Assembly (NCBI RefSeq): GCF_003627095.1
Contig: NZ_CP032627.1
Location: 1,302,001 to 1,366,000 of the forward strand
DNA: 64,000 nt
Origin: Lactococcus allomyrinae
GTDB taxonomy: Bacteria > Bacillota > Bacilli > Lactobacillales > Streptococcaceae
Reading direction: 5' to 3'
Shown here: one piece after another, positions 1 to 64,000 of the stretch
Position numbering within the stretch: position 1 is the first letter of the stretch
Layout: every line of letters begins with the position of its first letter
The notes under the pieces: model-generated
Database searches by the model: none
Told to the model about the DNA's origin: nothing
The model's input: only the letters and a program-made list of their open reading frames with translations
Made by a program: the position numbers and the translations under genes

Positions 1-280
1 ATAATCAAATCTACATTCTGCATTTCAAACTCCTATTTTATACTCATTCATCTCGAAATTTTCCAAAAACGTAGAGATGAACTACAAATATACTGTCTTA
101 TGATAAATTTGCTTTTCATTCACAACTTTGACATAGTGCATCAAGGCCGAAACAGCATTAAGATGTATTTCTTATAGATAAATCCGTGTAAACAATTATC
201 TTGTATTTTTCACGGTAACTCTATTATTACCAGTTTTTCTAGAAATGTCAAATACTTTTTACTTTACATCTCTTTTTAAT
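1..280. other. AT-rich intergenic stretch, no gene seen
   Basis: No open reading frame with a plausible start and ribosome binding site, no RNA gene and no clear repeat was recognised. It lies downstream of the ccpA terminator. Confidence 0.5.
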
Positions 281-282
281 AA

Positions 283-332
283 TTTTTTACTGACAGAATT
301 TCTGTCAGTAAAAAAAAGCCCCAAAATGGGGC
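283..332 (-). terminator. Double-hairpin terminator of ccpA
   Basis: Read on the minus strand, a GC stem (GCCCC/GGGGC with a 5-nt loop, 318-332) is followed by a T tract (311-317). A second hairpin follows, with arms ACTGACAGA/TCTGTCAGT (289-309) flanked by T and A runs. The second hairpin is one of the many inverted TGTCAG pairs in this window. Confidence 0.85.
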
Positions 333-340
333 AATTACTC

Positions 341-1339
341 TTATTTTGTGGATTGACGTTCAATGATTTCATGGTCCAAAATCAATTGATTTTCTTCCAC
401 TTCTTCTTTAAGCATCAATTTTGTCAAAAGACGCATTGCAACCGCACCTAAATCATAGAGTGGCTGATTAACAGATGTTAAGCTTGGGTAAGTATATTGC
501 GTAATTGGTGAATTACTTCCTGCAATAATTTCAAAGTCCTCAGGTACTTTGACTCCCTTAGCCATCAAAGCCGATAAAACGCCAACTGCGACCGTATCAT
601 GAGCCACAACAACGCCTGTTACTCCTCTATCAAGTAAACGTTCGACCAAAACCTTCCCTTGTTCATAACTATAATTGCCTTCAAATACTAATTCTTCGTC
701 AAACTCAAGACCAGATTCAATCAAAGCTTCTTGATAACCAACCATGCGTTCAATGTTTTCAGCATCAGTCAATGAACCCATGATATAACCAATTTTCTTA
801 TTTCCATTTTTAGCAAGTTTTGTTGTTGCTTGATAAGCAGACAGATGATAGTCAATATTGACTGATGGAAGTTCTTTATCTCCATCAATTGTCCCAACTA
901 GCACAACTGGTGTACGCGTATTTTTTAGCGCGGTACGTACCTCTTCATCTAAAGACGACCCCATGTATACGATTCCATCAACTTGCTTAGACAGAAAAGT
1001 TTCAAGAATTTTCCCTTCTTTTTCAACATCATTATCACTGTTAGCTAAAATCATGTTGTATTTATACATGGAAGCGATATCATCAACTCCACGTGTAATT
1101 GCTGCAAAATAAGTTGAAGTGATGGTTGGCAAGATAACGCCCACTGTTGTTGTGCGCTTACTTGCAAGACCACGTGCTACCGCATTTGGACGATAGTCAA
1201 GCTCTGCGATAGCATCCAAAACCTTCTGGCGCGTCTTCTCTTTCACATTTGCATTCCCGTTTACAACACGGCTAACCGTTGCCATTGAAACTCCAGCGAC
1301 ACGTGCCACGTCATAAATTGTTGTTGTTGATTCTACCAT
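341..1339 (-). CDS. ccpA: Catabolite control protein A
   Basis: LacI/GalR-family global regulator of carbon catabolite repression, 332 aa, the usual length for CcpA. In this family it binds cre operators together with HPr-Ser-P. The N-terminal helix-turn-helix is seen in TIYDVARVAGVSMATVSRVV (residues 7-26), followed by the hinge helix (RPNAVARGLASKR) and a periplasmic-binding-like effector domain. It is divergent from pepQ, the classic lactococcal arrangement. The minus-strand promoter at 1404-1432 carries a TGAAAA/TTTTCA palindrome at the predicted transcription start, consistent with autoregulation. Identity is secure; the autoregulation is inferred. Confidence 0.96.
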   Translation of the reverse strand: MVESTTTIYDVARVAGVSMATVSRVVNGNANVKEKTRQKVLDAIAELDYRPNAVARGLASKRTTTVGVILPTITSTYFAAITRGVDDIASMYKYNMILANSDNDVEKEGKILETFLSKQVDGIVYMGSSLDEEVRTALKNTRTPVVLVGTIDGDKELPSVNIDYHLSAYQATTKLAKNGNKKIGYIMGSLTDAENIERMVGYQEALIESGLEFDEELVFEGNYSYEQGKVLVERLLDRGVTGVVVAHDTVAVGVLSALMAKGVKVPEDFEIIAGSNSPITQYTYPSLTSVNQPLYDLGAVAMRLLTKLMLKEEVEENQLILDHEIIERQSTK

Positions 1340-1381
1340 ATTCTGGCTGACCTCTTTCTTGTGTTTTGTCCACAGTATTTA

Positions 1382-1432
1382 TGAAAACCATTTTCATTTA
1401 CAAATTTTATCATAAACTGTAAACCTTTTCAA
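1382..1432 (-). promoter_or_regulatory. ccpA promoter with palindrome at the predicted start site
   Basis: Read on the minus strand: -35 TTGAAA (1432-1427), 17-bp spacer, -10 TAAAAT (1409-1404). A 15-bp palindrome with arms TGAAAA/TTTTCA and centre CCA occupies 1382-1396, directly at the expected start. It resembles a cre but has one extra central base, so binding by CcpA is a guess. Confidence 0.6.
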
Positions 1433-1540
1433 CCATCAAATACGTGATTTTTTAGAAAAATTAGCGTAAAATGAAAATAAGATGCTTTTTAAGAAGTAAA
1501 AATCTTAAAATGCTCATTTTCATAATTTGGAGGACATATT

Positions 1541-2632
1541 TTGAGCAAAATTGAACGTATTTCAGATTTTCTGAACGAAAAAGAAGTCGATATGACTTTT
1601 ATCACCAACCCAACGACTCTCAATTATCTGACTAGCCTTGCAATCGACCCACACGAACGCATTGCTGGACTGATGATTTTTAGAGATTCAACACCTATGC
1701 TTTTTACTCCAGCTCTAGAAGTTGAAAAAGCAAAAGAAAAAACAAATGGCTTTGATATTTTTGGTTACGAAGATGCTCAAAATCCTTGGGAAGTAATCAA
1801 AAATCATGTCAAAGCAACTGTAAAATCAATCGCTGTTGAATTTTCTGACATTCCTCTCTCAAAAATAGAAGGGCTGAAAGCACAATTTGGCGAAAATATC
1901 GAATTTGTCAACCTCACACCACTCGTTGAGCGGATGCGCCTGATTAAATCTGCTGATGAGATTGAAAAAATGAAGATTGCAGGAGATTTTGCAGACAAAT
2001 GTTTTGAAATTGGCTTCACAACAGCCGCTGAGCGCAACGGTGTAACTGAATCTGATATCGTCGCAAAAATTGAATACGAAATGAAGCGCATGGGTGTACC
2101 CCAAATGAGCTTTGAAACTATCGTTTTATCAGGAGCTAGAGCTGCCAATCCACACGGTGTTCCAGAAGAAGTCAAGATACAAGAAAACAAACTTTTGCTC
2201 TTTGACCTTGGAGTGATGAGTCATGGTTATGCCTCTGATGCTACACGAACAATTGCGATTGGAACACCTTCCGAATTTGATGCAGAGATTCACAAAATTG
2301 TTCTCGAAGCACAGCTTGCTGCTATGGATTTCATTAAACCAGGTGTTTCTGCTATTGAAGTTGATAAAGTCGCGCGAGATGTGATTACTAAAGCAGGTTA
2401 TGGTGAATATTTCAACCATCGTCTTGGTCATGGGATTGGAATGGATGTTCATGAGTTTCCATCAATTGGTGGTTCAGAAGACATCATCGTCGAAAAAGGG
2501 ATGTGTTTTTCTGACGAACCTGGTATTTATATTCCTGGTAAAGTTGGTGTTCGGATTGAAGACTGTATCTATGTGACCGATTCTGGTTGTGAAAGCTTCA
2601 CGCATACTAATAAAGATTTAATGATTTTCTAA
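1541..2632 (+). CDS. pepQ: Xaa-Pro dipeptidase PepQ
   Basis: Cytoplasmic metallopeptidase of family M24B that cleaves X-Pro dipeptides released from casein-type peptides, 363 aa. It has a creatinase-like N-terminal domain (about 1-125) and a pita-bread catalytic domain with metal ligands visible in LLFDLGV, SDATRT, the [13 protein letters not shown] block and the terminal EPGIYIPG and RIEDCIYV segments. The start is TTG at 1541, placed by GGAGG at 1529-1533; no better ATG lies nearby. It is divergent from ccpA, and the two are co-located in known lactococci. Confidence 0.95.
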
Positions 2633-2722
2633 TACTCATAACTTCTAAATCATGTCATATTAAAGAGCTATATAGAGCTACATATAGTATAAAATTCTAT
2701 CGTATTTTGAGATAAAATAACT

Positions 2723-2758
2723 AAAAACGTTCCGTCAGTACTGACAGAACGTTTTTTT
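2723..2758 (+). terminator. pepQ terminator
   Basis: Hairpin with outer arms AAAACGTTC/GAACGTTTT and an inner GTCAG-TA-CTGAC stem, followed by seven T. It contains an inverted TGTCAG-type pair. Confidence 0.85.
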
Positions 2759-2785
2759 AATTTTGGATAAACAAAAAAACCTGTC

Positions 2786-2827
2786 ATAGTATAAACTCAC
2801 ATGAAAGTTGTGAACTTATACTATCCT
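2786..2827. repeat. Inverted repeat between pepQ and mapZ
   Basis: Arms ATAGTATAA and TTATACTAT surround an inner imperfect stem (CTCAC/GTGA). There is no T tract, so it is not a clear terminator. Role unknown. Confidence 0.5.
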
Positions 2828-2891
2828 ATCCTGAAAAATTGATGCAAAAGCACCTCATCTCTCGAACAGCACTGACAGAGTTTATTTTTTA

Positions 2892-4655
2892 TCAATAGTC
2901 TAAATCATCAGCATGACCTGCACCATTTCCAACGAAATAGCCTGTTTTGTCATTAATAGACACAAGATAGCTTCCGTCTGGAGCATAAAGATTGTAATAT
3001 CCACTTACAATGCCCGCTGGGAAGCCTTGGCTACCGTTTGTCGTATGGATAGCCGTTGGTACAAGGATATAGCTATTTCCTTTAATATAACCTCGCGCAC
3101 GACAAATATCTAGAACTTTCTGCAAGATACCATCACCCCAAATAAAAGCTGAATCATTTGGATTAATACCCGCTTGTGGTTGAACACGTGCTTTCGCAGT
3201 ATCAAGTGTCACGCCATTAGCACTCAAACCGCCATTATTTGTTACTACACTTGTTATCCCTGAGTTACTCGTGTCTGTACTCGTATTAGACTCAGTAGTA
3301 TTTGTTGATGGCATTGTATTACTTTGTGTACTATCTGATGATGAGGTCGTTCCAGCTGAAGTATTTTGTGTTGAAGATGCTGCAGTATTATTTTTTTCTA
3401 CTTGCGACTTAGCCAAAGCAATCGCTCTAGTTAGTAATTTATTTAATGTTTCATTACCTGTTTTAGGAGTGGCAGGAATTTTTACATTACTTATCACTTT
3501 CGGAGTAGTATCAAACTTTCCGTCAGTAATGACAGCCTTAGTAAATAAAGCGTTCACAAGATTAATCGCTGCAATTTGATCTTTCAAATCTTGTGTTTCG
3601 GAAACGGCGTTAGACCAAGCCGTTGCATTTTTATGCGGACTAATCATTTTTTCAAGAGTAGAAAGTTGAGTAAACTGATTATTTTTTAATGCCACATGAG
3701 ATTTATCAGTAAAGAAAGCATCGTAAGCTTTATTGAATTTATCTAAATCCGATGATTCACTATTACTTTTAGCCGTCTGTACTGGTTTTGGATGCTGATT
3801 GGCATTATACTGTGCAAAACCAACTGCACCTGCTCCGAGCAAAACAACTGCACAAGCACCAATAATGATCGGTATTTTTCTATTTTTACCTTTAGAACGA
3901 CTCAATACTTCTTGATTTTCATCTGAAGGAGCAATAACTGGATTTTCTGAAATTTCTGCCTGCTCTTTGATATTTTCTTCTGTTTCGTTAGTGCTGACAG
4001 TTTCTTCTGTCAGTGGCACTTCATTGGCTGACATTATGATAGGAACTGGTTCTTGAGTTACCTGTTGCTCTAAAACTTCTTCATTTGATTTTTCTACTGA
4101 CAGTTTTTCATCAGCAAATGATTCTTCTCTGTCAGTAGGTGCAACTGTCATCTTTGACTTTTCATCAACATTTTGTGCTGCATCCACCATAATAACAGGG
4201 TCTAGAGTAGGTTCCTTTTTCTCTATATCACTCTCTTCTTTAGCATCATTATTTTCATCAGAGATAATCTCTTGCTCTGATTCGACTGCTTCTGCTTTTT
4301 CCTCTTCGTGACTGACATGAGATAAAAGTTCTTCCTTGTCAGTACTGACAGGTGTTTCCTTCAAATCATCAGTTACATTTTGCTCTTCAGACTCTTCTTT
4401 CTCCTCTGAAGGACTTAACTTTTCACGCTCATTTTGGATAAACTCATCTAAATTTTTACTCTTTGCTTCTTCAATTTCGCTCCGATGTTGGCGAATATAT
4501 TTATCCAGCACTGACTCATTTTCTTGGTTTTCCTGATCTACTCGCTTTGATTGTTCGACAATCTCCCCCACAGTAAAATCCTTCAAATCTTGCAGTTTTA
4601 GCGTCTTTTCACCGATTTGCTTTTGGTTATTATTTTTTTTATTCTTGTTTGACAT
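2892..4655 (-). CDS. mapZ: Mid-cell-anchored protein Z (MapZ/LocZ-type)
   Basis: Membrane protein that marks the division site and positions FtsZ in streptococci and lactococci, 587 aa. The long acidic cytoplasmic N-terminus starts with an FtsZ-binding-like segment (LKLQDLKDFTVGEIVE, residues 20-35). A single membrane helix lies at about 261-282. The external part has a Ser/Thr-rich linker (SSTQNTSAGTTSSSDS region) and a compact C-terminal domain with WGDGILQKVLDICRARGY. The start is ATG at 4655 with GGAGGA upstream; a longer frame to 4721 has no ribosome site. Synteny with the THUMP methyltransferase, rnpB and gpsB matches Streptococcus and supports the call. The acidic region is rich in TGTCAG/CTGACA words. 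Confidence 0.88.
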   Translation of the reverse strand: MSNKNKKNNNQKQIGEKTLKLQDLKDFTVGEIVEQSKRVDQENQENESVLDKYIRQHRSEIEEAKSKNLDEFIQNEREKLSPSEEKEESEEQNVTDDLKETPVSTDKEELLSHVSHEEEKAEAVESEQEIISDENNDAKEESDIEKKEPTLDPVIMVDAAQNVDEKSKMTVAPTDREESFADEKLSVEKSNEEVLEQQVTQEPVPIIMSANEVPLTEETVSTNETEENIKEQAEISENPVIAPSDENQEVLSRSKGKNRKIPIIIGACAVVLLGAGAVGFAQYNANQHPKPVQTAKSNSESSDLDKFNKAYDAFFTDKSHVALKNNQFTQLSTLEKMISPHKNATAWSNAVSETQDLKDQIAAINLVNALFTKAVITDGKFDTTPKVISNVKIPATPKTGNETLNKLLTRAIALAKSQVEKNNTAASSTQNTSAGTTSSSDSTQSNTMPSTNTTESNTSTDTSNSGITSVVTNNGGLSANGVTLDTAKARVQPQAGINPNDSAFIWGDGILQKVLDICRARGYIKGNSYILVPTAIHTTNGSQGFPAGIVSGYYNLYAPDGSYLVSINDKTGYFVGNGAGHADDLDY

Positions 4656-4764
4656 TTTTCCTCCGAATAAGACCTCACTTCCCCAATCTCTAGGACAAGA
4701 AAATGATAAATCAGAACACAAGAGCGACTCAAACTCAACTATTCCAATACAACGCTCTGATAAA

Positions 4765-4885
4765 CTTAGTCTACACTGAACTTACTATAAATTTGTTGTA
4801 AAAATCAACAACGAATTAACGCTGCAGTCTAACTTCATAGCGCAGAAACAGCACCATGACACGTATAAAGTTAGTCTAGTATAGC
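4765..4885. repeat. Dispersed intergenic repeat (TACGTGTCATG family, copy 1)
   Basis: The segment at about 4810-4866 resembles, in inverse orientation, 58478-58532 and, in part, 6836-6858. Shared words are a CTGCAGTCTAACTT-like core, GCGC, and CATGACACGTA. No coding sequence is present. See the findings. Confidence 0.55.
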
Positions 4886-4928
4886 ACAATTTATGGCATC
4901 TCACTCATCAATGCACATCCGCAAAAGA

Positions 4929-6083
4929 TTATTTTATACGCTTTCCAAAATACATATACAAATCAGCACGCAATGTTCCATTATAGAGTTTACGTTTCTT
5001 CGTTGCTTTTGTACCATAATGCTGCTCAAAAGCTACATCACTTGTCAAAATATACTTACTCCATGTTTGAAGCGGGGCAAAAGTTTCTCCCATTTCTGCG
5101 TAAAGTCGTGTGACACTCTCCTCATCATCAAGACGGACACCGTACGGTGGATTGGAGACGATTACTCCATCAAGCTTATCCGTCTGAAAATCTTGAAGTC
5201 GCATTTGTTTATATTCTATCACATCTGAAAGGCCTGCCGCAAGTGCATTGCGTTTCGCAATTTCAATCATTTTACCATCAATGTCCGTTCCTTGAATATC
5301 CAGCTCCAAATCACTTCTCACTTGCTTGCGAGCTTTCACACGTTCTGATTCTAAAATGTCATCCTCAAACCAAGGCCATGCTTCAAATGCAAAATTTCGA
5401 TTCATTCCTGGTGCCATATTTAATGCCAACATTGCTGCCTCAATGGTGAAAGTTCCAGAACCACATGTTGGGTCAATAAAAGGTCGTTTGGTATTAGCTA
5501 ACCAATTGGTTAATAAAATAATCGCAGCAGCCATATTTTCTTTTAGTGGTGCTTCACCCTTTTCCGTGCGATACCCTCGCTTAAACAAAGAATCTCCCGT
5601 TGTGTCAAGTAACACCGTTGCCACATCTTTGTGCAGAGCGATTTCAATAGAAAATTTAGCACCATTTTCGGGAATAGGTACACCTTCAGGACGATGATAA
5701 GTCTTTTGTAACTTCTTCACAATTGCTTTTTTGGTAATTCCTTGAACAGAAGGTTCATTATGCAATGTAGATTTAACTGATTTTGCTTTACTTACAGGAA
5801 ATTGGCAACCAAAAGGGATTAATTCAGCCCAAGGAAGCGCATACACTCCTTCAAACAATTCATCAAAAGTTTGGGCTTTAAACTCTCCCACTACAATCTT
5901 CACTCTGTCTGCCGTGCGCAACCAAAGATTAGTCTTAGCAATGGTAGTCAAATCCCCTTTAAAAAATACACGTGACCGATCATCAATTGTCACATTTTCA
6001 ACATCAAGTTGGCGCAATTCGCGAGCCACAAGACTCTCAAGTCCAGCCGCAGCTGTTGCCACTAATTTAAATTCTTTTTTCAT
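4929..6083 (-). CDS. THUMP-domain class I SAM-dependent rRNA methyltransferase (YpsC/RlmL-like)
   Basis: Predicted 23S rRNA guanine methyltransferase, 384 aa. A ferredoxin-like/THUMP N-terminal half (about 1-160) is followed by a Rossmann methyltransferase domain with the SAM-binding region DPTCGSGTFTIEAA, and the catalytic motif SNPPYG typical of N2-guanine and N6-adenine methylases. It lies between mapZ and rnpB, as in streptococci. The start is ATG at 6083 preceded by an AAGGAAAAAG purine tract. The exact modified base cannot be read from the sequence. Confidence 0.9.
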   Translation of the reverse strand: MKKEFKLVATAAAGLESLVARELRQLDVENVTIDDRSRVFFKGDLTTIAKTNLWLRTADRVKIVVGEFKAQTFDELFEGVYALPWAELIPFGCQFPVSKAKSVKSTLHNEPSVQGITKKAIVKKLQKTYHRPEGVPIPENGAKFSIEIALHKDVATVLLDTTGDSLFKRGYRTEKGEAPLKENMAAAIILLTNWLANTKRPFIDPTCGSGTFTIEAAMLALNMAPGMNRNFAFEAWPWFEDDILESERVKARKQVRSDLELDIQGTDIDGKMIEIAKRNALAAGLSDVIEYKQMRLQDFQTDKLDGVIVSNPPYGVRLDDEESVTRLYAEMGETFAPLQTWSKYILTSDVAFEQHYGTKATKKRKLYNGTLRADLYMYFGKRIK

Positions 6084-6188
6084 TAATTTCTTCTTTTTCC
6101 TTATATGTTATATTGAATACTTCAAAAGTCTAGTTTTCCATTAATCAGCATCAGACTATAATAAAATCATTCTTGAACATCTTTAATT

Positions 6189-6218
6189 AAAAAAAGGCGA
6201 GGCTAAAAGCCCCAGCCT
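6189..6218 (-). terminator. rnpB terminator
   Basis: Minus-strand hairpin AGGCTGGGGC-TTTTA-GCCTCGCCT, followed by seven T, immediately after the RNase P RNA. Confidence 0.85.
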
Positions 6219-6223
6219 GTGTC

Positions 6224-6613
6224 ATACAGTTTTCTATAAGCCATGTTTTGTTCCAGTCTAAAAGACCTTCGATAACCATCTGTCTGCCAAAATCCGAAGA
6301 AATCAGCCTCAACCACGCTTTCATTTCAGCTAGTTAAGTGCCCCGACCATAAGTTTGGGTTGCTCGCTTGAGGGGTTTACCACGTTCCATTCTTACGGTT
6401 TCCCGCAAGACTCGTCTCTATGGCACTTTTATAGGCTACTTTCACATATTTTTGAAAATCAAAAACTTAGTGATTTCGCCAGCCGTTAGGCATGACGCTC
6501 CTACCTAGGTTTATTGTTTAACCTAGCACAAACACTGCGTGCATCTCAGCAACGCGCGAGCATGGACTTTCCTCACGATTTTTAAAAAATCGCGCGATTA
6601 TCCGAAAACTGTT
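6224..6613 (-). ncRNA. rnpB: RNase P RNA (type B)
   Basis: Catalytic RNA that matures tRNA 5' ends. On the minus strand the 5' end AACAGTTTTCGGATAATCGC pairs with GAAAACTGT at the 3' end (P1). The conserved GAGGAAAGTCCATGC of P4/CR-I is at about 6560-6575, and the conserved 3' P4 partner GACAGATGG is at about 6277-6286. Length is about 390 nt, normal for Firmicutes type B. It is flanked by gpsB and the methyltransferase gene, as in Streptococcus. Ends are estimated from P1. Confidence 0.94.
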
Positions 6614-6959
6614 ATTCTATCGCAATTACACTGCCAAATGTTGTAACACAAGTGGAGCTATTGCTTCTGATTTCAGCACAAGATCTGCGCTAAAACACAA
6701 AAAAATTATTCTGAAAACCTATTTTTGTTCAATCCTATGATATTAATAAACCTAAGCATATCAGGCTAACTCAATAGGAATGGGCATAATATTTTTGATA
6801 TTATCAGAACACATCAAACAAAGTTTGAACTAACGACAACGAATTGACTTTGCAGATTAAGCAAGCAAGTTAACACTTTGCATTTATGGCTTCATTTACT
6901 ATGCGCGAAGCCATAATACCGAAAACTAGACACAACAAAAAAAGCACAGCAAAAACTAG
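6614..6959. other. Intergenic region upstream of rnpB with partial dispersed repeat
   Basis: No gene is seen. Segment 6836-6858 shares its ACAACGAATT...GCAG core with the repeat at about 4810. A hairpin with arms ATGGCTTC/GAAGCCAT lies at 6886-6913. A TAGAAT -10-like box precedes rnpB at about 6618, but no convincing -35 was found. Confidence 0.4.
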
Positions 6960-7346
6960 TTAGTCATTATCATTTGCAATACCATTTGGACCAAATACAG
7001 CTTGTTCCAAACGATTAATACGTTTCAAAAGGTCAAAATTACTTGGGTTACGCAGTTCAGTTTTTGGCTTACTTACGCGTGATTGAAGGATTTGGCTTGG
7101 ATCAAAGCGTTGCGTATCATCAAGATTCGCTTGATTTGGCTTAGATACTTGCATCTCCAATTCAGCAATTTTTTTCTTTAAAAATTCATTTTCTTCTTGT
7201 AAACGCAGAACTTCTGTTTGATAAGCTTCATAATCTGCGATAATATCATCAAGGAGTTCATCAACTTCCTCTTTATCATATCCACGCATTTTGGTTGAGA
7301 AGTCTGCTTCATAAATATCTTTGGGAGTAAATTTAAATGTTGGCAT
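6960..7346 (-). CDS. gpsB: Cell division protein GpsB
   Basis: DivIVA/GpsB-family cytoplasmic adaptor, 128 aa, that coordinates septal and peripheral peptidoglycan synthesis. The N-terminal membrane-binding DivIVA-like motif is seen in FTPKDIYEADFSTKMRGYDK (residues 6-25). A coiled coil spans about 25-70 (LDDIIADYEAY to KKIAELEMQV), followed by a short linker and the C-terminal trimerising helix LLKRINRLEQAVFG. Its position next to rnpB matches the streptococcal locus, and mapZ two genes further on makes this a small cell-division cluster. Confidence 0.95.
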   Translation of the reverse strand: MPTFKFTPKDIYEADFSTKMRGYDKEEVDELLDDIIADYEAYQTEVLRLQEENEFLKKKIAELEMQVSKPNQANLDDTQRFDPSQILQSRVSKPKTELRNPSNFDLLKRINRLEQAVFGPNGIANDND

Positions 7347-7399
7347 TTTTACCTCTTTATCATCATTATAAAATGTCCGTTACTAATCATACCAGATTT

Positions 7400-8404
7400 T
7401 CACACTTTTTTCAAGGTCAATTTGATTAAAGTGATATCAAACAGATAGGCTTTATCTGCAACACTTGTCTTAACAGCAAAATCTAGTTGAATCAATTCCA
7501 ACAAACTTTTCTTTAAAAAATCCGAAGAAAGTTTTCTTACGAGTTGATTAGCAAGTTTTACAGGATAAGGATGTATTTTCAAGAAACTCACCTGTTGTTG
7601 TTCTTGCCATCGTTTTTCTTGCATTAATTTTACTTGAAGATAAAGACGATACGAATTAGTTAAAATTGCCAATATCTTAATCAAATCTTCTCCTTGCAAA
7701 GTTAAATCGTGGACTAGTTCACGAGCTTCATCAATTTTCCCTTTAAAAATTAAATCTGTTAGAGCAAATATATTATCTTGTAAAGATTTAGGGACAACTT
7801 TCTCTACATCATCAGTCGTTACTTCACGTCCTAAAGCATAAGTTTGTACCAAATCAATATTTTGCTTCATAATTGAAAAGTTATCATTTGATTTTTCAGC
7901 AATTTTTTCAAGTACATTTTTTTTCAGTAGAGTGACTTGACCAAAATACTGGATAAGTTCTGAAGTTTTTAATTCTGTGGCTTCTAGTAGGTAGGCTTGT
8001 GATTTAAGTTTTTTTACAACTTTTAATCGACTATCCAACTTACCATGCAAAATCAGAACGAGCTGAGTTGTGCTAGAGGGATTTTCAAGGAAATTTTCAA
8101 AGCGTTTGAGCTGTTTTTCATCCAATACACTTTTCTTTACAGTCGTTAGATTAACTAGATTCTCTAAGATAACAAGTCTTGAATCTGAAAAAAACGGAAA
8201 AGATTCAAGTTCTTCCAGAGCGAGATTAGCATTTGTAGTTGTCAAATCATAATATGCTTGACTTAAATCTGTTGGTTCAAAATTGACAAAATCTAAAATC
8301 TGACCTTTCAACTCTTGTACCATATCGTCTGCCTCACCAAAAATAACTAAAATTTGTGGTAAGCCTTCATTTTTTATTTTTTCAAATTCATTAAATACAC
8401 TCAT
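7400..8404 (-). CDS. holA: DNA polymerase III subunit delta
   Basis: Clamp-loader subunit that opens the beta sliding clamp, 334 aa, the usual length. The AAA+-like N-terminal domain lacks a P-loop, as expected for delta (region LPQILVIFGEADDMVQELK), and a helical collar domain follows (DLIFKGKIDEARELVHDL, ILAILTNSYRLYLQVKLM). Its ATG overlaps the stop of the upstream gene as ATGA, so translation is probably coupled to the 198-aa protein and thereby to ftsK. Confidence 0.93.
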   Translation of the reverse strand: MSVFNEFEKIKNEGLPQILVIFGEADDMVQELKGQILDFVNFEPTDLSQAYYDLTTTNANLALEELESFPFFSDSRLVILENLVNLTTVKKSVLDEKQLKRFENFLENPSSTTQLVLILHGKLDSRLKVVKKLKSQAYLLEATELKTSELIQYFGQVTLLKKNVLEKIAEKSNDNFSIMKQNIDLVQTYALGREVTTDDVEKVVPKSLQDNIFALTDLIFKGKIDEARELVHDLTLQGEDLIKILAILTNSYRLYLQVKLMQEKRWQEQQQVSFLKIHPYPVKLANQLVRKLSSDFLKKSLLELIQLDFAVKTSVADKAYLFDITLIKLTLKKV

Positions 8405-8997
8405 GGATTAGTCACCTTTTTTAAAAGTAGTCCTAAGACAGCAACTAGTGCAAGAATTACAATTAATATAATTCCAATAAAGGCACCACCCCTACCGACA
8501 GTTCCTAAAAAGCCCCCTGCTCGCGCATTTCTAATAAGCTCATTATCTGGAACTGCAACTCGCTCCTCAGCACTTTTGTACTTTTCACTTGGATCAAACT
8601 GAGCATAACCGAAACCGACGAAACCTTCATCCTCAGTAAATTTGTGTCCTTTTATTGCATCATCCCAAGTAACCGCATGGACTTCTCTCACTCCAGGAAC
8701 AACAGAAGATGACATTACAAATTTATTTTCTCGTAATTTCTGCGAAAGTTTTAGAACTTCGTGATTCATCCCTCCACGGATAAATCCTTCTTCGTTATGA
8801 TTCTCAAAAAAATCTAAACGCATTGCCAACTGTCCTAGTATTTCATCAACAGGTCCTTTTCGCTCCAACAACACTAAGCTATAAGCAAGTATTTTCTTTT
8901 CCGTAGAGGACAAAAGTTTATCTTGTGACTGAAAAACCTCATAAACCTCTTGCATCAAATCCATCTGAAAGGTATGGTTCTCGCTTTCATTCATCAT
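8401..8997 (-). CDS. Uncharacterised C-terminally membrane-anchored protein between ftsK and holA
   Basis: Family not recognised; 198 aa. A soluble, mostly charged region occupies about 1-160. A Gly-rich stretch ([17 protein letters not shown]) is followed by one hydrophobic helix (about 170-192) and a short KK-containing tail, so it looks tail-anchored with its bulk in the cytoplasm. It overlaps ftsK by 11 bp at its start (MMNESE) and holA by 4 bp at its end, which indicates one operon. The context suggests a role near chromosome segregation or replication, but this is only inference. Confidence 0.75.
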
Positions 8998-11224
8998 TAT
9001 CTAACATCTCTCCATCTGGACTGACAAGCACTTTACGCGGTGTTGTCCCTTTAGCAGGTCCTACAACTCCTTGTGCTTCCAGCTCATTCATCAGATCAGA
9101 CGCACGATTGAAGCCAACTTTTAATGCACGTTGAAGCTGTGCTGTTGAGGCTTTTTGGGCAATGATTACCATATTTCTTGCTTCTTCAAAAAGAGGATCT
9201 CCTGAGCCTGTATTAGAAGCTGAATTTCCGGTCGAACTTTCATCAACATCTCCTGGATCAAAGCTCTCATCATACTGCGCTTCCGACTGTGCTTTGATGA
9301 AGTCAACGACAGCTTCAACATCAGCATCAGATAGGAAAGCACCTTGCAAACGAATAGGGTGATTCTCATCAATTGGTTTGAAAAGCATATCTCCACGTCC
9401 AAGCAGTTTTTCGGCACCATTTGCGTCTAAAATTGTTCGTGAATCTGTTCCTGAAGAAACCGCAAAAGCCACTCGTGATGGAACATTTGCCTTAATTAAA
9501 CCGCTGATGACATCCACAGAAGGGCGTTGTGTCGCAAGGATCATGTGAATTCCTGCTGCCCGCGCCTTTTGTCCTAGACGAATAATCGCATCTTCAACTT
9601 CTTTGCTCGCCACCATCATCAAATCTGCCAGTTCATCTACAATGACCACAATCAAAGGAAGTTCAAGCATTTTATTCTCAGACTCAGCGTTGTATTTTTG
9701 AACCTTTTCATTGTAACCTGCAATATTTCGAACACCATACTGGCTGAAAAGTTCATAACGATTTTCCATTTCATCGACTACTTTTTGAAGCGCTCGTGAG
9801 GCTTTTCTAGGATTGGTAACAACTGGTATCAAAAGATGAGGAATATCATTATAAACAGAAAGTTCAACCATCTTTGGATCAACCATCAAAAACTTAACTT
9901 GACTTGGCAATGCCTTCATCAATATTGAGGTAATAATCCCGTTGACAGCTACTGATTTTCCCGAACCTGTTGACCCTGCAATGAGTAAATGAGGCATTCT
10001 TGTCAAGTCGAAAATACGCATACCACCGTCTAATGATTTTCCAAGTGGAATCTCCAAGAGCTTGTTGGGATTGGTTTTGCCACCTTCCCACATTTCTCTG
10101 AAGCCTACGGTTGCGACTTCAGCATTAGGAATTTCAACACCAACTAATGATTTCCCAGGAATTGGTGCTTCAATCCGGACGTCTTTGGCTGCTAGAGCGA
10201 GGGCAAGGTCGTCAGACAGATTGACAATCCGTGATACTTTTGTCCCTGTTGCCAATTTGATTTCATATTTTGTGATGGAAGGGCCAACCACTGCTGATTC
10301 TACCGTGGCTGCAATACCAAATGATTTGAAAGTTTCTTCAAGAATACGGATATTTTTTCGGACATTTTCGCGCTCTCCTGATTGATTTTTGACTGGTATC
10401 TCTGCGAGTAAATCAATCGTTGGGAGTTTGTAGTTACCCTGATAATGAGTAGGAGAAAAGTTTACAGCTTCTTCTGGAACTTCCTCATCAAAATCTGGGA
10501 CAGTGTCATCTTCAAAGTCTGGGATATTAATAGGAATTTCCGTTGAATTTGCTTCTTCAGGATATGCCATGTCTGGCTCTATCTCCAGTTGCTTTTCAGT
10601 TTCTAGATTTTCTAAAGCTTTTGCTGCTTTCTTGGCTTCTTGTTTTTCTGCATGTTTAACTTTCCATTTGGCGATTCTTCCATGAAGTGCAGTGCGCATT
10701 TTGGGAAATAGTCCTGGAATCAAGAGATAAATCGCAATCAGCCAGAGTATAACAGCGATAATATAAACACCAACGACTGAAAAAAGTGCTTTAGATGGGC
10801 TAAAAATTGCTGCCCCAATAATTCCTGAACCTACAAAATGCGTGACTTTTCCAGACATCAAATCGTTCATCACAAGAGACAAAGTTTGTCCAAAGTCTTT
10901 TGCGAGTTTAATCTGAAAAATAAGCATTAAACCTATAAAAAATAATATTCCAGCAGGAATAAGACGTTGATTTTCTCTAAAAATTTGCTTTCTAAAAACG
11001 GAAATAATCATTGTAAAAGCAAGTAATATCAAAAATAATATCGCTAATGAGCCAACGAATAATCGCGTGATATTATAAAAAAGCACCCCAACAATTCCAA
11101 GACGAAATAGTGCAAATAAGATTAAAATGAGTCCAACAAAAAAGATAATCATTCTTCTCGTTGCAGCTTTTTTTTGCTGTTCTTTCTTCGTTGTTCTGCG
11201 TGTTGTTTTTTTCTTTACAGGCAT
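8987..11224 (-). CDS. ftsK: DNA translocase FtsK/SpoIIIE
   Basis: Septal ATP-driven dsDNA pump that clears the chromosome terminus at division, 745 aa. It has a basic N-terminus ([14 protein letters not shown]), four predicted membrane helices (about 25-180), an acidic linker, and a RecA-like motor with Walker A GSTGSGKS and Walker B-type [13 protein letters not shown]-terminal winged-helix gamma domain ([20 protein letters not shown]) recognises orienting DNA words. It is first gene of the overlapping ftsK-198 aa-holA operon. Its upstream region carries the tandem 71-bp repeats. Confidence 0.95.
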
Positions 11225-11259
11225 TTTTTTACTTCACATTTCTTTATTAAACTTATTTA

Positions 11260-11283
11260 ATTCTGTCAGTATACTGACAGAAT
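11260..11283. repeat. 24-bp perfect palindrome carrying the TGTCAG pair
   Basis: Left half ATTCTGTCAGTA, right half TACTGACAGAAT. It opens the first 71-bp unit upstream of ftsK. The central TGTCAGTATACTGACA recurs at 12345-12360 and 17501-17516. Confidence 0.8.
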
Positions 11284-11497
11284 GCTCATCAATACTGAGC
11301 ATTCTTTTATCTGCCGATTTAATACTCTCTTTGGTCGTATTAAACTGACAGAATGCTCATCAATGCTGAGCATTCTTTTATCTGCCGATTTAATACTCTC
11401 TTTGGTCGTATTAAACTGACAGAATGCTCATCAATGCTGAGCATTCTTTTATCTGCCGATTTAATACTCTCTTTGGTCGTATTAAACTGACAGAATT
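11274..11497. repeat. Three tandem 71-bp structured repeats plus partial fourth
   Basis: Units start with CTGACAGAAT at 11274, 11345 and 11416, and a partial fourth starts at 11487. The period is exactly 71 bp, and the units differ by about one base (AATACTGAG versus AATGCTGAG in the loop). Each unit holds a first hairpin (GAATGCTCA/TGAGCATTC, then TTTTAT, terminator-like on the plus strand) and a second (TTAATAC/GTATTAA around an 11-nt loop). They lie between the divergent ftsK and HAD phosphatase genes. A fourth full unit lies at 12354-12424. Confidence 0.93.
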
Positions 11498-11520
11498 ACT
11501 TCATCTACTTACGACTTTAC

Positions 11521-11556
11521 TTACAATTATATCATAATTTTGATACAATAAATTTA
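11521..11556 (+). promoter_or_regulatory. Promoter giving a possible leaderless mRNA
   Basis: TTACAA (11521-11526), 17-bp spacer, TACAAT (11544-11549), then six bases to the ATG at 11556. No Shine-Dalgarno sequence fits between them, so the start of transcription may coincide with the start codon. Confidence 0.55.
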
Positions 11557-12341
11557 TGGAAAATATCAATAATTATAAGGCGTTAGCCTTCTTTGACTTA
11601 GATGGAACTTTACTCAATTCAAAGAGTCAATTGGACGAGGAAGTCATTCTTGCTCTTCATCAGATTCGTGAAAATGGGGTTCTTCCTTTTATTGCTACAG
11701 GACGTGGTCACTTTGAGCTCGATAATATCATGAAACTGACAGGAATTTCTGGCGCTGTTGCGATGAATGGTCAGTACATTATTTTAAATGGCGAGACCAT
11801 CTACAAAGAGGAAATCCCTACTGATAGTGTTGAAAAGCTGCTGACAGCGGCAGAACCTCATAATGAAGCTCTTTCTTTTTATGATAGTAAAGGCTACTGG
11901 GTGAGCGAATTAACTGATTTTGCTAAGCAAGCCTACTCCTACACTCATATGCCACTTCCTCTGGTCGACCGCAAACGCTATCTGCAAAATGAAGTCAATA
12001 TGCTGTTAGTGCTGACCAATCAATTGAGCCAAGTTGATTACTATAAAGATGCCGTACCTGAGCTAAATTTCTTTATGAATTCTCCAAGTTCGATTGACGT
12101 GACAAACATTTCAACAAACAAAGGCACTGGAATCAATCATGTCAAAGAAATTCTCGGTTTTACAGGTGAAACTTTTGCTTTTGGTGATGGTAGAAATGAC
12201 CTTCATCTTCTCGCAGCTAGTGACCACAAAACAGCAATGGGAAATGCCGTACCTGAACTTAAAGAATTAGCCGATTTTATTTCTACGGCAAATACTGACC
12301 ATGGTATTGTCAATGCTTTCAATCATTGGGGAATTTTGTAA
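11556..12341 (+). CDS. Cof-type HAD-IIB sugar-phosphate phosphatase
   Basis: Cytoplasmic haloacid-dehalogenase hydrolase, 261 aa. Motif I FFDLDGTLLNS carries the nucleophile Asp (residues 13-23), motif II is in IATGRG, and motif IV FGDGRNDLHLL binds Mg. A mobile C2b cap domain lies in between. The family dephosphorylates sugar phosphates, FMN or PLP; the substrate cannot be read. There is no Shine-Dalgarno, and a -10 box ends six bases before the ATG. The gene is bracketed by 71-bp repeats on both sides. Confidence 0.85.
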   Translation: MENINNYKALAFFDLDGTLLNSKSQLDEEVILALHQIRENGVLPFIATGRGHFELDNIMKLTGISGAVAMNGQYIILNGETIYKEEIPTDSVEKLLTAAEPHNEALSFYDSKGYWVSELTDFAKQAYSYTHMPLPLVDRKRYLQNEVNMLLVLTNQLSQVDYYKDAVPELNFFMNSPSSIDVTNISTNKGTGINHVKEILGFTGETFAFGDGRNDLHLLAASDHKTAMGNAVPELKELADFISTANTDHGIVNAFNHWGIL

Positions 12342-12344
12342 GTT

Positions 12345-12436
12345 GTCAGTATACTGACAGAATACTCATTAAAGCTGAGCATTCTTTTATCCGCCGATTT
12401 AATGCTCTCTTTAATCGCATTAAACTGACAGAATTT
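12345..12436. repeat. Fourth 71-bp repeat unit, downstream of the HAD gene
   Basis: The unit runs 12354-12424 and is again followed by CTGACAGAATT. It is preceded by TGTCAGTATACTGACA. The second hairpin reads TTAATGC/GCATTAA where the upstream units read TTAATAC/GTATTAA, so both arms changed together and pairing is kept. The first hairpin has one A/C mismatch on the plus strand, which would be a G-U pair on the minus strand. Confidence 0.9.
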
Positions 12437-12465
12437 TCATCAGTAAAATTTGATTCATTTACAGA

Positions 12466-12500
12466 TAAAAAGCCTGATTTTCAGGCTTTTCTTTTTTCGA
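12466..12500. terminator. Bidirectional terminator between convergent genes
   Basis: Arms AAAAGCCTGA/TCAGGCTTTT with T and A runs on both sides. It serves the HAD gene (plus) and the 129-aa membrane protein gene (minus). Confidence 0.85.
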
Positions 12501-12507
12501 TTTGAAT

Positions 12508-12897
12508 CTAAACCTCTGAAAGTTCACGTCTTTTGAAAACAAAAGCAAGGATAAAACAAACAGCAATAGGCAAAGTAATGATAATCCCTGCACTATTGAT
12601 GGTAGAAGCTAGACCATAAAAAATTCCTAGCACTAAAAAATAGATACGCCATCCTTTTCCTTTGTCTAATCGCGCAAAAGCAATCCAGTTGAAAATCATC
12701 AAAATCAGAATCAGACTAAAAGCAATAATCATGGCTGTAATTAGAAGTTGCATATCTAATCCAGCTTTTTTTAATTCTTCATCAAGTGCTTTGGAATGTT
12801 GGAGAACCAGCAATGTCCAGCCAACAAGCGTACTCCCAAACGCAAGAAGGGTATAAATGATATTGCCAATTAAGGCAAAAATTCTTGACTTAGCCAT
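12508..12897 (-). CDS. Small four-helix membrane protein (DUF4064-like)
   Basis: A 129-aa protein with about four hydrophobic helices (near residues 5-30, 47-70, 82-97 and 99-120) and a basic tail (FKRRELSEV). It has no catalytic motif. The general shape resembles DUF4064-type lactococcal membrane proteins, but the family assignment is tentative. A GAGAAAG ribosome site precedes the ATG at 12897. It stands alone, convergent to the HAD gene. Confidence 0.7.
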   Translation of the reverse strand: MAKSRIFALIGNIIYTLLAFGSTLVGWTLLVLQHSKALDEELKKAGLDMQLLITAMIIAFSLILILMIFNWIAFARLDKGKGWRIYFLVLGIFYGLASTINSAGIIITLPIAVCFILAFVFKRRELSEV

Positions 12898-13366
12898 ACT
12901 TTCTCATTTCTAATCGTGTGAACTCAATTATATCAAGATGCGAGTACGATTGCTAAGAAATGATGAAAAATAAGAAATTTCTTGGAGACACTTATCTTTT
13001 TTATCCATTTCTAATCGTACAAACTCAGTTATATCAAGGTGTGAAACTGCTTGCCCAGAACCCATGAAAATTGCCACTTAGCTCTTTGTGCCTTACCGTT
13101 TGCTCTTAGCTTTAACAGACAGCGGAGTACCATAAGTACGTAGCTAACACATCAGCCAATGGACAGTAGAGTGCTGGAAGCACAGGGATAGGAAAAGACA
13201 GAGATGAGTCTTGCTCATTGGAGACTTTTATCTATTTTCCTGAGTTATAAGCAGCTGAATTCAATTACAAGATGTGAGCAACACCATTAAGAAGTGGAGA
13301 AAAATATGATTCTGCTTATTTTTGTCTTCTCTCATAGCTTCTGATGTTGCAAATTCAATTATAACA
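12898..13366. repeat. Intergenic region built of dispersed repeats
   Basis: No gene is seen. Two direct copies of a segment of about 40 bp begin TTTCTAATCG at 12907 and 13008 (101 bp apart) and share AACTCARTTATATCAAGRTG. Part of the first copy (AAGATGCGAGTACGATTG and following TAAGAAATGATGAAAAATA) recurs inverted at 15842-15890. A third AAGATGTGAG word is at about 13266. Segment 13085-13200 contains several short dyads. Confidence 0.7.
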
Positions 13367-13399
13367 TAAAAAAATCACTGACAAGAGCCTGTCAGTGAT
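13367..13399 (-). terminator. pta terminator
   Basis: Minus-strand hairpin ATCACTGACA-GGCTCT-TGTCAGTGAT followed by seven T. Again an inverted TGTCAG pair. Confidence 0.88.
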
Positions 13400-13410
13400 A
13401 AATATTTTTA

Positions 13411-14394
13411 TTACTTGTTCAATGCTTGAGCAGCAGTAATGATGGAAAGTTTATAGACGTCTTCTTCATTACATCCACGTGAAAGGTCAGATACTGGAGC
13501 ATTTAAACCTTGCAAGATTGGGCCAATGGCTTCAAAGTTACCCAAACGTTGCGCAATCTTGTAGCCAATATTTCCTGCTTGGATATCTGGGAAAATAAAG
13601 ACATTTGCTTTACCAGCCACTTCTGAATCTGGTGCTTTTTGACGCGCAACAGCGGGTACAAATGCTGCATCAAATTGAAGTTCTCCATCAAGTGCAATTT
13701 CTGGATGTGCTTCTTTTACGAGATTAGAAGCCTCTACTACACGGTCAACATCTTCTGATTTACCAGAACCTTTGGTTGAAAATGAGAGCATGGCAACTTT
13801 AGGATCAATATCAAAAAGTGCTGCAGTCTCAGCTGAAGCAACTGCAATATCTGCAAGTGTCGCAGCATCTGGCTTGATGTTAATTGCACAGTCACCAAAT
13901 ACATATTTTTCATTGTCATCACGACCCCGAACCATAATAAATGCACCTGAAACAGAGCGAACACCTGGTTTTGTCTTGATAATTTGGAGAGCTGGACGCA
14001 CTGTGTCGGCAGTCGAGTGAACTGCACCTGAAACCATACCGTCAGCAATACCCATAAAAACAAGCATTGTACCAAAATAGTTAGGGTCTTTAAGAATTTC
14101 TTTGGCTTGTTCTTCCGTCACTTTACCTTTACGGCGTTCAACAAAAAGTTCCGTCATTTTTTCAAATCGTCCACAGTTTTCTGGGTCATAGATTTCGAAA
14201 CCTTCTGGATTAATCCCGCGAGAAATTAAAGTTTCTGTGACTTCAGATACGTTTCCGATAAAGACGGGAGTAATCAAACCATCTGCATTCAAACGATTTG
14301 CAGCACCAAGAATACGTGCATCTGTTCCCTCTGGAAAAACGATTTTTAAGCCTTTGCTGGCAATTTTTTGTTTTAGTGATTCAAAAAGTTCCAT
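13411..14394 (-). CDS. pta: Phosphate acetyltransferase
   Basis: Converts acetyl-CoA and phosphate to acetyl phosphate and CoA in the acetate branch of mixed-acid fermentation. It has 327 aa, the usual length for the short single-domain Pta. Family signatures are visible: LKIVFPEGTD near the N-terminus, GMVSGAVHSTADTVRPALQI in the middle, and NVFIFPDIQAGNIGYKIAQR near the C-terminus. It is monocistronic with its own terminator. ATG start at 14394 with a purine-rich site upstream. Confidence 0.96.
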   Translation of the reverse strand: MELFESLKQKIASKGLKIVFPEGTDARILGAANRLNADGLITPVFIGNVSEVTETLISRGINPEGFEIYDPENCGRFEKMTELFVERRKGKVTEEQAKEILKDPNYFGTMLVFMGIADGMVSGAVHSTADTVRPALQIIKTKPGVRSVSGAFIMVRGRDDNEKYVFGDCAINIKPDAATLADIAVASAETAALFDIDPKVAMLSFSTKGSGKSEDVDRVVEASNLVKEAHPEIALDGELQFDAAFVPAVARQKAPDSEVAGKANVFIFPDIQAGNIGYKIAQRLGNFEAIGPILQGLNAPVSDLSRGCNEEDVYKLSIITAAQALNK

Positions 14395-14571
14395 TTTGAA
14401 ATTATTCCTTCTTTCTTAACAATACTCCACGATTATAACACACTTTCACAAAAAAAGTAAGCATTACCAAGGGCATTTTCACGGAGTATTCTTTTGCTTC
14501 CGTTTGCTCCTTTTTTCACAAACATCACACGAATGCATTCTTACCTCCCATTTTTTGCTATACTAAATCCT

Positions 14572-14937
14572 ATGAACAATGATTACATTTTACCAATAGG
14601 CAGCATTGTCCACCTTAAAGATGGAAATATTGACCTCATGATTACAAGTCGCGCTCAACTTTTTAATGACAAGGGAAGACTAGGCTACTTTGACTATGCT
14701 GCAGTCTTTTATCCCACTGGTGTCACTGAAGAAAATAAATTTGTCTTTTTCAATCGCGAAGACATCCAAGCCGTCATCTTTGAAGGCTACCGCAACGAAG
14801 AAGAAAAGCACTTCTCCAGGCATTATGACGAGGAAATTCTCAAAGTACCTTATCCAAAACTCGGTGTAAATTCTGAGCGTGGTGTAGGCACAAAAACAGC
14901 GCAAACAGATGATCTCAGCACTAAATTTGGCTTATAA
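14572..14937 (+). CDS. DUF4176-like small protein
   Basis: A 121-aa cytoplasmic protein starting MNNDYILPIGSIVHLKDGN, a beginning typical of DUF4176 proteins, which often accompany type VII secretion loci. No such locus is seen here. No catalytic motif. The start at 14572 is chosen because the longer frame to 14494 lacks a ribosome site; TATACT (14559-14564) ends seven bases before this ATG, so the mRNA may be leaderless. It is convergent with udk. Confidence 0.75.
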   Translation: MNNDYILPIGSIVHLKDGNIDLMITSRAQLFNDKGRLGYFDYAAVFYPTGVTEENKFVFFNREDIQAVIFEGYRNEEEKHFSRHYDEEILKVPYPKLGVNSERGVGTKTAQTDDLSTKFGL

Positions 14938-14964
14938 AAACTGTCAGCATGCTGACAGTTTTTA
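14935..14964. terminator. 30-bp perfect palindrome, bidirectional terminator
   Basis: Half-site TAAAAACTGTCAGCA followed by its exact complement. It serves the DUF4176-like gene (plus) and udk (minus), with the TGTCAG pair forming the stem. Confidence 0.92.
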
Positions 14965-14975
14965 TCCATAGGCGC

Positions 14976-15596
14976 TTATTCTCCTAAAATACTAGCAATT
15001 TTTGTGGTAATAATATCAACACCAACGGTATTAGACACACCTTCTGGAATAATCACATCGGCGTAACGCTTTGTTGGCTCAATAAATTGATGGTACATCG
15101 GTTTGACTGCTGCTAGATATTGATTGATGACGGAGTCTAACGTCCGCCCACGTTCCTCAATATCACGACGAATCCGTCTGATAATTCGCACATCATCATC
15201 AGTATCCACAAAAATCTTGATATCCATCAAATTTCGCAAACGCTCATCTTCGAGCACCAAAATCCCCTCAACAATCAGCACATCCACAGGCTCTTGTCGA
15301 TAAGTCTTATCAGACCGTGTGTGATTGGCATAATCATAAATAGGAATATCCACAGCACGCCCATCTTGTAACTCTTTGAGTTGAGCAATCAAATAGTCTG
15401 TATCAAAAGCCAACGGATGGTCATAATTTGTCTTTGTCCGCTCAGCAAAAGTCAGATGTGACTGATCTTTGTAATAGCTATCATGCTCAATCATTGCAAT
15501 ACGTTCATTCGAAAAAGTTTCTAAAATCGCATGAGAAACACTTGTTTTTCCGCTCGCAGAACCACCTGTTACACCAATAATTAATGTTTTTTTCAA
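14976..15596 (-). CDS. udk: Uridine kinase
   Basis: Phosphorylates uridine and cytidine with ATP or GTP in pyrimidine salvage; 206 aa from the chosen start. The P-loop [12 protein letters not shown] is near the N-terminus; EHDSYYKD and YDYANHTRS are nucleoside-site segments of the family, and [12 protein letters not shown] is the lid. The TTG start at 15596 is preferred because GGAAGG lies nine bases upstream and gives the family's usual N-terminus (KKTLIIGV). The frame stays open to 15632 but without a ribosome site. Confidence 0.93.
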
Positions 15597-15632
15597 AGCA
15601 TTATACCTTCCATTAAGATTTCGATTTACCAT

Positions 15633-15989
15633 TCATTAACATTCTACAAAATACCGCAACATTACCTACAGCGCTGACAAAATGATAAACAACCTCAAAA
15701 TTTCTTCAAACTATTTTACCACAAATCAATTTTTTTGTAAGCAACTGACAAATTCATTAGAGAAATTTAAGCAAAAATTTGATATAATTAAGCTTACACA
15801 ATTTAGAAACTCATGAAAAACGAAATCGCTCCATGATCTTCTATTTTTCATCATTTCTTACAATCGTACTCGCATCTTGCAACTGAGTTCTAAATGACCT
15901 CACACCTTGGTATATATAGAACATGGGATTTGACACAATATTTGTCATAAAAAGCACTGGTTATTGTCAACAAAAATGGAGGAAATTTT
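15633..15989. repeat. Intergenic region with inverted copy of the AAGATGYGAG repeat
   Basis: Segment 15842-15890 is the reverse complement of much of 12918-12973. An extended -10 (TGATATAAT, 15780-15788) lies about 200 bp before the oxidoreductase gene. A TGACA/TGTCA dyad (15932-15948) lies close to that gene and could be an operator. No gene is seen. Confidence 0.55.
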
Positions 15990-16970
15990 ATGTTAAAACT
16001 AGGAGTAGTAGGAACAAGTTGGATTGCTCGCTCATTCATTGATGCCACATCTCTCACAGAAAAATTTACTTTTAGCGCTGTTTATTCAAGACATCTTGAC
16101 ACTGCGGCAAAATTTTCAGCTGATTTTGAAAACGTTCAACAATTTGACCAGTTTGACCAGTTTTTGGCAACTGACTTAGATGCCATCTATATTGCTAGCC
16201 CAAATGCACTCCATTTTGAACAAGCAAAAGCCGCGATTTTAGTTGGTCACAATGTTATCACTGAAAAACCTGCTTTCTCAAATCCGTCAGAACTGACAGA
16301 AATTCTTCAACTTGCTGACGAAAAAAACATTCTCTTTTTCGAAGCCGCACGTAATATCCATGAGCAATCTTTCACGCTCATCAAAGATTTTCTTGCTGAC
16401 AAAACCATTACCGGTGCTGACTTCACTTATTCAAAATATTCATCAAAAATGCCCGCTTTACTGCGCGGTGAATTACCAAATAAATTTAACCCCAAATTCT
16501 CTGGTGGACTTCTTGCAGACCTTGGCGTTTACCTTTTGTACGCTGCAATCTTTTGGTTTGGAAAACCTCAAGACGCCCACTATGATGCCGTTGTTCTCCC
16601 TAGCGGAGTTGATGTTTCGGGTGTTGGCTCACTTGACTATACTGACTTCAAAGTTGCAATCAAGTGCGCTGGTAATTTTAATAGCTACTTACCCAGCGAA
16701 ATTTACACCACAGATGGCACGCTCATTTTAGATGGTGTTAATGCTATCTCCACTGCGAAATTCATCGCCGTTGACGGTTCAAAAATAAAAATCGAGCTTA
16801 CCGCTCCGAAACATTCTCTCTATGATGAAGCAGTAAAATTCGCCGAAATCCTGACCAATAAAGACTTTGAAGCAGCCCGAAAGCTCCAAAGCTTTGCCAA
16901 AGATGTCGCAAATACCTCGTACAAAATGCGTCAAAGCGCTGGTATCATTTTTGATGCTGACAAAAAATAA
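15990..16970 (+). CDS. Gfo/Idh/MocA-family oxidoreductase
   Basis: NAD(P)-dependent sugar or polyol dehydrogenase-like protein, 326 aa. The N-terminal Rossmann fold is seen in LGVVGTSWIARSF, the conserved EKP (ITEKPAFSNP) carries the family's catalytic lysine, and an alpha/beta C-terminal substrate domain follows. A GGAGG precedes the ATG. The substrate cannot be read; lactococcal homologues are usually unassigned. It is followed by inverted TGTCAG pairs and a tRNA gene. Confidence 0.88.
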   Translation: MLKLGVVGTSWIARSFIDATSLTEKFTFSAVYSRHLDTAAKFSADFENVQQFDQFDQFLATDLDAIYIASPNALHFEQAKAAILVGHNVITEKPAFSNPSELTEILQLADEKNILFFEAARNIHEQSFTLIKDFLADKTITGADFTYSKYSSKMPALLRGELPNKFNPKFSGGLLADLGVYLLYAAIFWFGKPQDAHYDAVVLPSGVDVSGVGSLDYTDFKVAIKCAGNFNSYLPSEIYTTDGTLILDGVNAISTAKFIAVDGSKIKIELTAPKHSLYDEAVKFAEILTNKDFEAARKLQSFAKDVANTSYKMRQSAGIIFDADKK

Positions 16971-16978
16971 TCTTACTC

Positions 16979-17016
16979 TGTCAGTGCTGACAACATATTG
17001 TCAGTATTGACAAAAG
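16979..17016. repeat. Two adjacent inverted TGTCAG-type pairs before tRNA-Arg
   Basis: TGTCAG-TG-CTGACA (16979-16992) and TGTCAG-TA-TTGACA (about 17000-17013) lie directly between the oxidoreductase stop and the tRNA. They have no long T tract, so termination is uncertain. Confidence 0.7.
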
Positions 17017-17018
17017 CT

Positions 17019-17091
17019 GATCCCTTAGTTAAGTTGGATATAACGAGAACCTCCTAAGTTCTTGTCGCCGGTTCGAGTCCGGCAGGGGTCA
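17019..17091 (+). tRNA. tRNA-Arg (anticodon CCT)
   Basis: All arms fold. The acceptor is GATCCCT/AGGGGTC with one T-G pair. The D-stem is GTTA/TAAC and the anticodon stem AGAAC/GTTCT with loop CTCCTAA, giving anticodon CCT for codon AGG. The T-arm is GCCGG-TTCGAGT-CCGGC. The discriminator is A and CCA is not encoded. Length 73 nt. Confidence 0.96.
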
Positions 17092-17113
17092 TATTTAGAA
17101 ATCAGGTAACCTT

Positions 17114-17494
17114 ATGACCGAGATAAAACTTGGAACAACCTTTTCTGTAAGCACTATCGTTGATGAAAGCAATATCGCAAGCACTATTGGTAGCGGACTT
17201 CTCCCCGTTTTTGCCTCTCCCATGATGATTGCTCAAATGGAAAAAGTAGCAAGTGAATCACTCACATCATTTTTGGAAAAGGGTCAAACTTCCGTTGGCA
17301 TAAAAATTGATGTCAGTCATGACAAAGCCAGCCCCATTGGCGCAACAATTACCACAACAGCAAAAATCATCGCCGTTGACCGCAAGCAAGTTGACTTTGA
17401 AGTCATTTCTAAAGATGAAAAAAGTCTGATTGGCAAAGGATTTCACAGCCGTTTCATCATAGATAGTCAAAAATTTCTCGAAAAATTAAAATAA
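17114..17494 (+). CDS. Hot-dog-fold thioesterase (FlK-like)
   Basis: A 126-aa single-domain protein. The segment GSGLLPVFASPMMIAQMEKVA and the following TSVGIKIDVSHDKASPIGATI match the thioesterase family related to fluoroacetyl-CoA thioesterase; the acyl substrate is unknown. It starts only 22 bp after the tRNA-Arg 3' end, so it is probably cotranscribed and freed by tRNA 3' processing. Confidence 0.8.
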   Translation: MTEIKLGTTFSVSTIVDESNIASTIGSGLLPVFASPMMIAQMEKVASESLTSFLEKGQTSVGIKIDVSHDKASPIGATITTTAKIIAVDRKQVDFEVISKDEKSLIGKGFHSRFIIDSQKFLEKLK

Positions 17495-17500
17495 AACTGC

Positions 17501-17547
17501 TGTCAGTATACTGACAAAACGGCTAGCGTTGCTAACCGTTTTTTTAT
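17501..17547 (+). terminator. Thioesterase terminator preceded by a TGTCAG palindrome
   Basis: The 16-bp palindrome TGTCAGTATACTGACA (17501-17516) is followed by a hairpin AACGG-TAGC/GCTA-CCGTT (17518-17540) and seven T. Confidence 0.88.
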
Positions 17548-17564
17548 CCTCTTAAATCATTCTT

Positions 17565-17946
17565 ATACTGTTTAACTTTTAAACATTCCGCCTAGAAGTT
17601 ACTTTGCTGCACCTACGCTGTCGATACACCACGTGTATCCATTCGATTCGCTCTACTTTCGCTTTGCTACGCTGTCGATTTCACTAAGCCACTAAAGTGG
17701 CAAGTTCAAATCGCAATTTGCTAAAGCAGCAACAGCAAAAGGCAAAGCACTTAGCTGCAAGCGCAGCTTTTACGTTACACGCAAACCATTTCTTGCGCTT
17801 ACCATTTCGCCTTGCCAGCTCTGCTGGCTTAGAGCGAATGGATAGCGTAACATAGTGAAGATGACGTACTGGATAAGAAAAGCAGAGCTTTCCTCAATCG
17901 TCGTAAACTAAATACACTGCATAGATTTAGAAGTGAACTAATATCA
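17565..17946. repeat. MITE-like mosaic intergenic element (element A)
   Basis: Ends are imperfect inverted repeats: ATACTGTTTAACTTTTAAAC on the left, and the reverse complement of the right end reads ATTAGTTCACTTCTAAAT. Inside are dyads and words shared with other elements, including AGAGCGAATGGATA (also at 20831) and its complement, and TTACACGCAAACC. No reading frame. Similar elements lie at 30423-30570, 31918-32087 and 55559-55875. Confidence 0.7.
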
Positions 17947-17975
17947 GCTTAACCAAACCGAACTGGCAGAAAATC

Positions 17976-19529
17976 TCAGCCACTGACAGACATTTTTTCA
18001 GTCAAAACCTTTCTAAGCTGTTCACGCGCAACAACTTCATCTTCACGATTAATCAAAAAAGTCAAATAATCTCCAGCTTGCAATTCCGTTTTCCCCCTTG
18101 GAATCAAATCCTTACCTGACCGATGAATAGAAACAAGTAAAACACCATCGGGCAGAGCCAATTGTTCCAGCCTCTTATGGTCAGCTTGCGCATCAAATTG
18201 CACTATTGTTTCAAACATCATCTGACCTTCTGAAACCTCATCATCACCTTTTTGCGCACTCAACATCCGCTCCAAAAGTGAATCATAAATCGGCTCTGAC
18301 CCTAATAAATCAGCAACTACATAAGCTACCGAAGAAACCAACGCTAAAGGAAGCAAATGGTCAAAAGAACCCGTCATTTCAACCAATAACAGAATTCCCG
18401 TCATCGGCGCACGCACAATTGCCGTAAAAGTCCCCGCCATCGAAAGAATCACAAAATTTGCAAACAAAGCACTCGGCAAATGAAAAGCTGCTAAAACCAC
18501 CGTCGCATACACAGCGCCCAAACTAGCACCCAACACCAAAAGCGGAAAGAAAATTCCTCCTGGAACTCCAGAAGCATAAGAAATCATTGAGATAAAATAC
18601 TTGGCAATCAAAATCAAGCAGAGGAAACCAAGCCCCATCCCAAAACTAAAAGAATCCATCAAAACATGACCGCTACCAATAACGATTGGGAAAATCAGCG
18701 CCATCAATCCGACACTTAAAAAACTAATCAAAACTCGAACAAAAGGCAAACGAACCTTATTCATCAACTTCTGACTAGAAAGTAAAGTCCAATTATAAAA
18801 AGCGCCAAAAAAACCTAAAATTACCCCTAATATTAATAATAACCAATAATCAGAAAGTGCAATAGAACCAGAGATTTGAAAATGAAAAACTGCTCCTTCA
18901 CCAAAAATAATTCTCGAAACAACATCCGCTACCATCGCAGAAGTCATACAAGTCAACAAAATTAAAGGTGAAAAATATTTAAAAACTTCTTCTAAAGTAA
19001 ACATTACGCCTGATAAAGGGGCATTAAAAGCTGCAGATAAACCAGCAGAGGCACCTGATGCAATCAGAATACGCTTATGTCGTTCTGTTTGCGCCAAACG
19101 ACCAGACACCATTTGTCCCATAGCAGCTCCCAACTGAATTGAAGGTCCCTCACGTCCTAACGATAACCCAGCAAACATTGCTAACGTGCCTGCGATAAAT
19201 TTAGAAAAAGCAGTCGTAAACCAGTTGACTCTAAAATAACCTTGCAATTGTCCCTTGACCTGTGGAATACCAGAACCAGAACTCATAGGAAACCATTTCA
19301 TAAACAAACTCACAATACCAGCAATAATGATTAAAGAAATCATGAGAAAAGGAATGAACATTAAATGTAAAGACACGAAATGATAAATTTCGCGCCCCAA
19401 CGTTTCCGCCTTCTCCAATGCCAAGCGGTACAAACTTGCCAAAAAACCTGCCACTAATCCAACAAGTGCGCTCAAAAAAAGAAGATATAAATTTTTATTG
19501 GGTGATTTTTCTATATCTTTAAGTTTCAT
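17976..19529 (-). CDS. ClC-family chloride channel/antiporter with C-terminal TrkA-C domain
   Basis: Membrane anion transporter of about 517 aa, probably a Cl-/H+ antiporter. ClC signatures are present: GSGIPQ, GREGPSIQLGA (gating Glu) and GVPGGIFFPLLVLGA. About ten or more hydrophobic segments fill 20-420. A TrkA-C-like regulatory domain (about 435-510) ends the protein. The ATG at 19529 is preferred; a GTG at 19532 is also possible. The gene starts within a few bases of the menG stop, so the two are probably cotranscribed. Confidence 0.92.
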   Translation of the reverse strand: MKLKDIEKSPNKNLYLLFLSALVGLVAGFLASLYRLALEKAETLGREIYHFVSLHLMFIPFLMISLIIIAGIVSLFMKWFPMSSGSGIPQVKGQLQGYFRVNWFTTAFSKFIAGTLAMFAGLSLGREGPSIQLGAAMGQMVSGRLAQTERHKRILIASGASAGLSAAFNAPLSGVMFTLEEVFKYFSPLILLTCMTSAMVADVVSRIIFGEGAVFHFQISGSIALSDYWLLLILGVILGFFGAFYNWTLLSSQKLMNKVRLPFVRVLISFLSVGLMALIFPIVIGSGHVLMDSFSFGMGLGFLCLILIAKYFISMISYASGVPGGIFFPLLVLGASLGAVYATVVLAAFHLPSALFANFVILSMAGTFTAIVRAPMTGILLLVEMTGSFDHLLPLALVSSVAYVVADLLGSEPIYDSLLERMLSAQKGDDEVSEGQMMFETIVQFDAQADHKRLEQLALPDGVLLVSIHRSGKDLIPRGKTELQAGDYLTFLINREDEVVAREQLRKVLTEKMSVSG

Positions 19530-19531
19530 CA

Positions 19532-20269
19532 CTACTTACCAATACGAATATTCGACTTAGGCTTCAATGATTTTTTAGCAAAATGAGTTGCAACAGCACC
19601 TCCACCATGCATTTTGTACTCGACTGCCGAAAAACCAGCTTGTTCAAATAAATCTTTCAAAACTTTTGCATTCGGGAAATCTTTAGCTGACTTTTGTAGC
19701 CAACGGTATTCTTCATAAGATTTAGCAAATAATTTCCCAAAAAGGGGCATGATATTTTCAAAATATAACTCAAAAGCTTGCTTGTAAACAGGTAATGTAG
19801 GGTGAGAAGTCTCAATACAAACTGCCCTGCCTCCTGGCTTTAAAACACGATATATCTCAGATAGCACAGTAAGGTAGTTGGGTGTATTTCTAAGCCCGTA
19901 GCCAATCGTAACCACATCAAATTGCTGATTAGCAAAAGGTAACTCCATTGCATTTCCTTGAATTAACTCAATGTTTTTATCTCCTCGCTTAGCAACTTTT
20001 GCTTGAGCAATGGCTAACATATTTTCCGAAAAATCTAAACCAGTCGCTTGCCCACTCTCCCCTACAGCCTCCGCCAAATCAAGTAGCCAATCTCCAGTTC
20101 CACAGCACAAATCAAGCACTTTTTGTCCTGTTAAATTTCCCATTTTTTTCATTGTTTGCGCTCGCCATAAATCATGTTGTTTAAAGCTAATAATTGAGTT
20201 CATCTTATCGTAGTCTTCTGAGATTGTATTAAAAATCTCATGCACACGTTCTTCATTTACTTCTGTCAT
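19532..20269 (-). CDS. menG: Demethylmenaquinone methyltransferase (UbiE/MenG)
   Basis: SAM-dependent C-methyltransferase for the last step of menaquinone synthesis, 245 aa. UbiE signatures are clear: YDKMNSIISFKQHDLWR, the SAM site VLDLCCGTGDWLLDLA, and GYGLRNTPN. It fits lactococci, which make menaquinone and can respire with haem. On the minus strand TATAAT (20281-20276) ends six bases before the ATG and no Shine-Dalgarno fits, so the mRNA may be leaderless. Confidence 0.93.
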   Translation of the reverse strand: MTEVNEERVHEIFNTISEDYDKMNSIISFKQHDLWRAQTMKKMGNLTGQKVLDLCCGTGDWLLDLAEAVGESGQATGLDFSENMLAIAQAKVAKRGDKNIELIQGNAMELPFANQQFDVVTIGYGLRNTPNYLTVLSEIYRVLKPGGRAVCIETSHPTLPVYKQAFELYFENIMPLFGKLFAKSYEEYRWLQKSAKDFPNAKVLKDLFEQAGFSAVEYKMHGGGAVATHFAKKSLKPKSNIRIGK

Positions 20270-20299
20270 ATTTTTATTATATCACACCCCGCAACCACA

Positions 20300-21005
20300 T
20301 ATTTACATTGAACTATTTTATACTGGCAAGGCTCCCAACATTCTTATCTCTTTATCTATATTAATACAGTAACATCACCAGATACATTTTCTAATAAAAA
20401 AACCCTATACAAATAGGGCAATTTAAAGTTTGACACTACTAAAGTAGAGTAATCCAACTCTGATGTAGAAGTCCACAAAAAAGTCAGATACTGCTTAATT
20501 TTATTATTAATGCAAATGTTTTACTTTATTTCATGACTATAGCTAATCCGTTGTTTTACAACTTCATGGAGTAAAAGTGGTCCATGACATGCACGCTATG
20601 TGCCATTCTACATATGAACCCATGATATAGAATCATATCGGATCTTAACTCAACAAGTGCGTGTTATCTCCGCTTCACTGCGCTGTCGATTCTCGGGCAC
20701 GAAAGTGCTCAACTCACTAAAGCGATAAGGCGAAATGTAAAGCTCTATTTTTCGTTCTACTGCCCTAGGGTCTTCGCGCTTTAGCGATTTGAACTTCCGA
20801 CTTTAGTCGACAACGTAGCAAAGCGGAGATAGAGCGAATGGATAACGTAGCGAAGCGGAGGTGTGACCTCATATTTTTGGTGTGAGGTTGTACCCTAACA
20901 TTGATGGAAAACGAACTCCCCCATAATGAAGTGATCACTTCATTGTGAAACTAGCTATATCAAATTATGCGATATGTAAGTCATAAGCATTTAATTATTA
21001 ATATT
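20300..21005. repeat. Gene-free region with mosaic repeats, orphan terminator and 20-bp palindrome
   Basis: No coding gene is seen over about 700 bp. Segment 20643-20870 is related to element A (shared AGAGCGAATGGATA, CACTAAAG, TAGCG...GAAGCGGA words). A minus-strand terminator with no obvious gene lies at 20398-20420. A perfect 20-bp palindrome with half-site AATGAAGTGA lies at 20925-20944 and looks like a dimeric repressor operator. Confidence 0.6.
20398..20420 (-). terminator. Orphan minus-strand terminator
   Basis: Minus-strand hairpin CCCTAT-TTGT-ATAGGG followed by seven T. The nearest upstream minus-strand gene ends about 640 bp away at 21060, so this may end an unseen small RNA or a long 3' extension. 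Confidence 0.6.
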
Positions 21006-21059
21006 TATAGTCTTTTCACTTGATAACCAACTGAAAAGACACTTGCAATCTTTCAATAC

Positions 21060-21644
21060 TTAGTTGTAAACCACCCAGCTACCAGCAGGAAGTTTACTTG
21101 CCATAGCAATCTGTTCGCTCAACGGCATACCAGAATATTCACCATGACCTAGCAATTGAAAAACGCCATAAGCACCTGAACTCGTATTAACACTATCAGC
21201 TAACCCGTTTGATTCACGAGAGATGATATAAGCCCACTCATTAGCAGAATAACTAGCCGTATTTGCTGTATTAGCTACCATATAATTTGCGAGCGCTTGG
21301 ATGTTAACTTGTCCAGAATTTTGGCTCATATTGAGTCCATCAGAAACACTTTGTGCTGATGTAACTTTAGTAGGTTGTCCTTCAACGGTCTTAGTAGATA
21401 CAGGAGTTTGCTTTACTTTTCCTAGTAAGATATCATTAACTTCTGCTTGGATAACTTTAGCATCAAAACCTTTGTTTGTTAGTTTTGTAATGCGTTCACC
21501 ACCGTCACCATAGTTTCCATTAATCACCTCCAGCGCAATGTCATGTGTTGATGGAGCAGGAGTATCTGCATGAGCGATACCACTACCGATAAACATTAAC
21601 GATGCAACTAATCCAGTTGAAATAGCAACTTTACTTAACTTCAT
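21060..21644 (-). CDS. Secreted Apf-like / lytic-transglycosylase-like protein
   Basis: A 194-aa exported protein. The signal peptide is MKLSKVAISTGLVASLMFIG to the AHA-D site near residue 26. The middle region is of low complexity. The C-terminal domain of about 60 aa is WAYIISRESNGLADSVN...GAYGVFQLLGHG, the transglycosylase-like domain of Apf and related cell-wall proteins, with ESNG holding the probable catalytic Glu. No LysM domain is visible, so wall binding is unexplained. The 5' region is long and structured. An inverted repeat follows the stop at 21008-21038. Confidence 0.8.
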   Translation of the reverse strand: MKLSKVAISTGLVASLMFIGSGIAHADTPAPSTHDIALEVINGNYGDGGERITKLTNKGFDAKVIQAEVNDILLGKVKQTPVSTKTVEGQPTKVTSAQSVSDGLNMSQNSGQVNIQALANYMVANTANTASYSANEWAYIISRESNGLADSVNTSSGAYGVFQLLGHGEYSGMPLSEQIAMASKLPAGSWVVYN

Positions 21645-21985
21645 TTAGACCTTTCGATTTCGCCACTAAGAATATTCCATAGGAGTACAATCCAGTATAT
21701 ACCCTATCCTCATGGTTACTTCCCATACACATCATAAAGTCTTGAACGCTTGTGTAGGATTACCGTAAGCAGTTTAACGTCATTGCACGCTATGGACGTT
21801 ACACCTTTAAAATACTCAGCCCTTCTTTAAGTTTAAAGGTCTATTAGTGTATTCTAAATAATAAAAAATGCCGTAACATTTATGAGTAGTCAATTCTACT
21901 CTCCCTTCCTTAAGTAAAACTTAAATAAATTAAGGAATTATTTTTTATTTTAATGTAAAACGATTACATTTATATTGCTTTTGCA
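21645..21985. promoter_or_regulatory. Long structured region upstream of the Apf-like gene
   Basis: No gene. Read on the minus strand toward the ATG at 21644, it holds a stem ACCTTTAAA/TTTAAAGGT (about 21800-21840), a stem AACGTC/GACGTT (about 21775-21799) and further short dyads. A palindrome with arms AATGTAA/TTACATT around AACGA lies at 21952-21970. It resembles a LacI-type or cre site with one extra base. It does not match a riboswitch class I know. Confidence 0.4.
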
Positions 21986-21986
21986 A

Positions 21987-22022
21987 TAAAAAAATAGGCA
22001 AAGTCGTAAAACTTTGCCTACC
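21987..22022 (-). terminator. Terminator of the phospho-beta-glucosidase gene
   Basis: Minus-strand hairpin TAGGCAAAGT-TTTACG-ACTTTGCCTA followed by a T run. Confidence 0.88.
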
Positions 22023-22103
22023 AAAAAATCTTTTTAAAACCACTTTGGCTCCTTATTTAAAGCGTCTTGTCTCTATACTTCATAGCAAAATGAAATATCA
22101 GCT

Positions 22104-23567
<1,464 letters not shown>

Positions 23568-23740
23568 TTATTCTAACATTTTTCAAAATGATTTAATAGC
23601 GTTTTCATTTTTATTTTTAATATTTTTTGATTTATTTTAATCTCAGTAAAGTTATTTCTATTACTGTTTTTCTAGCTTTGTCATATCATTTTTAGAATAT
23701 CCAAAAAAGAAAGCTCAATTTTAGAGCAATCTTTTTTAGA

Positions 23741-25660
23741 TTATGAAGCAGTTTCTATGATTTTTTCATTATTATCTGTATAGACCTTAATTTCCGAATA
23801 GTCTGGAGTATTCGTTAAGATGACAGGTGTCTCTGTAACATATCCTGCCGCTTCTATAGCTTCTTTATCAAATTTTATTAATAAATCTCCTTTACTGAAA
23901 CGGTCACCAGTTTTTACAAATTTTTCATAATGTTGACCTTGTAATTCAACGGTGTTCATCCCAATATGAACAAGAAGTTCAGCACCTCTATCAGAACGTA
24001 GTCCAATAGCGTGACCTGTTGGAAAAATCGTTATGACCTCTCCATCAAATGGAGCCACGACTTTTCCTTCTTTGGGTAAAACAATGACCCCTTGTCCCAT
24101 TGCACCGCTAGAGAAAACCTCATCACTTGCCTCATGAAGTGCGCGAACTTCTCCTGTAAGAGGAGAATGGAAACTTTCGCTCCCTATAGTATTAGTGGCA
24201 AAAGTTGTTGAAAAAGGTGTCGGCTTCGGTGCTTTTACTTTATCATCACTTGTAACTTCTGCTGGTTCTTTATAAAACAAATAAGTGAGTCCAAAACTAA
24301 CAAGCATTGATACTGCTAAACCGAGTAAGGCATTATAGAGCAAAACCATATTTCCTGTTGGTGATACAAAAGCTGGAAGGCCAAATACTCCTAAACCACC
24401 CATTGTATAAAAGCCTGAATTTGCCATACCAAGTATTGCTCCTCCTGCTGCTCCACCAATCATCGAGTAGAGAAAAGCTCTCTTGCGTTTAAGCGTTAAT
24501 CCGTAGATCGCTGGCTCTGTCACACCTGCTAATCCTGAAATCATCGCTGGAATTCCTAACGTACGCAATCCCTTGTCTTGTTTTCTAAATTTCAACCAAA
24601 GGGCAAGAACAACGGCAACCTGTGCAAATGAAGCTCCAAAAGTTCCGGCGAGCATTTGTGTGAAACCATCTGCACCAACTTGGACAATTGCAACAGAAAC
24701 CAATGCCCAGTGAAGGCCAAAGATGACCAAAACTTGCCACAGAAGTCCAATCAAGGCCATAAAGATAATAGGATTAAAACCAAGAAGATTTTGGAAGCCT
24801 GTACTCAAAAGGTCCGTTGCAATGTTAAGTGTTGGACCAACGACAAGAAGAGCAAGCGGAGCAGCAACAAGCAACGTAAAGAACGGAACAAAGAAAGTTT
24901 GAAGTAATTCTGGAATCATTTTCTTTGCTTGTTTTTGGATAATACTTGCCAGCCACACTGTGAAAATAATTGGAACAACTGTACCGCTATAATTTTGTGC
25001 AATAACAGGTAATCCTAGGAAAGTTGTGAAATACTGACTTTCGATAATCGTTCCTGAAAATAACGTACCTATCGGCTGTGTTTCACCAAATGCTGAAAGC
25101 TGAATGGCTGGATACATAAGGATTGCTCCCAATACAAGTCCGACAAATTCGTTAAGTTTAAATTTGCGTGCAGCTGTAATACCTACGATAATCGGAAGAA
25201 ATGTAAAGATAGCATCTCCGACTGCATTTAACAGCAAATAGGTGCCATCAGTAGCTGTCAAAACATTGAAAGCGACTAGAAGTGCGAGAAGCCCTTTAAT
25301 CATCCCTCCTGCCGCGAGTGCGCCTAAAAATGGTTGAAATGAACCTGAGATAATATCAATGACTCGATTGAAAACAGACATCTTTTCTACTTCCCCACCT
25401 TCTGATGGATTTTGACCTGTTGAAGCGACAACTTCGTCAAAAACTTGTGACACATGATTACCAATGACAACTTGATATTGTCCACCAGCTTTCATCACAG
25501 CGACAACTCCATCCATGTTTTCAAGCGCTACTGTGTCAGCTTGAGCTTCATCTTTTAAGCTAAATCTCAAACGTGTAATACAGTGAACAACTGAATTCAC
25601 ATTTTCTTTTCCCCCAATATTTTTAACAATTTGCTGGGCAAGTGATTCGTATTTTCCCAT
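23741..25660 (-). CDS. Beta-glucoside PTS transporter EIIBCA
   Basis: Membrane permease that imports and phosphorylates beta-glucosides, 639 aa. Domain order is IIB (phospho-Cys in VVHCITRLRFSL, near residue 27), IIC with about ten helices (110-460) and the conserved GITEPAIYG-type loop (here AGVTEPAIYG), and IIA at the C-terminus with the phospho-His in LVHIGMNTVELQG. GGAGGA precedes the ATG. A cre-like site lies upstream. No BglG/LicT antiterminator gene or obvious RAT site is seen, unlike many bgl operons. Confidence 0.93.
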   Translation of the reverse strand: MGKYESLAQQIVKNIGGKENVNSVVHCITRLRFSLKDEAQADTVALENMDGVVAVMKAGGQYQVVIGNHVSQVFDEVVASTGQNPSEGGEVEKMSVFNRVIDIISGSFQPFLGALAAGGMIKGLLALLVAFNVLTATDGTYLLLNAVGDAIFTFLPIIVGITAARKFKLNEFVGLVLGAILMYPAIQLSAFGETQPIGTLFSGTIIESQYFTTFLGLPVIAQNYSGTVVPIIFTVWLASIIQKQAKKMIPELLQTFFVPFFTLLVAAPLALLVVGPTLNIATDLLSTGFQNLLGFNPIIFMALIGLLWQVLVIFGLHWALVSVAIVQVGADGFTQMLAGTFGASFAQVAVVLALWLKFRKQDKGLRTLGIPAMISGLAGVTEPAIYGLTLKRKRAFLYSMIGGAAGGAILGMANSGFYTMGGLGVFGLPAFVSPTGNMVLLYNALLGLAVSMLVSFGLTYLFYKEPAEVTSDDKVKAPKPTPFSTTFATNTIGSESFHSPLTGEVRALHEASDEVFSSGAMGQGVIVLPKEGKVVAPFDGEVITIFPTGHAIGLRSDRGAELLVHIGMNTVELQGQHYEKFVKTGDRFSKGDLLIKFDKEAIEAAGYVTETPVILTNTPDYSEIKVYTDNNEKIIETAS

Positions 25661-25712
25661 TTTCTCCTCCTTGAGATGATATTTTTGAAATTCCTTAACA
25701 TATTATTTCATA

Positions 25713-25726
25713 TGTTTACGCTTTCT
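25713..25726 (-). promoter_or_regulatory. cre-like site upstream of the beta-glucoside PTS
   Basis: Minus strand AGAAAGCGTAAACA fits TGWAANCGNTNWCA at 12 of 14 positions, counting from its first base as a mismatch. This suggests CcpA repression; not proven. Confidence 0.5.
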
Positions 25727-25751
25727 TGGATATTTTTCTATTTAATTATAA

Positions 25752-25797
25752 TTCATTTATTTCTCATTTCATAATAATATAATGAGAAATAAATGAA
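25752..25797. repeat. 17-bp perfect inverted repeat upstream of the bgl PTS
   Basis: Arms TTCATTTATTTCTCATT (25752-25768) and its exact complement (25781-25797), with a 12-nt AT loop. It has no GC-rich stem and no T tract, so it is more like an operator than a terminator. Confidence 0.8.
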
Positions 25798-25798
25798 A

Positions 25799-25834
25799 AA
25801 AGACAACTCTTATTTAGAAGAGTTGTCTTTTGGG
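25799..25834 (-). terminator. yidD terminator
   Basis: Arms AGACAACTCT/AGAGTTGTCT with A and T runs. It overlaps the last codons of yidD. Confidence 0.8.
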
Positions 25835-26076
25835 GGTTCTTCCCAATTTCGTCGTAGACTAAAATGGTCTGGAACTAAGTCATACCCAGGAGTGCATAAT
25901 GGATGGCAACGTAGAATACGCGCGGTTCCCATTGCTATACCTTTTGTAGCACCGTGTTTTTCTATCGCCTGAATCATATAGTTGGAGCAGGTAGGATAAT
26001 AGCGGCAAGCTGGAGGGAGAGCCGGAGAAATCCAACGCTGATAACCATGCACCGCCTTCACTAATACTTTTTTCAT
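25810..26076 (-). CDS. yidD: Membrane protein insertion efficiency factor
   Basis: Small amphipathic membrane-associated protein, 88 aa, that helps YidC-dependent insertion. The Cys-rich signature is clear: [25 protein letters not shown] followed by [20 protein letters not shown]. It stands alone here between the bgl PTS and dxs rather than next to yidC. The start ATG has only a weak purine tract. Confidence 0.93.
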
Positions 26077-26294
26077 ATTTCTTTCATTGGGGATGTTTCA
26101 TATTTCTATATTTTGTCCCTTATTTACCAATCTTTATCCAACAGTTCACTGAAATACAAATCATAGATGCCTTGCTTATTTCTGTGAGTTTGGACACTAC
26201 TGACGAAAAATTGAACAATGAAGTCACCTTATTCTGTCAATGTCTGAGTAGCTTCCCCTTTTGTCAATGTACTGACAGCTTTGTTTGTCAATGT

Positions 26295-28036
26295 CTATTT
26301 TAGAAGTTGAAGGATGTCGGCAATCATTAACTCTGGTGTGAGGTGATAACGTTCATATAATTCTGATGAGGGTACGGAATCATTAAATTCACGTTTTGCA
26401 CCGAAATTCAAAACTTTTACATCATATTTCCCAAGGAATGACGCTACTTTTTGACCGAAACCTCCATCTAAAATTCCATCTTCGATAGTGACAATAACTT
26501 CATGATTTTCTGTCAGTGCTGACAAAAATGTTTGGTCTAAATCATTGACAAAAAGTGGATTGACAAGTGTTGCCTCAATTCCCGATTTGGAGAGTTCTGA
26601 AACGATTTTTTCTCCATGAGAGTATAAGCCACCAAGCGCCAAAATTGCTACTTTTTCGCCGACTTTTTCCATCTGATAAGATGGTTCTGAATAATCTGTC
26701 AGTACTGACAAACGTGACTCCACACCATGTTCCGGCATTTGAATCACAACTGGCTCTTCATGCTGTGCAAGTGCCCAGTCAAGCATAGACAGTAATTCTT
26801 CCTCTGAAGTTGGCGCGAGATATTTAAGATTTGGAATATTAGAAATCCATGTCATTGCTGATGAACCTTGGTGTGTCTTGTCAGACCCAGAAATTACACC
26901 ACCTTTGACAATGATAATTGCTGGTTCTTCATTAATTGCGACATCATGCCAAAGTTGGTCATAAGCACGTTGTAAAAATGTTGAGTTATGGAAAATAATT
27001 GGGCGCGCGCCATAAGCCGCCATTGCTCCACCAAAAGTAATCGTGAACTGTTCAGCAATTCCTGCATCAATATAGCGCTCAGGGTATTTGCTAGCAAATT
27101 GTTTCAGACCAAAAATTCCCGGAATTGCGGCATTAATCGCAACAAGTGGTAGACCTTCTGCCATTTTTTTATCCAGATAATCAAGCATGACACTTGTGTA
27201 AGATTTTGCAGATGATGCTGTTTTTAAAGCACCAGTTTCTAAATCAAACGCGCCACGCCAATGAAAATTTTCTTTATTCTCAATTGCTGGTGCATAACCA
27301 TGTCCTTTTTCGGTGTGAATATGCAAAACAATGGGATGATCAATGTCTTTCACTTCTTCAAAAAGATGAATTAACGCTTCAATATCATTTCCTTCTTCAA
27401 GATATTTATAATCTAAACCGAAGGTTTTAAAGAAATTATTTGCTGCAGTTCCCTTTGTTTCACGTAGCTCAGCGAGATTACGGTATAAACCACCATGATT
27501 TTCAGCAATTGACATTTGATTATCATTAAAAATAATAATAAGATTACTATCAAAACCCCCTGCGTTATTTAATGCTTCCATAGCAAGTCCGCCAGAAATT
27601 GAACCATCTCCAATCACTGCAATAATATTTTCTTTGTTCTCTTTCAAATCGCGTGCTTTAGCAAATCCTAAAGCATTTGCTACAGAAGTTGAAGTATGAC
27701 CTACAGTGAAAAAATCGTGCTCAGACTCATGTTGACTAGTGTAGGGTGTAATATCATGAAAGTGTCCATCAGTAAAACCAACCTTGCGTCCTGTCAAAAT
27801 TTTATGGGGATAAGTTTGATGAGAAACATCCCAGATAAACTTATCAACAGGTGAATTAAAAACTTTGTGTAGAGCAATTGTTAACTCTGTTACTCCGAGA
27901 TTAGGACCAACGTGCCCCCGACATTTGAAACTTTATGAAGCACAGCAGCACGTACTTCAGTGGCTAATTCATTAAGCTCTGAAATTGTCAAATTTTTCAC
28001 ATCCGCAGGTGTATTTACTTTATTTAAAATTGACAT
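26295..28036 (-). pseudogene. dxs: 1-deoxy-D-xylulose-5-phosphate synthase, frameshifted
   Basis: TPP-dependent enzyme that makes DXP from pyruvate and glyceraldehyde-3-P. From the ATG at 28036 the N-terminal frame reads MSILNKVNTPADVKNL to SNVGG and then meets a stop. The downstream frame (26295-27797 and upstream) continues with HVGPNLGVTELTIALHK and later GHTSTSVANALG and GDGSISGGLAMEALN (TPP site). One base is missing in a run of five G (plus-strand C at 27915-27919). Restoring it gives about 580 aa, the short DXS length. Both parts are otherwise well conserved, so the shift is recent, phase-variable or a sequencing error. Two inverted TGTCAG pairs lie inside the gene. Confidence 0.88.
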
Positions 28037-28218
28037 CTTTTCTCTTTTCTAATTATTTAAGTGGGATATCCGATATGCAAACTTGATGTCATCACATACT
28101 TTGCACTGATTTTACAATAAATGAGTGATGATAAGTTGTAGAATCAGATTTTGCTTTGAATGTAGAAATATCACTTTGTATCATAAAGCATACAAACATT
28201 CAAGCGTTAAACCTTATT

Positions 28219-29607
28219 TTACAACTTTTGGAAAATTTTTGCAGGATTAACCATCGAATTATCCAAACGAATTCTTATAATAAATTTTGTTCCTTCTGGT
28301 TGATTATCCTCAACAGAAATTTTACCGTTATAAGCATCAACGATTTGCTTCGCTAATGACAATCCCAAGCCCAGACCACCTTTTTGTCGCGTGCGTGCTT
28401 TATCCACACGGAAAAAGCGGTCAAAAATCTTCTTTTTATCCTCGTTAGAAATTCCTTCACCATTGTCAGCAACTGTAAAAATCAGATTTCCTCCATTTTT
28501 TTGCACATCAAGTGAAATCTCTCCGTCATCATCAGTATATTTCAATGCATTATCAAATAAAATAGTCAATAACTGCTTAATCAAAGCTTGGTCTAAATTT
28601 ATTGTTCCTTCTAATTTGAGCGTTCCTGTAAACACTTTCCCTGCATTTTCAGCAAGCATTTCATAACTATTGAAAATCATCTCAAAAAATGCTGCTGTTG
28701 TTTCTTCTGGCTCAATCTTGATTCCTGATTCACGGCGAGCTAAGTTGAGCAGATTAGTGGTCAAAAGTCGCATATTTCGAACTTCTGACAGGCTTTCAGA
28801 AATATTTTCCGATTCATCAATGATTGTCGCTGTCGGTTTTTGAAATAAAAGTTCCAACCGATTTTGCAAAATAGCGAGGGGAGTACGTAATTCATGAGAA
28901 GCATTTTCCACAAATTCCTTTTGCTTCTCATAAGCAGATAGAATTGGTTTCAAAGTCCAATTAGCAAGATATAGACTAATCACAACCGATAAAAGCCAAA
29001 AAGCAACCATTGTCGTTAAAATAACAAGCATAGCACGACTCATCGCGTCTTGAATTTGGTCAACATTTGAAAAGACCTGCACGTAGGCTGGGGTAATGCT
29101 ACCATCATTGTTTGTAATGACAATTTGCGTTGTTAGATAGCGATAGTGCCAATCTGCACCATAGGGATTATGCACGGAAATTGTCCGAATCGTATTAATT
29201 GCATTTTTATTTAATTTTACTGCTTTTTTTAGATGACTAAGAACAAAATCTGACGGTCCCATATCAGTAGAGGCTGGGGTAAAACTATTTCCGTCAGCAT
29301 CGTAGAAAAGTACACTATTCGTCGGACCATACGCTCCTTGACTTTGCAAACTTCCTGTTCCAGTTTGATTATTTGCTGCATCTTGCAAAAAAGCTGAATT
29401 ACGCGCTAAATCCTGCAAATTTTGGTCTGTTGCTTTATACATCCCAATCTGCATCACTTGAATAATGATAACTGCCAAAGCCACAAAAATTACTGTAAAA
29501 GCTAGAAAAAAATGAAGGAAATTTTTCCCATCATTTTTCACAATCGCTGAAGACTTAACTTTTTTAATTATTTTCTTCAAATTTTCTCTTTTCCATTTCG
29601 TCAGCAC
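28219..29607 (-). CDS. ciaH: CiaH-type sensor histidine kinase
   Basis: Membrane sensor kinase, 462 aa. It has a first membrane helix (about 30-52), an extracytoplasmic sensor of about 140 aa, a second helix (about 192-215), and a HisKA domain with the phospho-His in FVENASHELRTPLAIL. The HATPase domain shows N-box NALKYT, ADNGEGIS and GLGLGLSLAKQIVD. It lies directly after the response-regulator gene. The upstream start is unsure: GTG at 29607 has no good ribosome site, and a TTG at 29580 is an alternative. The CiaH name rests on similarity of the pair to the streptococcal system. Confidence 0.88.
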   Translation of the reverse strand: MLTKWKRENLKKIIKKVKSSAIVKNDGKNFLHFFLAFTVIFVALAVIIIQVMQIGMYKATDQNLQDLARNSAFLQDAANNQTGTGSLQSQGAYGPTNSVLFYDADGNSFTPASTDMGPSDFVLSHLKKAVKLNKNAINTIRTISVHNPYGADWHYRYLTTQIVITNNDGSITPAYVQVFSNVDQIQDAMSRAMLVILTTMVAFWLLSVVISLYLANWTLKPILSAYEKQKEFVENASHELRTPLAILQNRLELLFQKPTATIIDESENISESLSEVRNMRLLTTNLLNLARRESGIKIEPEETTAAFFEMIFNSYEMLAENAGKVFTGTLKLEGTINLDQALIKQLLTILFDNALKYTDDDGEISLDVQKNGGNLIFTVADNGEGISNEDKKKIFDRFFRVDKARTRQKGGLGLGLSLAKQIVDAYNGKISVEDNQPEGTKFIIRIRLDNSMVNPAKIFQKL

Positions 29608-29695
29608 TACAACTCATTCGTCGTTCAACTCTCTTTGATGATGGGATTTACTGACAGACTTATAACAGTTTTGTCAGCACTAACAGAAATAATTT

Positions 29696-30364
29696 TTATC
29701 GCAAAATATATCCTACATTACGCAAAGTAGAGAGATTATTAACAAACTCTGTATCTTTCAACTTTTTACGTATCTTGCTCATATATACTTCAACAACCGT
29801 AACTGTGGTATCGCTATCGTAACCCCAAATTCGGTCAAAAATTTGTTCTTTAGGTAAGATAACATTTTGATTTTGCATCAGATAAACGACCAAATCAAAT
29901 TCTTTACCAATCAAATCTACTGGTGTATCATCTACCATCGCTGATTTATTCGAGAGATTCAAGCGAACATTACCATAAGAAAGTCCATTGGAATCTTCAA
30001 GTTTTCCTGTGCGTTTTAGCAGAGCCTGAATACGCGCTCTTAACTCATCAAGATAAAAAGGCTTCGTCAGATAATCATCAGCACCAATATCAAAACCGTG
30101 CATCTTATCATCTAAAGATTCTTTTGCTGTCATGATAAGAACTGGCGTATCAACATTTTTTCCACGTAATTCTTTCAAAACTTCAAAACCATTTTTTTCT
30201 GGCAACATCAAATCTAGCAAAATCAAATCATAGATTCCAAGCTCTGCTTCATATAACCCTTCAATTCCATCATAGACTTGCTTTACTTCCGCAAATGATT
30301 TTAAGAAATCATAAACAGACTTGGATAACGATAAGTCGTCCTCGACTAACAAAATTTTAATCAT
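29696..30364 (-). CDS. ciaR: CiaR-type response regulator
   Basis: OmpR-family transcription factor, 222 aa. The receiver domain has acceptor Asp in [13 protein letters not shown], plus the conserved MTAKES and DDYLTKPF (Lys) segments; the C-terminal winged helix ends RNVGYILR. In streptococci CiaRH responds to envelope stress and controls small RNAs. The start at 30364 is preferred because AAGGA lies eight bases upstream; the earlier ATG at 30373 is too close to it. Confidence 0.9.
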
Positions 30365-30373
30365 CGGATCCAT

Positions 30374-30812
30374 CCTTCTTCACTTTTTTGAGCTAAAATC
30401 ATTTTTCTTATCTCATGCTTTTATACTAGTTCATCTCTGTAGCCATAACTATGCTGCTTTGCGATGCTTTTCTCATTCCACAGACTTAAAAAGTAGCAGC
30501 AAGTGCAAGAAATAATTTGCGTAAACGCAAACTTTAATTTATAAAAAAACTTTTAAAAATTAAACAGTATTTGAACGTTACAACATAAAAAAACGTTCGA
30601 TAAATCTCTAGTATTTTTACTTATATTTGTAAAATATTCTCTCGATATTTTGCAAATAAAGCTGATAAGAACGCGCTCACCCTTTCTTTTATTTTATACT
30701 ATTATGCCGTTTTTGTCTTGTATTAAACTTAATCAATACTAAAATAAAACTAAAACAATTATTTTGAATTCTTCTGATAACCCAAACAATCTTTTTCTCC
30801 AAATTTCGCAAT
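30374..30812. repeat. Intergenic region with MITE-like element C (30423-30570)
   Basis: No gene. Left end ATACTAGTTCATCTCT; reverse complement of the right end ATACTGTTTAATTTTTAAA. The interior shares AGTAGCA-CAAG-GCAAG and TTGCGT-AACGCAAACTTT with the element at 31918-32087. Confidence 0.65.
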
Positions 30813-30813
30813 T

Positions 30814-30847
30814 AAAAAGATTCCAAAGACAAACTTTGGAACCTTTT
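30814..30847 (-). terminator. malR terminator
   Basis: Minus-strand hairpin AAAAGGTTCCAAAG-TTTGT-CTTTGGAATCTTTT with trailing T residues. Confidence 0.88.
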
Positions 30848-30854
30848 AACTCTA

Positions 30855-31829
30855 TTATTTTTTGATTTTTGTTGATTCTCTCAAAATAAGCTCGAACGGA
30901 ATAATTGTTTTCTCAGGCAAAAAGTTCTTATCATTGGATAAATCTAAGAATTTTTTTACTGCAGCTGCGCCCAACTGCTCAATATGAATATCAAAAGTCG
31001 TCAAATAGGGATGTAAAATTGATGCAAAAATCGAATTATTATAAGTAATCATACTAACATCGTCAGGTACCTTCAATCCAATTTCTGACAAACGTTCCAC
31101 CACTTTCAACGCTAAGACGTCATCCATAGCGACTAGAGCTGTTTCATCTTCTAGCATGAAATCTTTGTTAAAAAATATGAGACGTTTTGTCAATCCTAAT
31201 CGGTTCATCTCATCTTTGAAACCTTGATAACGTTCTTCGTAGACTTCTCCTTCTGTGGTATCAGTGACAAAGGCAATTTTTTGATGTTGAAGTTCAGCCA
31301 AATGTCTGACTGCTTCTCTCCCCAAAAGCATATTATCATTGTCCACATGTGTAATCTCATTTTGCCGTTCAGAGGGTGTTCCAACCAGCACAAATGGAAT
31401 ATCATTTTCTAACAGATAGTCGCGAATTTCGTCTCTTTTCCCTGCATATAAGATGATAAAACCATCCACTCGCTTTTCTGAGTATTGTAGCTCAACTTGT
31501 TTTTTTAATTCTTTGGTTGAATGTCCTGTTGCAATAGCTACCGAGACATTATAATCACGGGCCGTTTCGTTAATCGAGGTCAATATTTTCATAAAGAAAG
31601 GCTGGCTGGCTTTATCACTTACAGGTGGAAAGACAACGCCAATGGTGTTTGTTTTACCTGAAGCTAAAATTTGAGCAGCTGCATTTCTCCTGTAACCTAA
31701 GTCTTGCATTGCTTTACGCACTTTAGCTTTGGTTTTATCGCTAATTTCTGAGCTGTCTTTTATGACTCGACTCACGGTCGAAGCATTTACTCCAGCTTTT
31801 TTTGCTACATCTTTGATTGTTACTGCCAT
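30855..31829 (-). CDS. malR: LacI-family maltose regulator
   Basis: DNA-binding regulator, 324 aa from the ATG at 31829, where MAVTIKDVAKKAGVNASTVSRV is a standard LacI start; the frame upstream has no support. The helix-turn-helix is at residues 4-24, the hinge is YRRNAAAQILASGKTN, and the sugar-binding domain follows. It stands at the edge of the maltose island. The 12-bp palindrome GCAAACGTTTGC in the malE promoter is its likely operator, since pneumococcal MalR binds an almost identical word. The ligand is presumably maltose or maltotriose. Confidence 0.85.
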   Translation of the reverse strand: MAVTIKDVAKKAGVNASTVSRVIKDSSEISDKTKAKVRKAMQDLGYRRNAAAQILASGKTNTIGVVFPPVSDKASQPFFMKILTSINETARDYNVSVAIATGHSTKELKKQVELQYSEKRVDGFIILYAGKRDEIRDYLLENDIPFVLVGTPSERQNEITHVDNDNMLLGREAVRHLAELQHQKIAFVTDTTEGEVYEERYQGFKDEMNRLGLTKRLIFFNKDFMLEDETALVAMDDVLALKVVERLSEIGLKVPDDVSMITYNNSIFASILHPYLTTFDIHIEQLGAAAVKKFLDLSNDKNFLPEKTIIPFELILRESTKIKK

Positions 31830-32307
31830 TTTCGTCTTCTGAGCGATGCTCAGACTGGATAAATCCAGCACTCCTTTCTTTATATTCTTTCATCTCTAAA
31901 TATACGTAAGCAGACTTATACTATTTTACCTCTAAACGATTTTAGACATTTGGAGGTGAACTGCTTGCGATGATTGGGAAAAGCAATGCTTTCATCCGTA
32001 GCCTTGAAAAGTAGCATCAAGCGCAAGAGAGGCTTGCGTGAAACGCAAACTTTCACTTCTAAAACACTTTTAGAAGTGAATCAGTATTAGTCGTTGACCC
32101 GCGGATATCGCCTTACAATTATTGAGAAAAATGTTACTTTCCTTACCTGCGATATCAGAATAAGTTTCTAAAACTCGAATATTTTGAAATCGTAAACAGT
32201 CTATATTCTTTCACGATTTTACGTGTTTTAAAATAAACTCATCTTTTTATAATCTTGTTCCATTTTGCTAAAAGTTTTTCAATTTGTCAACCTTTGATTA
32301 CAATTTT
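31830..32307. repeat. Intergenic region with MITE-like element D (31918-32087)
   Basis: No gene. Element ends are inverted repeats of about 29 bp: left ATACTATTTTACCTCTAAAC, right read backwards ATACTGATTCACTTCTAAAA. It lies between malR and mapA. Confidence 0.7.
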
Positions 32308-34569
32308 TTATTTTATTTTTGTTTTATAGTTTGTTTCTAAAAGAATTTTTTCATTGTAAACTTCAAGTTCTATTGGATGACCTTTGAGGAGTTCGATTTC
32401 GATATTATCAGAAACAGAGATTTTTAATAACCGTCCACGATAATTGATATGGAAATTGTAGGCTGTCCAAGCTTCTGGTAAAAATGGAGCAAAACTTAGC
32501 TGACCTTCCCATGTTTTCATTTGAGCAAAACCATGAACGATAGCTAGCCATGAGCCAGTCATTGAGGTAATGTGAAGTCCATCTGCTGTATCATTATTGT
32601 AGTTATCAAGGTCTAAACGTGCTGTACGTTCATACATCTCTACTGCTTTAGATTCCATTCCAAGCTCAGCAGCAAGAATCGCGTGAATAGATGGAGATAA
32701 CGAACTTTCATGAACAGTGAGCGGTTCATAAAATTCAAAGTTACGACGTTTTTCTTCCAAACTAAACTTATCTCCAAAGAAATAAATCCCTTGCAAAACA
32801 TCTGCTTGCTTAATATAAGGACTGCGCAACACTCTATCCCAAGACCAGTTTTGATTAAGCGGCAAGTTTGATGGATCAAGCTGCGCTACTGGCGTTAAAT
32901 CTTTGTCAAGATAGCCATCATGTTGGACAAAAACACCTAATTTTTTATCTTCTGGATAGTACATTTTTTCCACGATTTCTGACCATTTTTCAAGTTCTTT
33001 TTCTGAAACTTTTAGGTCAGGACGAGGAAATTTTGTTAGATTTTTACTGGTGTAGGTGAGTACCCATGCGGCTAACTTATTGGTATACCAATTGTTGTTG
33101 ATATTGTTCTCGTATTCATTAGGTCCTGTAACACCATGAATCATGTACTTATCATTTCGTGCGGAATAATGCACGCGGTCCGCCCAGAATCTTGCAATTT
33201 CAACTAGGACTTCCAGTCCTTCATGAGCAAGATATGTTTCATCACCTGTGTAATTGGTATAATTATAAATTGCATAAGCCATCGCACCGTTACGATGAAT
33301 TTCTTCAAAGGTGATTTCCCATTCATTGTGACATTCAACTCCTGTGAATGTAACCATTGGATAGAGCGCTCCAGCTAAACCTTGCATACGAGCGTTATGC
33401 TGCGCTTGTGGAAGTTGTGTATATCTATATTTCAACAGATTTTTTGTGACTTTTTCATCAGCTAATGCGAGATAGAGTGGTACTGCGTAGGCTTCTGTGT
33501 CCCAATAAGTTGCTCCGCCGTATTTTTCGCCTGTAAATCCTTTAGGACCAATGTTTAAGCGTGCGTCTTCACCATAATAAGTGCTGAAAAGTTGAAAAAG
33601 GTTGAAACGTATCCCTTGCTGTGCTTCATCGGAACCCTGAATCTGTACGTCAGCGATTTCCCAGCGTTTTGACCATGCTTCTATCTGTGCTGTACGAAGT
33701 TCTTCGTAGCTAATTGCTGACAAAGATTCAATCAAAGCTACTGAAGTATCTGTCAGTGCTGATAGATTGTCATAATCACGACTTGTCAGCACCAAAACAC
33801 GTTTTTCAAAAGTTAATGTTTGCCCTGCTGGCAAGATTTCTTCGTAAGTATCACTCACGTTGTCGTCAGCAGATTTTTGCGCGGTCAGTTGTAAATTTCC
33901 TTTGAAATCTTGATGGGCCAATACTGTAAATTGTTCTACACCAAAAGGATTTGGAATGGTTTGACTGATGAGATAAGAACCGTGTTCCGTATTGCCAGAT
34001 TCATAGGTATTCCAGAATTTTTCATCATAGTTGGCATCTTCATTACGAACATCGGCATCTATAAACGACTCTGCGCGCACGCTGTGCATTTGTCCGTCAA
34101 TATTTTCAAAGTTAAAATGGAAAACCGCGAGTTCTCGCGTTGCAATTGAGAAGAAACGCTCAACTGTCACACGCACACCAGAAACTGTATAGGCATAAGT
34201 CAGCAACCCTTTTTCCATATCCAATGCTAAATCAAAATCTGTTACTGGGCTTGTTGCCAAATCAACTTCTTTTTTATCAATAAACAGACGAACTTTGGCA
34301 AAATTCAGAGCGTTGATTGCCTTCCCGAAATATTCTGGGTAACCATTTTTCCACCAACCCACACGAGTTTTATCTGGAAACCAGACACCTGCGATATAAG
34401 TTCCTTGATGATGATCACCGCTGAAAGTTTCGCTAAAATTTCCACGCATTCCCATGTATCCATTTCCGATGGAAGTTAGGGATTCTTGCAATCTTCGGTC
34501 TTCTTTTTCGATTTGATGAGCCGTGATTTTCCAAGGATTAATTCCCATAATTCTCTTGATTTGTTTCAT
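32308..34569 (-). CDS. mapA: Maltose phosphorylase (GH65)
   Basis: Splits maltose with phosphate into beta-glucose-1-phosphate and glucose in the cytoplasm, 753 aa. The GH65 catalytic acid is in [36 protein letters not shown] and [20 protein letters not shown] are core segments. The start at 34569 gives [15 protein letters not shown], the usual family N-terminus; the frame upstream to 34692 is unlikely, and an ATG at 34551 is possible. Trehalose or kojibiose phosphorylase are related alternatives, but the malR and malEFG context favours maltose. Confidence 0.9.
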
Positions 34570-35004
34570 TTTTACTTTTATTTTCCTTTTCTTTAAGATG
34601 TGAGTCCGACTGTTTTGAAAGGTTGAAAAATAGGAAAGCTGGAGGTTCTGTCGCAGACAGGTCACAGACTTATCTTTTTTCACCCCTTTCATGGAGGACG
34701 AACCTCAGTTAGTTAAGATGTGAGAGAAGCTCAATCAGAAACTGTGAAAAAGAAGGAAATTTTTGGTTCCCTTTTGCTCTTACTGCTTTAGCAGTTAAGC
34801 AAACGGACAGCGTAATGGCAAAGCCATGAAGATCTGCGTTAGCGCAGGTTCAAAATTTCATATTTTTTCGCAAGTTTCTAGCTTTCCGAACTCAGTGAAG
34901 AGTGCTCGACCAAAAGCGTAGTGATTTAGGAAATTGGATAGTTCATGCGAAAGCACGGTTCTCCAATTCATCTAATCGTCTAGCTTTTAGCCTTCCAAAA
35001 TCAA
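34570..35004. repeat. mapA upstream region with AAGATGTGAG words and dyads
   Basis: No gene. Two AAGATGTGAG words occur (about 34598 and 34713). Segment 34770-34850 holds several short dyads (CTGCGTTAGCGCAG, ATGGCAAAGCCAT) and words shared with element A. A promoter for mapA must lie here or upstream, but none is convincing by eye. Confidence 0.45.
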
Positions 35005-36624
35005 TTAAATCTTCTGATAAACATGATATTCCCATGCTTCTAGTAGCATTTTGGTTTGAAATTGTCTGTCAGCACTTCCCAAGATATGCTGGTAATTTCT
35101 GTCAGTGCTGACAGAAGTTGTATCAAAATTCAGGTGTGCTTTTTTCGTTCCTAAATTGACCATAATCAAAAATTCATCACGTTCGTAGACAAATGCCTGC
35201 AAGTGTCTAGCAAAATGAAAACGAACGGAGCCATCAGAAATTGCTTTCTCATCATGCCGTAATTGAATCAGTCTTTGATACAGCTCTGTCAGCTCTGACA
35301 GATTTTCTGAATTTACTGTTTTAAAATTTGGATTAATCTCCATCCACGACTGACCTGTTGTAAAACCTGCATTTTCATCAAGGGACCATTGTAAAGGGGT
35401 ACGTGCGTGTTCACGACTTCCCGCCGTCACTTTTTTCAGTGCATCATCTGCTGACAGATTTTCTGTCAGCAACGCTTGGTAATGATTTTTGACTTCCTCA
35501 GCACGCAACTGACTGCTGTCAGTAAATGGAAAATTGGTCATGCCAAATTCTTGACCTTGGTAAATGAAAGGTGTCCCCCGCAACAACATGTAGCTGACCG
35601 CGAGTGCTTTTGCTGACTCAAGGGAGCCATCACCAAAAGTGTCAATACTTCTAGGCTGATCGTGATTTTCAAGATAGAGCGCATTCCACCCCTCTGCCTG
35701 TAAATCCTCCTGCCAACGCATAATCACTTTCTTGTAAGCATAGATTGAGCCTGTACCATCACTATTTGGTTTGCGCGTGTTATGTTCAAGCTCAAAAATC
35801 ATGTTGATATATCCTGAATCATTTGTCCAGCTTGAAGCCTGATGCGAGCGAACTCCTGAAGCTTCTCCAACCGTCAAGGCACCATACTCATCAAAAATCT
35901 TCTTCAAATCGTCCATGTACTGCTCAATGCCTGCAACATTCATAAACGGCTGCCACGGGCCATCGCCTTTCCATGATTTAATTTTAAAATCCCACGGTTC
36001 TTTTTGAATATGAGAAATAGCATCTAATCTAAAACCATCAATCCCAAGCTCTAACCACCAACGAATCATACGATAAATCTCTGCACGTACTTTAGGATTT
36101 TTCCAGTTTAAATCTGGTTGCTCTTTTGCAAAAACATGGAAATAAGCCTGTCTGGTCGCTTCATCATAAGTCCACGCTGAACCACCAAAAAAAGAAATCC
36201 AGTCATTTGGCATCTTCTTATCTGTAGCCTCTTGCCATAAATAATAGTCGCGATAAGGATTGTCTTTCGACTTCTTGCTCTCTAAAAACCACGGATGTTG
36301 GTCAGACGTATGATTGACAACTAAGTCCATGATTACTTTTATACCAACTTCATGAGCTTTTGTAAGCAAAATTTTGAAATCATCAAGACTTCCGAACATC
36401 TCATCAATCGCATAATAATCTGCAATATCGTACCCACCATCAAATTGTGGACTTTTGTAAATTGGATTAAGCCAAATAAAATCAACACCCAACTTTTTCA
36501 AATAAGTTAATTTTTCAATAATTCCTTGAATATCACCGATGCCATCACCATTTGAATCCTTAAAAGATTTCGGATAAATCTGATAGCCAACGGCAGAATG
36601 AAACCAATTTTTATTCTTTTTCAT
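35005..36624 (-). CDS. GH13 alpha-glucosidase (oligo-1,6-glucosidase type)
   Basis: Cytoplasmic glycoside hydrolase, 539 aa, subfamily GH13_31-like. The four GH13 regions are visible: [17 protein letters not shown] (nucleophile Asp), TVGEASG (acid/base Glu) and LENHDQPR. It lacks a signal peptide, so it acts on imported oligosaccharides such as isomaltose or panose, or on alpha-1,4 maltosides; specificity is not decidable here. It follows the amylase gene across a gap of about 160 bp that carries IS200/IS605-like hairpins. Several inverted TGTCAG pairs lie in its C-terminal half. Confidence 0.88.
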   Translation of the reverse strand: MKKNKNWFHSAVGYQIYPKSFKDSNGDGIGDIQGIIEKLTYLKKLGVDFIWLNPIYKSPQFDGGYDIADYYAIDEMFGSLDDFKILLTKAHEVGIKVIMDLVVNHTSDQHPWFLESKKSKDNPYRDYYLWQEATDKKMPNDWISFFGGSAWTYDEATRQAYFHVFAKEQPDLNWKNPKVRAEIYRMIRWWLELGIDGFRLDAISHIQKEPWDFKIKSWKGDGPWQPFMNVAGIEQYMDDLKKIFDEYGALTVGEASGVRSHQASSWTNDSGYINMIFELEHNTRKPNSDGTGSIYAYKKVIMRWQEDLQAEGWNALYLENHDQPRSIDTFGDGSLESAKALAVSYMLLRGTPFIYQGQEFGMTNFPFTDSSQLRAEEVKNHYQALLTENLSADDALKKVTAGSREHARTPLQWSLDENAGFTTGQSWMEINPNFKTVNSENLSELTELYQRLIQLRHDEKAISDGSVRFHFARHLQAFVYERDEFLIMVNLGTKKAHLNFDTTSVSTDRNYQHILGSADRQFQTKMLLEAWEYHVYQKI

Positions 36625-36674
36625 TAAACCTAATCTCTGTCAGCACTGACAGAATTTTCCTTTTATCAAAGTAA

Positions 36675-36781
36675 GTGCGTGCTAACCCCCCTCTTAGGTG
36701 GGGATGAAGCAGCACTAACTTTGAATTTTATCCGACTAAATTCAGTGGGAGTTGGAACTCCCATTGAAATAAGTCTTGACT
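36675..36781 (-). mobile_element. Possible IS200/IS605-type end remnant (hairpin pair)
   Basis: Two strong imperfect or perfect hairpins: TGGGAGTT-GG-AACTCCCA (36747-36764), and a GTGCT...AGCAC outer stem enclosing CCCC...GGGG (36684-36714). The arrangement of subterminal hairpins without a transposase resembles ends or palindrome-associated miniature forms of IS200/IS605 elements. It abuts the stop codon of the amylase gene. The classification is inferred from form only. Confidence 0.4.
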
Positions 36782-38359
36782 TCATTTCGTCAAAATTACT
36801 GTGCTGTATGCTGGAACTGTCAACTTGTCAGCTGTCAGTTTCGCCGCTCCACCTTTGATATAAAGCCCATCAGAAAGTTTGTTTCCAATGACTGCTTTAG
36901 GTAATTTTACAGTAACGGAGTCAGTATCCGAAAAATTATTGACAATCGTTAAGTCTTGCCCGTAATTAATGACAGATAAGCTATCATTACTGACAGAAAC
37001 TGATTTGATTCTGTCAGCAGCAATTTCCGGATATTTCGCCTTTAATCGTAAAATTTTCTTATACCAATTAAGCAAAGAATCTGGATTGGCTTCTTGTTGC
37101 GCAACTGAACCACCAAGTGTCGTAGCTATCATATCACTTCCAGGCACAGAAACACTTGCTTTTGGTGAATCTTTACCATCCACAGCCCAAGGCATTGGCA
37201 AGCGTTTATTCTGGTCAACACCTGAGCCACTCATTCCCAACTCCTCTCCATAGTAAATAAATGGATTGCCCGGCATGAGCAGGTAGCTTGATGCCGCCAT
37301 TTTAGATTCAGGTAGCGTATTTGTGAAATTAATCGCTCGATCCATATCATGATTGGTCAAAAACGGTGCATCAATTGCTGTCGGATTTGCTTTATGAATC
37401 TCGTCATCCCAAGCCGTTTCTCCCTCTGAAAAAGTTGAACCCTCGCCATACATCAAAGCATTCATCAATGGACTGTTATTATTATTTAAAGCATTGGGAA
37501 AAGCAAATAGTGAATTAATTTTTGAAGCATAAAGTGACGTAATATCATCTGCACCTGCATAGTCCTCGCCTACGACATAAGCTTTTTTATCTTGAGAATG
37601 AATCGTCTTCATCAACCAACTCGAAAATTTAACCGTATTTTTATCCACAGATGTGCCATAATAATAAGCCATACCATCTAAACGAAAGCCCGAAACACCT
37701 TTGTCCAGCCAAAATTTTGTGATTTTTGCGATTTCTTTTTTAACATCTGGATTGGATAAATTCAGGTCTGGCATAGACTTGTCAAACTCTGACTCATAGT
37801 ATTTTCCATTACTTGCCAAATTATAGCCTTGTTTTGGCTGACTTGACCAATTATAATAATTGACATATTTTTTATCGCCAGCAAGCGCCTTTTCAAACCA
37901 CACATTGTTTGTCGCCGTGTGATTAAATGGCATATCCAAGATGACTGCAATACCGCGTTTTTTCGCTTGTGCAATTAAGTTTTCAAAATCTGCCATCGTA
38001 CCCAATTTTGGATTGATTGCTTCATAATTTGTCACATCATAACCGTGATAACTAGGACTTGCAAAAATAGGTGTCATCCACAAGCCCTGAACTTTTAAAT
38101 CTGTTGTTGATTGGGGATTTCCAGTGTTCAAATAATCTAAATGCTGTGTAACACCATTCAAATCTCCTTGCCCATCACCATTTGAATCCGCAAAAGAACC
38201 TGTAAAAATTTCATAAAAATTGCGGTATAAACTTGGACTCACTTTTGTACTGACAGCTTTTTTGTCAGCGCTACTCGCTTGCGAATTAGTTTTTTGGCAA
38301 GCTGTCAGTACTGACAGAGCAAGAATACTCGCTGACAGTACAATGATTTTACTTTTCAT
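36782..38359 (-). CDS. Lipoprotein alpha-amylase (GH13)
   Basis: Surface-anchored amylase, 525 aa. The lipoprotein signal MKSKIIVLSASILALSVLTAC has the lipobox LTAC with Cys at residue 21. A GH13 barrel follows with DMPFNHTA, GFRLDGMAYY (nucleophile), VVGEDYAGA (acid/base) and FLTNHDMDR, then a C-terminal beta domain. The start at 38359 overlaps the maa stop by 11 bp, so translation is probably coupled. As the only exported enzyme of the island it would generate maltodextrins for MalEFG. TGTCAG words surround the signal-peptide codons. Confidence 0.9.
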   Translation of the reverse strand: MKSKIIVLSASILALSVLTACQKTNSQASSADKKAVSTKVSPSLYRNFYEIFTGSFADSNGDGQGDLNGVTQHLDYLNTGNPQSTTDLKVQGLWMTPIFASPSYHGYDVTNYEAINPKLGTMADFENLIAQAKKRGIAVILDMPFNHTATNNVWFEKALAGDKKYVNYYNWSSQPKQGYNLASNGKYYESEFDKSMPDLNLSNPDVKKEIAKITKFWLDKGVSGFRLDGMAYYYGTSVDKNTVKFSSWLMKTIHSQDKKAYVVGEDYAGADDITSLYASKINSLFAFPNALNNNNSPLMNALMYGEGSTFSEGETAWDDEIHKANPTAIDAPFLTNHDMDRAINFTNTLPESKMAASSYLLMPGNPFIYYGEELGMSGSGVDQNKRLPMPWAVDGKDSPKASVSVPGSDMIATTLGGSVAQQEANPDSLLNWYKKILRLKAKYPEIAADRIKSVSVSNDSLSVINYGQDLTIVNNFSDTDSVTVKLPKAVIGNKLSDGLYIKGGAAKLTADKLTVPAYSTVILTK

Positions 38360-38957
38360 GATACTTTCTCTCTTCATCTTCCCAATAAAGACGGTCTGTT
38401 TCCGAAATTTCACGTAAGACACGCGCAGGATTTCCTACTGCAATCACATTTGCAGGCAGATCTTTTGTCACAACACTTCCAGAGCCAACAATCGTATTTT
38501 CGCCGATTGTAACACCAGGATTGACTATCACACCGGCTCCAAGCCAAACCCGAGACCCTATCGTGATTGCTTTTCCTAACTCTAGCCCACGCACACGAAC
38601 CCCTGCATCAATCGGATGACTGGGCGTAATCAATTGCACACGAGGTCCAAACATGACATCATCACCAATCGTAATCGGTGCTACATCAAGAAAGATACAG
38701 TCCATATTGGCATAAAAACGCTCACCAATCTTTGTATTAAAGCCATAATCAACATGAAGCGGCGGATTGACATAAATCTCTTCACCAGTTTGTCCAAATA
38801 ATTCTTTTTCAAGCGCAACGATTTTGTCTCTTTCCATTAAGCTCACTTGATTAATTTTTTGCGCCAAAACACGTGATTTTCTTGGACGATATTCTGGTTC
38901 AATCTTGCTTGCATCGTAAAGTTCGCCTGAAATCATGCGTTCGTATTCAGAAGTCAT
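38349..38957 (-). CDS. maa: Maltose/galactoside O-acetyltransferase
   Basis: Acetyl-CoA-dependent transferase of the left-handed beta-helix (hexapeptide repeat) family, 202 aa. The N-terminal MTSEYERMISGELYDASKIEPE is typical of maltose acetyltransferase. Hexapeptide turns are visible in IGDDVMFGPRVQLITPSHPI and GVTIGENTIVGSGSVVTKDL. It is thought to acetylate non-metabolised sugars. It sits in the minus-strand maltose operon directly before the amylase. Confidence 0.9.
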   Translation of the reverse strand: MTSEYERMISGELYDASKIEPEYRPRKSRVLAQKINQVSLMERDKIVALEKELFGQTGEEIYVNPPLHVDYGFNTKIGERFYANMDCIFLDVAPITIGDDVMFGPRVQLITPSHPIDAGVRVRGLELGKAITIGSRVWLGAGVIVNPGVTIGENTIVGSGSVVTKDLPANVIAVGNPARVLREISETDRLYWEDEERKYHEK

Positions 38958-39040
38958 TTTTCACCTCAGCTCCTCTTTCTTCCTTTTTTGCCATTGATAG
39001 ATACTGCAAAATTCTGTCAATACACTGACAGAAAAAATTT

Positions 39041-39304
39041 TCACATTAGATTAATAATCACTAAAACCAAAGCTATATCAACGATTACTCCAATAATCCA
39101 AGCCAGCCAAAAATACCATTTACGCGTCTTATGATGGCAAATCTGTCCTGCCAAAATTGCACCAAGACCGCCACCTATGATCGCCTCTGTCAGTAAAACT
39201 TTCTCAGGAATACGCCACAAATGATGTATCGCTTTATACTTGTCCACCGCATAAAATCCAAAAACTACGATATTCCAGACTAGTAAAATCCAAAGGAAAA
39301 TCAT
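39041..39304 (-). CDS. DUF1294 membrane protein
   Basis: An 87-aa protein with three hydrophobic helices (about 2-20, 36-55 and 63-86). The segment FYAVDKYKAIHHLWRIPEKVLL and GGGLGAILAGQICHHKTRKWYF is the DUF1294 signature. Function unknown. It lies inside the maltose operon between dexB and maa; this may be chance. Confidence 0.82.
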   Translation of the reverse strand: MIFLWILLVWNIVVFGFYAVDKYKAIHHLWRIPEKVLLTEAIIGGGLGAILAGQICHHKTRKWYFWLAWIIGVIVDIALVLVIINLM

Positions 39305-39341
39305 CCTTTACCTCCTATCCTTTGACAGAACTCTGTCAGCA

Positions 39342-40940
<1,599 letters not shown>

Positions 40941-40967
40941 TTAACTCCTGAAAATGTAAAATCAATC

Positions 40968-41036
40968 ACTAACAGAAAATTAATTTTCTGTTAGTAAAAA
41001 ATCAATTTCTGTCAGCAAAATATCTTGCTGACAGAA
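40968..41036. repeat. 28-bp perfect palindrome and adjacent TGTCAG hairpin
   Basis: A palindrome with half-site ACTAACAGAAAATT (40968-40995) is followed by a hairpin TTCTGTCAGCAA/TTGCTGACAGAA (41007-41036). Both lie between nplT-like and dexB genes of one apparent operon. The second is followed by a T-rich stretch on the minus strand, so it may attenuate transcription. The first carries the variant CTAACAG instead of CTGACAG. Confidence 0.85.
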
Positions 41037-41043
41037 TCATAAA

Positions 41044-42798
41044 TTATTTATAAATCACAAAACCGTATTGTAAAACATTCTTACCATCTATCAAATTAGA
41101 GAATACAATATTTTCAGCTGAAAAATAAGCTGGTTTTTCCCCAATATTGAAAACAGCTTTCAAGTCTCCACGTTTAAACTTAACAATACCATTTTCATTA
41201 TCAACAATTTTCCACTCAACATCAGAATCACTCAAAATCTCTTGGTATTCATGACGAAAAGCAACCAATCCTTTGAAAAATTCAAACATATTTTCATCTT
41301 GAAATTCTTTTTCCCACGGCATACATTTTCGGCATTCTGGATCCATACCGCCAGTAACAGCGTACTCATCGCCATAGTAGATACATGGTACACCAGGTTG
41401 GAGATAAGTAAAAGTTTCCACAAGTTTCATCAGATTTTTATTGTTTTTTGCAACAGTCAAAATACGTGGAGTGTCATGTGAATCTAACACATTAAACATC
41501 ATTTGATTCACTTGTTTTCTATAAAGTGTTAATTGTGTGTTGATATTAGAAGCCATTTGTTCAAGCGAAATCTTCTTCGTGATAAATCCATCCTTGATAG
41601 CATCTGTATAAGCATAATTCATCACAGCCGTGAACTCATCCCCAACAAGCCACGGTTGAGCCGAATGCCACACCTCCCCTAAGATATAAAAATCTTTTTT
41701 CGCAGCATCACAAGTTGTTCTAAATTTCTTCCAGAAAGTATGATCTACTTCATCAGCAACATCCAAACGCCAAGCATCAATATCAAATTCACGAATCCAA
41801 TAATCTGCAACTTTAAGTAAATAAGCTTCAACTTCTGGATTTGCTGTATTTAACTTAGGCATATGCGGAGTAAAAGCAAATGTGTCGTAAGTTGCGTTCT
41901 CAGCATTTTCAAAATCATCTGTCGGTGTATATGTCGCTGGCCATTGATTTACATGGAACCAATCAGCAAATTTTGAGTCTTGTTGATATTTCAAAACATC
42001 TTGCCATTGTGCAGAAGTATCCCCAATATGATTAAAAACTGCATCCAACATTACTTTAATTCCGCGCTTATGCGCCTCGTCCACGAGCTTTTTGAAAATT
42101 TCTTTATCACCAAAATGCTTATCAATATCCAAATAATCCTCTGTATCATATTTATGATTTGAAAACGCCTGAAAAACCGGAGTAAAGTAAATTCCGTTTA
42201 CACCAAGCTCCGTTAAGTGATCCAAATGATTAATCACCCCTTGTAGATCACCCCCATAAAAGTCCTGACGTTCAGGTGTCTCCGTTGGATTCCATTCTTT
42301 TGTTTCTTCAGGGTCATTTGATTTATCCCCATTAGCAAAACGTTCAGGAAAAATTTGATACCAAACCGTTTGCTTAACCCACTCAGGTGCATGGAAACGA
42401 TCAGTTTCATGGAAATAAGGAAGGCGAAAAGCGCCGTATTTTTTAGTTACTAATGTCTTATCATAATCCAATAACCCTTGGTCAGTATAGATGACTTTCT
42501 CACCATCTACACCAGTGACTACAAATAAATAATCCACTCGTTTAGTAGGAACAGTAATCTCAGCTTCAAAGAAATCACTAATATTAGTAGAAAGCATCTT
42601 CTTCATTTCTATACTACGACTTTCCCAATATTGTGTATCTGGATTATCCACTCCTTTCCACATATAAGGGTCACCATAAACCAATTCTACAGTTGCGATA
42701 TCATCCTTATCCGCTCGAAGTCGAATATGCATCAATTCTTTCGTATATAAGTACGCAAACTCTGATTCAGGGCGATGGTAAAGTGCTGCTTTGTTCAT
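41044..42798 (-). CDS. Neopullulanase / maltogenic amylase (GH13_20)
   Basis: Cytoplasmic enzyme hydrolysing maltodextrins, cyclodextrins or pullulan fragments, 584 aa. The N-terminal CBM34-like domain (about 1-120) is followed by the catalytic barrel with DAVFNHIGD, DAWRLDVADEVDH (nucleophile), FYILGEVWH (acid/base) and VLDSHDTPR. The start at 42798 has GGAGG nine bases upstream; the TTG at 42813 lies inside that site and is rejected. It is first gene of the minus-strand maltose operon, divergent from malE. Confidence 0.9.
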   Translation of the reverse strand: MNKAALYHRPESEFAYLYTKELMHIRLRADKDDIATVELVYGDPYMWKGVDNPDTQYWESRSIEMKKMLSTNISDFFEAEITVPTKRVDYLFVVTGVDGEKVIYTDQGLLDYDKTLVTKKYGAFRLPYFHETDRFHAPEWVKQTVWYQIFPERFANGDKSNDPEETKEWNPTETPERQDFYGGDLQGVINHLDHLTELGVNGIYFTPVFQAFSNHKYDTEDYLDIDKHFGDKEIFKKLVDEAHKRGIKVMLDAVFNHIGDTSAQWQDVLKYQQDSKFADWFHVNQWPATYTPTDDFENAENATYDTFAFTPHMPKLNTANPEVEAYLLKVADYWIREFDIDAWRLDVADEVDHTFWKKFRTTCDAAKKDFYILGEVWHSAQPWLVGDEFTAVMNYAYTDAIKDGFITKKISLEQMASNINTQLTLYRKQVNQMMFNVLDSHDTPRILTVAKNNKNLMKLVETFTYLQPGVPCIYYGDEYAVTGGMDPECRKCMPWEKEFQDENMFEFFKGLVAFRHEYQEILSDSDVEWKIVDNENGIVKFKRGDLKAVFNIGEKPAYFSAENIVFSNLIDGKNVLQYGFVIYK

Positions 42799-42962
42799 AA
42801 AAAGAACCTCCAAATTATTTGATGGTTGTACTGCCCTAATACTGTCACAAGATTTTTCTGCACAATTTTAGGGACAGCGGAAAATCAATACTCATACAAT
42901 CAACTCTCCGTTAGTGTCATGTCCACCACATCTGGAAGAATACAAATCCTCACATTGATTAC

Positions 42963-42991
42963 ATTTTAGCATAACGCTTTCATCTGCGCAA
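42963..42991 (-). promoter_or_regulatory. Promoter of the amylolytic operon with cre-like site in the spacer
   Basis: Minus strand: -35 TTGCGC (42991-42986), 17-bp spacer, -10 TAAAAT (42968-42963). The spacer word TGAAAGCGTTATGC (42982-42969) fits TGWAANCGNTNWCA at 12 of 14 positions. Just upstream and overlapping the -35, GCAATCGGTTGC (42988-42999) resembles the malE operator. The predicted leader is about 158 nt. Confidence 0.7.
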
Positions 42992-43112
42992 CCGATTGCA
43001 TATTATTTTGCAATTTCTTTTATTTTACATGATTATTTCTAAGGGAAAATATCTCAGAAACGCTGTTTTTAAGCCAGAAACACCTCGTAACTAAAATGTA
43101 ATATTATTTTCC

Positions 43113-43141
43113 TTGACAAAGAGCAAACGTTTGCGTAAAAT
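43113..43141 (+). promoter_or_regulatory. malE promoter with LacI-type operator
   Basis: TTGACA (43113-43118), 17-bp spacer, TAAAAT (43136-43141). The spacer contains the perfect 12-bp palindrome GCAAACGTTTGC (43123-43134), nearly the known pneumococcal MalR operator. A repressor there would block RNA polymerase. Confidence 0.85.
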
Positions 43142-43187
43142 GAGAGGTGTAAAAATTAAAACCGTTTTCATTAGGAGGAAACATAAA

Positions 43188-44417
43188 ATGAAATCTTGGA
43201 AAAAAGTTGCCCTTGGTGGAGCATCAGTGCTCGCAGTAGCAACACTCGCAGCTTGCGGAAATTCTGCAAGTGGTAGCAAATCAACATCATCAAAATCTCC
43301 AGCAGTAAAAGGAGATGTTACTTTGTGGGTTGACCCTGCAAACGTTGACAGTTACAAAACTTTAGTAAATGGGTTTGAAAAGAAATACCCTGATGTTAAA
43401 GTAAAAGTTACTCAGTCCCCAACAGGTTCAGCAAATGCTAAAACTGACGTTGGTAAAGATCCATCTAAAGCTGCTGATGTCTTCAAAGTTCCTAATGACC
43501 AACTTGGTGCTATGGCTGAAGCTGGATACATTAATCCTTTATCACCTGATGCAACAAAATGGGTTAAATCAAACGATATTTCAGTAGCTGCTGATGCCGT
43601 ATCTTGGAAAGGTAAATTTTACGCTTACCCTCAAGACCAACAGTCTAACATTATTTTCTACAATAAATCGAAATTCTCAAGTGCTCCAACTGATTGGAGT
43701 CAATTCACAAAAGATACTGCTATCGGTACAGACTTCTCTAATTCATACAACTGGTATCCTGCCTTCCTTTCAAATGGAACCGTTTTATTTGGTAAAGATG
43801 GTGAAACTTTAGATGGTACTGATGTATCTGGAGATTCAGGAGTTCAAGTTCTAACTTGGTTTGCAAAACAAAAAGCAAATACAGGTGTAGTCAATTCTGG
43901 TCAAGCTTTACTTGCTGATTTGAAATCTGGTAAAACTGCTGCAGTCCTTGATGGTCCTTGGGATGCTGGAAATATCAAAAAACTTCTTGGCGATAACTAC
44001 GGTGTAACAACACTTCCTACTATTGACTTTGGTTCTGGCTCTAAACAAATGCAAGCATTTTCTGGTGTAGGTACACTTGCTGTTAATTCTGCATCTAAAA
44101 ATCAAGTGGCTGCTTCAAAACTTGCTGAATATCTTTCAAATGCAGACTCTCAAAAAGAACTCTATAAAGACAATAATGCTATTCCTGTTGCTAAGAGCTT
44201 ACAAGATGATTCAACAATCACTAATGACCCTGCTGCACAAGCCGTTATCAAACAAGTACCAAATGATACTTTAATGCCTAAGATGCCTGAAATGGCCACA
44301 TTCTGGAATTTAGCTGCACCTTTGATTAATAATACATACCTTGGTAAGACTCCAGCATCACAATTTGCTACACAACTTAAGACTTTCCAAGAATCTATTT
44401 CTAAAGCAACTAAATAA
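43188..44417 (+). CDS. malE: Maltose/maltodextrin ABC transporter, binding lipoprotein
   Basis: Extracytoplasmic sugar-binding lipoprotein, 409 aa. The signal is MKSWKKVALGGASVLAVATL with lipobox LAAC and Cys near residue 22. The body is a family-1 solute-binding protein: GDVTLWVDPANVDSYK, YPDVKVKVTQSP and MPEMATFWNLAAPLINNTYLGK. AGGAGG at 43173-43178 fixes the ATG at 43188. First gene of malEFG, controlled by the operator-bearing promoter at 43113-43141. Confidence 0.93.
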   Translation: MKSWKKVALGGASVLAVATLAACGNSASGSKSTSSKSPAVKGDVTLWVDPANVDSYKTLVNGFEKKYPDVKVKVTQSPTGSANAKTDVGKDPSKAADVFKVPNDQLGAMAEAGYINPLSPDATKWVKSNDISVAADAVSWKGKFYAYPQDQQSNIIFYNKSKFSSAPTDWSQFTKDTAIGTDFSNSYNWYPAFLSNGTVLFGKDGETLDGTDVSGDSGVQVLTWFAKQKANTGVVNSGQALLADLKSGKTAAVLDGPWDAGNIKKLLGDNYGVTTLPTIDFGSGSKQMQAFSGVGTLAVNSASKNQVAASKLAEYLSNADSQKELYKDNNAIPVAKSLQDDSTITNDPAAQAVIKQVPNDTLMPKMPEMATFWNLAAPLINNTYLGKTPASQFATQLKTFQESISKATK

Positions 44418-44435
44418 TTAGTAATGACTCTTGTT

Positions 44436-44468
44436 ATAAAGAGGTTGGGCACAGCCTAATCTCTTTAT
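44436..44468 (+). terminator. Intercistronic hairpin between malE and malF
   Basis: Imperfect stem ATAAAGAG...GGC-ACA-GCC...CTCTTTAT. It probably slows 3' decay of malE mRNA or attenuates read-through, which would give more binding protein than permease, as common in such operons. Confidence 0.65.
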
Positions 44469-44494
44469 TTCTTATTTAAAGAAGGACAAATTTT

Positions 44495-45853
44495 ATGTTC
44501 AAAAAGAAAAATAAATTTCCTCCTGAAGCAACTTATGGAGAAGTCTGGTCTAAAGGTGATATTTTTGCCAAACTTAGCTTTATAATCATGGGACTTTTTC
44601 AACTTAAAAATAAACAATGGCTTAAGGGTATTCTTTTTCTCGCTAGTGAGATTATTATCATCGGTTGGCTATTCTTTTCTGGTTTCAGCGCCATCAGTAT
44701 GCTCGGAACGTTAGGAACAGTCAAGACAAAAAAAGTCGTTTGGGATGCCTCACAAGGTGTATACAATACCATTTTACCTGATAATTCCATTCTTTATTTA
44801 CTTTTTGGGGTTTTCGCCATAGTAGCCGTTGCCTTACTCATCTTCCTATACATCGTACACCTCCGCTCTTTACGCCATTTGTACGCTCTGAACCGTGATG
44901 ACGCACATATTCCTACTACATTAGAAGATTTATCTTCACTTTTGGATGACCGTCTTTATATTACTTTGATGGCTTTGCCATTGCTCGGGATTCTCGCTTT
45001 TACAGTTGCACCTCTGATTTTCATGATTACACTGGCTTTCACAAATTATGATAGTCAACACCTCATAGGTTTTTCATGGACTGGTTTTTCCGCATTCATT
45101 CAAATTTTCCAAGGCGATTTTGGACAAGCTTTCTTACCTATACTAGCTTGGACAATTATTTGGGCAATCGCTTCAACGGTAACAACTTTCCTTGGAGGTG
45201 TGTTACTCGCTCTGCTCATCGAATCTAAAGGTATCAAATTTAAAGGATTCTGGAGAACACTTTTTGTTGTTGTGTTCGCTGTACCTCAGTTTGTCTCTCT
45301 TTTGCTGATGGCAATGTTCCTAGATGACCATGGTCCTATCAATACTGCATTAGAAAATGCGCATTGGATAGCAGGACCTATTCAATTTTTATCTGACCCA
45401 ACATTGGCAAAAATTTCAGTCATCGGGGTCAATATGTGGATTGGTATTCCAGTTACAATGTTAGTTTCAACTGCCATTATTCAAAATCTTTCTCAAGATC
45501 AAATTGAAGCTGCACGTATTGACGGAGCTAACTCTTTTCAAGTTTTCCGTTCAATTACATTCCCACAAATTCTTTTTGTCTTGACACCAACATTGATTCA
45601 ACAATTCATTGGTAATTTTAACAACTTTAATGTTATTTATCTCCTTACAGGTGGTGGTCCAAATACAAGTAACACTCTAGCTAATGCTCAAGCCGGAACG
45701 ACTGACTTGCTTATTACTTGGCTTTATAAATTGACAACCCAATCTACGAGAAACTACGCAGTCGCATCTGCAATTGGTATTATCATATTTGTTATTACCG
45801 CAACAGCTTCATTAGCATTGTATCGTAGAACCAATGCATTTAAGGAGGGATAA
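44495..45853 (+). CDS. malF: Maltodextrin ABC transporter permease MalF
   Basis: Integral membrane permease subunit, 452 aa, with about eight predicted helices. A long N-terminal extension of about 170 aa precedes the permease core. The EAA loop that docks the ATPase is seen in EAARIDGANSFQVFRSITFPQI. It pairs with MalG encoded 3 bp downstream. No malK follows, so a shared ATPase encoded elsewhere (MsmK-type) is inferred. Confidence 0.92.
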   Translation: MFKKKNKFPPEATYGEVWSKGDIFAKLSFIIMGLFQLKNKQWLKGILFLASEIIIIGWLFFSGFSAISMLGTLGTVKTKKVVWDASQGVYNTILPDNSILYLLFGVFAIVAVALLIFLYIVHLRSLRHLYALNRDDAHIPTTLEDLSSLLDDRLYITLMALPLLGILAFTVAPLIFMITLAFTNYDSQHLIGFSWTGFSAFIQIFQGDFGQAFLPILAWTIIWAIASTVTTFLGGVLLALLIESKGIKFKGFWRTLFVVVFAVPQFVSLLLMAMFLDDHGPINTALENAHWIAGPIQFLSDPTLAKISVIGVNMWIGIPVTMLVSTAIIQNLSQDQIEAARIDGANSFQVFRSITFPQILFVLTPTLIQQFIGNFNNFNVIYLLTGGGPNTSNTLANAQAGTTDLLITWLYKLTTQSTRNYAVASAIGIIIFVITATASLALYRRTNAFKEG

Positions 45854-45856
45854 ACA

Positions 45857-46714
45857 TTGAAATCTTACAAAAATCAAAGAAGAACTTCTCTTATCTTGCG
45901 TTACATTCTATTAGTTGTTTTAGCGCTACTCTGGATTTTTCCCGTGCTATGGATGATAGTGACAAGCTTTGCTCAAAATAATAACACAGGATTTGTTCAA
46001 ACGCTTTTTCCAACTCACTGGACACTTGAAAACTATATAGGGATTTTCAATAACCCTATGTACCCTTATTTAAATTGGGTTTTAAATACTTTTATCTTAG
46101 CAGTTATTTGTGCAGTAGCTAATACGTTCATCACGACTATTATGTCCTATTCCCTATCACGTTTACGTTTTAAATTTAGAAAACCATTCTTACAATTTGC
46201 CCTAATTATTGGGATGTTTCCAGGTATTATGGGAATGATTGCCATGTATTCTATTTTAAAATCTATTAATATGTTAAATCTTTGGGGAATGGCTTTAGTT
46301 TATGTCGGAGGCTCAGGACTTGGTTTCTATGTCTTTAAAGGATTTTTAGATACTATACCTCGCTCTATTGACGAAGCTGCAATCATTGATGGTGCCTCAC
46401 GCTGGCAAACTTTTATCAAAATCACCTTACCCTTATCTCGTCCAATGATTGTTTACACTTCTCTTATGGCTTTCATTGGTCCTTGGCTCGATTTCCTATT
46501 CTCTAGCTATATATTGGGAGGTGGAAATCCTAAAATACGTACAGTAGCCTATGGTCTGCAAAATATGATGACTAACTCTAAAGGTTCTAGTGCAACTAAC
46601 CTTTATCAGTTTATCGCAGGTAGTGTACTTATCGCTGTACCTATCACAATTCTCTTTATTATTATGCAACGTTTCTACGTCAACGGAATTACCGCTGGTG
46701 CAGACAAAGGATAA
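45857..46714 (+). CDS. malG: Maltodextrin ABC transporter permease MalG
   Basis: Second permease subunit, 285 aa, six predicted helices. The EAA loop is DEAAIIDGASRWQTFIKITLPLSRP. It starts at TTG (45857) with AAGGAGGG just upstream, partly inside the malF end. The operon ends at a strong terminator (46717-46749) without a malK gene. Confidence 0.93.
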   Translation: MKSYKNQRRTSLILRYILLVVLALLWIFPVLWMIVTSFAQNNNTGFVQTLFPTHWTLENYIGIFNNPMYPYLNWVLNTFILAVICAVANTFITTIMSYSLSRLRFKFRKPFLQFALIIGMFPGIMGMIAMYSILKSINMLNLWGMALVYVGGSGLGFYVFKGFLDTIPRSIDEAAIIDGASRWQTFIKITLPLSRPMIVYTSLMAFIGPWLDFLFSSYILGGGNPKIRTVAYGLQNMMTNSKGSSATNLYQFIAGSVLIAVPITILFIIMQRFYVNGITAGADKG

Positions 46715-46716
46715 AT

Positions 46717-46749
46717 AAAAAAGTCTCGTTATATTAACGAGACTTTTTT
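46717..46749. terminator. Bidirectional terminator malG / LCP gene
   Basis: Perfect arms AAAAAAGTCTCGTTA and complement around TAT, between convergent genes. Confidence 0.92.
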
Positions 46750-46752
46750 TAC

Positions 46753-48132
46753 TTATTGTCCAAGAAGTTTTTCAGCTTCCGCTTTATATTTTACCATATC
46801 AATAGAAAGCCCTAAACCTCCATACCTATCATATGCATTTTGCCAGTCATTATTATTTGGTATTGTTGTTGATTTTATTCCATTTTTCATATCAAATAAT
46901 GATTTGATTCCTGATGTTAATAGGAATGAATTTGGAATATTTGTCATTGTGACCGCACGAGTCGTTCCCAACGCACTAGAACCAGTAAAAAGAGTAAGAG
47001 GATTTTTCATTTTAGACATCACAGTTTCTAAAACTTGTTGTTGACGTTTTACTCGACCAAAATCTCCTTCATCATCATGACGGAACCGAGCGTAGTTCAA
47101 CAAAGTGCGACCATCCATTTTTTGAACCCCTGGCTTAATCATCATGAATGTTCCACCACCATCTGGATAACCTAAAGCAGCCGCTTCATCTGCAGTAAGG
47201 ACTTTATCGGTAGAAGTTTTACCTTCTGTTTCTGATAAATCATCTGGAACAGGTACAGCACTGAGTTTTTGTCCATTTACTGTTGAAAATTTCGCATCAA
47301 TTTTCAATCCTGTGGGGAAGAGAGAGTCAATAATAGTCGCAAAACTAGAGAAGTCTACCACTGCGTAATATTGACAGTTGACACCAAAATTCTCTTTCAA
47401 TGTTTCACTCATCAAGTTCACTCCTTGACGATTCTCTTGCTCTCCTACTGTGAAAGCTGAGTTGATTTTTGAGCTGCCACTAACTCCTGGCACATTGACC
47501 AGTGTATCGCGCATGAAACTGACAAGCCTCATTTGATGGTCTTTAGCATTCATATGGAGCACCATGATTGTATCTGTATGCGCCACATCTGATGATTGAC
47601 CTGGGCGTTTATCCGCTCCAAGAAGAAGAATATTAACAGATCCATCAGAATTTTTTAAACTAGTAAAAGTTTCTGGTTTCGCCACACCTCCTTCATGTTT
47701 TACACCTCGACTATAGCCATAAACGAAAAATCCTGCCATGACTACAATAATTAAAATAATGACACTGAGTATCCTTCTCAACCAATGCTTTTTTTTCTTA
47801 CCATTTTTTCCCAACTTTGGAGATTTTTTTGAATCTTTATCTTTTTTAACATTTTTTCTTCTCTCACTTAGAGTAGGAGATATTGATGAGTTTCGCCCAC
47901 TTCTTCGATTTGAAGCAGAAGAATGTTGGACACCTTCATCTGAATAACCGCTATCATAATCATTAGTCTGAGCTTCATATCCCGAATATTCCTCAGCCTC
48001 TTCAGGATTATAGTAACTTTCATGTGCTGTAAATTCATTGAGTAATTCATAATACTCTTGACGTTCGCGAATAGTGAGATAATCAATGTTATGCCTCAAA
48101 TATTCTAGTCTTTTATATTTTTTATCATTCAT
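46753..48132 (-). CDS. LytR-CpsA-Psr (LCP) family protein
   Basis: Membrane-anchored phosphotransferase family that attaches teichoic acids or polysaccharides to peptidoglycan, 459 aa. A polar, charged cytoplasmic N-terminus (about 1-115) leads to one helix (about 117-140, ILSVIILIIVVMAGFFVYGY). The external LCP domain contains NILLLGADKRPG, DTIMVLHMN, VSFMRDTLVNVPG and LLNYARFRHDDEGDFGRVKRQQQVL, the conserved Asp and Arg regions. The N-terminal extension is longer than in many LCP proteins. Often mislabelled as a transcription regulator. Confidence 0.9.
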   Translation of the reverse strand: MNDKKYKRLEYLRHNIDYLTIRERQEYYELLNEFTAHESYYNPEEAEEYSGYEAQTNDYDSGYSDEGVQHSSASNRRSGRNSSISPTLSERRKNVKKDKDSKKSPKLGKNGKKKKHWLRRILSVIILIIVVMAGFFVYGYSRGVKHEGGVAKPETFTSLKNSDGSVNILLLGADKRPGQSSDVAHTDTIMVLHMNAKDHQMRLVSFMRDTLVNVPGVSGSSKINSAFTVGEQENRQGVNLMSETLKENFGVNCQYYAVVDFSSFATIIDSLFPTGLKIDAKFSTVNGQKLSAVPVPDDLSETEGKTSTDKVLTADEAAALGYPDGGGTFMMIKPGVQKMDGRTLLNYARFRHDDEGDFGRVKRQQQVLETVMSKMKNPLTLFTGSSALGTTRAVTMTNIPNSFLLTSGIKSLFDMKNGIKSTTIPNNNDWQNAYDRYGGLGLSIDMVKYKAEAEKLLGQ

Positions 48133-48254
48133 TTCCTACTTATTATACCAAAGTTTTTTAGCTCGTGCAAAATACATAAAAATACCTTAGCTGTTTTTTC
48201 ACTTTTTATATCACATTTGGAACACCTATTTATACCAAAAGTAAAAGCACTTGT

Positions 48255-48917
48255 TTAAACAATTGCTTTTACTTTTTCTTCAATAAATAAAACAACATCT
48301 TCAATTGTTTTTCCTGTGCTATCAAGGAGCACAGCATCATTAGCTTGCTTCAGAGGTGAAATCTCACGCGTACTATCTTTATAATCTCGTTTAGCGATTT
48401 CTTCTTTCAGTTGTTCAAGATTTGTGGGAATTCCTTTTTCTATATTTTCTTTATAGCGTCGTTCTGCTCGTTCATCCACAGAAGCAACTAAAAATATTTT
48501 AAGTTCGGCTTCAGGTAAAACCACAGTTCCAATATCACGTCCATCCATGATGATTCCACCGTTATGAGCAATACGTTGCTGCTCAGCAACTAGAAATTCA
48601 CGAATTTCTGGCATGGCTGAAATCTTAGACACTGTATTTGTAACTTCATTAGTCCGAATAACTTGAGTCACATTATTTAGTCCTAAATAAACTTCTTGAC
48701 CACTCTTACCATTCATAAAAGAGATAGGATTACGTTTTATAAAATCAATAATTTCCTCTGCCTTATTTGTTTCTTTTTGCAAAGCAACAAATGTTGCAGC
48801 TCGATACATTGCGCCTGTATCCAGATAGATTAAATCAAGGTCGCGAGCTACGATTTTAGCAACTGTTGATTTCCCGCTTGATGCTGGTCCATCAACAGCA
48901 ATTTGAATCTTTTTCAT
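48255..48917 (-). CDS. cmk: Cytidylate kinase
   Basis: Phosphorylates CMP and dCMP, 220 aa. P-loop [12 protein letters not shown] at the N-terminus, then [23 protein letters not shown] and [14 protein letters not shown] as the lid. It lies downstream of the LysM protein gene on the same strand, an order shared with streptococci. Confidence 0.95.
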
Positions 48918-48970
48918 AATATCCTTTTTCTAAATTTACTTTTATGATATTGCTAATACTTGTATAAATT

Positions 48971-49480
48971 TTATTTTAATTTAAGAACTTGTCCTGCATG
49001 AATTGCACTACCATCAGCGTTATAGCCATCTGCCGAGATATTGTTCAAACTTGCAATAGTCTCCCATGCAATCCCCGTTTTTGCAGCAATTGTACTAGGA
49101 TAATCTCCAGCAACAACGGTATAAGTTGAACCAGCAGCACTACTACTAGAGGCGGTACTCGTACTACTTACACTTGTATTGGTAGTCGCGTTTGAAGAAG
49201 CGGATGTCTTATCACTTGATTTCACTGTTTCTTTCTGGCTCACTGATGCTTGATGGAAGTTTTTCGCTATACTCGCATTACTTTGAACTTGACTATTCCA
49301 TAGGATGAAACCTATTGCCAATCCCACAATAATAAACATTAAGACAACAAGAAAAGTCAAAAAGCGTGTCGTTAAAGGTCGCTTATTTTCATCTTTTATT
49401 CTAACTTGTCTTTTCATTTCTGTTGGTTCTTCTCGCATTGCACGATATATTTCGTTATTCCAAGGTTCTTTCGTTGACAC
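48971..49480 (-). CDS. LysM-domain membrane protein (SAG1386/EF1546-like)
   Basis: A 169-aa protein with a cytoplasmic N-terminus (about 1-35), one membrane helix (about 40-64), a Ser/Thr/Ala-rich external linker, and a C-terminal LysM domain (YTVVAGDYPSTIAAKTGI to GQVLKLK). LysM binds N-acetylglucosamine in peptidoglycan, so it links membrane and wall. Location next to cmk and a divergent ferredoxin gene matches the streptococcal locus. Confidence 0.85.
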   Translation of the reverse strand: MSTKEPWNNEIYRAMREEPTEMKRQVRIKDENKRPLTTRFLTFLVVLMFIIVGLAIGFILWNSQVQSNASIAKNFHQASVSQKETVKSSDKTSASSNATTNTSVSSTSTASSSSAAGSTYTVVAGDYPSTIAAKTGIAWETIASLNNISADGYNADGSAIHAGQVLKLK

Positions 49481-49526
49481 GACGTTTTCCTTTCATTTTT
49501 ACCATTTTTTTATTATCATTCTCTAT

Positions 49527-49733
49527 ATGAAGATAAAAATTATTCCTGATAAATGTATCGCATGTGGGCTATGCCATGTCCATGCACCCGAAGTATTCGA
49601 CTATCACGATGATGGTATTGTCAAATTCTATGCTACTGATCAACAACAAAAAGAATTACCCGATACTTCGTCACTCCGTTCAGCCGTTAAATTATGTCCC
49701 ACTGGGGCCCTCAAAATCCTTGAGGACATTTAG
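49527..49733 (+). CDS. Ferredoxin, single [4Fe-4S]
   Basis: A 68-aa electron carrier. Cys ligands are at residues 10, 13 and 16 (CIACGLC) and 57 (CPTGA). The start at 49527 is chosen because homologues begin MKIKIIPDKC; a longer frame from 49305 overlaps the divergent LysM gene and is rejected. No Shine-Dalgarno is seen, and a TATCAT box (49514-49519) ends seven bases before the ATG, so it may be leaderless. Confidence 0.9.
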   Translation: MKIKIIPDKCIACGLCHVHAPEVFDYHDDGIVKFYATDQQQKELPDTSSLRSAVKLCPTGALKILEDI

Positions 49734-49911
49734 AAGTATTTTATCACTATCTATTTTACCATAAGTTTTCAAATTCATAAATATTTTGTGTTTTTAATAA
49801 AAAATTTGTATTCTTTATAAGAATAAATTTCAAAACCATGCTTTAAAAGTGTCTATACAACTTGATTTGTAAAGGGCTTTCAACGCTAAGATAACCCCTT
49901 TTCTATTTTCA

Positions 49912-49949
49912 TGAAACCATTTGCAAATGTTGGATTAAAATAGTATAAT
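49912..49949 (+). promoter_or_regulatory. Mannose PTS promoter with cre-like site
   Basis: TTGCAA (49921-49926), 17-bp spacer, TATAAT (49944-49949). TGAAACCATTTGCA (49912-49925) overlaps the -35 and fits TGWAANCGNTNWCA at 12 of 14, though the central CG is CA. CcpA control is possible. Confidence 0.7.
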
Positions 49950-49997
49950 GACTAAGTAATAATTTTTATTATAATCTTATATAGGAGGTTACTCACA

Positions 49998-50990
49998 TTG
50001 AGTATCGGAATTGTTATTGCGAGCCATGGTGAATTCGCCGCAGGCATCAAACAATCTGGTTCTATGATTTTCGGTGAGCAAGAAAAAGTACAAGTTGTTA
50101 CTTTTATGCCTAACGAAGGACCAGCTGATTTGCATGCTAAAATCGAAGCAGCTATCGCAACATTTGATGCTGAAGATGATGTTCTTGTCCTTGCTGACTT
50201 GTGGAGCGGTTCTCCATTTAACCAAGCAAGCGCTGTGATGGGTGAAAACCCTGACCGCAAGATTGCCATTATCACAGGCCTCAACTTGCCAATGCTGATT
50301 CAAGCCTACACAGAGCGTATGATGGATGCGTCTGCTGGTATTGAACAAGTAGTGGCGAACATTATGAAAGAAGCTAAGGCAGGCGTACGCGTTCTTCCTG
50401 ATGAGCTTCAACCCGCAGAAGAAACTGCTACGGCAGCTGCTCCTGTAGCCGCACAAGGCGCTATTCCAGAAGGGACAGTCATCGGCGATGGTAAAATTAA
50501 AATCAACCTCGTTCGTATTGACACTCGTTTGCTTCACGGTCAAGTTGCAACAGCATGGACTCCAGATTCTAAAGCTGACCGCATCATTGTTGTTTCTGAC
50601 AATGTTGCCAAAGATACCATGCGTAAGACTCTGATTGAACAAGCTGCTCCTCCAGGAGTTAAAGCTAATGTTGTTCCAATCAAGAAAATGATTGAGGTTG
50701 CTAAAGACCCACGTTTTGGTGGAACACACGCTTTCTTGCTCTTTGAAAACCCACATGATGCTTTAGAAATTGTTGAAGCCGTTCCTGGTCTCATCTCAAC
50801 GATTAACGTTGGTTCTATGGCTCACTCAGCAGGTAAAACTATGTTGAATACTGTTCTTTCTGCTGATAAGAGTGATGTTGCAGCCTTTGAAAAAATGCGT
50901 GATCTTGGTATCAACTTTGATGTCCGTAAAGTTCCAACTGACTCAAGAGCTGATTTGTTCGCATTGATTCAAAAAGCAAATGTTAAATAA
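49998..50990 (+). CDS. ptnAB: PTS mannose/glucose transporter EIIAB
   Basis: Cytoplasmic EIIA-EIIB fusion, 330 aa. The IIA phospho-His is in [12 protein letters not shown] (residue 10); a Pro/Ala linker (about 135-160) joins the IIB domain, with phospho-His in [15 protein letters not shown]. It passes phosphate from HPr to glucose, mannose or 2-deoxyglucose entering by IIC-IID. TTG start at 49998 with AGGAGG at 49983-49988. In lactococci the IIC-IID pair is also the receptor for class IIa and lactococcin-type bacteriocins. Confidence 0.94.
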
Positions 50991-51009
50991 TTAAGGAGAA
51001 TTAAATAAA

Positions 51010-51813
51010 ATGAGTGCTATTTCAGTCATTTTTGTCCTTATCTTCGCGTTCCTTGCTGGACTTGAAGGTATTTTGGACCAATGGCAATTCCACCAACCTA
51101 TTCTTGCTTGTTCATTGATTGGTCTTGCTACTGGTCACTTGGCACAAGGTATTATCCTCGGTGGTGCCCTTCAAATGATCGCCCTTGGTTGGGCTAATAT
51201 CGGTGCTGCTGTCGCTCCCGACGCTGCACTTGCTTCTGTCGCTTCTGCTATCTTGATGGTTCAAGGTGGTAACTACGATTTGAACCACATTATGGGTGTT
51301 ATCGTTCCTACTGGTATCTTGCTTGCAACTGCTGGTTTGGTTCTTACTACATTCGTTCGTTTCCTTTCAGTTGGTATCATTCACTTGGCTGATGCTTCTG
51401 CTGAAAAAGGTTCTTATAATGGTGTTGCTGGTTGGCATATGTTTGCGCTCCTTCTTCAAGGTTTGCGTATTGCTATCCCTGCTGGTATCATCTTGGCTAT
51501 CCCTGCAAAAACAGTTACAGCTGCCTTGAATGCTATCCCTGACTGGGTATCTGGTGGTCTTGCTGTTGGTGGTGGTATGGTTGTTGTCGTTGGTTATGCA
51601 ATGGTTATCAACCTTATGGCTACTAAAGAACTCTGGCCTTTCTTCTTCCTTGGATTTGCTCTTGCACCAATTTCACAATTGACTTTGATTGCTATGGGTA
51701 TCCTTGGTGTCGTTATCGCTATCGTTTATCTCAACCTTGAAAAAGCAGGAAACTCACGTGGTGCTGCTGGTGGTTCTGGTGACCCAATTGGCGATATCTT
51801 GAACGATTATTAA
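51010..51813 (+). CDS. ptnC: PTS mannose EIIC
   Basis: Membrane subunit of the mannose PTS, 267 aa. N-terminal ISVIFVLIFAFLAGLEGILDQWQFHQPI and GATGHLAQGIILGGALQMIALGWANIGAA-type segments are diagnostic; the C-terminus is a short Gly-rich tail. Several predicted membrane segments. It follows EIIAB by 19 bp with AAGGAG. Codons are strongly biased toward a few choices, as expected for high expression. Confidence 0.95.
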   Translation: MSAISVIFVLIFAFLAGLEGILDQWQFHQPILACSLIGLATGHLAQGIILGGALQMIALGWANIGAAVAPDAALASVASAILMVQGGNYDLNHIMGVIVPTGILLATAGLVLTTFVRFLSVGIIHLADASAEKGSYNGVAGWHMFALLLQGLRIAIPAGIILAIPAKTVTAALNAIPDWVSGGLAVGGGMVVVVGYAMVINLMATKELWPFFFLGFALAPISQLTLIAMGILGVVIAIVYLNLEKAGNSRGAAGGSGDPIGDILNDY

Positions 51814-51834
51814 TAGGAAAGGAGACTTATAAAA

Positions 51835-52776
51835 ATGGAAAATACAAATAAAAAGTTCAGCCTTTCTAAAAACGAACGTTTCAAAGTAATGGTTCGCTCA
51901 ATGTTCTTGCAAGGTTCATGGAACTTCGAACGTATGCAAAACCTTGGTTTCCTCTATGCAATTCTTCCTGCATTGAAGAAATTCTATCCTGCTGGCTCTG
52001 ATGGTGCTAAAGCTGCCCTCAAACGTCACATGGAATTCTTTAACACTCACCCATATCCAGCTGCTCCAATCATCGGTGTTACTCTTGCCCTTGAAGAAGA
52101 AATCGCTAATGGTGGTGATGTTGATGAAGCAGCTATCCAAGGGGTTAAAGTTGGTATGATGGGTCCTCTCGCTGGTGTTGGTGACCCTGTCTTCTGGTTT
52201 ACAGTACGTCCTATCGTTGGTGCCGTAGCTGCATCTCTTGCAACTGGTGGTTCTATTATTGCTCCTTTGTTCTTCTTCTTTGTATGGAATATCATCCGTA
52301 TCGCTTTCTTGTGGTATACTCAAGAATTTGGATATAAACAAGGGGTTAACATTACTTCTGACCTCGGTGGTGGTTTCCTTCAAACTTTGACTAAAGGTGC
52401 ATCTATCCTTGGTATGTTTATCCTTGGTGCCTTGATTCAACGTTGGGTTAACATTAGCTTTGCTGGTCCAAATGCTATGCTTCCTAAACAACCTATTCAA
52501 GATGGAGGTTATATTGACTTCCCTAAAGGTTCTGTTTCAGGAACTGACCTTCACAATATTCTTGGTCAATTCAAAGGCGGACTTAGCCTTGAAAACTTCA
52601 AACAACAATCTTTGAACGATGTATTTAATTCATTGATTCCTGGTTTTGTTGCTTTGCTCTTGACTTTCCTCGTTATCGCTATCTTGCGTAAATGGAAATC
52701 TAAAAACGCTCCACTTGTTATTATCATCGCTCTCTTCGTTGTGGGTATCTTGCTCCGCGTTGCTGGTCTTGCTTAA
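51835..52776 (+). CDS. ptnD: PTS mannose EIID
   Basis: Second membrane subunit, 313 aa. The family features are visible: MFLQGSWNFERMQNLGFLYAILPAL near the N-terminus, FFNTHPYPAAPIIGVTLALEEE, and GPLAGVGDPVFWFTVRPI. The C-terminal part contains hydrophobic helices (about 265-312). A GGAAAGGAG site precedes it, and the operon ends at the hairpin at 52798. Confidence 0.95.
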   Translation: MENTNKKFSLSKNERFKVMVRSMFLQGSWNFERMQNLGFLYAILPALKKFYPAGSDGAKAALKRHMEFFNTHPYPAAPIIGVTLALEEEIANGGDVDEAAIQGVKVGMMGPLAGVGDPVFWFTVRPIVGAVAASLATGGSIIAPLFFFFVWNIIRIAFLWYTQEFGYKQGVNITSDLGGGFLQTLTKGASILGMFILGALIQRWVNISFAGPNAMLPKQPIQDGGYIDFPKGSVSGTDLHNILGQFKGGLSLENFKQQSLNDVFNSLIPGFVALLLTFLVIAILRKWKSKNAPLVIIIALFVVGILLRVAGLA

Positions 52777-52797
52777 TAATTATATTAAATTAATTTG

Positions 52798-52821
52798 GTC
52801 GCCAGTTTCTGGCGACTTTTT
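52798..52821 (+). terminator. Mannose PTS operon terminator
   Basis: Stem GTCGCCAG-TTT-CTGGCGAC followed by five T. Confidence 0.92.
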
Positions 52822-52908
52822 CATTTTCTTTTTTACGGAATCGTAATGAAATTAGCGCTTTCTTATGGTATAATGGGTATATATTTATTTTGAATGGAGT
52901 GAGATAGA

Positions 52909-53295
52909 GTGGCTCAATCACTGAACACAAAGGTGGATTATAATGGTAAAGCGATAGCTTATCTTGGTTTTCCACAGTATGGACAAATTATGATAGGGGA
53001 TCGGGCATTTGAGTTCTTTGATGACCGTGATGTTGAGAAGAATATGCAATTTCCATGGAATTCAATCAAGGTCGTTGAAGGCGATGTGACTAAATCTCTT
53101 AAGGGAGAATATCAGATTGGGCGTCAATTCTATGTCGTATTTGCCAATGGTCAGAAAGTACGTTTTTCTTCAAAGGAATCGGGAAAAATTCTACGCATTA
53201 TTCGCCAATATATTGGTAATGAAAGAGTTGTAAAATCAAAGAGATTTTCGAGTACGATTACTTCTATTTTTAAGAGGAGAAAAAAAGAGGATTAA
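52909..53295 (+). CDS. DUF956 protein (ManO-type), copy 1
   Basis: A 128-aa cytoplasmic protein starting at GTG 52909 with GGAG upstream. The family is typically encoded next to mannose PTS operons and has been called ManO. The signature segments are GKAIAYLGFPQYGQIMIGDRAFEF, NMQFPWNSIKVVEGDV and VRFSSKESGKILRIIRQYIG, followed by a basic tail (KRRKKED). It has its own -10 (TATAAT near 52868) after the PTS terminator. Function not established; a regulatory role at the PTS is a guess. Confidence 0.85.
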   Translation: MAQSLNTKVDYNGKAIAYLGFPQYGQIMIGDRAFEFFDDRDVEKNMQFPWNSIKVVEGDVTKSLKGEYQIGRQFYVVFANGQKVRFSSKESGKILRIIRQYIGNERVVKSKRFSSTITSIFKRRKKED

Positions 53296-53305
53296 TCCTC
53301 TTTTT
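53282..53305. terminator. 24-bp palindrome, bidirectional terminator
   Basis: Half-site AAAAAGAGGATT and complement. The stop codons of the DUF956 gene and the convergent yitT gene overlap inside it by 4 bp. Confidence 0.9.
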
Positions 53306-53960
53306 GTTTTCTTAAATTATTAAATTTTAATCTTTCAATGACACGTAAACGATATTCTTTACGTCCAATAAAACGTGTGACTTTACTGAAAATGAAGCAC
53401 GAGAGCAGTGTAACTGCAAAATTTGGAAAAGCAAGATAGGTTAATAGTGAGAGAATCATGACTACAACATCTATTCCAAAGAGTACGCGGTCAATTGGGA
53501 GTTTCCACTGGTCTTCCATCATTCTGCTTAGTAATAGAGAGCCACCAAAAGTACCTTCTGATATTACAACTAGTCCTGCACCAATCCCTGATAATATACC
53601 ATCAGCAATACCTGCAAAAATGATTTGATTAAGTTGAAATCCTTGTATTCCCATAAATTCAAAGGCAATCATCCAAAGACTCATCGCTAGAGCACCAGGA
53701 ATGCTGAGCAGTAACTCACGCTTGGTCAGTAAACGCCATCCAAAGAGAAACAGTGGGATATTAATAACAAAAAAAGTAAGCGCTGGGTCTAAATTAAAAA
53801 CAAAGTTCATAAATACTGAAAATCCTGCGATTCCATTGCTTGCGAGAAGATTAGGAATAACGAATAGTCGCACGGATAAAATGTAACAGCCTACCCCTAA
53901 AATGAGTACAATTAAATCTTTTATAAATTTCTGGTCGATTTTTACGCCTATAATGTGCAC
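53292..53960 (-). CDS. YitT/YczE-family membrane protein
   Basis: A 222-aa protein with five predicted helices (about 13-32, 50-75, 83-103, 110-135 and 158-195). The segments LFVIPNLLASNGIAGFSVFMN and GLVVISEGTFGGSLLLSRMM match the YitT-type domain; it lacks the C-terminal DUF2179 domain of full YitT proteins, so it is the short YczE-like form. Transport role is presumed, not known. Confidence 0.85.
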   Translation of the reverse strand: MHIIGVKIDQKFIKDLIVLILGVGCYILSVRLFVIPNLLASNGIAGFSVFMNFVFNLDPALTFFVINIPLFLFGWRLLTKRELLLSIPGALAMSLWMIAFEFMGIQGFQLNQIIFAGIADGILSGIGAGLVVISEGTFGGSLLLSRMMEDQWKLPIDRVLFGIDVVVMILSLLTYLAFPNFAVTLLSCFIFSKVTRFIGRKEYRLRVIERLKFNNLRKQKED

Positions 53961-54594
53961 AAGGTCCTCCTTTGGGATGTTGAGTTGATGTATTGGTCGT
54001 CATTTTGATATACTGGTTAGCACTTTAAAATCCTATAGAATTATGTAAGGCAAGTATCATTCATTTTTACAACACTAATATTGATTCGAAGATGACTGGT
54101 AACACTTGCATTTGCCCTGATTTTCACAACAAATTGTCTATAATAAAATTACTATCAGTTATATTATTATGTTTTTAAAATCAATCAAAGTTTTTTTACT
54201 GACAGAAATTCTGTCAGTAACTTAAAGTCGAGAAAGTACTCAAATGTCTGAAACATTATAGAAATTCAAAATGAAACTGGTATAGTGAGATGTGTGTTAT
54301 TATGATATAATGGTGCTGTAAGAAGCTTTTATGAATAGGACAAAGCTACAGACTAAGACTATATTAGTCCTATTTTGAAATCCAACAGGATTTTATTAGT
54401 CGCAATGGCATCATTTTTGCGGCAGACGTTGTTGATTTTCACAACAAACTAAACTATAATCCTGCTCCAACTTAGTCGTTTAAATAAGCTGTAGATAAAA
54501 CTATTGTATTTGTGTAGGATAGAATCATGAAGCAACCTCATAACAAATTGCTCCTAATACTTTTATCAGTACAATAATAAGTGAGGTTAATGAG
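53961..54594. other. Gene-free region with long structured leader of DUF956 copy 2
   Basis: Contains an inverted TGTCAG pair (ACTGACAGAA/TTCTGTCAGT, 54198-54218). An extended -10 TGATATAAT (54303-54311) would give a leader of about 277 nt holding an AATAGGAC/GTCCTATT stem (about 54334-54376). A segment TTGATTTTCACAACAAA...CTATAAT occurs twice (about 54117 and 54434). No gene is seen. Confidence 0.5.
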
Positions 54595-54954
54595 ATGGAA
54601 ATGAATAACAACCAGATTGATTACACTGCCAAGGGGCGCGTTTTTTTGGGCGCCGTTGAAAATGGTGAAATAAAATTGACTCCTTTAGGATTTGAATTTG
54701 AGTATTCAAACCCTCGGATTGGGAAAAATCTCAGCTTTCCTTGGCATACAATTGTCAAAGTTGAATTGGATGTGTCTCTTCGAGGAAAAGTCGGCTCACA
54801 ATTTGGCCTATATTTAAATACAAATTCTAAAGTAAGATTTTCCTCTAAAGATTCTGGAGCAATCTTGAAACGAATCGGTCAACAAATTGGTACTGATAAA
54901 TTAATTAGAAGTCGCAGTCTTCTGGCACCTCTAGTGGACGGACTTAAACTATAA
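54595..54954 (+). CDS. DUF956 protein, copy 2
   Basis: A 119-aa paralogue of the protein at 52909. Shared positions include KGRVFLGAVENGEI (versus KAIAYLGFPQYGQI), IGKNLSFPWHTIVKVE and VRFSSKDSGAILKRIGQQIG. It lacks the basic tail. It stands alone 1.3 kb further on, behind yitT, with its own promoter and terminator. A GAGGT site precedes the ATG at 54595. Confidence 0.82.
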   Translation: MEMNNNQIDYTAKGRVFLGAVENGEIKLTPLGFEFEYSNPRIGKNLSFPWHTIVKVELDVSLRGKVGSQFGLYLNTNSKVRFSSKDSGAILKRIGQQIGTDKLIRSRSLLAPLVDGLKL

Positions 54955-54987
54955 AAGTAAGACTTGTTAAGCCATACTATGACCAAA

Positions 54988-55025
54988 CCACCTAAAAAAT
55001 GAGACCTCTTTTAGGTGGCATTTTA
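54988..55025 (+). terminator. Terminator of DUF956 copy 2
   Basis: Arms CCACCTAAAA/TTTTAGGTGG (54988-55018) followed by a short T-rich stretch. The rest of the gap up to 55160 shows nothing recognisable. Confidence 0.75.
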
Positions 55026-55164
55026 GCAAATTGAGATTTGAGCTTGTGACTTTATGGTGTTAAACCTAATAATATAATCCAGATGTTCCTTCTTTTAATT
55101 ACATTTTCCTATAATATAATGATAACATTTTTATGAGAAATCTCTAAACCATATCCGATAATCT

Positions 55165-55194
55165 TTGACAAAACAATAGATATTTTGATAAAAT
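55165..55194 (+). promoter_or_regulatory. serS leader promoter
   Basis: TTGACA (55165-55170), 18-bp spacer, TAAAAT (55189-55194) with an extended TG. Confidence 0.75.
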
Positions 55195-55199
55195 AGAGG

Positions 55200-55436
55200 A
55201 CAGAAGCTGGTCTAGCATTTATTTTTGTAGAGAACTTGTGGGTGGTGTGAACAAGTAAAATAGAGTAATGACCTTCTACTTCTTTATTTTTCTCGTGAAA
55301 ATGAGAACGTTTAGCTCACGTTATGAGTGCTAGAGTTCTGATAGTTTTGACAGCTCGTCAAAATTTCTGTCAGTAAATTTAGGTGGAACCGTGCAATAAC
55401 AGCGCCCTAATTCTTATGAATTTTGGGCGTTTTTAT
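55200..55436 (+). promoter_or_regulatory. T-box leader of seryl-tRNA synthetase
   Basis: The T-box sequence AGGTGGAACCGTGC is at 55381-55394, the stem I distal part AGAGA...GGTGGTGTGAA at 55230-55250, and the terminator CGCCC-AATTC/GAATT-GGGCG with T run at 55402-55436. A UCU serine codon followed by A (55275-55278) is a candidate specifier near the base of stem I (AGAAG/CTTCT). Uncharged tRNA-Ser would stabilise the antiterminator and permit serS expression. Confidence 0.9.
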
Positions 55437-55558
55437 ATTTTATTTTACTGACAGATTTTCGTCAGTGAGATAAAATACTGACAGGATGCTGTCAGGGATG
55501 ATTTATAAGTTAAAAATCTTAAACAACTGAGTATAACTATTTTGAAGTGATGAAACTA

Positions 55559-55875
55559 ATACTGTTTAACTTTTAAACGTACCGCTTGAAAGTTGCTACG
55601 CTGTCTATGCTCGCTCCCTTTGCGTAAGACGCAAACCATTTTTTGCGCTGACATACTTGCACCAAGGTTGCAGATGAGAAAAACATCGCTTTTCCCAATC
55701 ATCGCAAAGCAGTATGGTTACAGTTTATCTAACAATTCTATCTCCGTGCTATCGCACCACGCTGCTGATACACCACAGGTATCCATTCGCTCTAAGCTGC
55801 ACAAGGCGAAATGATTCGCTATGCGGAGCCTGCTAGCCGTAATTTCACTAAGTAGAATTGAAGATGAACCAGTAT
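55559..55875. repeat. MITE-like element F, between T-box and serS
   Basis: Left end ATACTGTTTAACTTTTAAAC is identical over 20 bp to the left end of element A at 17565. The right end read backwards is ATACTGGTTCATCTTCAATT. The interior shares TATCCATTCGCTCT and CGCAAACCATTT words with other elements. It occupies most of the 476-bp gap between the T-box terminator and serS. Confidence 0.75.
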
Positions 55876-55912
55876 AAAAATAGTTAAGCTCACATTTTAC
55901 AAGGAGAATCTT

Positions 55913-57184
55913 ATGTTAGATATTAAAAGAATTCGTTCAGACTTTGATGAAGTCGCTAAAAAATTAGCCACTCGTGGTGTGGCTAAAGAAACACTAGAAG
56001 AACTTCGTGCGCTTGATGTTAGCCGCCGTGAACTTATCGTTAAATCAGAAGAATTAAAAAAAGAACGTAATGCTGTTTCTGAAGAAATCGCTCAAATCAA
56101 GCGTACTAAAGGAGATGCTTCTGCTCAAATTGCTGCGATGCAAAAAGTTTCTGCAGAAGTGAAAAGTATTGATGCTAAACTCGCTGACATCGAAACAAAA
56201 TTGACCGAGTATACAACAACTCTACCAAATATTCCTGCTGACAGCACACCTATCGGCGCTGATGAAGACGACAATGTAGAAGTCCGTCGTATCGGAGATG
56301 TACCAACATTTGACTTTGAACCAAAAGCACATTGGGACTTGGGTGAGGCGCTCAATATTCTTGACTGGGAGCGCGGTGGAAAGGTGACTGGTTCACGTTT
56401 CTTGTTCTACAAGGGTGCTGGTGCAAGGCTTGAACGTGCACTTTATAACTTTATGTTGGATGAGCACGCTAAAGAAGGTTATACTGAGATGATTCCACCT
56501 TATATGGTTAATCAAGATTCAATGTTTGGCACTGGTCAATATCCTAAATTTAAAGAAGATACCTTTGAGCTAAAAGACGAACGTGGCTTTGTCTTGATTC
56601 CTACGGCTGAGGTTCCTTTGACAAATTATTATCGTGGTGAGATTTTAGATGGTAGCGAACTCCCCATTTATTTTACAGCTATGAGCCCTTCATTCCGCTC
56701 TGAAGCTGGTTCTGCTGGACGTGACACGCGTGGTTTGATTCGTTTACACCAATTTCATAAAGTAGAAATGGTAAAATTCACAAAACCTGAAAATTCTTAT
56801 GATGAATTAGAAAAGATGACTCAAAACGCCGAAAATATTCTCCAAAAGTTGGGACTTGCTTATCGTGTTATGGCTCTCTCAACGGGTGATATGGGCTTCT
56901 CTGCCGCTAAAACCTATGACCTAGAAGTATGGATTCCTGCACAAAATACTTATCGTGAAATTTCTTCTTGCTCAAACTGTGAAGATTTTCAAGCTCGCCG
57001 TGCGCAAATTCGTTATCGTGACGAAGATGGAAAAGTACGGCTTCTTCATACTTTGAATGGCTCTGGACTCGCTGTTGGGCGGACTGTTGCTGCCATTTTA
57101 GAAAACTACCAAAATGCTGACGGCTCTATAACTATCCCTGAAGTGCTTCGTCCTTACATGGGCGGTCTGGAAGTCATTAAATAA
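55913..57184 (+). CDS. serS: Seryl-tRNA synthetase
   Basis: Charges tRNA-Ser, 423 aa, the usual length. The N-terminal coiled-coil arm (about 25-105) binds tRNA. Class II core motifs are visible: motif 2 [21 protein letters not shown] split at FRSEAG, and motif 3 [23 protein letters not shown] precedes the ATG at 55913. Control is by the upstream T-box, although a repeat element separates them. Confidence 0.97.
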
Positions 57185-57199
57185 TAGATTATCACTTTG

Positions 57200-57234
57200 A
57201 AAAATTTCTGTCAGCATACTGACAGGATTTTTTT
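57200..57234 (+). terminator. serS terminator
   Basis: Stem CTGTCAG-CATA-CTGACAG within flanking A and T runs (seven T). Another TGTCAG pair. Confidence 0.88.
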
Positions 57235-57365
57235 AATCATCAATTCAATGACAACTTCTTTCAATAACAATAGTTATCTTCTGTCAGTATCATGACCACA
57301 GTCCTAATAAGAAAAAATTTCTTGTAAGTGATATAATAAATAAAATTCAAGTTGGAGGACTTTTT

Positions 57366-58340
57366 ATGAATAAAATTTTCCCTGAGAAACTAAAACAAAC
57401 TGACGAAATTCGTGTCATTTCCCCAAGTTCATCTTTACTACGCACAGGCCCATTTGACGAAAAACTAAAAGCTAAAAAACGCCTTGAATCTCTTGGTTTC
57501 AAGGTAACCTTTGGTGATCATATTTTGGAAAATGATTTGCTTACATCAAGTAGCATTCCTTCACGTATCGCAGACTTCCACGCTGCTTTCTTGGATAAAA
57601 ATGTAAAAGCGATTTTATGCACGATTGGTGGATTTGATGCTAACGAACTTCTCCCTTATATTGATTGGGAAATTATTCGCAAAAATCCAAAAATATTCTG
57701 TGGTTTTTCAGACATCACTGTACTTCATCATGCCATCTTTGCAAATACAGGACTTGTGACTTACTATGGGCCAGGATACATCGCTTTTTTGATGGATGAA
57801 GGACAAGATTTTCAAACTGCTGAATGGCTCAAAGCCGTGGCTGGTCAGACCTCATATGAACTCATTGCAAGCGATTTTTACACTAGTGATGCGTGGTATG
57901 ATCCAACACAATCCCGCCATCTGCTTCCTGCTTCATGGAAAGTTTACAATTCTGGATATGCCCGTGGCACGATTTTAGGTGGCAATCTAAATACTTTAAT
58001 GCTGGTCACTGGTACAAATGCTCAAGTTAAAGCTAAGTGTCCGATTGCTTTTTTGGAAAATGCTGAGCAAGAAGATTTTTATGACTGGGATAGAGAGTTA
58101 GCACACTTTTTACAAGTTTATCCTGATATTTCTGGATTAGTCATCGGACGTTTTCCAAAAGAGGAACAAATGACACCAGAGATTCTACATTTTATTTTGG
58201 ACAAACATCCTATTCTCAAGAAGATTCCTGTAATTTATGATGTTGACTTTGGACATACTCAACCGATTTTCACCTTTCCATTAGGTGGTGAAGTTGAGGT
58301 CTCTACTGACCCGTTAAAAATACAGGTACTTAATGGATAA
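57366..58340 (+). CDS. LD-carboxypeptidase / MccF-like S66 peptidase
   Basis: Serine peptidase of family S66, 324 aa. N-terminal IRVISPSSSL, then the conserved AILCTIGGFDANELLPYIDWEII and the nucleophile region FCGFSDITVLHHA. The C-terminal region has GNLNTLMLVTGT and GHTQPIFTFPLGG, the catalytic Glu/His parts. S66 members trim murein tetrapeptides or, as MccF, cleave microcin C-type adenylates; MccF-like paralogues lack a clear phenotype in lactic bacteria. GGAGG precedes the ATG. Confidence 0.88.
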   Translation: MNKIFPEKLKQTDEIRVISPSSSLLRTGPFDEKLKAKKRLESLGFKVTFGDHILENDLLTSSSIPSRIADFHAAFLDKNVKAILCTIGGFDANELLPYIDWEIIRKNPKIFCGFSDITVLHHAIFANTGLVTYYGPGYIAFLMDEGQDFQTAEWLKAVAGQTSYELIASDFYTSDAWYDPTQSRHLLPASWKVYNSGYARGTILGGNLNTLMLVTGTNAQVKAKCPIAFLENAEQEDFYDWDRELAHFLQVYPDISGLVIGRFPKEEQMTPEILHFILDKHPILKKIPVIYDVDFGHTQPIFTFPLGGEVEVSTDPLKIQVLNG

Positions 58341-58568
58341 TTAGCGGAGTAATTTAGCATGGAACGAAAAATTTATGAATATGAATTACGATTTGAACTT
58401 CTCGTTTTATAGGATATTCATTTGTGATTCAGCACCATAGAACTCCTTTCCCAGAAGGGCGCACTGAGTACGTGTCATGACGTTTCTTTGCGCTATAAAG
58501 TCAGTCTGCAACGTCAATTAAATTTTGGGTTCTTACAAGAGATTAACTATAGAAAATTGATATATAAT
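58341..58568. repeat. Intergenic repeat (TACGTGTCATG family, copy 3)
   Basis: Segment 58468-58530 matches the reverse complement of about 4805-4866 (TACGTGTCATG, GTTTCT, GCGCTAT, CTGCA-CGT-AATT in the same order). A 17-codon frame at 58360 (MERKIYEYELRFELLVL) has no support and is not called. Confidence 0.6.
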
Positions 58569-58604
58569 AAAAAAGCTCTGACCAAATAGCCAGAACTTTT
58601 TTTG
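58569..58604 (-). terminator. phoU terminator
   Basis: Minus-strand arms GTTCTGGC/GTCAGAGC with wobble pairs, followed by six T, directly after the phoU stop. Confidence 0.82.
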
Positions 58605-59258
58605 TTAAAGTTCAATAATATTACCTGAATTCAAGTAAACAATCCACTCACAAAGGTTCACAGCATAACCTGTGATACGCTCAAGATAAACAAGCGTGAG
58701 AAGATATTCCTTACCAGTGGTTACTGTTTCAGAGTTTTCCTTCATCCCTTCAAGAACTTTTTCTTGAATTTCACGACTCATATTTTTAATCGTGTATTGT
58801 TGTTCCGCAATTTCATGCGCACGTTTATCATTGCCTTGAATATAGGCATTCAGCGATGCATCAACGATTGATTTCACTTTTTCACCAAGAAGGCTGATAT
58901 CTTCTTCAACAATATGGATTCGTTCTTCACCTTTAAGTGAAATCGTTGCTTTAGCGATAGAGGCAACATGGTCCCCCATTCTCTCAAGGTCTGATGAAGC
59001 TTTAAGCACTGTGATAATAGTACGCAAATCACTTGATACAGGTTGTTGGAGTGCAATCATTTCCAATGATTGAGTTTCAAGACTTTTTTCTTGCTCATTA
59101 ATCGCATGGTCGCCTTCAATAACATCTTCTGCTAAATCACGGTCGTGGCTGACAAATGCACGAACTGCTTTGTTCAATTGAGCTGAAACTTGCGTTCCCA
59201 TTGAATAAAATTGATTATGAAGTTTATTAAGATCTTCTTCAAATTGTGTACGAAGCAT
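58605..59258 (-). CDS. phoU: Phosphate transport regulator PhoU
   Basis: Cytoplasmic, all-helical protein of 217 aa made of two similar three-helix halves. Metal-site segments are seen in DLERMGDHVASIAK (residues 90-103) and LVYLERITGYAVNLCEW in the second half. It modulates the Pst transporter and phosphate signalling. It follows the pstB genes but across a 416-bp gap with repeats, so it may be partly independent. Confidence 0.94.
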   Translation of the reverse strand: MLRTQFEEDLNKLHNQFYSMGTQVSAQLNKAVRAFVSHDRDLAEDVIEGDHAINEQEKSLETQSLEMIALQQPVSSDLRTIITVLKASSDLERMGDHVASIAKATISLKGEERIHIVEEDISLLGEKVKSIVDASLNAYIQGNDKRAHEIAEQQYTIKNMSREIQEKVLEGMKENSETVTTGKEYLLTLVYLERITGYAVNLCEWIVYLNSGNIIEL

Positions 59259-59674
59259 GGTATATTCCTCTTTTTTTAAATAATTATAGCTATTATAGCA
59301 TAAAGTTAAAACTTATTCCGTGCAGATTTCAACTCATCGCTAAATTTAGCAATCGACGTGTGAAGTCAACTCTACTTTTTTGTCGAACTACGTTTTGATA
59401 CAAGCTCCGCTTGCTTCATACGTAACCTTACCTTGACAGCAGTCAAGCACTCGGCGTAGACGCCACTCCACTCCGCTTCGCTACGCTACGATATTCATTC
59501 GCTCTATCTCCCCTTCGTTATGCTATCGGATTTCACTAACCGACTAAAGTATCAAGGCGAAGTGACGATTAAATAAACACAAAGCTATGCTCGCCCGCAA
59601 AAGCAAAACGATTTTATGAACAACACTAATGTAATAAAGCAAAGCGCAGCATCCTAGAGCAATTAGCTCACTTC
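59259..59674. repeat. Mosaic repeat region between pstB and phoU (element G)
   Basis: No gene. It contains CATTCGCTCT, CTACGCTACG, GGATTTCACTAA-CGACTAAAG words shared with elements A and B, in several short dyads. Clear ends were not found. Confidence 0.6.
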
Positions 59675-60436
59675 TTAGCCAAACTTACCTGCAACATAGT
59701 CTTCTGTCTCCTTCTTTTCTGGGTTTAAGAAGATTTTCTTCGTGTCATCCATTTCAATGACATCACCATTGAGCATGAAAGCAGTACGATCAGAGATTCT
59801 TGAGGCCTGTTGCATACTGTGAGTCACCATAATCAGTGTATAATCTTTGCGTAATTCAATCAGTGTTTCTTCGATACGTCCTGCAGAAATTGGATCAAGC
59901 GCCGATGTTGCTTCATCAAGCAGAATAATTTCAGGATTGACCGCCAAAACACGCGCAATACAAACCCGTTGTTGCTGACCACCAGATAAGCCAAGCGCTG
60001 ATGTGTGCAAAATATCTTTCACTTCATCCCAAATATTTGCAGCTTTCAGTGAATTTTCTACTACTTCATCAAGAAGCGCTTTATCTTTCACTCCTTTCAG
60101 ACGCAGTCCATAAACAACATTTTCATAAATTGAAAATGGAAAAGGATTTGGTTGTTGAAAGACCATCCCAATTTCTTTTCGCAAGTCAACAGTATCAATT
60201 TTAGGACTATAAATATTTTTCCCTTTGTAGTCAATCGCACCTGTAATTGTTACAGTTGGAATCAAATCATTCATTCGATTAATTGAACGTAGGAGCGTTG
60301 ACTTCCCACAACCAGATGGTCCAATCAAGCTTGTAATTTCATTCTTATAGAATGTCATATTAATATTATTCAGTGCTTTTTTCTTCCCATAATAAAGCGA
60401 AAGGTCACTGACAGTTAAAACTACTTCTTTTGTCAT
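59675..60436 (-). CDS. pstB: Phosphate ABC transporter ATPase PstB (copy 1)
   Basis: Cytoplasmic ATPase, 253 aa. Walker [10 protein letters not shown], signature LSGGQQQR, Walker [13 protein letters not shown], and the switch His in MVTHS. The start at ATG 60436 follows GGGAGA; the TTG at 60493 that extends the frame reads through three TGTCAG words and has no ribosome site. Many Firmicutes carry two adjacent pstB genes, as here. Confidence 0.93.
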
Positions 60437-60605
60437 ATTTCTCCCTTTGTCAGCATACTGACAACATCCTGTCAGTAGCAACAATCTATTCAATCCAAAT
60501 TGGAAAGCTAAAAGTGAATGAAAAAATGAAATTTTGAACCTACCAAAGAGCAGAAAGCAGCCTTTTTCTATTTTTCACCACTTTTAAACAAACTCTCTTT
60601 CTCTC

Positions 60606-61412
60606 TTAACCAAAGTGTCCTGAAACATAGTCCTCAGTAGATTTTAAACTTGGTGAGGTGAAAATTGTACTCGTTTTATCATATTCGATTAAATCACCAG
60701 AATAGAAGAAAGCAGTGTTATCAGAAGCACGCGAAGCCTGAGCCATATTGTGCGTCACAATAATAATCGTGTAATCCTTTTTAAGTTCCATCATGGTTTC
60801 TTCAATTTGCATGGTAGAGATAGGGTCAAGTGCTGATGCTGGCTCATCCATCAATATAATTTCTGGTTTTACTGATAAAGCACGTGCGATACAAAGCCGT
60901 TGTGCTTGCCCACCAGACATCGCTAACGCTGATTGATTAAGCGAATCTTTCACTTGTTCCCATAAAGCAGCTTGTTTAAGTGATTTCTCAACAATCTCAT
61001 CCAATTTTTTCTTGTCTTTTACACCTGCTCTCCGATGAATAAAAGCAATATTCTCATAGATAGATTTTGGAAATGGATTTGGACGTTGAAAGACCATCCC
61101 AATTTGCTTACGAACCTCAAATACATTAACCTTCTGATCATTGATATTAACGCCTTCGTAGTTGATTTTTCCAGTCACTCTTGCACCGTCAATTGTATCA
61201 TTCATACGATTCAATGCACGCAGATAGGTTGATTTTCCCGAACCAGAGGGACCAATTAGCGCTGTAATCTCGTTTTTAGGAAAACTCATCGTTACCCCAT
61301 GAATTGCTTCTTTTGTCCCATTATAGAAAACACGTAAATCAGTGGTTGAAAGAGCAATTTCATTTTCTGGCACCATAATTTGGCGCTCGTTCCAGTCATA
61401 AGTTGTTGCCAT
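60606..61412 (-). CDS. pstB: Phosphate ABC transporter ATPase PstB (copy 2)
   Basis: A 268-aa ATPase. Walker [10 protein letters not shown], Walker [13 protein letters not shown], switch His in IVTHN. The signature motif is MSGGQAQR instead of the usual LSGGQQQR. It carries an N-terminal extension ([18 protein letters not shown]) that copy 1 lacks. The start at 61412 is chosen over a TTG-type start at 61430. The two copies may form a heterodimer or alternate; unknown. Confidence 0.92.
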
Positions 61413-61479
61413 ATATAAGATGTGAGACAACCTCCTAACATCTAGGTAGTCTCAATTCCTTTCTTTTACAAGTTTGCCT

Positions 61480-62367
61480 TTAATTTGATGAAGTCAGTTT
61501 CTTATGAATTCGATTCCCAAGGAAACGTGCACCTAAATTGAAGAGCAGAACAAAGATAATCAGTACTGCTGACGCACCTGCTGAAATTTGTTGCGCTGTT
61601 GCAATAGTACCTTCAGTATTAAGTGCCCAGATATGTACTGCCAAAGTTTCAGCAGGTCTGAAGAGTGATAAAGGTGATGTGATACTCATTGGATTCCAAT
61701 TTGTCCAATTGATTGGAAGATTGGTTTGTCCTGCAGTATAGATAAGTGCCGCAGCCTCCCCAAAGACACGACCAGAGGACAAGATAACCCCCGTAATAAT
61801 CCCTGGAACAGCAGCTGGTAAAATTACTTGAATAGCGGTTTCCCATCTTGACATCCCTAGTGCCAAACCACCTTCACGTTGAGTAGTTGGAATGGCGCGA
61901 AGTGATTCCTCAACATTACGCGTCATCAATGGCAAGTTAAAAACTGTCAGCGCCAATGCACCAGATAAAACTGAAAATCCTAAACCAAATTGTAAAACAA
62001 AGATTAACATCCCGAACAAACCAACTACGATAGAAGGGAGTGAAGACAATACTTCAATTGCAGAGCGAACCACTCCAGTCAACCAATGTTTTTGGTTGGC
62101 ATATTCAGAAAGATAGATTCCTGCTCCAAGTGATAGAGGGACAGAAATAATCAAGGTTACAAGCAAAAGATAGATAGAGTTGAAGAGTTGAACAGCAATA
62201 CCACCACCAGTCAATGGGTTGGATGCTGTTGTAATAAATTCCCAAGAAATATGAGGTAATCCCTTAGCTAGAATATAAATCAAGAGAAAAGCTAGAATAA
62301 GGACAATGATGCCTGAAAGGACGTAAAGGACGCCAGTGGCAATCTTATCAGAGCGTTTAGCGTTCAT
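61480..62367 (-). CDS. pstA: Phosphate ABC transporter permease PstA
   Basis: Membrane permease, 295 aa, about six helices. The EAA-type cytoplasmic loop is GGLALGMSRWETAIQVILPAAVPGI. Its ATG overlaps the pstC stop by one base, so translation is coupled. Confidence 0.94.
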   Translation of the reverse strand: MNAKRSDKIATGVLYVLSGIIVLILAFLLIYILAKGLPHISWEFITTASNPLTGGGIAVQLFNSIYLLLVTLIISVPLSLGAGIYLSEYANQKHWLTGVVRSAIEVLSSLPSIVVGLFGMLIFVLQFGLGFSVLSGALALTVFNLPLMTRNVEESLRAIPTTQREGGLALGMSRWETAIQVILPAAVPGIITGVILSSGRVFGEAAALIYTAGQTNLPINWTNWNPMSITSPLSLFRPAETLAVHIWALNTEGTIATAQQISAGASAVLIIFVLLFNLGARFLGNRIHKKLTSSN

Positions 62368-63290
62368 TATTTGAGACTTCCTTTCTTAGCAATCGCACGC
62401 ATTGCAAGGTTAAAGAGGAGTGACATGATTAAGAGGAGTAATGCAAGTGACCAAAGTGCGTTAAGTTGGATACCTGGTGTCGCATTTGGAATTCCTGAAG
62501 TCAAGATTGATGTCAAGGTAGACGCTGGTGAAATCAAGTTTTTTGGCATCATAACAGCATTACCTACAACCATTTGAATCGCAAGTGCTTCACCAAATGC
62601 ACGTGCCATACCAAAAATAACGGCAGTCAAGATACCTGGTGTTGCTGCTCTTAATAACACGCGCCAAATTGTTTGCCAACGCGTCGCGCCAAGTCCAAGA
62701 GAAGCTTCTTTATAATGACCTGGCACAGCTCTTAAAGCATCTACTGTCATACTGGTTACTGTCGGAAGAATCATAACAAAAAGGACAAACACACCAGACA
62801 AAAGTCCGAGTCCCGTGCCACCGAATGCATGACGAATGATTGGAACAACAACTGTTAAACCGATAAACCCATAAACAACAGATGGAATACCAACCAGGAG
62901 TTCAATAACAGGTTGAAGAATTTTTTTACCATATTTTGGTGAAATCTCTGTCATGTAAATTCCAGCACCGATAGCAAATGGAGTTGCAACAAGCGCCGAA
63001 AGTACTGTAACAATCAATGAACCAGAAAACATAGGAAGTGCGCCAACAGCAGGTTTACCATCTGGCCCCAAATTTCCTGGCGACCAATTCGTCCCAAAAA
63101 GGAAACGAAATGGATTAACACCATTGGCATAAAAAGTTGACAATCCTTTTTGTGCAACAAAAACAAGAATCGCACCAACTACAAAAACGATAAGGGCAAT
63201 ACACAAGAAAGTTAAACTTTTACCGAATTTTTCGAGTTTAGAATTTTTATTGCCTGAAAGCAATTTTTCTTTGATTTTTGAGTTTTCCAT
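62367..63290 (-). CDS. pstC: Phosphate ABC transporter permease PstC
   Basis: Membrane permease, 307 aa, about six helices. EAA loop: KEASLGLGATRWQTIWRVLLRAATPGI. The N-terminal cytoplasmic tail is basic. It follows pstS on the minus strand and overlaps pstA. Confidence 0.94.
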   Translation of the reverse strand: MENSKIKEKLLSGNKNSKLEKFGKSLTFLCIALIVFVVGAILVFVAQKGLSTFYANGVNPFRFLFGTNWSPGNLGPDGKPAVGALPMFSGSLIVTVLSALVATPFAIGAGIYMTEISPKYGKKILQPVIELLVGIPSVVYGFIGLTVVVPIIRHAFGGTGLGLLSGVFVLFVMILPTVTSMTVDALRAVPGHYKEASLGLGATRWQTIWRVLLRAATPGILTAVIFGMARAFGEALAIQMVVGNAVMMPKNLISPASTLTSILTSGIPNATPGIQLNALWSLALLLLIMSLLFNLAMRAIAKKGSLK

Positions 63291-63484
63291 ATAGACCTAA
63301 CTAAAATTAATTTTGACATGGTATTTTCATTGACAAATCCACTTTTTTATTATCTTAAAGTTCGGATTTCATTCACAAATCAAAGCTGACTCTCGTCAGC
63401 CTCAATTTACTAAAAATTTTTTCTGTCAGTAAGTAATAGCTTCAAAAGCATCGTGATAATTATAACTGCATACTTCAAGTAGCA

Positions 63485-64000
63485 TTATTTTACCTTTGTT
63501 ACTGTACCATTAGCATCACGATCCACCTTCATCTCGGAAACACGAATGTAGCCGAGTTCTTCAAGAGTTTTTTTATCATTTTTGACATACTCTATGAACC
63601 GATTTTCTATTTTGTTATTATTAGAATTGTTGGTATACATATGCTCATAAGACCAGATTTTCCATTCGTTCGTCTTAACATTATCATATGTTGGTTTGAC
63701 ATTATCAACATTCAATGCTTTAACTCCTAGTTTTTCTGTGTAACTAAAGGCAACATAAGAAATTGCACCTGGTGTTTGACCAACAAGCTGAACAACTGAA
63801 CCAGAAGCATCTTGTGTCGGTCCATTGATTTCTGTAGCATTATTTAATCCGTACTTATCAAAGTTCACTCGTGTTCCAGAACCTGCAGTACGACCAATGA
63901 CGGTAATTTTTTGATTTTGACCGCCAACTTGCTTCCAATTTGTAATTTTCCCAGTGAATATATCAATCAATTGTTGTTGCGTCAGATTTGACACTTTCAA
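63485..64000 (-). CDS. pstS: Phosphate-binding protein PstS, C-terminal part (cut by window end)
   Basis: The last 171 residues of the extracytoplasmic phosphate-binding lipoprotein. Phosphate-site segments are GRTAGSGTRVNFDKYG and DASGSVVQLVGQTPGAISYVAF. The frame is open at base 64000, so the signal peptide and N-terminal lobe lie outside. It would be the first or second gene of the pst operon; lactococci often have two such proteins. Confidence 0.9.
   Translation of the reverse strand: MKVSNLTQQQLIDIFTGKITNWKQVGGQNQKITVIGRTAGSGTRVNFDKYGLNNATEINGPTQDASGSVVQLVGQTPGAISYVAFSYTEKLGVKALNVDNVKPTYDNVKTNEWKIWSYEHMYTNNSNNNKIENRFIEYVKNDKKTLEELGYIRVSEMKVDRDANGTVTKVK

What the first reader, a model, noticed from the sequence alone, without database searches (positions are those of the whole stretch)
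283..63430. Window-wide excess of the TGTCAG/CTGACA word, often as inverted pairs
By hand count the hexamer or its complement occurs about 100 times in 64 kb. Assuming about 37% GC and independent bases I would expect roughly 25. Many copies form inverted pairs two to four bases apart (TGTCAG-NN-CTGACA) at gene ends: 289-309, 11260-11283, 13373-13399, 14935-14964, 17501-17516, 54198-54218, 57208-57225. Many terminators here use the pair as their stem. This recalls uptake-sequence terminators of Neisseria and Pasteurellaceae, but no such system is described for lactococci, and the known lactococcal Chi (GCGCGTG) is a different word. It could be an uptake word, a nucleoid or recombination signal, or a spreading terminator unit.
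Basis: partly seen in the sequence, partly recalled or inferred. Interest (0 to 1): 0.8.

Follow-up and report, generated by a model that had tools for sequence, protein, structure and literature searches.

The report
Lactococcal genome word resembling uptake sequences
A short DNA word is scattered through the chromosomes of several Lactococcus species, spelled differently in some of them, rare in the viruses and plasmids examined, and lined up on one side of the double helix, which suggests a protein that recognises DNA of its own kind, most likely when DNA is taken up.

Summary
CTGACA/TGTCAG occurs 101 times in the window; ACTGACAGA occurs 973 times in the genome, its reversed control 7. In 384 kb, 212 of 630 copies lie between predicted ORFs, often as terminator stems; 418 lie inside them.

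Four things emerged. (1) Copies sit on one face of the helix: distances repeat about every 10.3 bp out to roughly 300 bp, in coding and intergenic DNA. (2) Related species carry dialects: CTGACG, TTTGACAGAAC, or the palindrome TGTCAGnnCTGACA; five related species stay at control level for the words counted. (3) Four phages, plasmid DNA, a prophage-like island and a conjugative contig carry it near background. (4) Against a close sister, all 87 aligned coding copies are gap-free and differ at most by substitutions.

This is the signature of DNA uptake sequences (DUS/USS) of Neisseriaceae and Pasteurellaceae. My best reading is a self-DNA uptake word, possibly the first in Gram-positives. Uptake bias and receptor are not shown; a chromosome-organising protein is the main rival. 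I found no earlier description in ten searches of an open-access library.

The parts
290..308 (.). Inverted pair CTGACA-7-TGTCAG beside the 3' end of ORF 341-1339
2741..2746 (+). Word in a 15-bp terminator-like stem
3994..4350 (.). Eight copies inside the MapZ-like ORF 2892-4721, including TGTCAGTACTGACA at 4337
11264..11279 (.). TGTCAG-4-CTGACA at the start of a 71-bp tandem array; intergenic, upstream of ORF starts
12344..12359 (.). TGTCAG-4-CTGACA just after the end of ORF 11556-12341
13378..13395 (.). CTGACA-6-TGTCAG, terminator-like stem
14942..14957 (.). TGTCAG-4-CTGACA between two convergent ORF ends
16957..17004 (.). Cluster of four copies across the end of ORF 15990-16970, with both pair geometries
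17501..17516 (.). TGTCAG-4-CTGACA after the end of ORF 17114-17494
26511..26524 (.). TGTCAGTGCTGACA inside the transketolase-type ORF 26295-27797
26697..26710 (.). TGTCAGTACTGACA inside the same ORF
35067..35522 (.). Cluster of eight copies inside the alpha-amylase-type ORF 35005-36624
36638..37017 (.). Cluster of six copies, with TGTCAGCACTGACA at 36638
38250..38337 (.). Cluster of five copies with both pair geometries, inside ORF 36782-38422
54199..54217 (.). CTGACA-7-TGTCAG, intergenic
55478..55495 (.). CTGACA-6-TGTCAG, intergenic
57209..57224 (.). TGTCAG-4-CTGACA after the end of ORF 55913-57184
60408..60475 (.). Cluster of four copies with both pair geometries

Best explanation
The word (roughly TRCTGACARA; core CTGACA kept almost exactly) is a self-DNA uptake sequence of a lactococcal clade, working like the DUS of Neisseria and the USS of Haemophilus. 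A double-strand-DNA-binding component of the competence surface machinery would bind the word, so fragments rich in it are taken up and recombined more often. New copies arise by point mutation and spread because word-bearing alleles are imported more efficiently, which fills the core chromosome but not phages or plasmids. The phasing suggests that several receptor units, held in an array, contact neighbouring copies along one face of the helix. Shown: abundance, both-strand distribution, phasing, dialects, rarity in the mobile DNA examined, substitution differences from a close sister, presence of com genes. Inferred: uptake bias, the receptor, the array, the drive.
For: Density: 973 copies of the 9-mer, about 0.35 per kb. 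Orientation does not follow replication, while Chi does in the same loci; genome-wide 523:450 is slightly uneven (p=0.02).

Phasing in G000: direct pairs 15-110 bp apart, n=160, R=0.49, Rayleigh p about 4e-17; CTGACA ranks first of 240 hexamers tested and the next two overlap it. Coding and intergenic direct pairs each beat 5000 of 5000 jittered sets, also with codon-step jitter. One direct pair per kb: n=90, p about 1e-9. Zero-phase fit: period 10.34, bootstrap 10.32-10.38, fading beyond about 300 bp.

Dialects, whole-genome counts: TRCTGACGRA 782 in G012; TTTGACAGAAC 362 in G009; TGTCAGnnCTGACA 705 in G005 and 494 in G013 but 16 in L. cremoris. The dialect words of G012 and G009 are themselves phased (one direct pair per kb: p about 3e-6 and 4e-5).

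Mobile DNA: four lactococcal phages 0.03-0.08 per kb; cremoris plasmid DNA 0 in 72 kb; prophage-like island 0 in 40 kb; conjugative contig 1 in 80 kb; own plasmid DNA 1 in 28 kb; chromosomal loci 0.36-0.50 per kb.

Sister G011 (95.0% identical): 109 of 135 words conserved, 23 differ by 1-2 substitutions, 3 have a gap; none of the 87 coding copies is gapped.

Competence: comEC found in 17 of 18 genus genomes, comGA in 18 of 18; comEA and comG genes seen. L. lactis transforms naturally (PMC11244767, passages).
Against: No uptake measurement exists, and I found no receptor candidate unique to word-bearing species. com genes are largely present in species without the word too. comGB is interrupted in this very genome, comG in G005 and comEC in the L. 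cremoris genome; these could be recent losses. L. lactis was transformed with a 3.7-kb homologous rpsL fragment (PMC11244767); 3.3 kb around rpsL in L. cremoris holds one weak copy, so the word is probably not strictly needed. PMC12040237 states that uptake outside Neisseria and Haemophilus is sequence-independent. Phasing over 300 bp was not described for DUS/USS in what I read, and a single pilus-tip site would not predict it. Positional conservation against control words is not significantly different (0.81 against 0.70, p=0.14). Against more distant species, words fall on alignment gaps more often than control words (26 of 177 against 1 of 127, p=6e-6); nearly all these gaps are 1-4 nt, which may mean fast-evolving segments, but small indels could also make words. 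Direct-pair phasing is not significant in G016 and G005 and weak in G013.
Confidence: 0.5

Rival explanations
1. The word is the binding site of a nucleoid or chromosome-organising protein that binds cooperatively along one helical face and has changed specificity between species.
For: One-face phasing to about 300 bp with clustering (335 pairs at 15-110 bp observed against 103 expected) is what a cooperative nucleoprotein filament would leave. Broad spread, both strands, and depletion in recently acquired DNA also fit.
Against: The fitted period of about 10.3 differs from the 11.1-11.3 of AA/TT over all and coding DNA of the same loci; but intergenic AA/TT shows 8.7-10.2 and intergenic AAAA/TTTT 10.0-10.4, weakly, so this contrast is soft. 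Word positions turn over like control words. Dialect change and absence of the counted words in a sister clade are odd for a core chromosome protein. No such protein was found.
Confidence: 0.28
2. A recombination or segregation signal (Chi- or KOPS-like).
For: Genome-wide, short, depleted in the mobile DNA examined.
Against: Orientation does not follow replication direction, while GCGCGTG does in the same loci. Inverted pairs defeat polarity.
Confidence: 0.05
3. A spreading terminator hairpin or REP/MITE-like mobile unit.
For: 44 of 96 strict terminators carry the word; one 71-bp tandem array. In distant alignments 26 of 177 words touch a gap.
Against: 418 of 630 copies are inside predicted ORFs. 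In the close sister 23 of 26 differing copies have substitutions only; gaps in distant alignments are mostly 1-4 nt, two are 7-8 nt in the relative. Information is confined to about 11 bp plus the partner word. RNA hairpins would not be helically phased.
Confidence: 0.04
4. A HIP1-like over-represented word of unknown cause (for example methylation- or repair-driven mutation bias).
For: HIP1 of cyanobacteria is likewise abundant and clade-specific (recalled, not tested).
Against: Mutation bias would not be expected to place copies on one helical face or to prefer fixed pair geometries that differ by species.
Confidence: 0.13

Closest known systems
DUS of Neisseriaceae (GCCGTCTGAA and dialects; receptor ComP)
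   Same: About 10-nt word, near 1000 copies per genome, inverted pairs, use in terminators (about 55% of Neisseria terminators, PMC1852404 section 11), dialects (PMC12616744, passages).
   Different: Gram-positive host; different word; copies phased on one helical face; palindromic and clustered forms inside genes; no ComP-like receptor identified; uptake bias untested.
USS of Pasteurellaceae (AAGTGCGGT, Hin and Apl types)
   Same: 9-mer core with an AT-rich extension and two types (PMC12616744, passages); found in 17-29% of terminators (PMC1852404 section 11).
   Different: As above; phasing between copies was not mentioned in the passages I read, and one search for it returned no paper.
Lactococcal Chi (GCGCGTG)
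   Same: Over-represented short word in the same genome; recovered here as an internal positive control (39 against 8.6).
   Different: Different word, orientation follows replication.
HIP1 of cyanobacteria (recalled)
   Same: Very abundant short word.
   Different: Simple palindrome; no phasing or uptake role known to me.

Membership tests
DNA uptake sequences (DUS/USS) | Short conserved word at hundreds to thousands of copies, far above Markov expectation | tested here: met
DNA uptake sequences (DUS/USS) | Both orientations, coding and intergenic, with inverted pairs in terminators | tested here: met
DNA uptake sequences (DUS/USS) | Dialects that follow clades | tested here: inconclusive
   Dialects clear. 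Words at control level in one supported clade of five; but the word-bearing part of the ComEC tree has open or weak forks, and CTGACA-type and dialect species are mixed in it
DNA uptake sequences (DUS/USS) | Depleted in phages, plasmids and recent islands | tested here: met
   on four phages, about 100 kb of plasmid DNA, one island and one conjugative contig
DNA uptake sequences (DUS/USS) | Arises by point mutation in place | tested here: met
   close sister: 23 of 26 differing copies have 1-2 substitutions. Distant alignments show a gap excess
DNA uptake sequences (DUS/USS) | Naturally competent host | tested here: inconclusive
   com genes present, but comGB interrupted in G000; competence of L. 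lactis in PMC11244767
DNA uptake sequences (DUS/USS) | Preferential uptake of word-bearing DNA | not testable with these tools
   needs an uptake assay
DNA uptake sequences (DUS/USS) | Specific receptor | tested here: inconclusive
   ComEA and the comG pilins seen look ordinary in word-bearing and word-free species
Chi / KOPS | Orientation biased toward replication direction | tested here: not met
REP/BIME/MITE elements | Discrete inserted unit, mostly extragenic | tested here: not met
HIP1 | Palindromic octamer GCGATCGC (recalled) | tested here: not met
   different, non-palindromic core

The most novel reading that the evidence does not exclude
Part of the genus Lactococcus, and at least one species of a neighbouring genus, carry the first self-DNA recognition code of Gram-positive bacteria. 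It has species dialects and is read by an array of double-strand DNA receptors that contact only one face of incoming DNA, so helical phase is part of the code.
Probability: 0.42. Interest if true: 0.93.

Novelty: new variant of a known kind. Interest (0 to 1): 0.83.

Why it matters
Sequence-specific DNA uptake is held to be an exception of two Gram-negative groups; [quoted passage not shown] A dialect-bearing, helically phased word in a food-grade model genus would make the evolution of species barriers to gene transfer testable in safe laboratory strains. It might help explain why some donor DNA transforms lactococci poorly.

Tried and rejected
Terminator-unit, Chi, KOPS and mobile-element readings were tested and rejected (see rivals).

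AA/TT rhythm or amphipathic helices as the cause of phasing: AA/TT has period 11.1-11.3 over all and coding DNA, but the words are phased in intergenic pairs too. Intergenic AA/TT gives 8.7-10.2 and intergenic AAAA/TTTT 10.0-10.4, both weak, so I do not use the period difference as a firm argument.

Period: 10.34 comes from a fit with phase fixed at zero. With free phase, short ranges give 10.2-10.7 in G000. In L. cremoris and G007 the bootstrap interval is wide (about 9.9-11.7).

Tandem repeats as the cause: pairs with similar flanks were dropped. In G000, 167 to 156 direct pairs (27 pairs dropped in all) and little change. In G012 it matters: 84 of 192 pairs dropped and direct-pair p went from about 1e-26 to about 9e-6. 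The G012 period was not filtered.

A receptor gene: ComEA, the comG pilins and genes behind ComX-type boxes were inspected. Nothing was specific to word-bearing species. The box search was strict (5 sites in G000), so the regulon list is incomplete.

Other genera: in genus g2, G045 carries GCGCTGACAGA, G027 and G040 show none in 26-37 kb. Nine genomes sampled at 20-60 kb (G018, G019, G021, G022, G025, G026, G028, G035, G041) show no such word, apart from another repeat family in G026; 3.5 kb of G024 was fetched and not analysed. In the genus, G002 and G015 show weak signals and G014 (71% complete) none.

Only G003, G004 and G017 of the species at control level had a k-mer screen; G006, G008 and G010 were tested by four patterns only, so an unknown dialect there is not excluded.

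Literature: ten searches. One search (the bare word) listed 40 of 1,417 papers and was not followed. Searches found 17 and 11 papers holding the letters and a lactococcal name; only PMC10151293 was opened. Subscription papers are not held. HIP1 is recalled.
Full report
OBSERVATION. The window holds 101 copies of CTGACA/TGTCAG against 30.2 in dinucleotide shuffles and 42.5 under a third-order Markov model; ACTGACAGA occurs 32 times against 0.7. The window is part of a 2,695,154-bp chromosome with two further contigs of 54,925 and 8,331 bp. In that genome the 9-mer occurs 523 + 450 times; the reversed control 2 + 5. So the excess is genome-wide. The known lactococcal Chi word came out of the same k-mer screen (39 against 8.6), a useful positive control.

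ANATOMY. The consensus is roughly TRCTGACARA. In one-substitution variants of TACTGACAGAA the core CTGACA tolerates almost no change, while A/G before it and G/A after it are both common. Copies come singly or in fixed inverted pairs: TGTCAG-2-CTGACA, TGTCAG-4-CTGACA, CTGACA-6/7-TGTCAG. In 384 kb, 418 of 630 copies are in predicted ORFs (85% of the DNA); 161 of 212 intergenic and 192 of 418 coding copies have an inverted partner within 30 nt. ORFs were called by a simple longest-ORF rule. In coding DNA the frame that would create a TGA stop is nearly empty. Of 96 strict terminators, 44 contain the word.

HELICAL PHASING. Distances between copies peak every helical turn. Direct pairs at 15-110 bp: n=160, R=0.49, p about 4e-17; CTGACA ranks first of 240 hexamers of 300-1000 copies; the next two overlap it and the best unrelated one has n*R^2 of 6.5 against 37.8. 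The effect is present in coding and in intergenic direct pairs, none of 5000 jittered sets reaching it, also with codon-step jitter. Inverted classes give 0 to 3 of 5000 for all pairs, up to 15 of 5000 for nearest intergenic CTGACA-n-TGTCAG pairs; the mixed coding/intergenic class (n=8-9) is not significant. It survives removal of repeat-like pairs and one-pair-per-kb sampling. A single-face model with a reference point 0.7-0.8 bp to the 3' side of the CTGACA centre fits direct and both inverted orientations, period 10.34 (10.32-10.38) with phase fixed at zero, fading beyond about 300 bp. With free phase, short ranges give 10.2-10.7. Copies are also clustered: 335 pairs observed, 103 expected. 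AA/TT has period 11.1-11.3 over all and coding DNA, but 8.7-10.2 in intergenic DNA, so the two rhythms are clearly apart only in coding DNA. I take the phasing as evidence, from sequence alone, of a protein that reads double-stranded DNA from one side.

DISTRIBUTION AND DIALECTS. In 18 genus genomes ACTGACAGA ranges from 8 to 1,061 copies. On a ComEC tree G003, G004, G006, G008 and G010 form one supported clade; all five are at control level (9-21 copies, controls 13-22), and G017 too. A k-mer screen for other words was made for G003, G004 and G017 only. Others carry different words: TRCTGACGRA 782 copies in G012 (control 17), TTTGACAGAAC 362 in G009 (control 2; G015 has 27), TGTCAGnnCTGACA 705 in G005, 494 in G013, 376 in G011, 349 here, 71 in G002, but 16 in L. 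cremoris and 20 in G007. TRCTGACGRA is also raised in G000, G001, G007 and G011 (170-218). L. taiwanensis prefers CTGACA-4-TGTCAG (23 pairs). Several forks among word-bearing species are weak or open, so how dialects map on the tree is not settled. In the family search of 196 genomes the highest count outside the genus was 72, in G045, whose form is GCGCTGACAGA. Phasing is found in G012 and G009 with their own words, in G011, and more weakly, on fewer pairs, in G007, L. cremoris and G045; it is weak in G013 and not significant for direct pairs in G016 and G005. It is absent from the top words of two genomes at control level, G003 and G004.

MOBILE DNA. Chromosomal loci have 0.36-0.50 per kb. 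Phages TP901-1, bIL285, bIL286 and sk1 have 3, 1, 2 and 1 copies (expected 0.2-0.4 each); cremoris plasmid DNA (50 kb of one plasmid, all of a 22-kb one) 0; the G000 prophage-like island (topoisomerase, helicase, phage-family proteins) 0 in 40 kb; the G005 conjugative contig (relaxase, coupling protein) 1 in 80 kb; 28 of the 63 kb of G000 plasmid contigs 1. The G000 chromosome set leaves out L004 and L005, set aside after their zero was seen.

EVOLUTION OF COPIES. Against sister G011 (95.0% identity, 78.6 kb aligned) 109 of 135 copies are conserved, 21 differ by one base, 2 by two, 3 have a gap in the word; 6 have an indel of 6 or more within 30 bp. The 3 gapped copies are intergenic; 87 of 87 coding copies are ungapped. 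Control words: 43 of 61 conserved; the difference is not significant (p=0.14). Against six more distant genomes conservation is near or below the level expected from identity, and 26 of 177 words touch a gap against 1 of 127 control words (p=6e-6), mostly gaps of 1-4 nt. So number is kept while position drifts, which is what a genome-wide drive or a redundant function gives, not individual regulatory sites; small indels may contribute besides substitutions.

MECHANISM. DUS and USS share these statistical features. Terminator use and inverted pairs are described in PMC1852404 (section 11 and passages read) and dialects in PMC12616744 (passages). Natural transformation of L. lactis needs ComX and ComEC (PMC11244767, passages). 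In pneumococcus ComGF and ComGD residues bind DNA and are conserved in L. lactis (PMC12040237, passages). ComGF and ComGD are therefore the first candidates, but the array-like phasing points to something with many units along the DNA, such as membrane-anchored ComEA or a pilus shaft; this is inference.

AGAINST. No receptor, no uptake data, com genes largely present also where the word is absent, com genes broken in some word-bearing genomes, and transformation of L. lactis by an rpsL fragment, while 3.3 kb around rpsL in L. cremoris carries one weak copy (G000 and G011 carry 5 and 4 there).

PRIOR NOTICE. One paper on L. lactis Lac3 lists a cas-less 'CRISPR consensus' TTTATTACTGACAGACTTGTCAGC (PMC10151293, one passage). 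This contains the word in inverted pair and may be a misread of it; it also suggests that L. lactis proper carries the word. I found no paper that describes the word itself, within the limits of the searches listed under Tried and rejected.

VERDICT. A real, genome-wide, phased and dialect-bearing word; most likely a DNA uptake sequence of a new, Gram-positive kind (0.5), with a chromosome-organising code as the main rival (0.28).

Noticed in passing
window 11273-11496: A 71-bp unit repeated 3.2 times at 99% matches, each unit starting with the word and a hairpin; a similar-looking stretch lies near 12344-12430.
   Followed up: no
L102 (comG operon of G000): comGB appears as two ORFs (275 and 92 aa) in G000 but one of 371 aa in sister G011.
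   Followed up: partly
L110 (G005): The comG operon of G005 looks disrupted after the start of comGC although the genome is rich in the word.
   Followed up: partly
G000 chromosome, within about 184-298 kb (L003-L005): Prophage-like DNA with topoisomerase, helicase and DNA methylase genes and no ACTGACAGA in the 40 kb of L004 and L005.
   Followed up: partly
PMC10151293 text: A cas-less CRISPR consensus reported in L. lactis Lac3 contains this word as an inverted pair and may be a misannotation.
   Followed up: partly
L190-L191 (G026, genus g10): A different set of strongly repeated words (AACCCAGG, GGCGACAC and others) in 35 kb, probably a repeat family.
   Followed up: no
L071-L073, L122-L128 (G012): Repeated stretches such as GAGAAAATGCTGACG and CCATAGACC; the first overlaps the dialect word.
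   Followed up: partly
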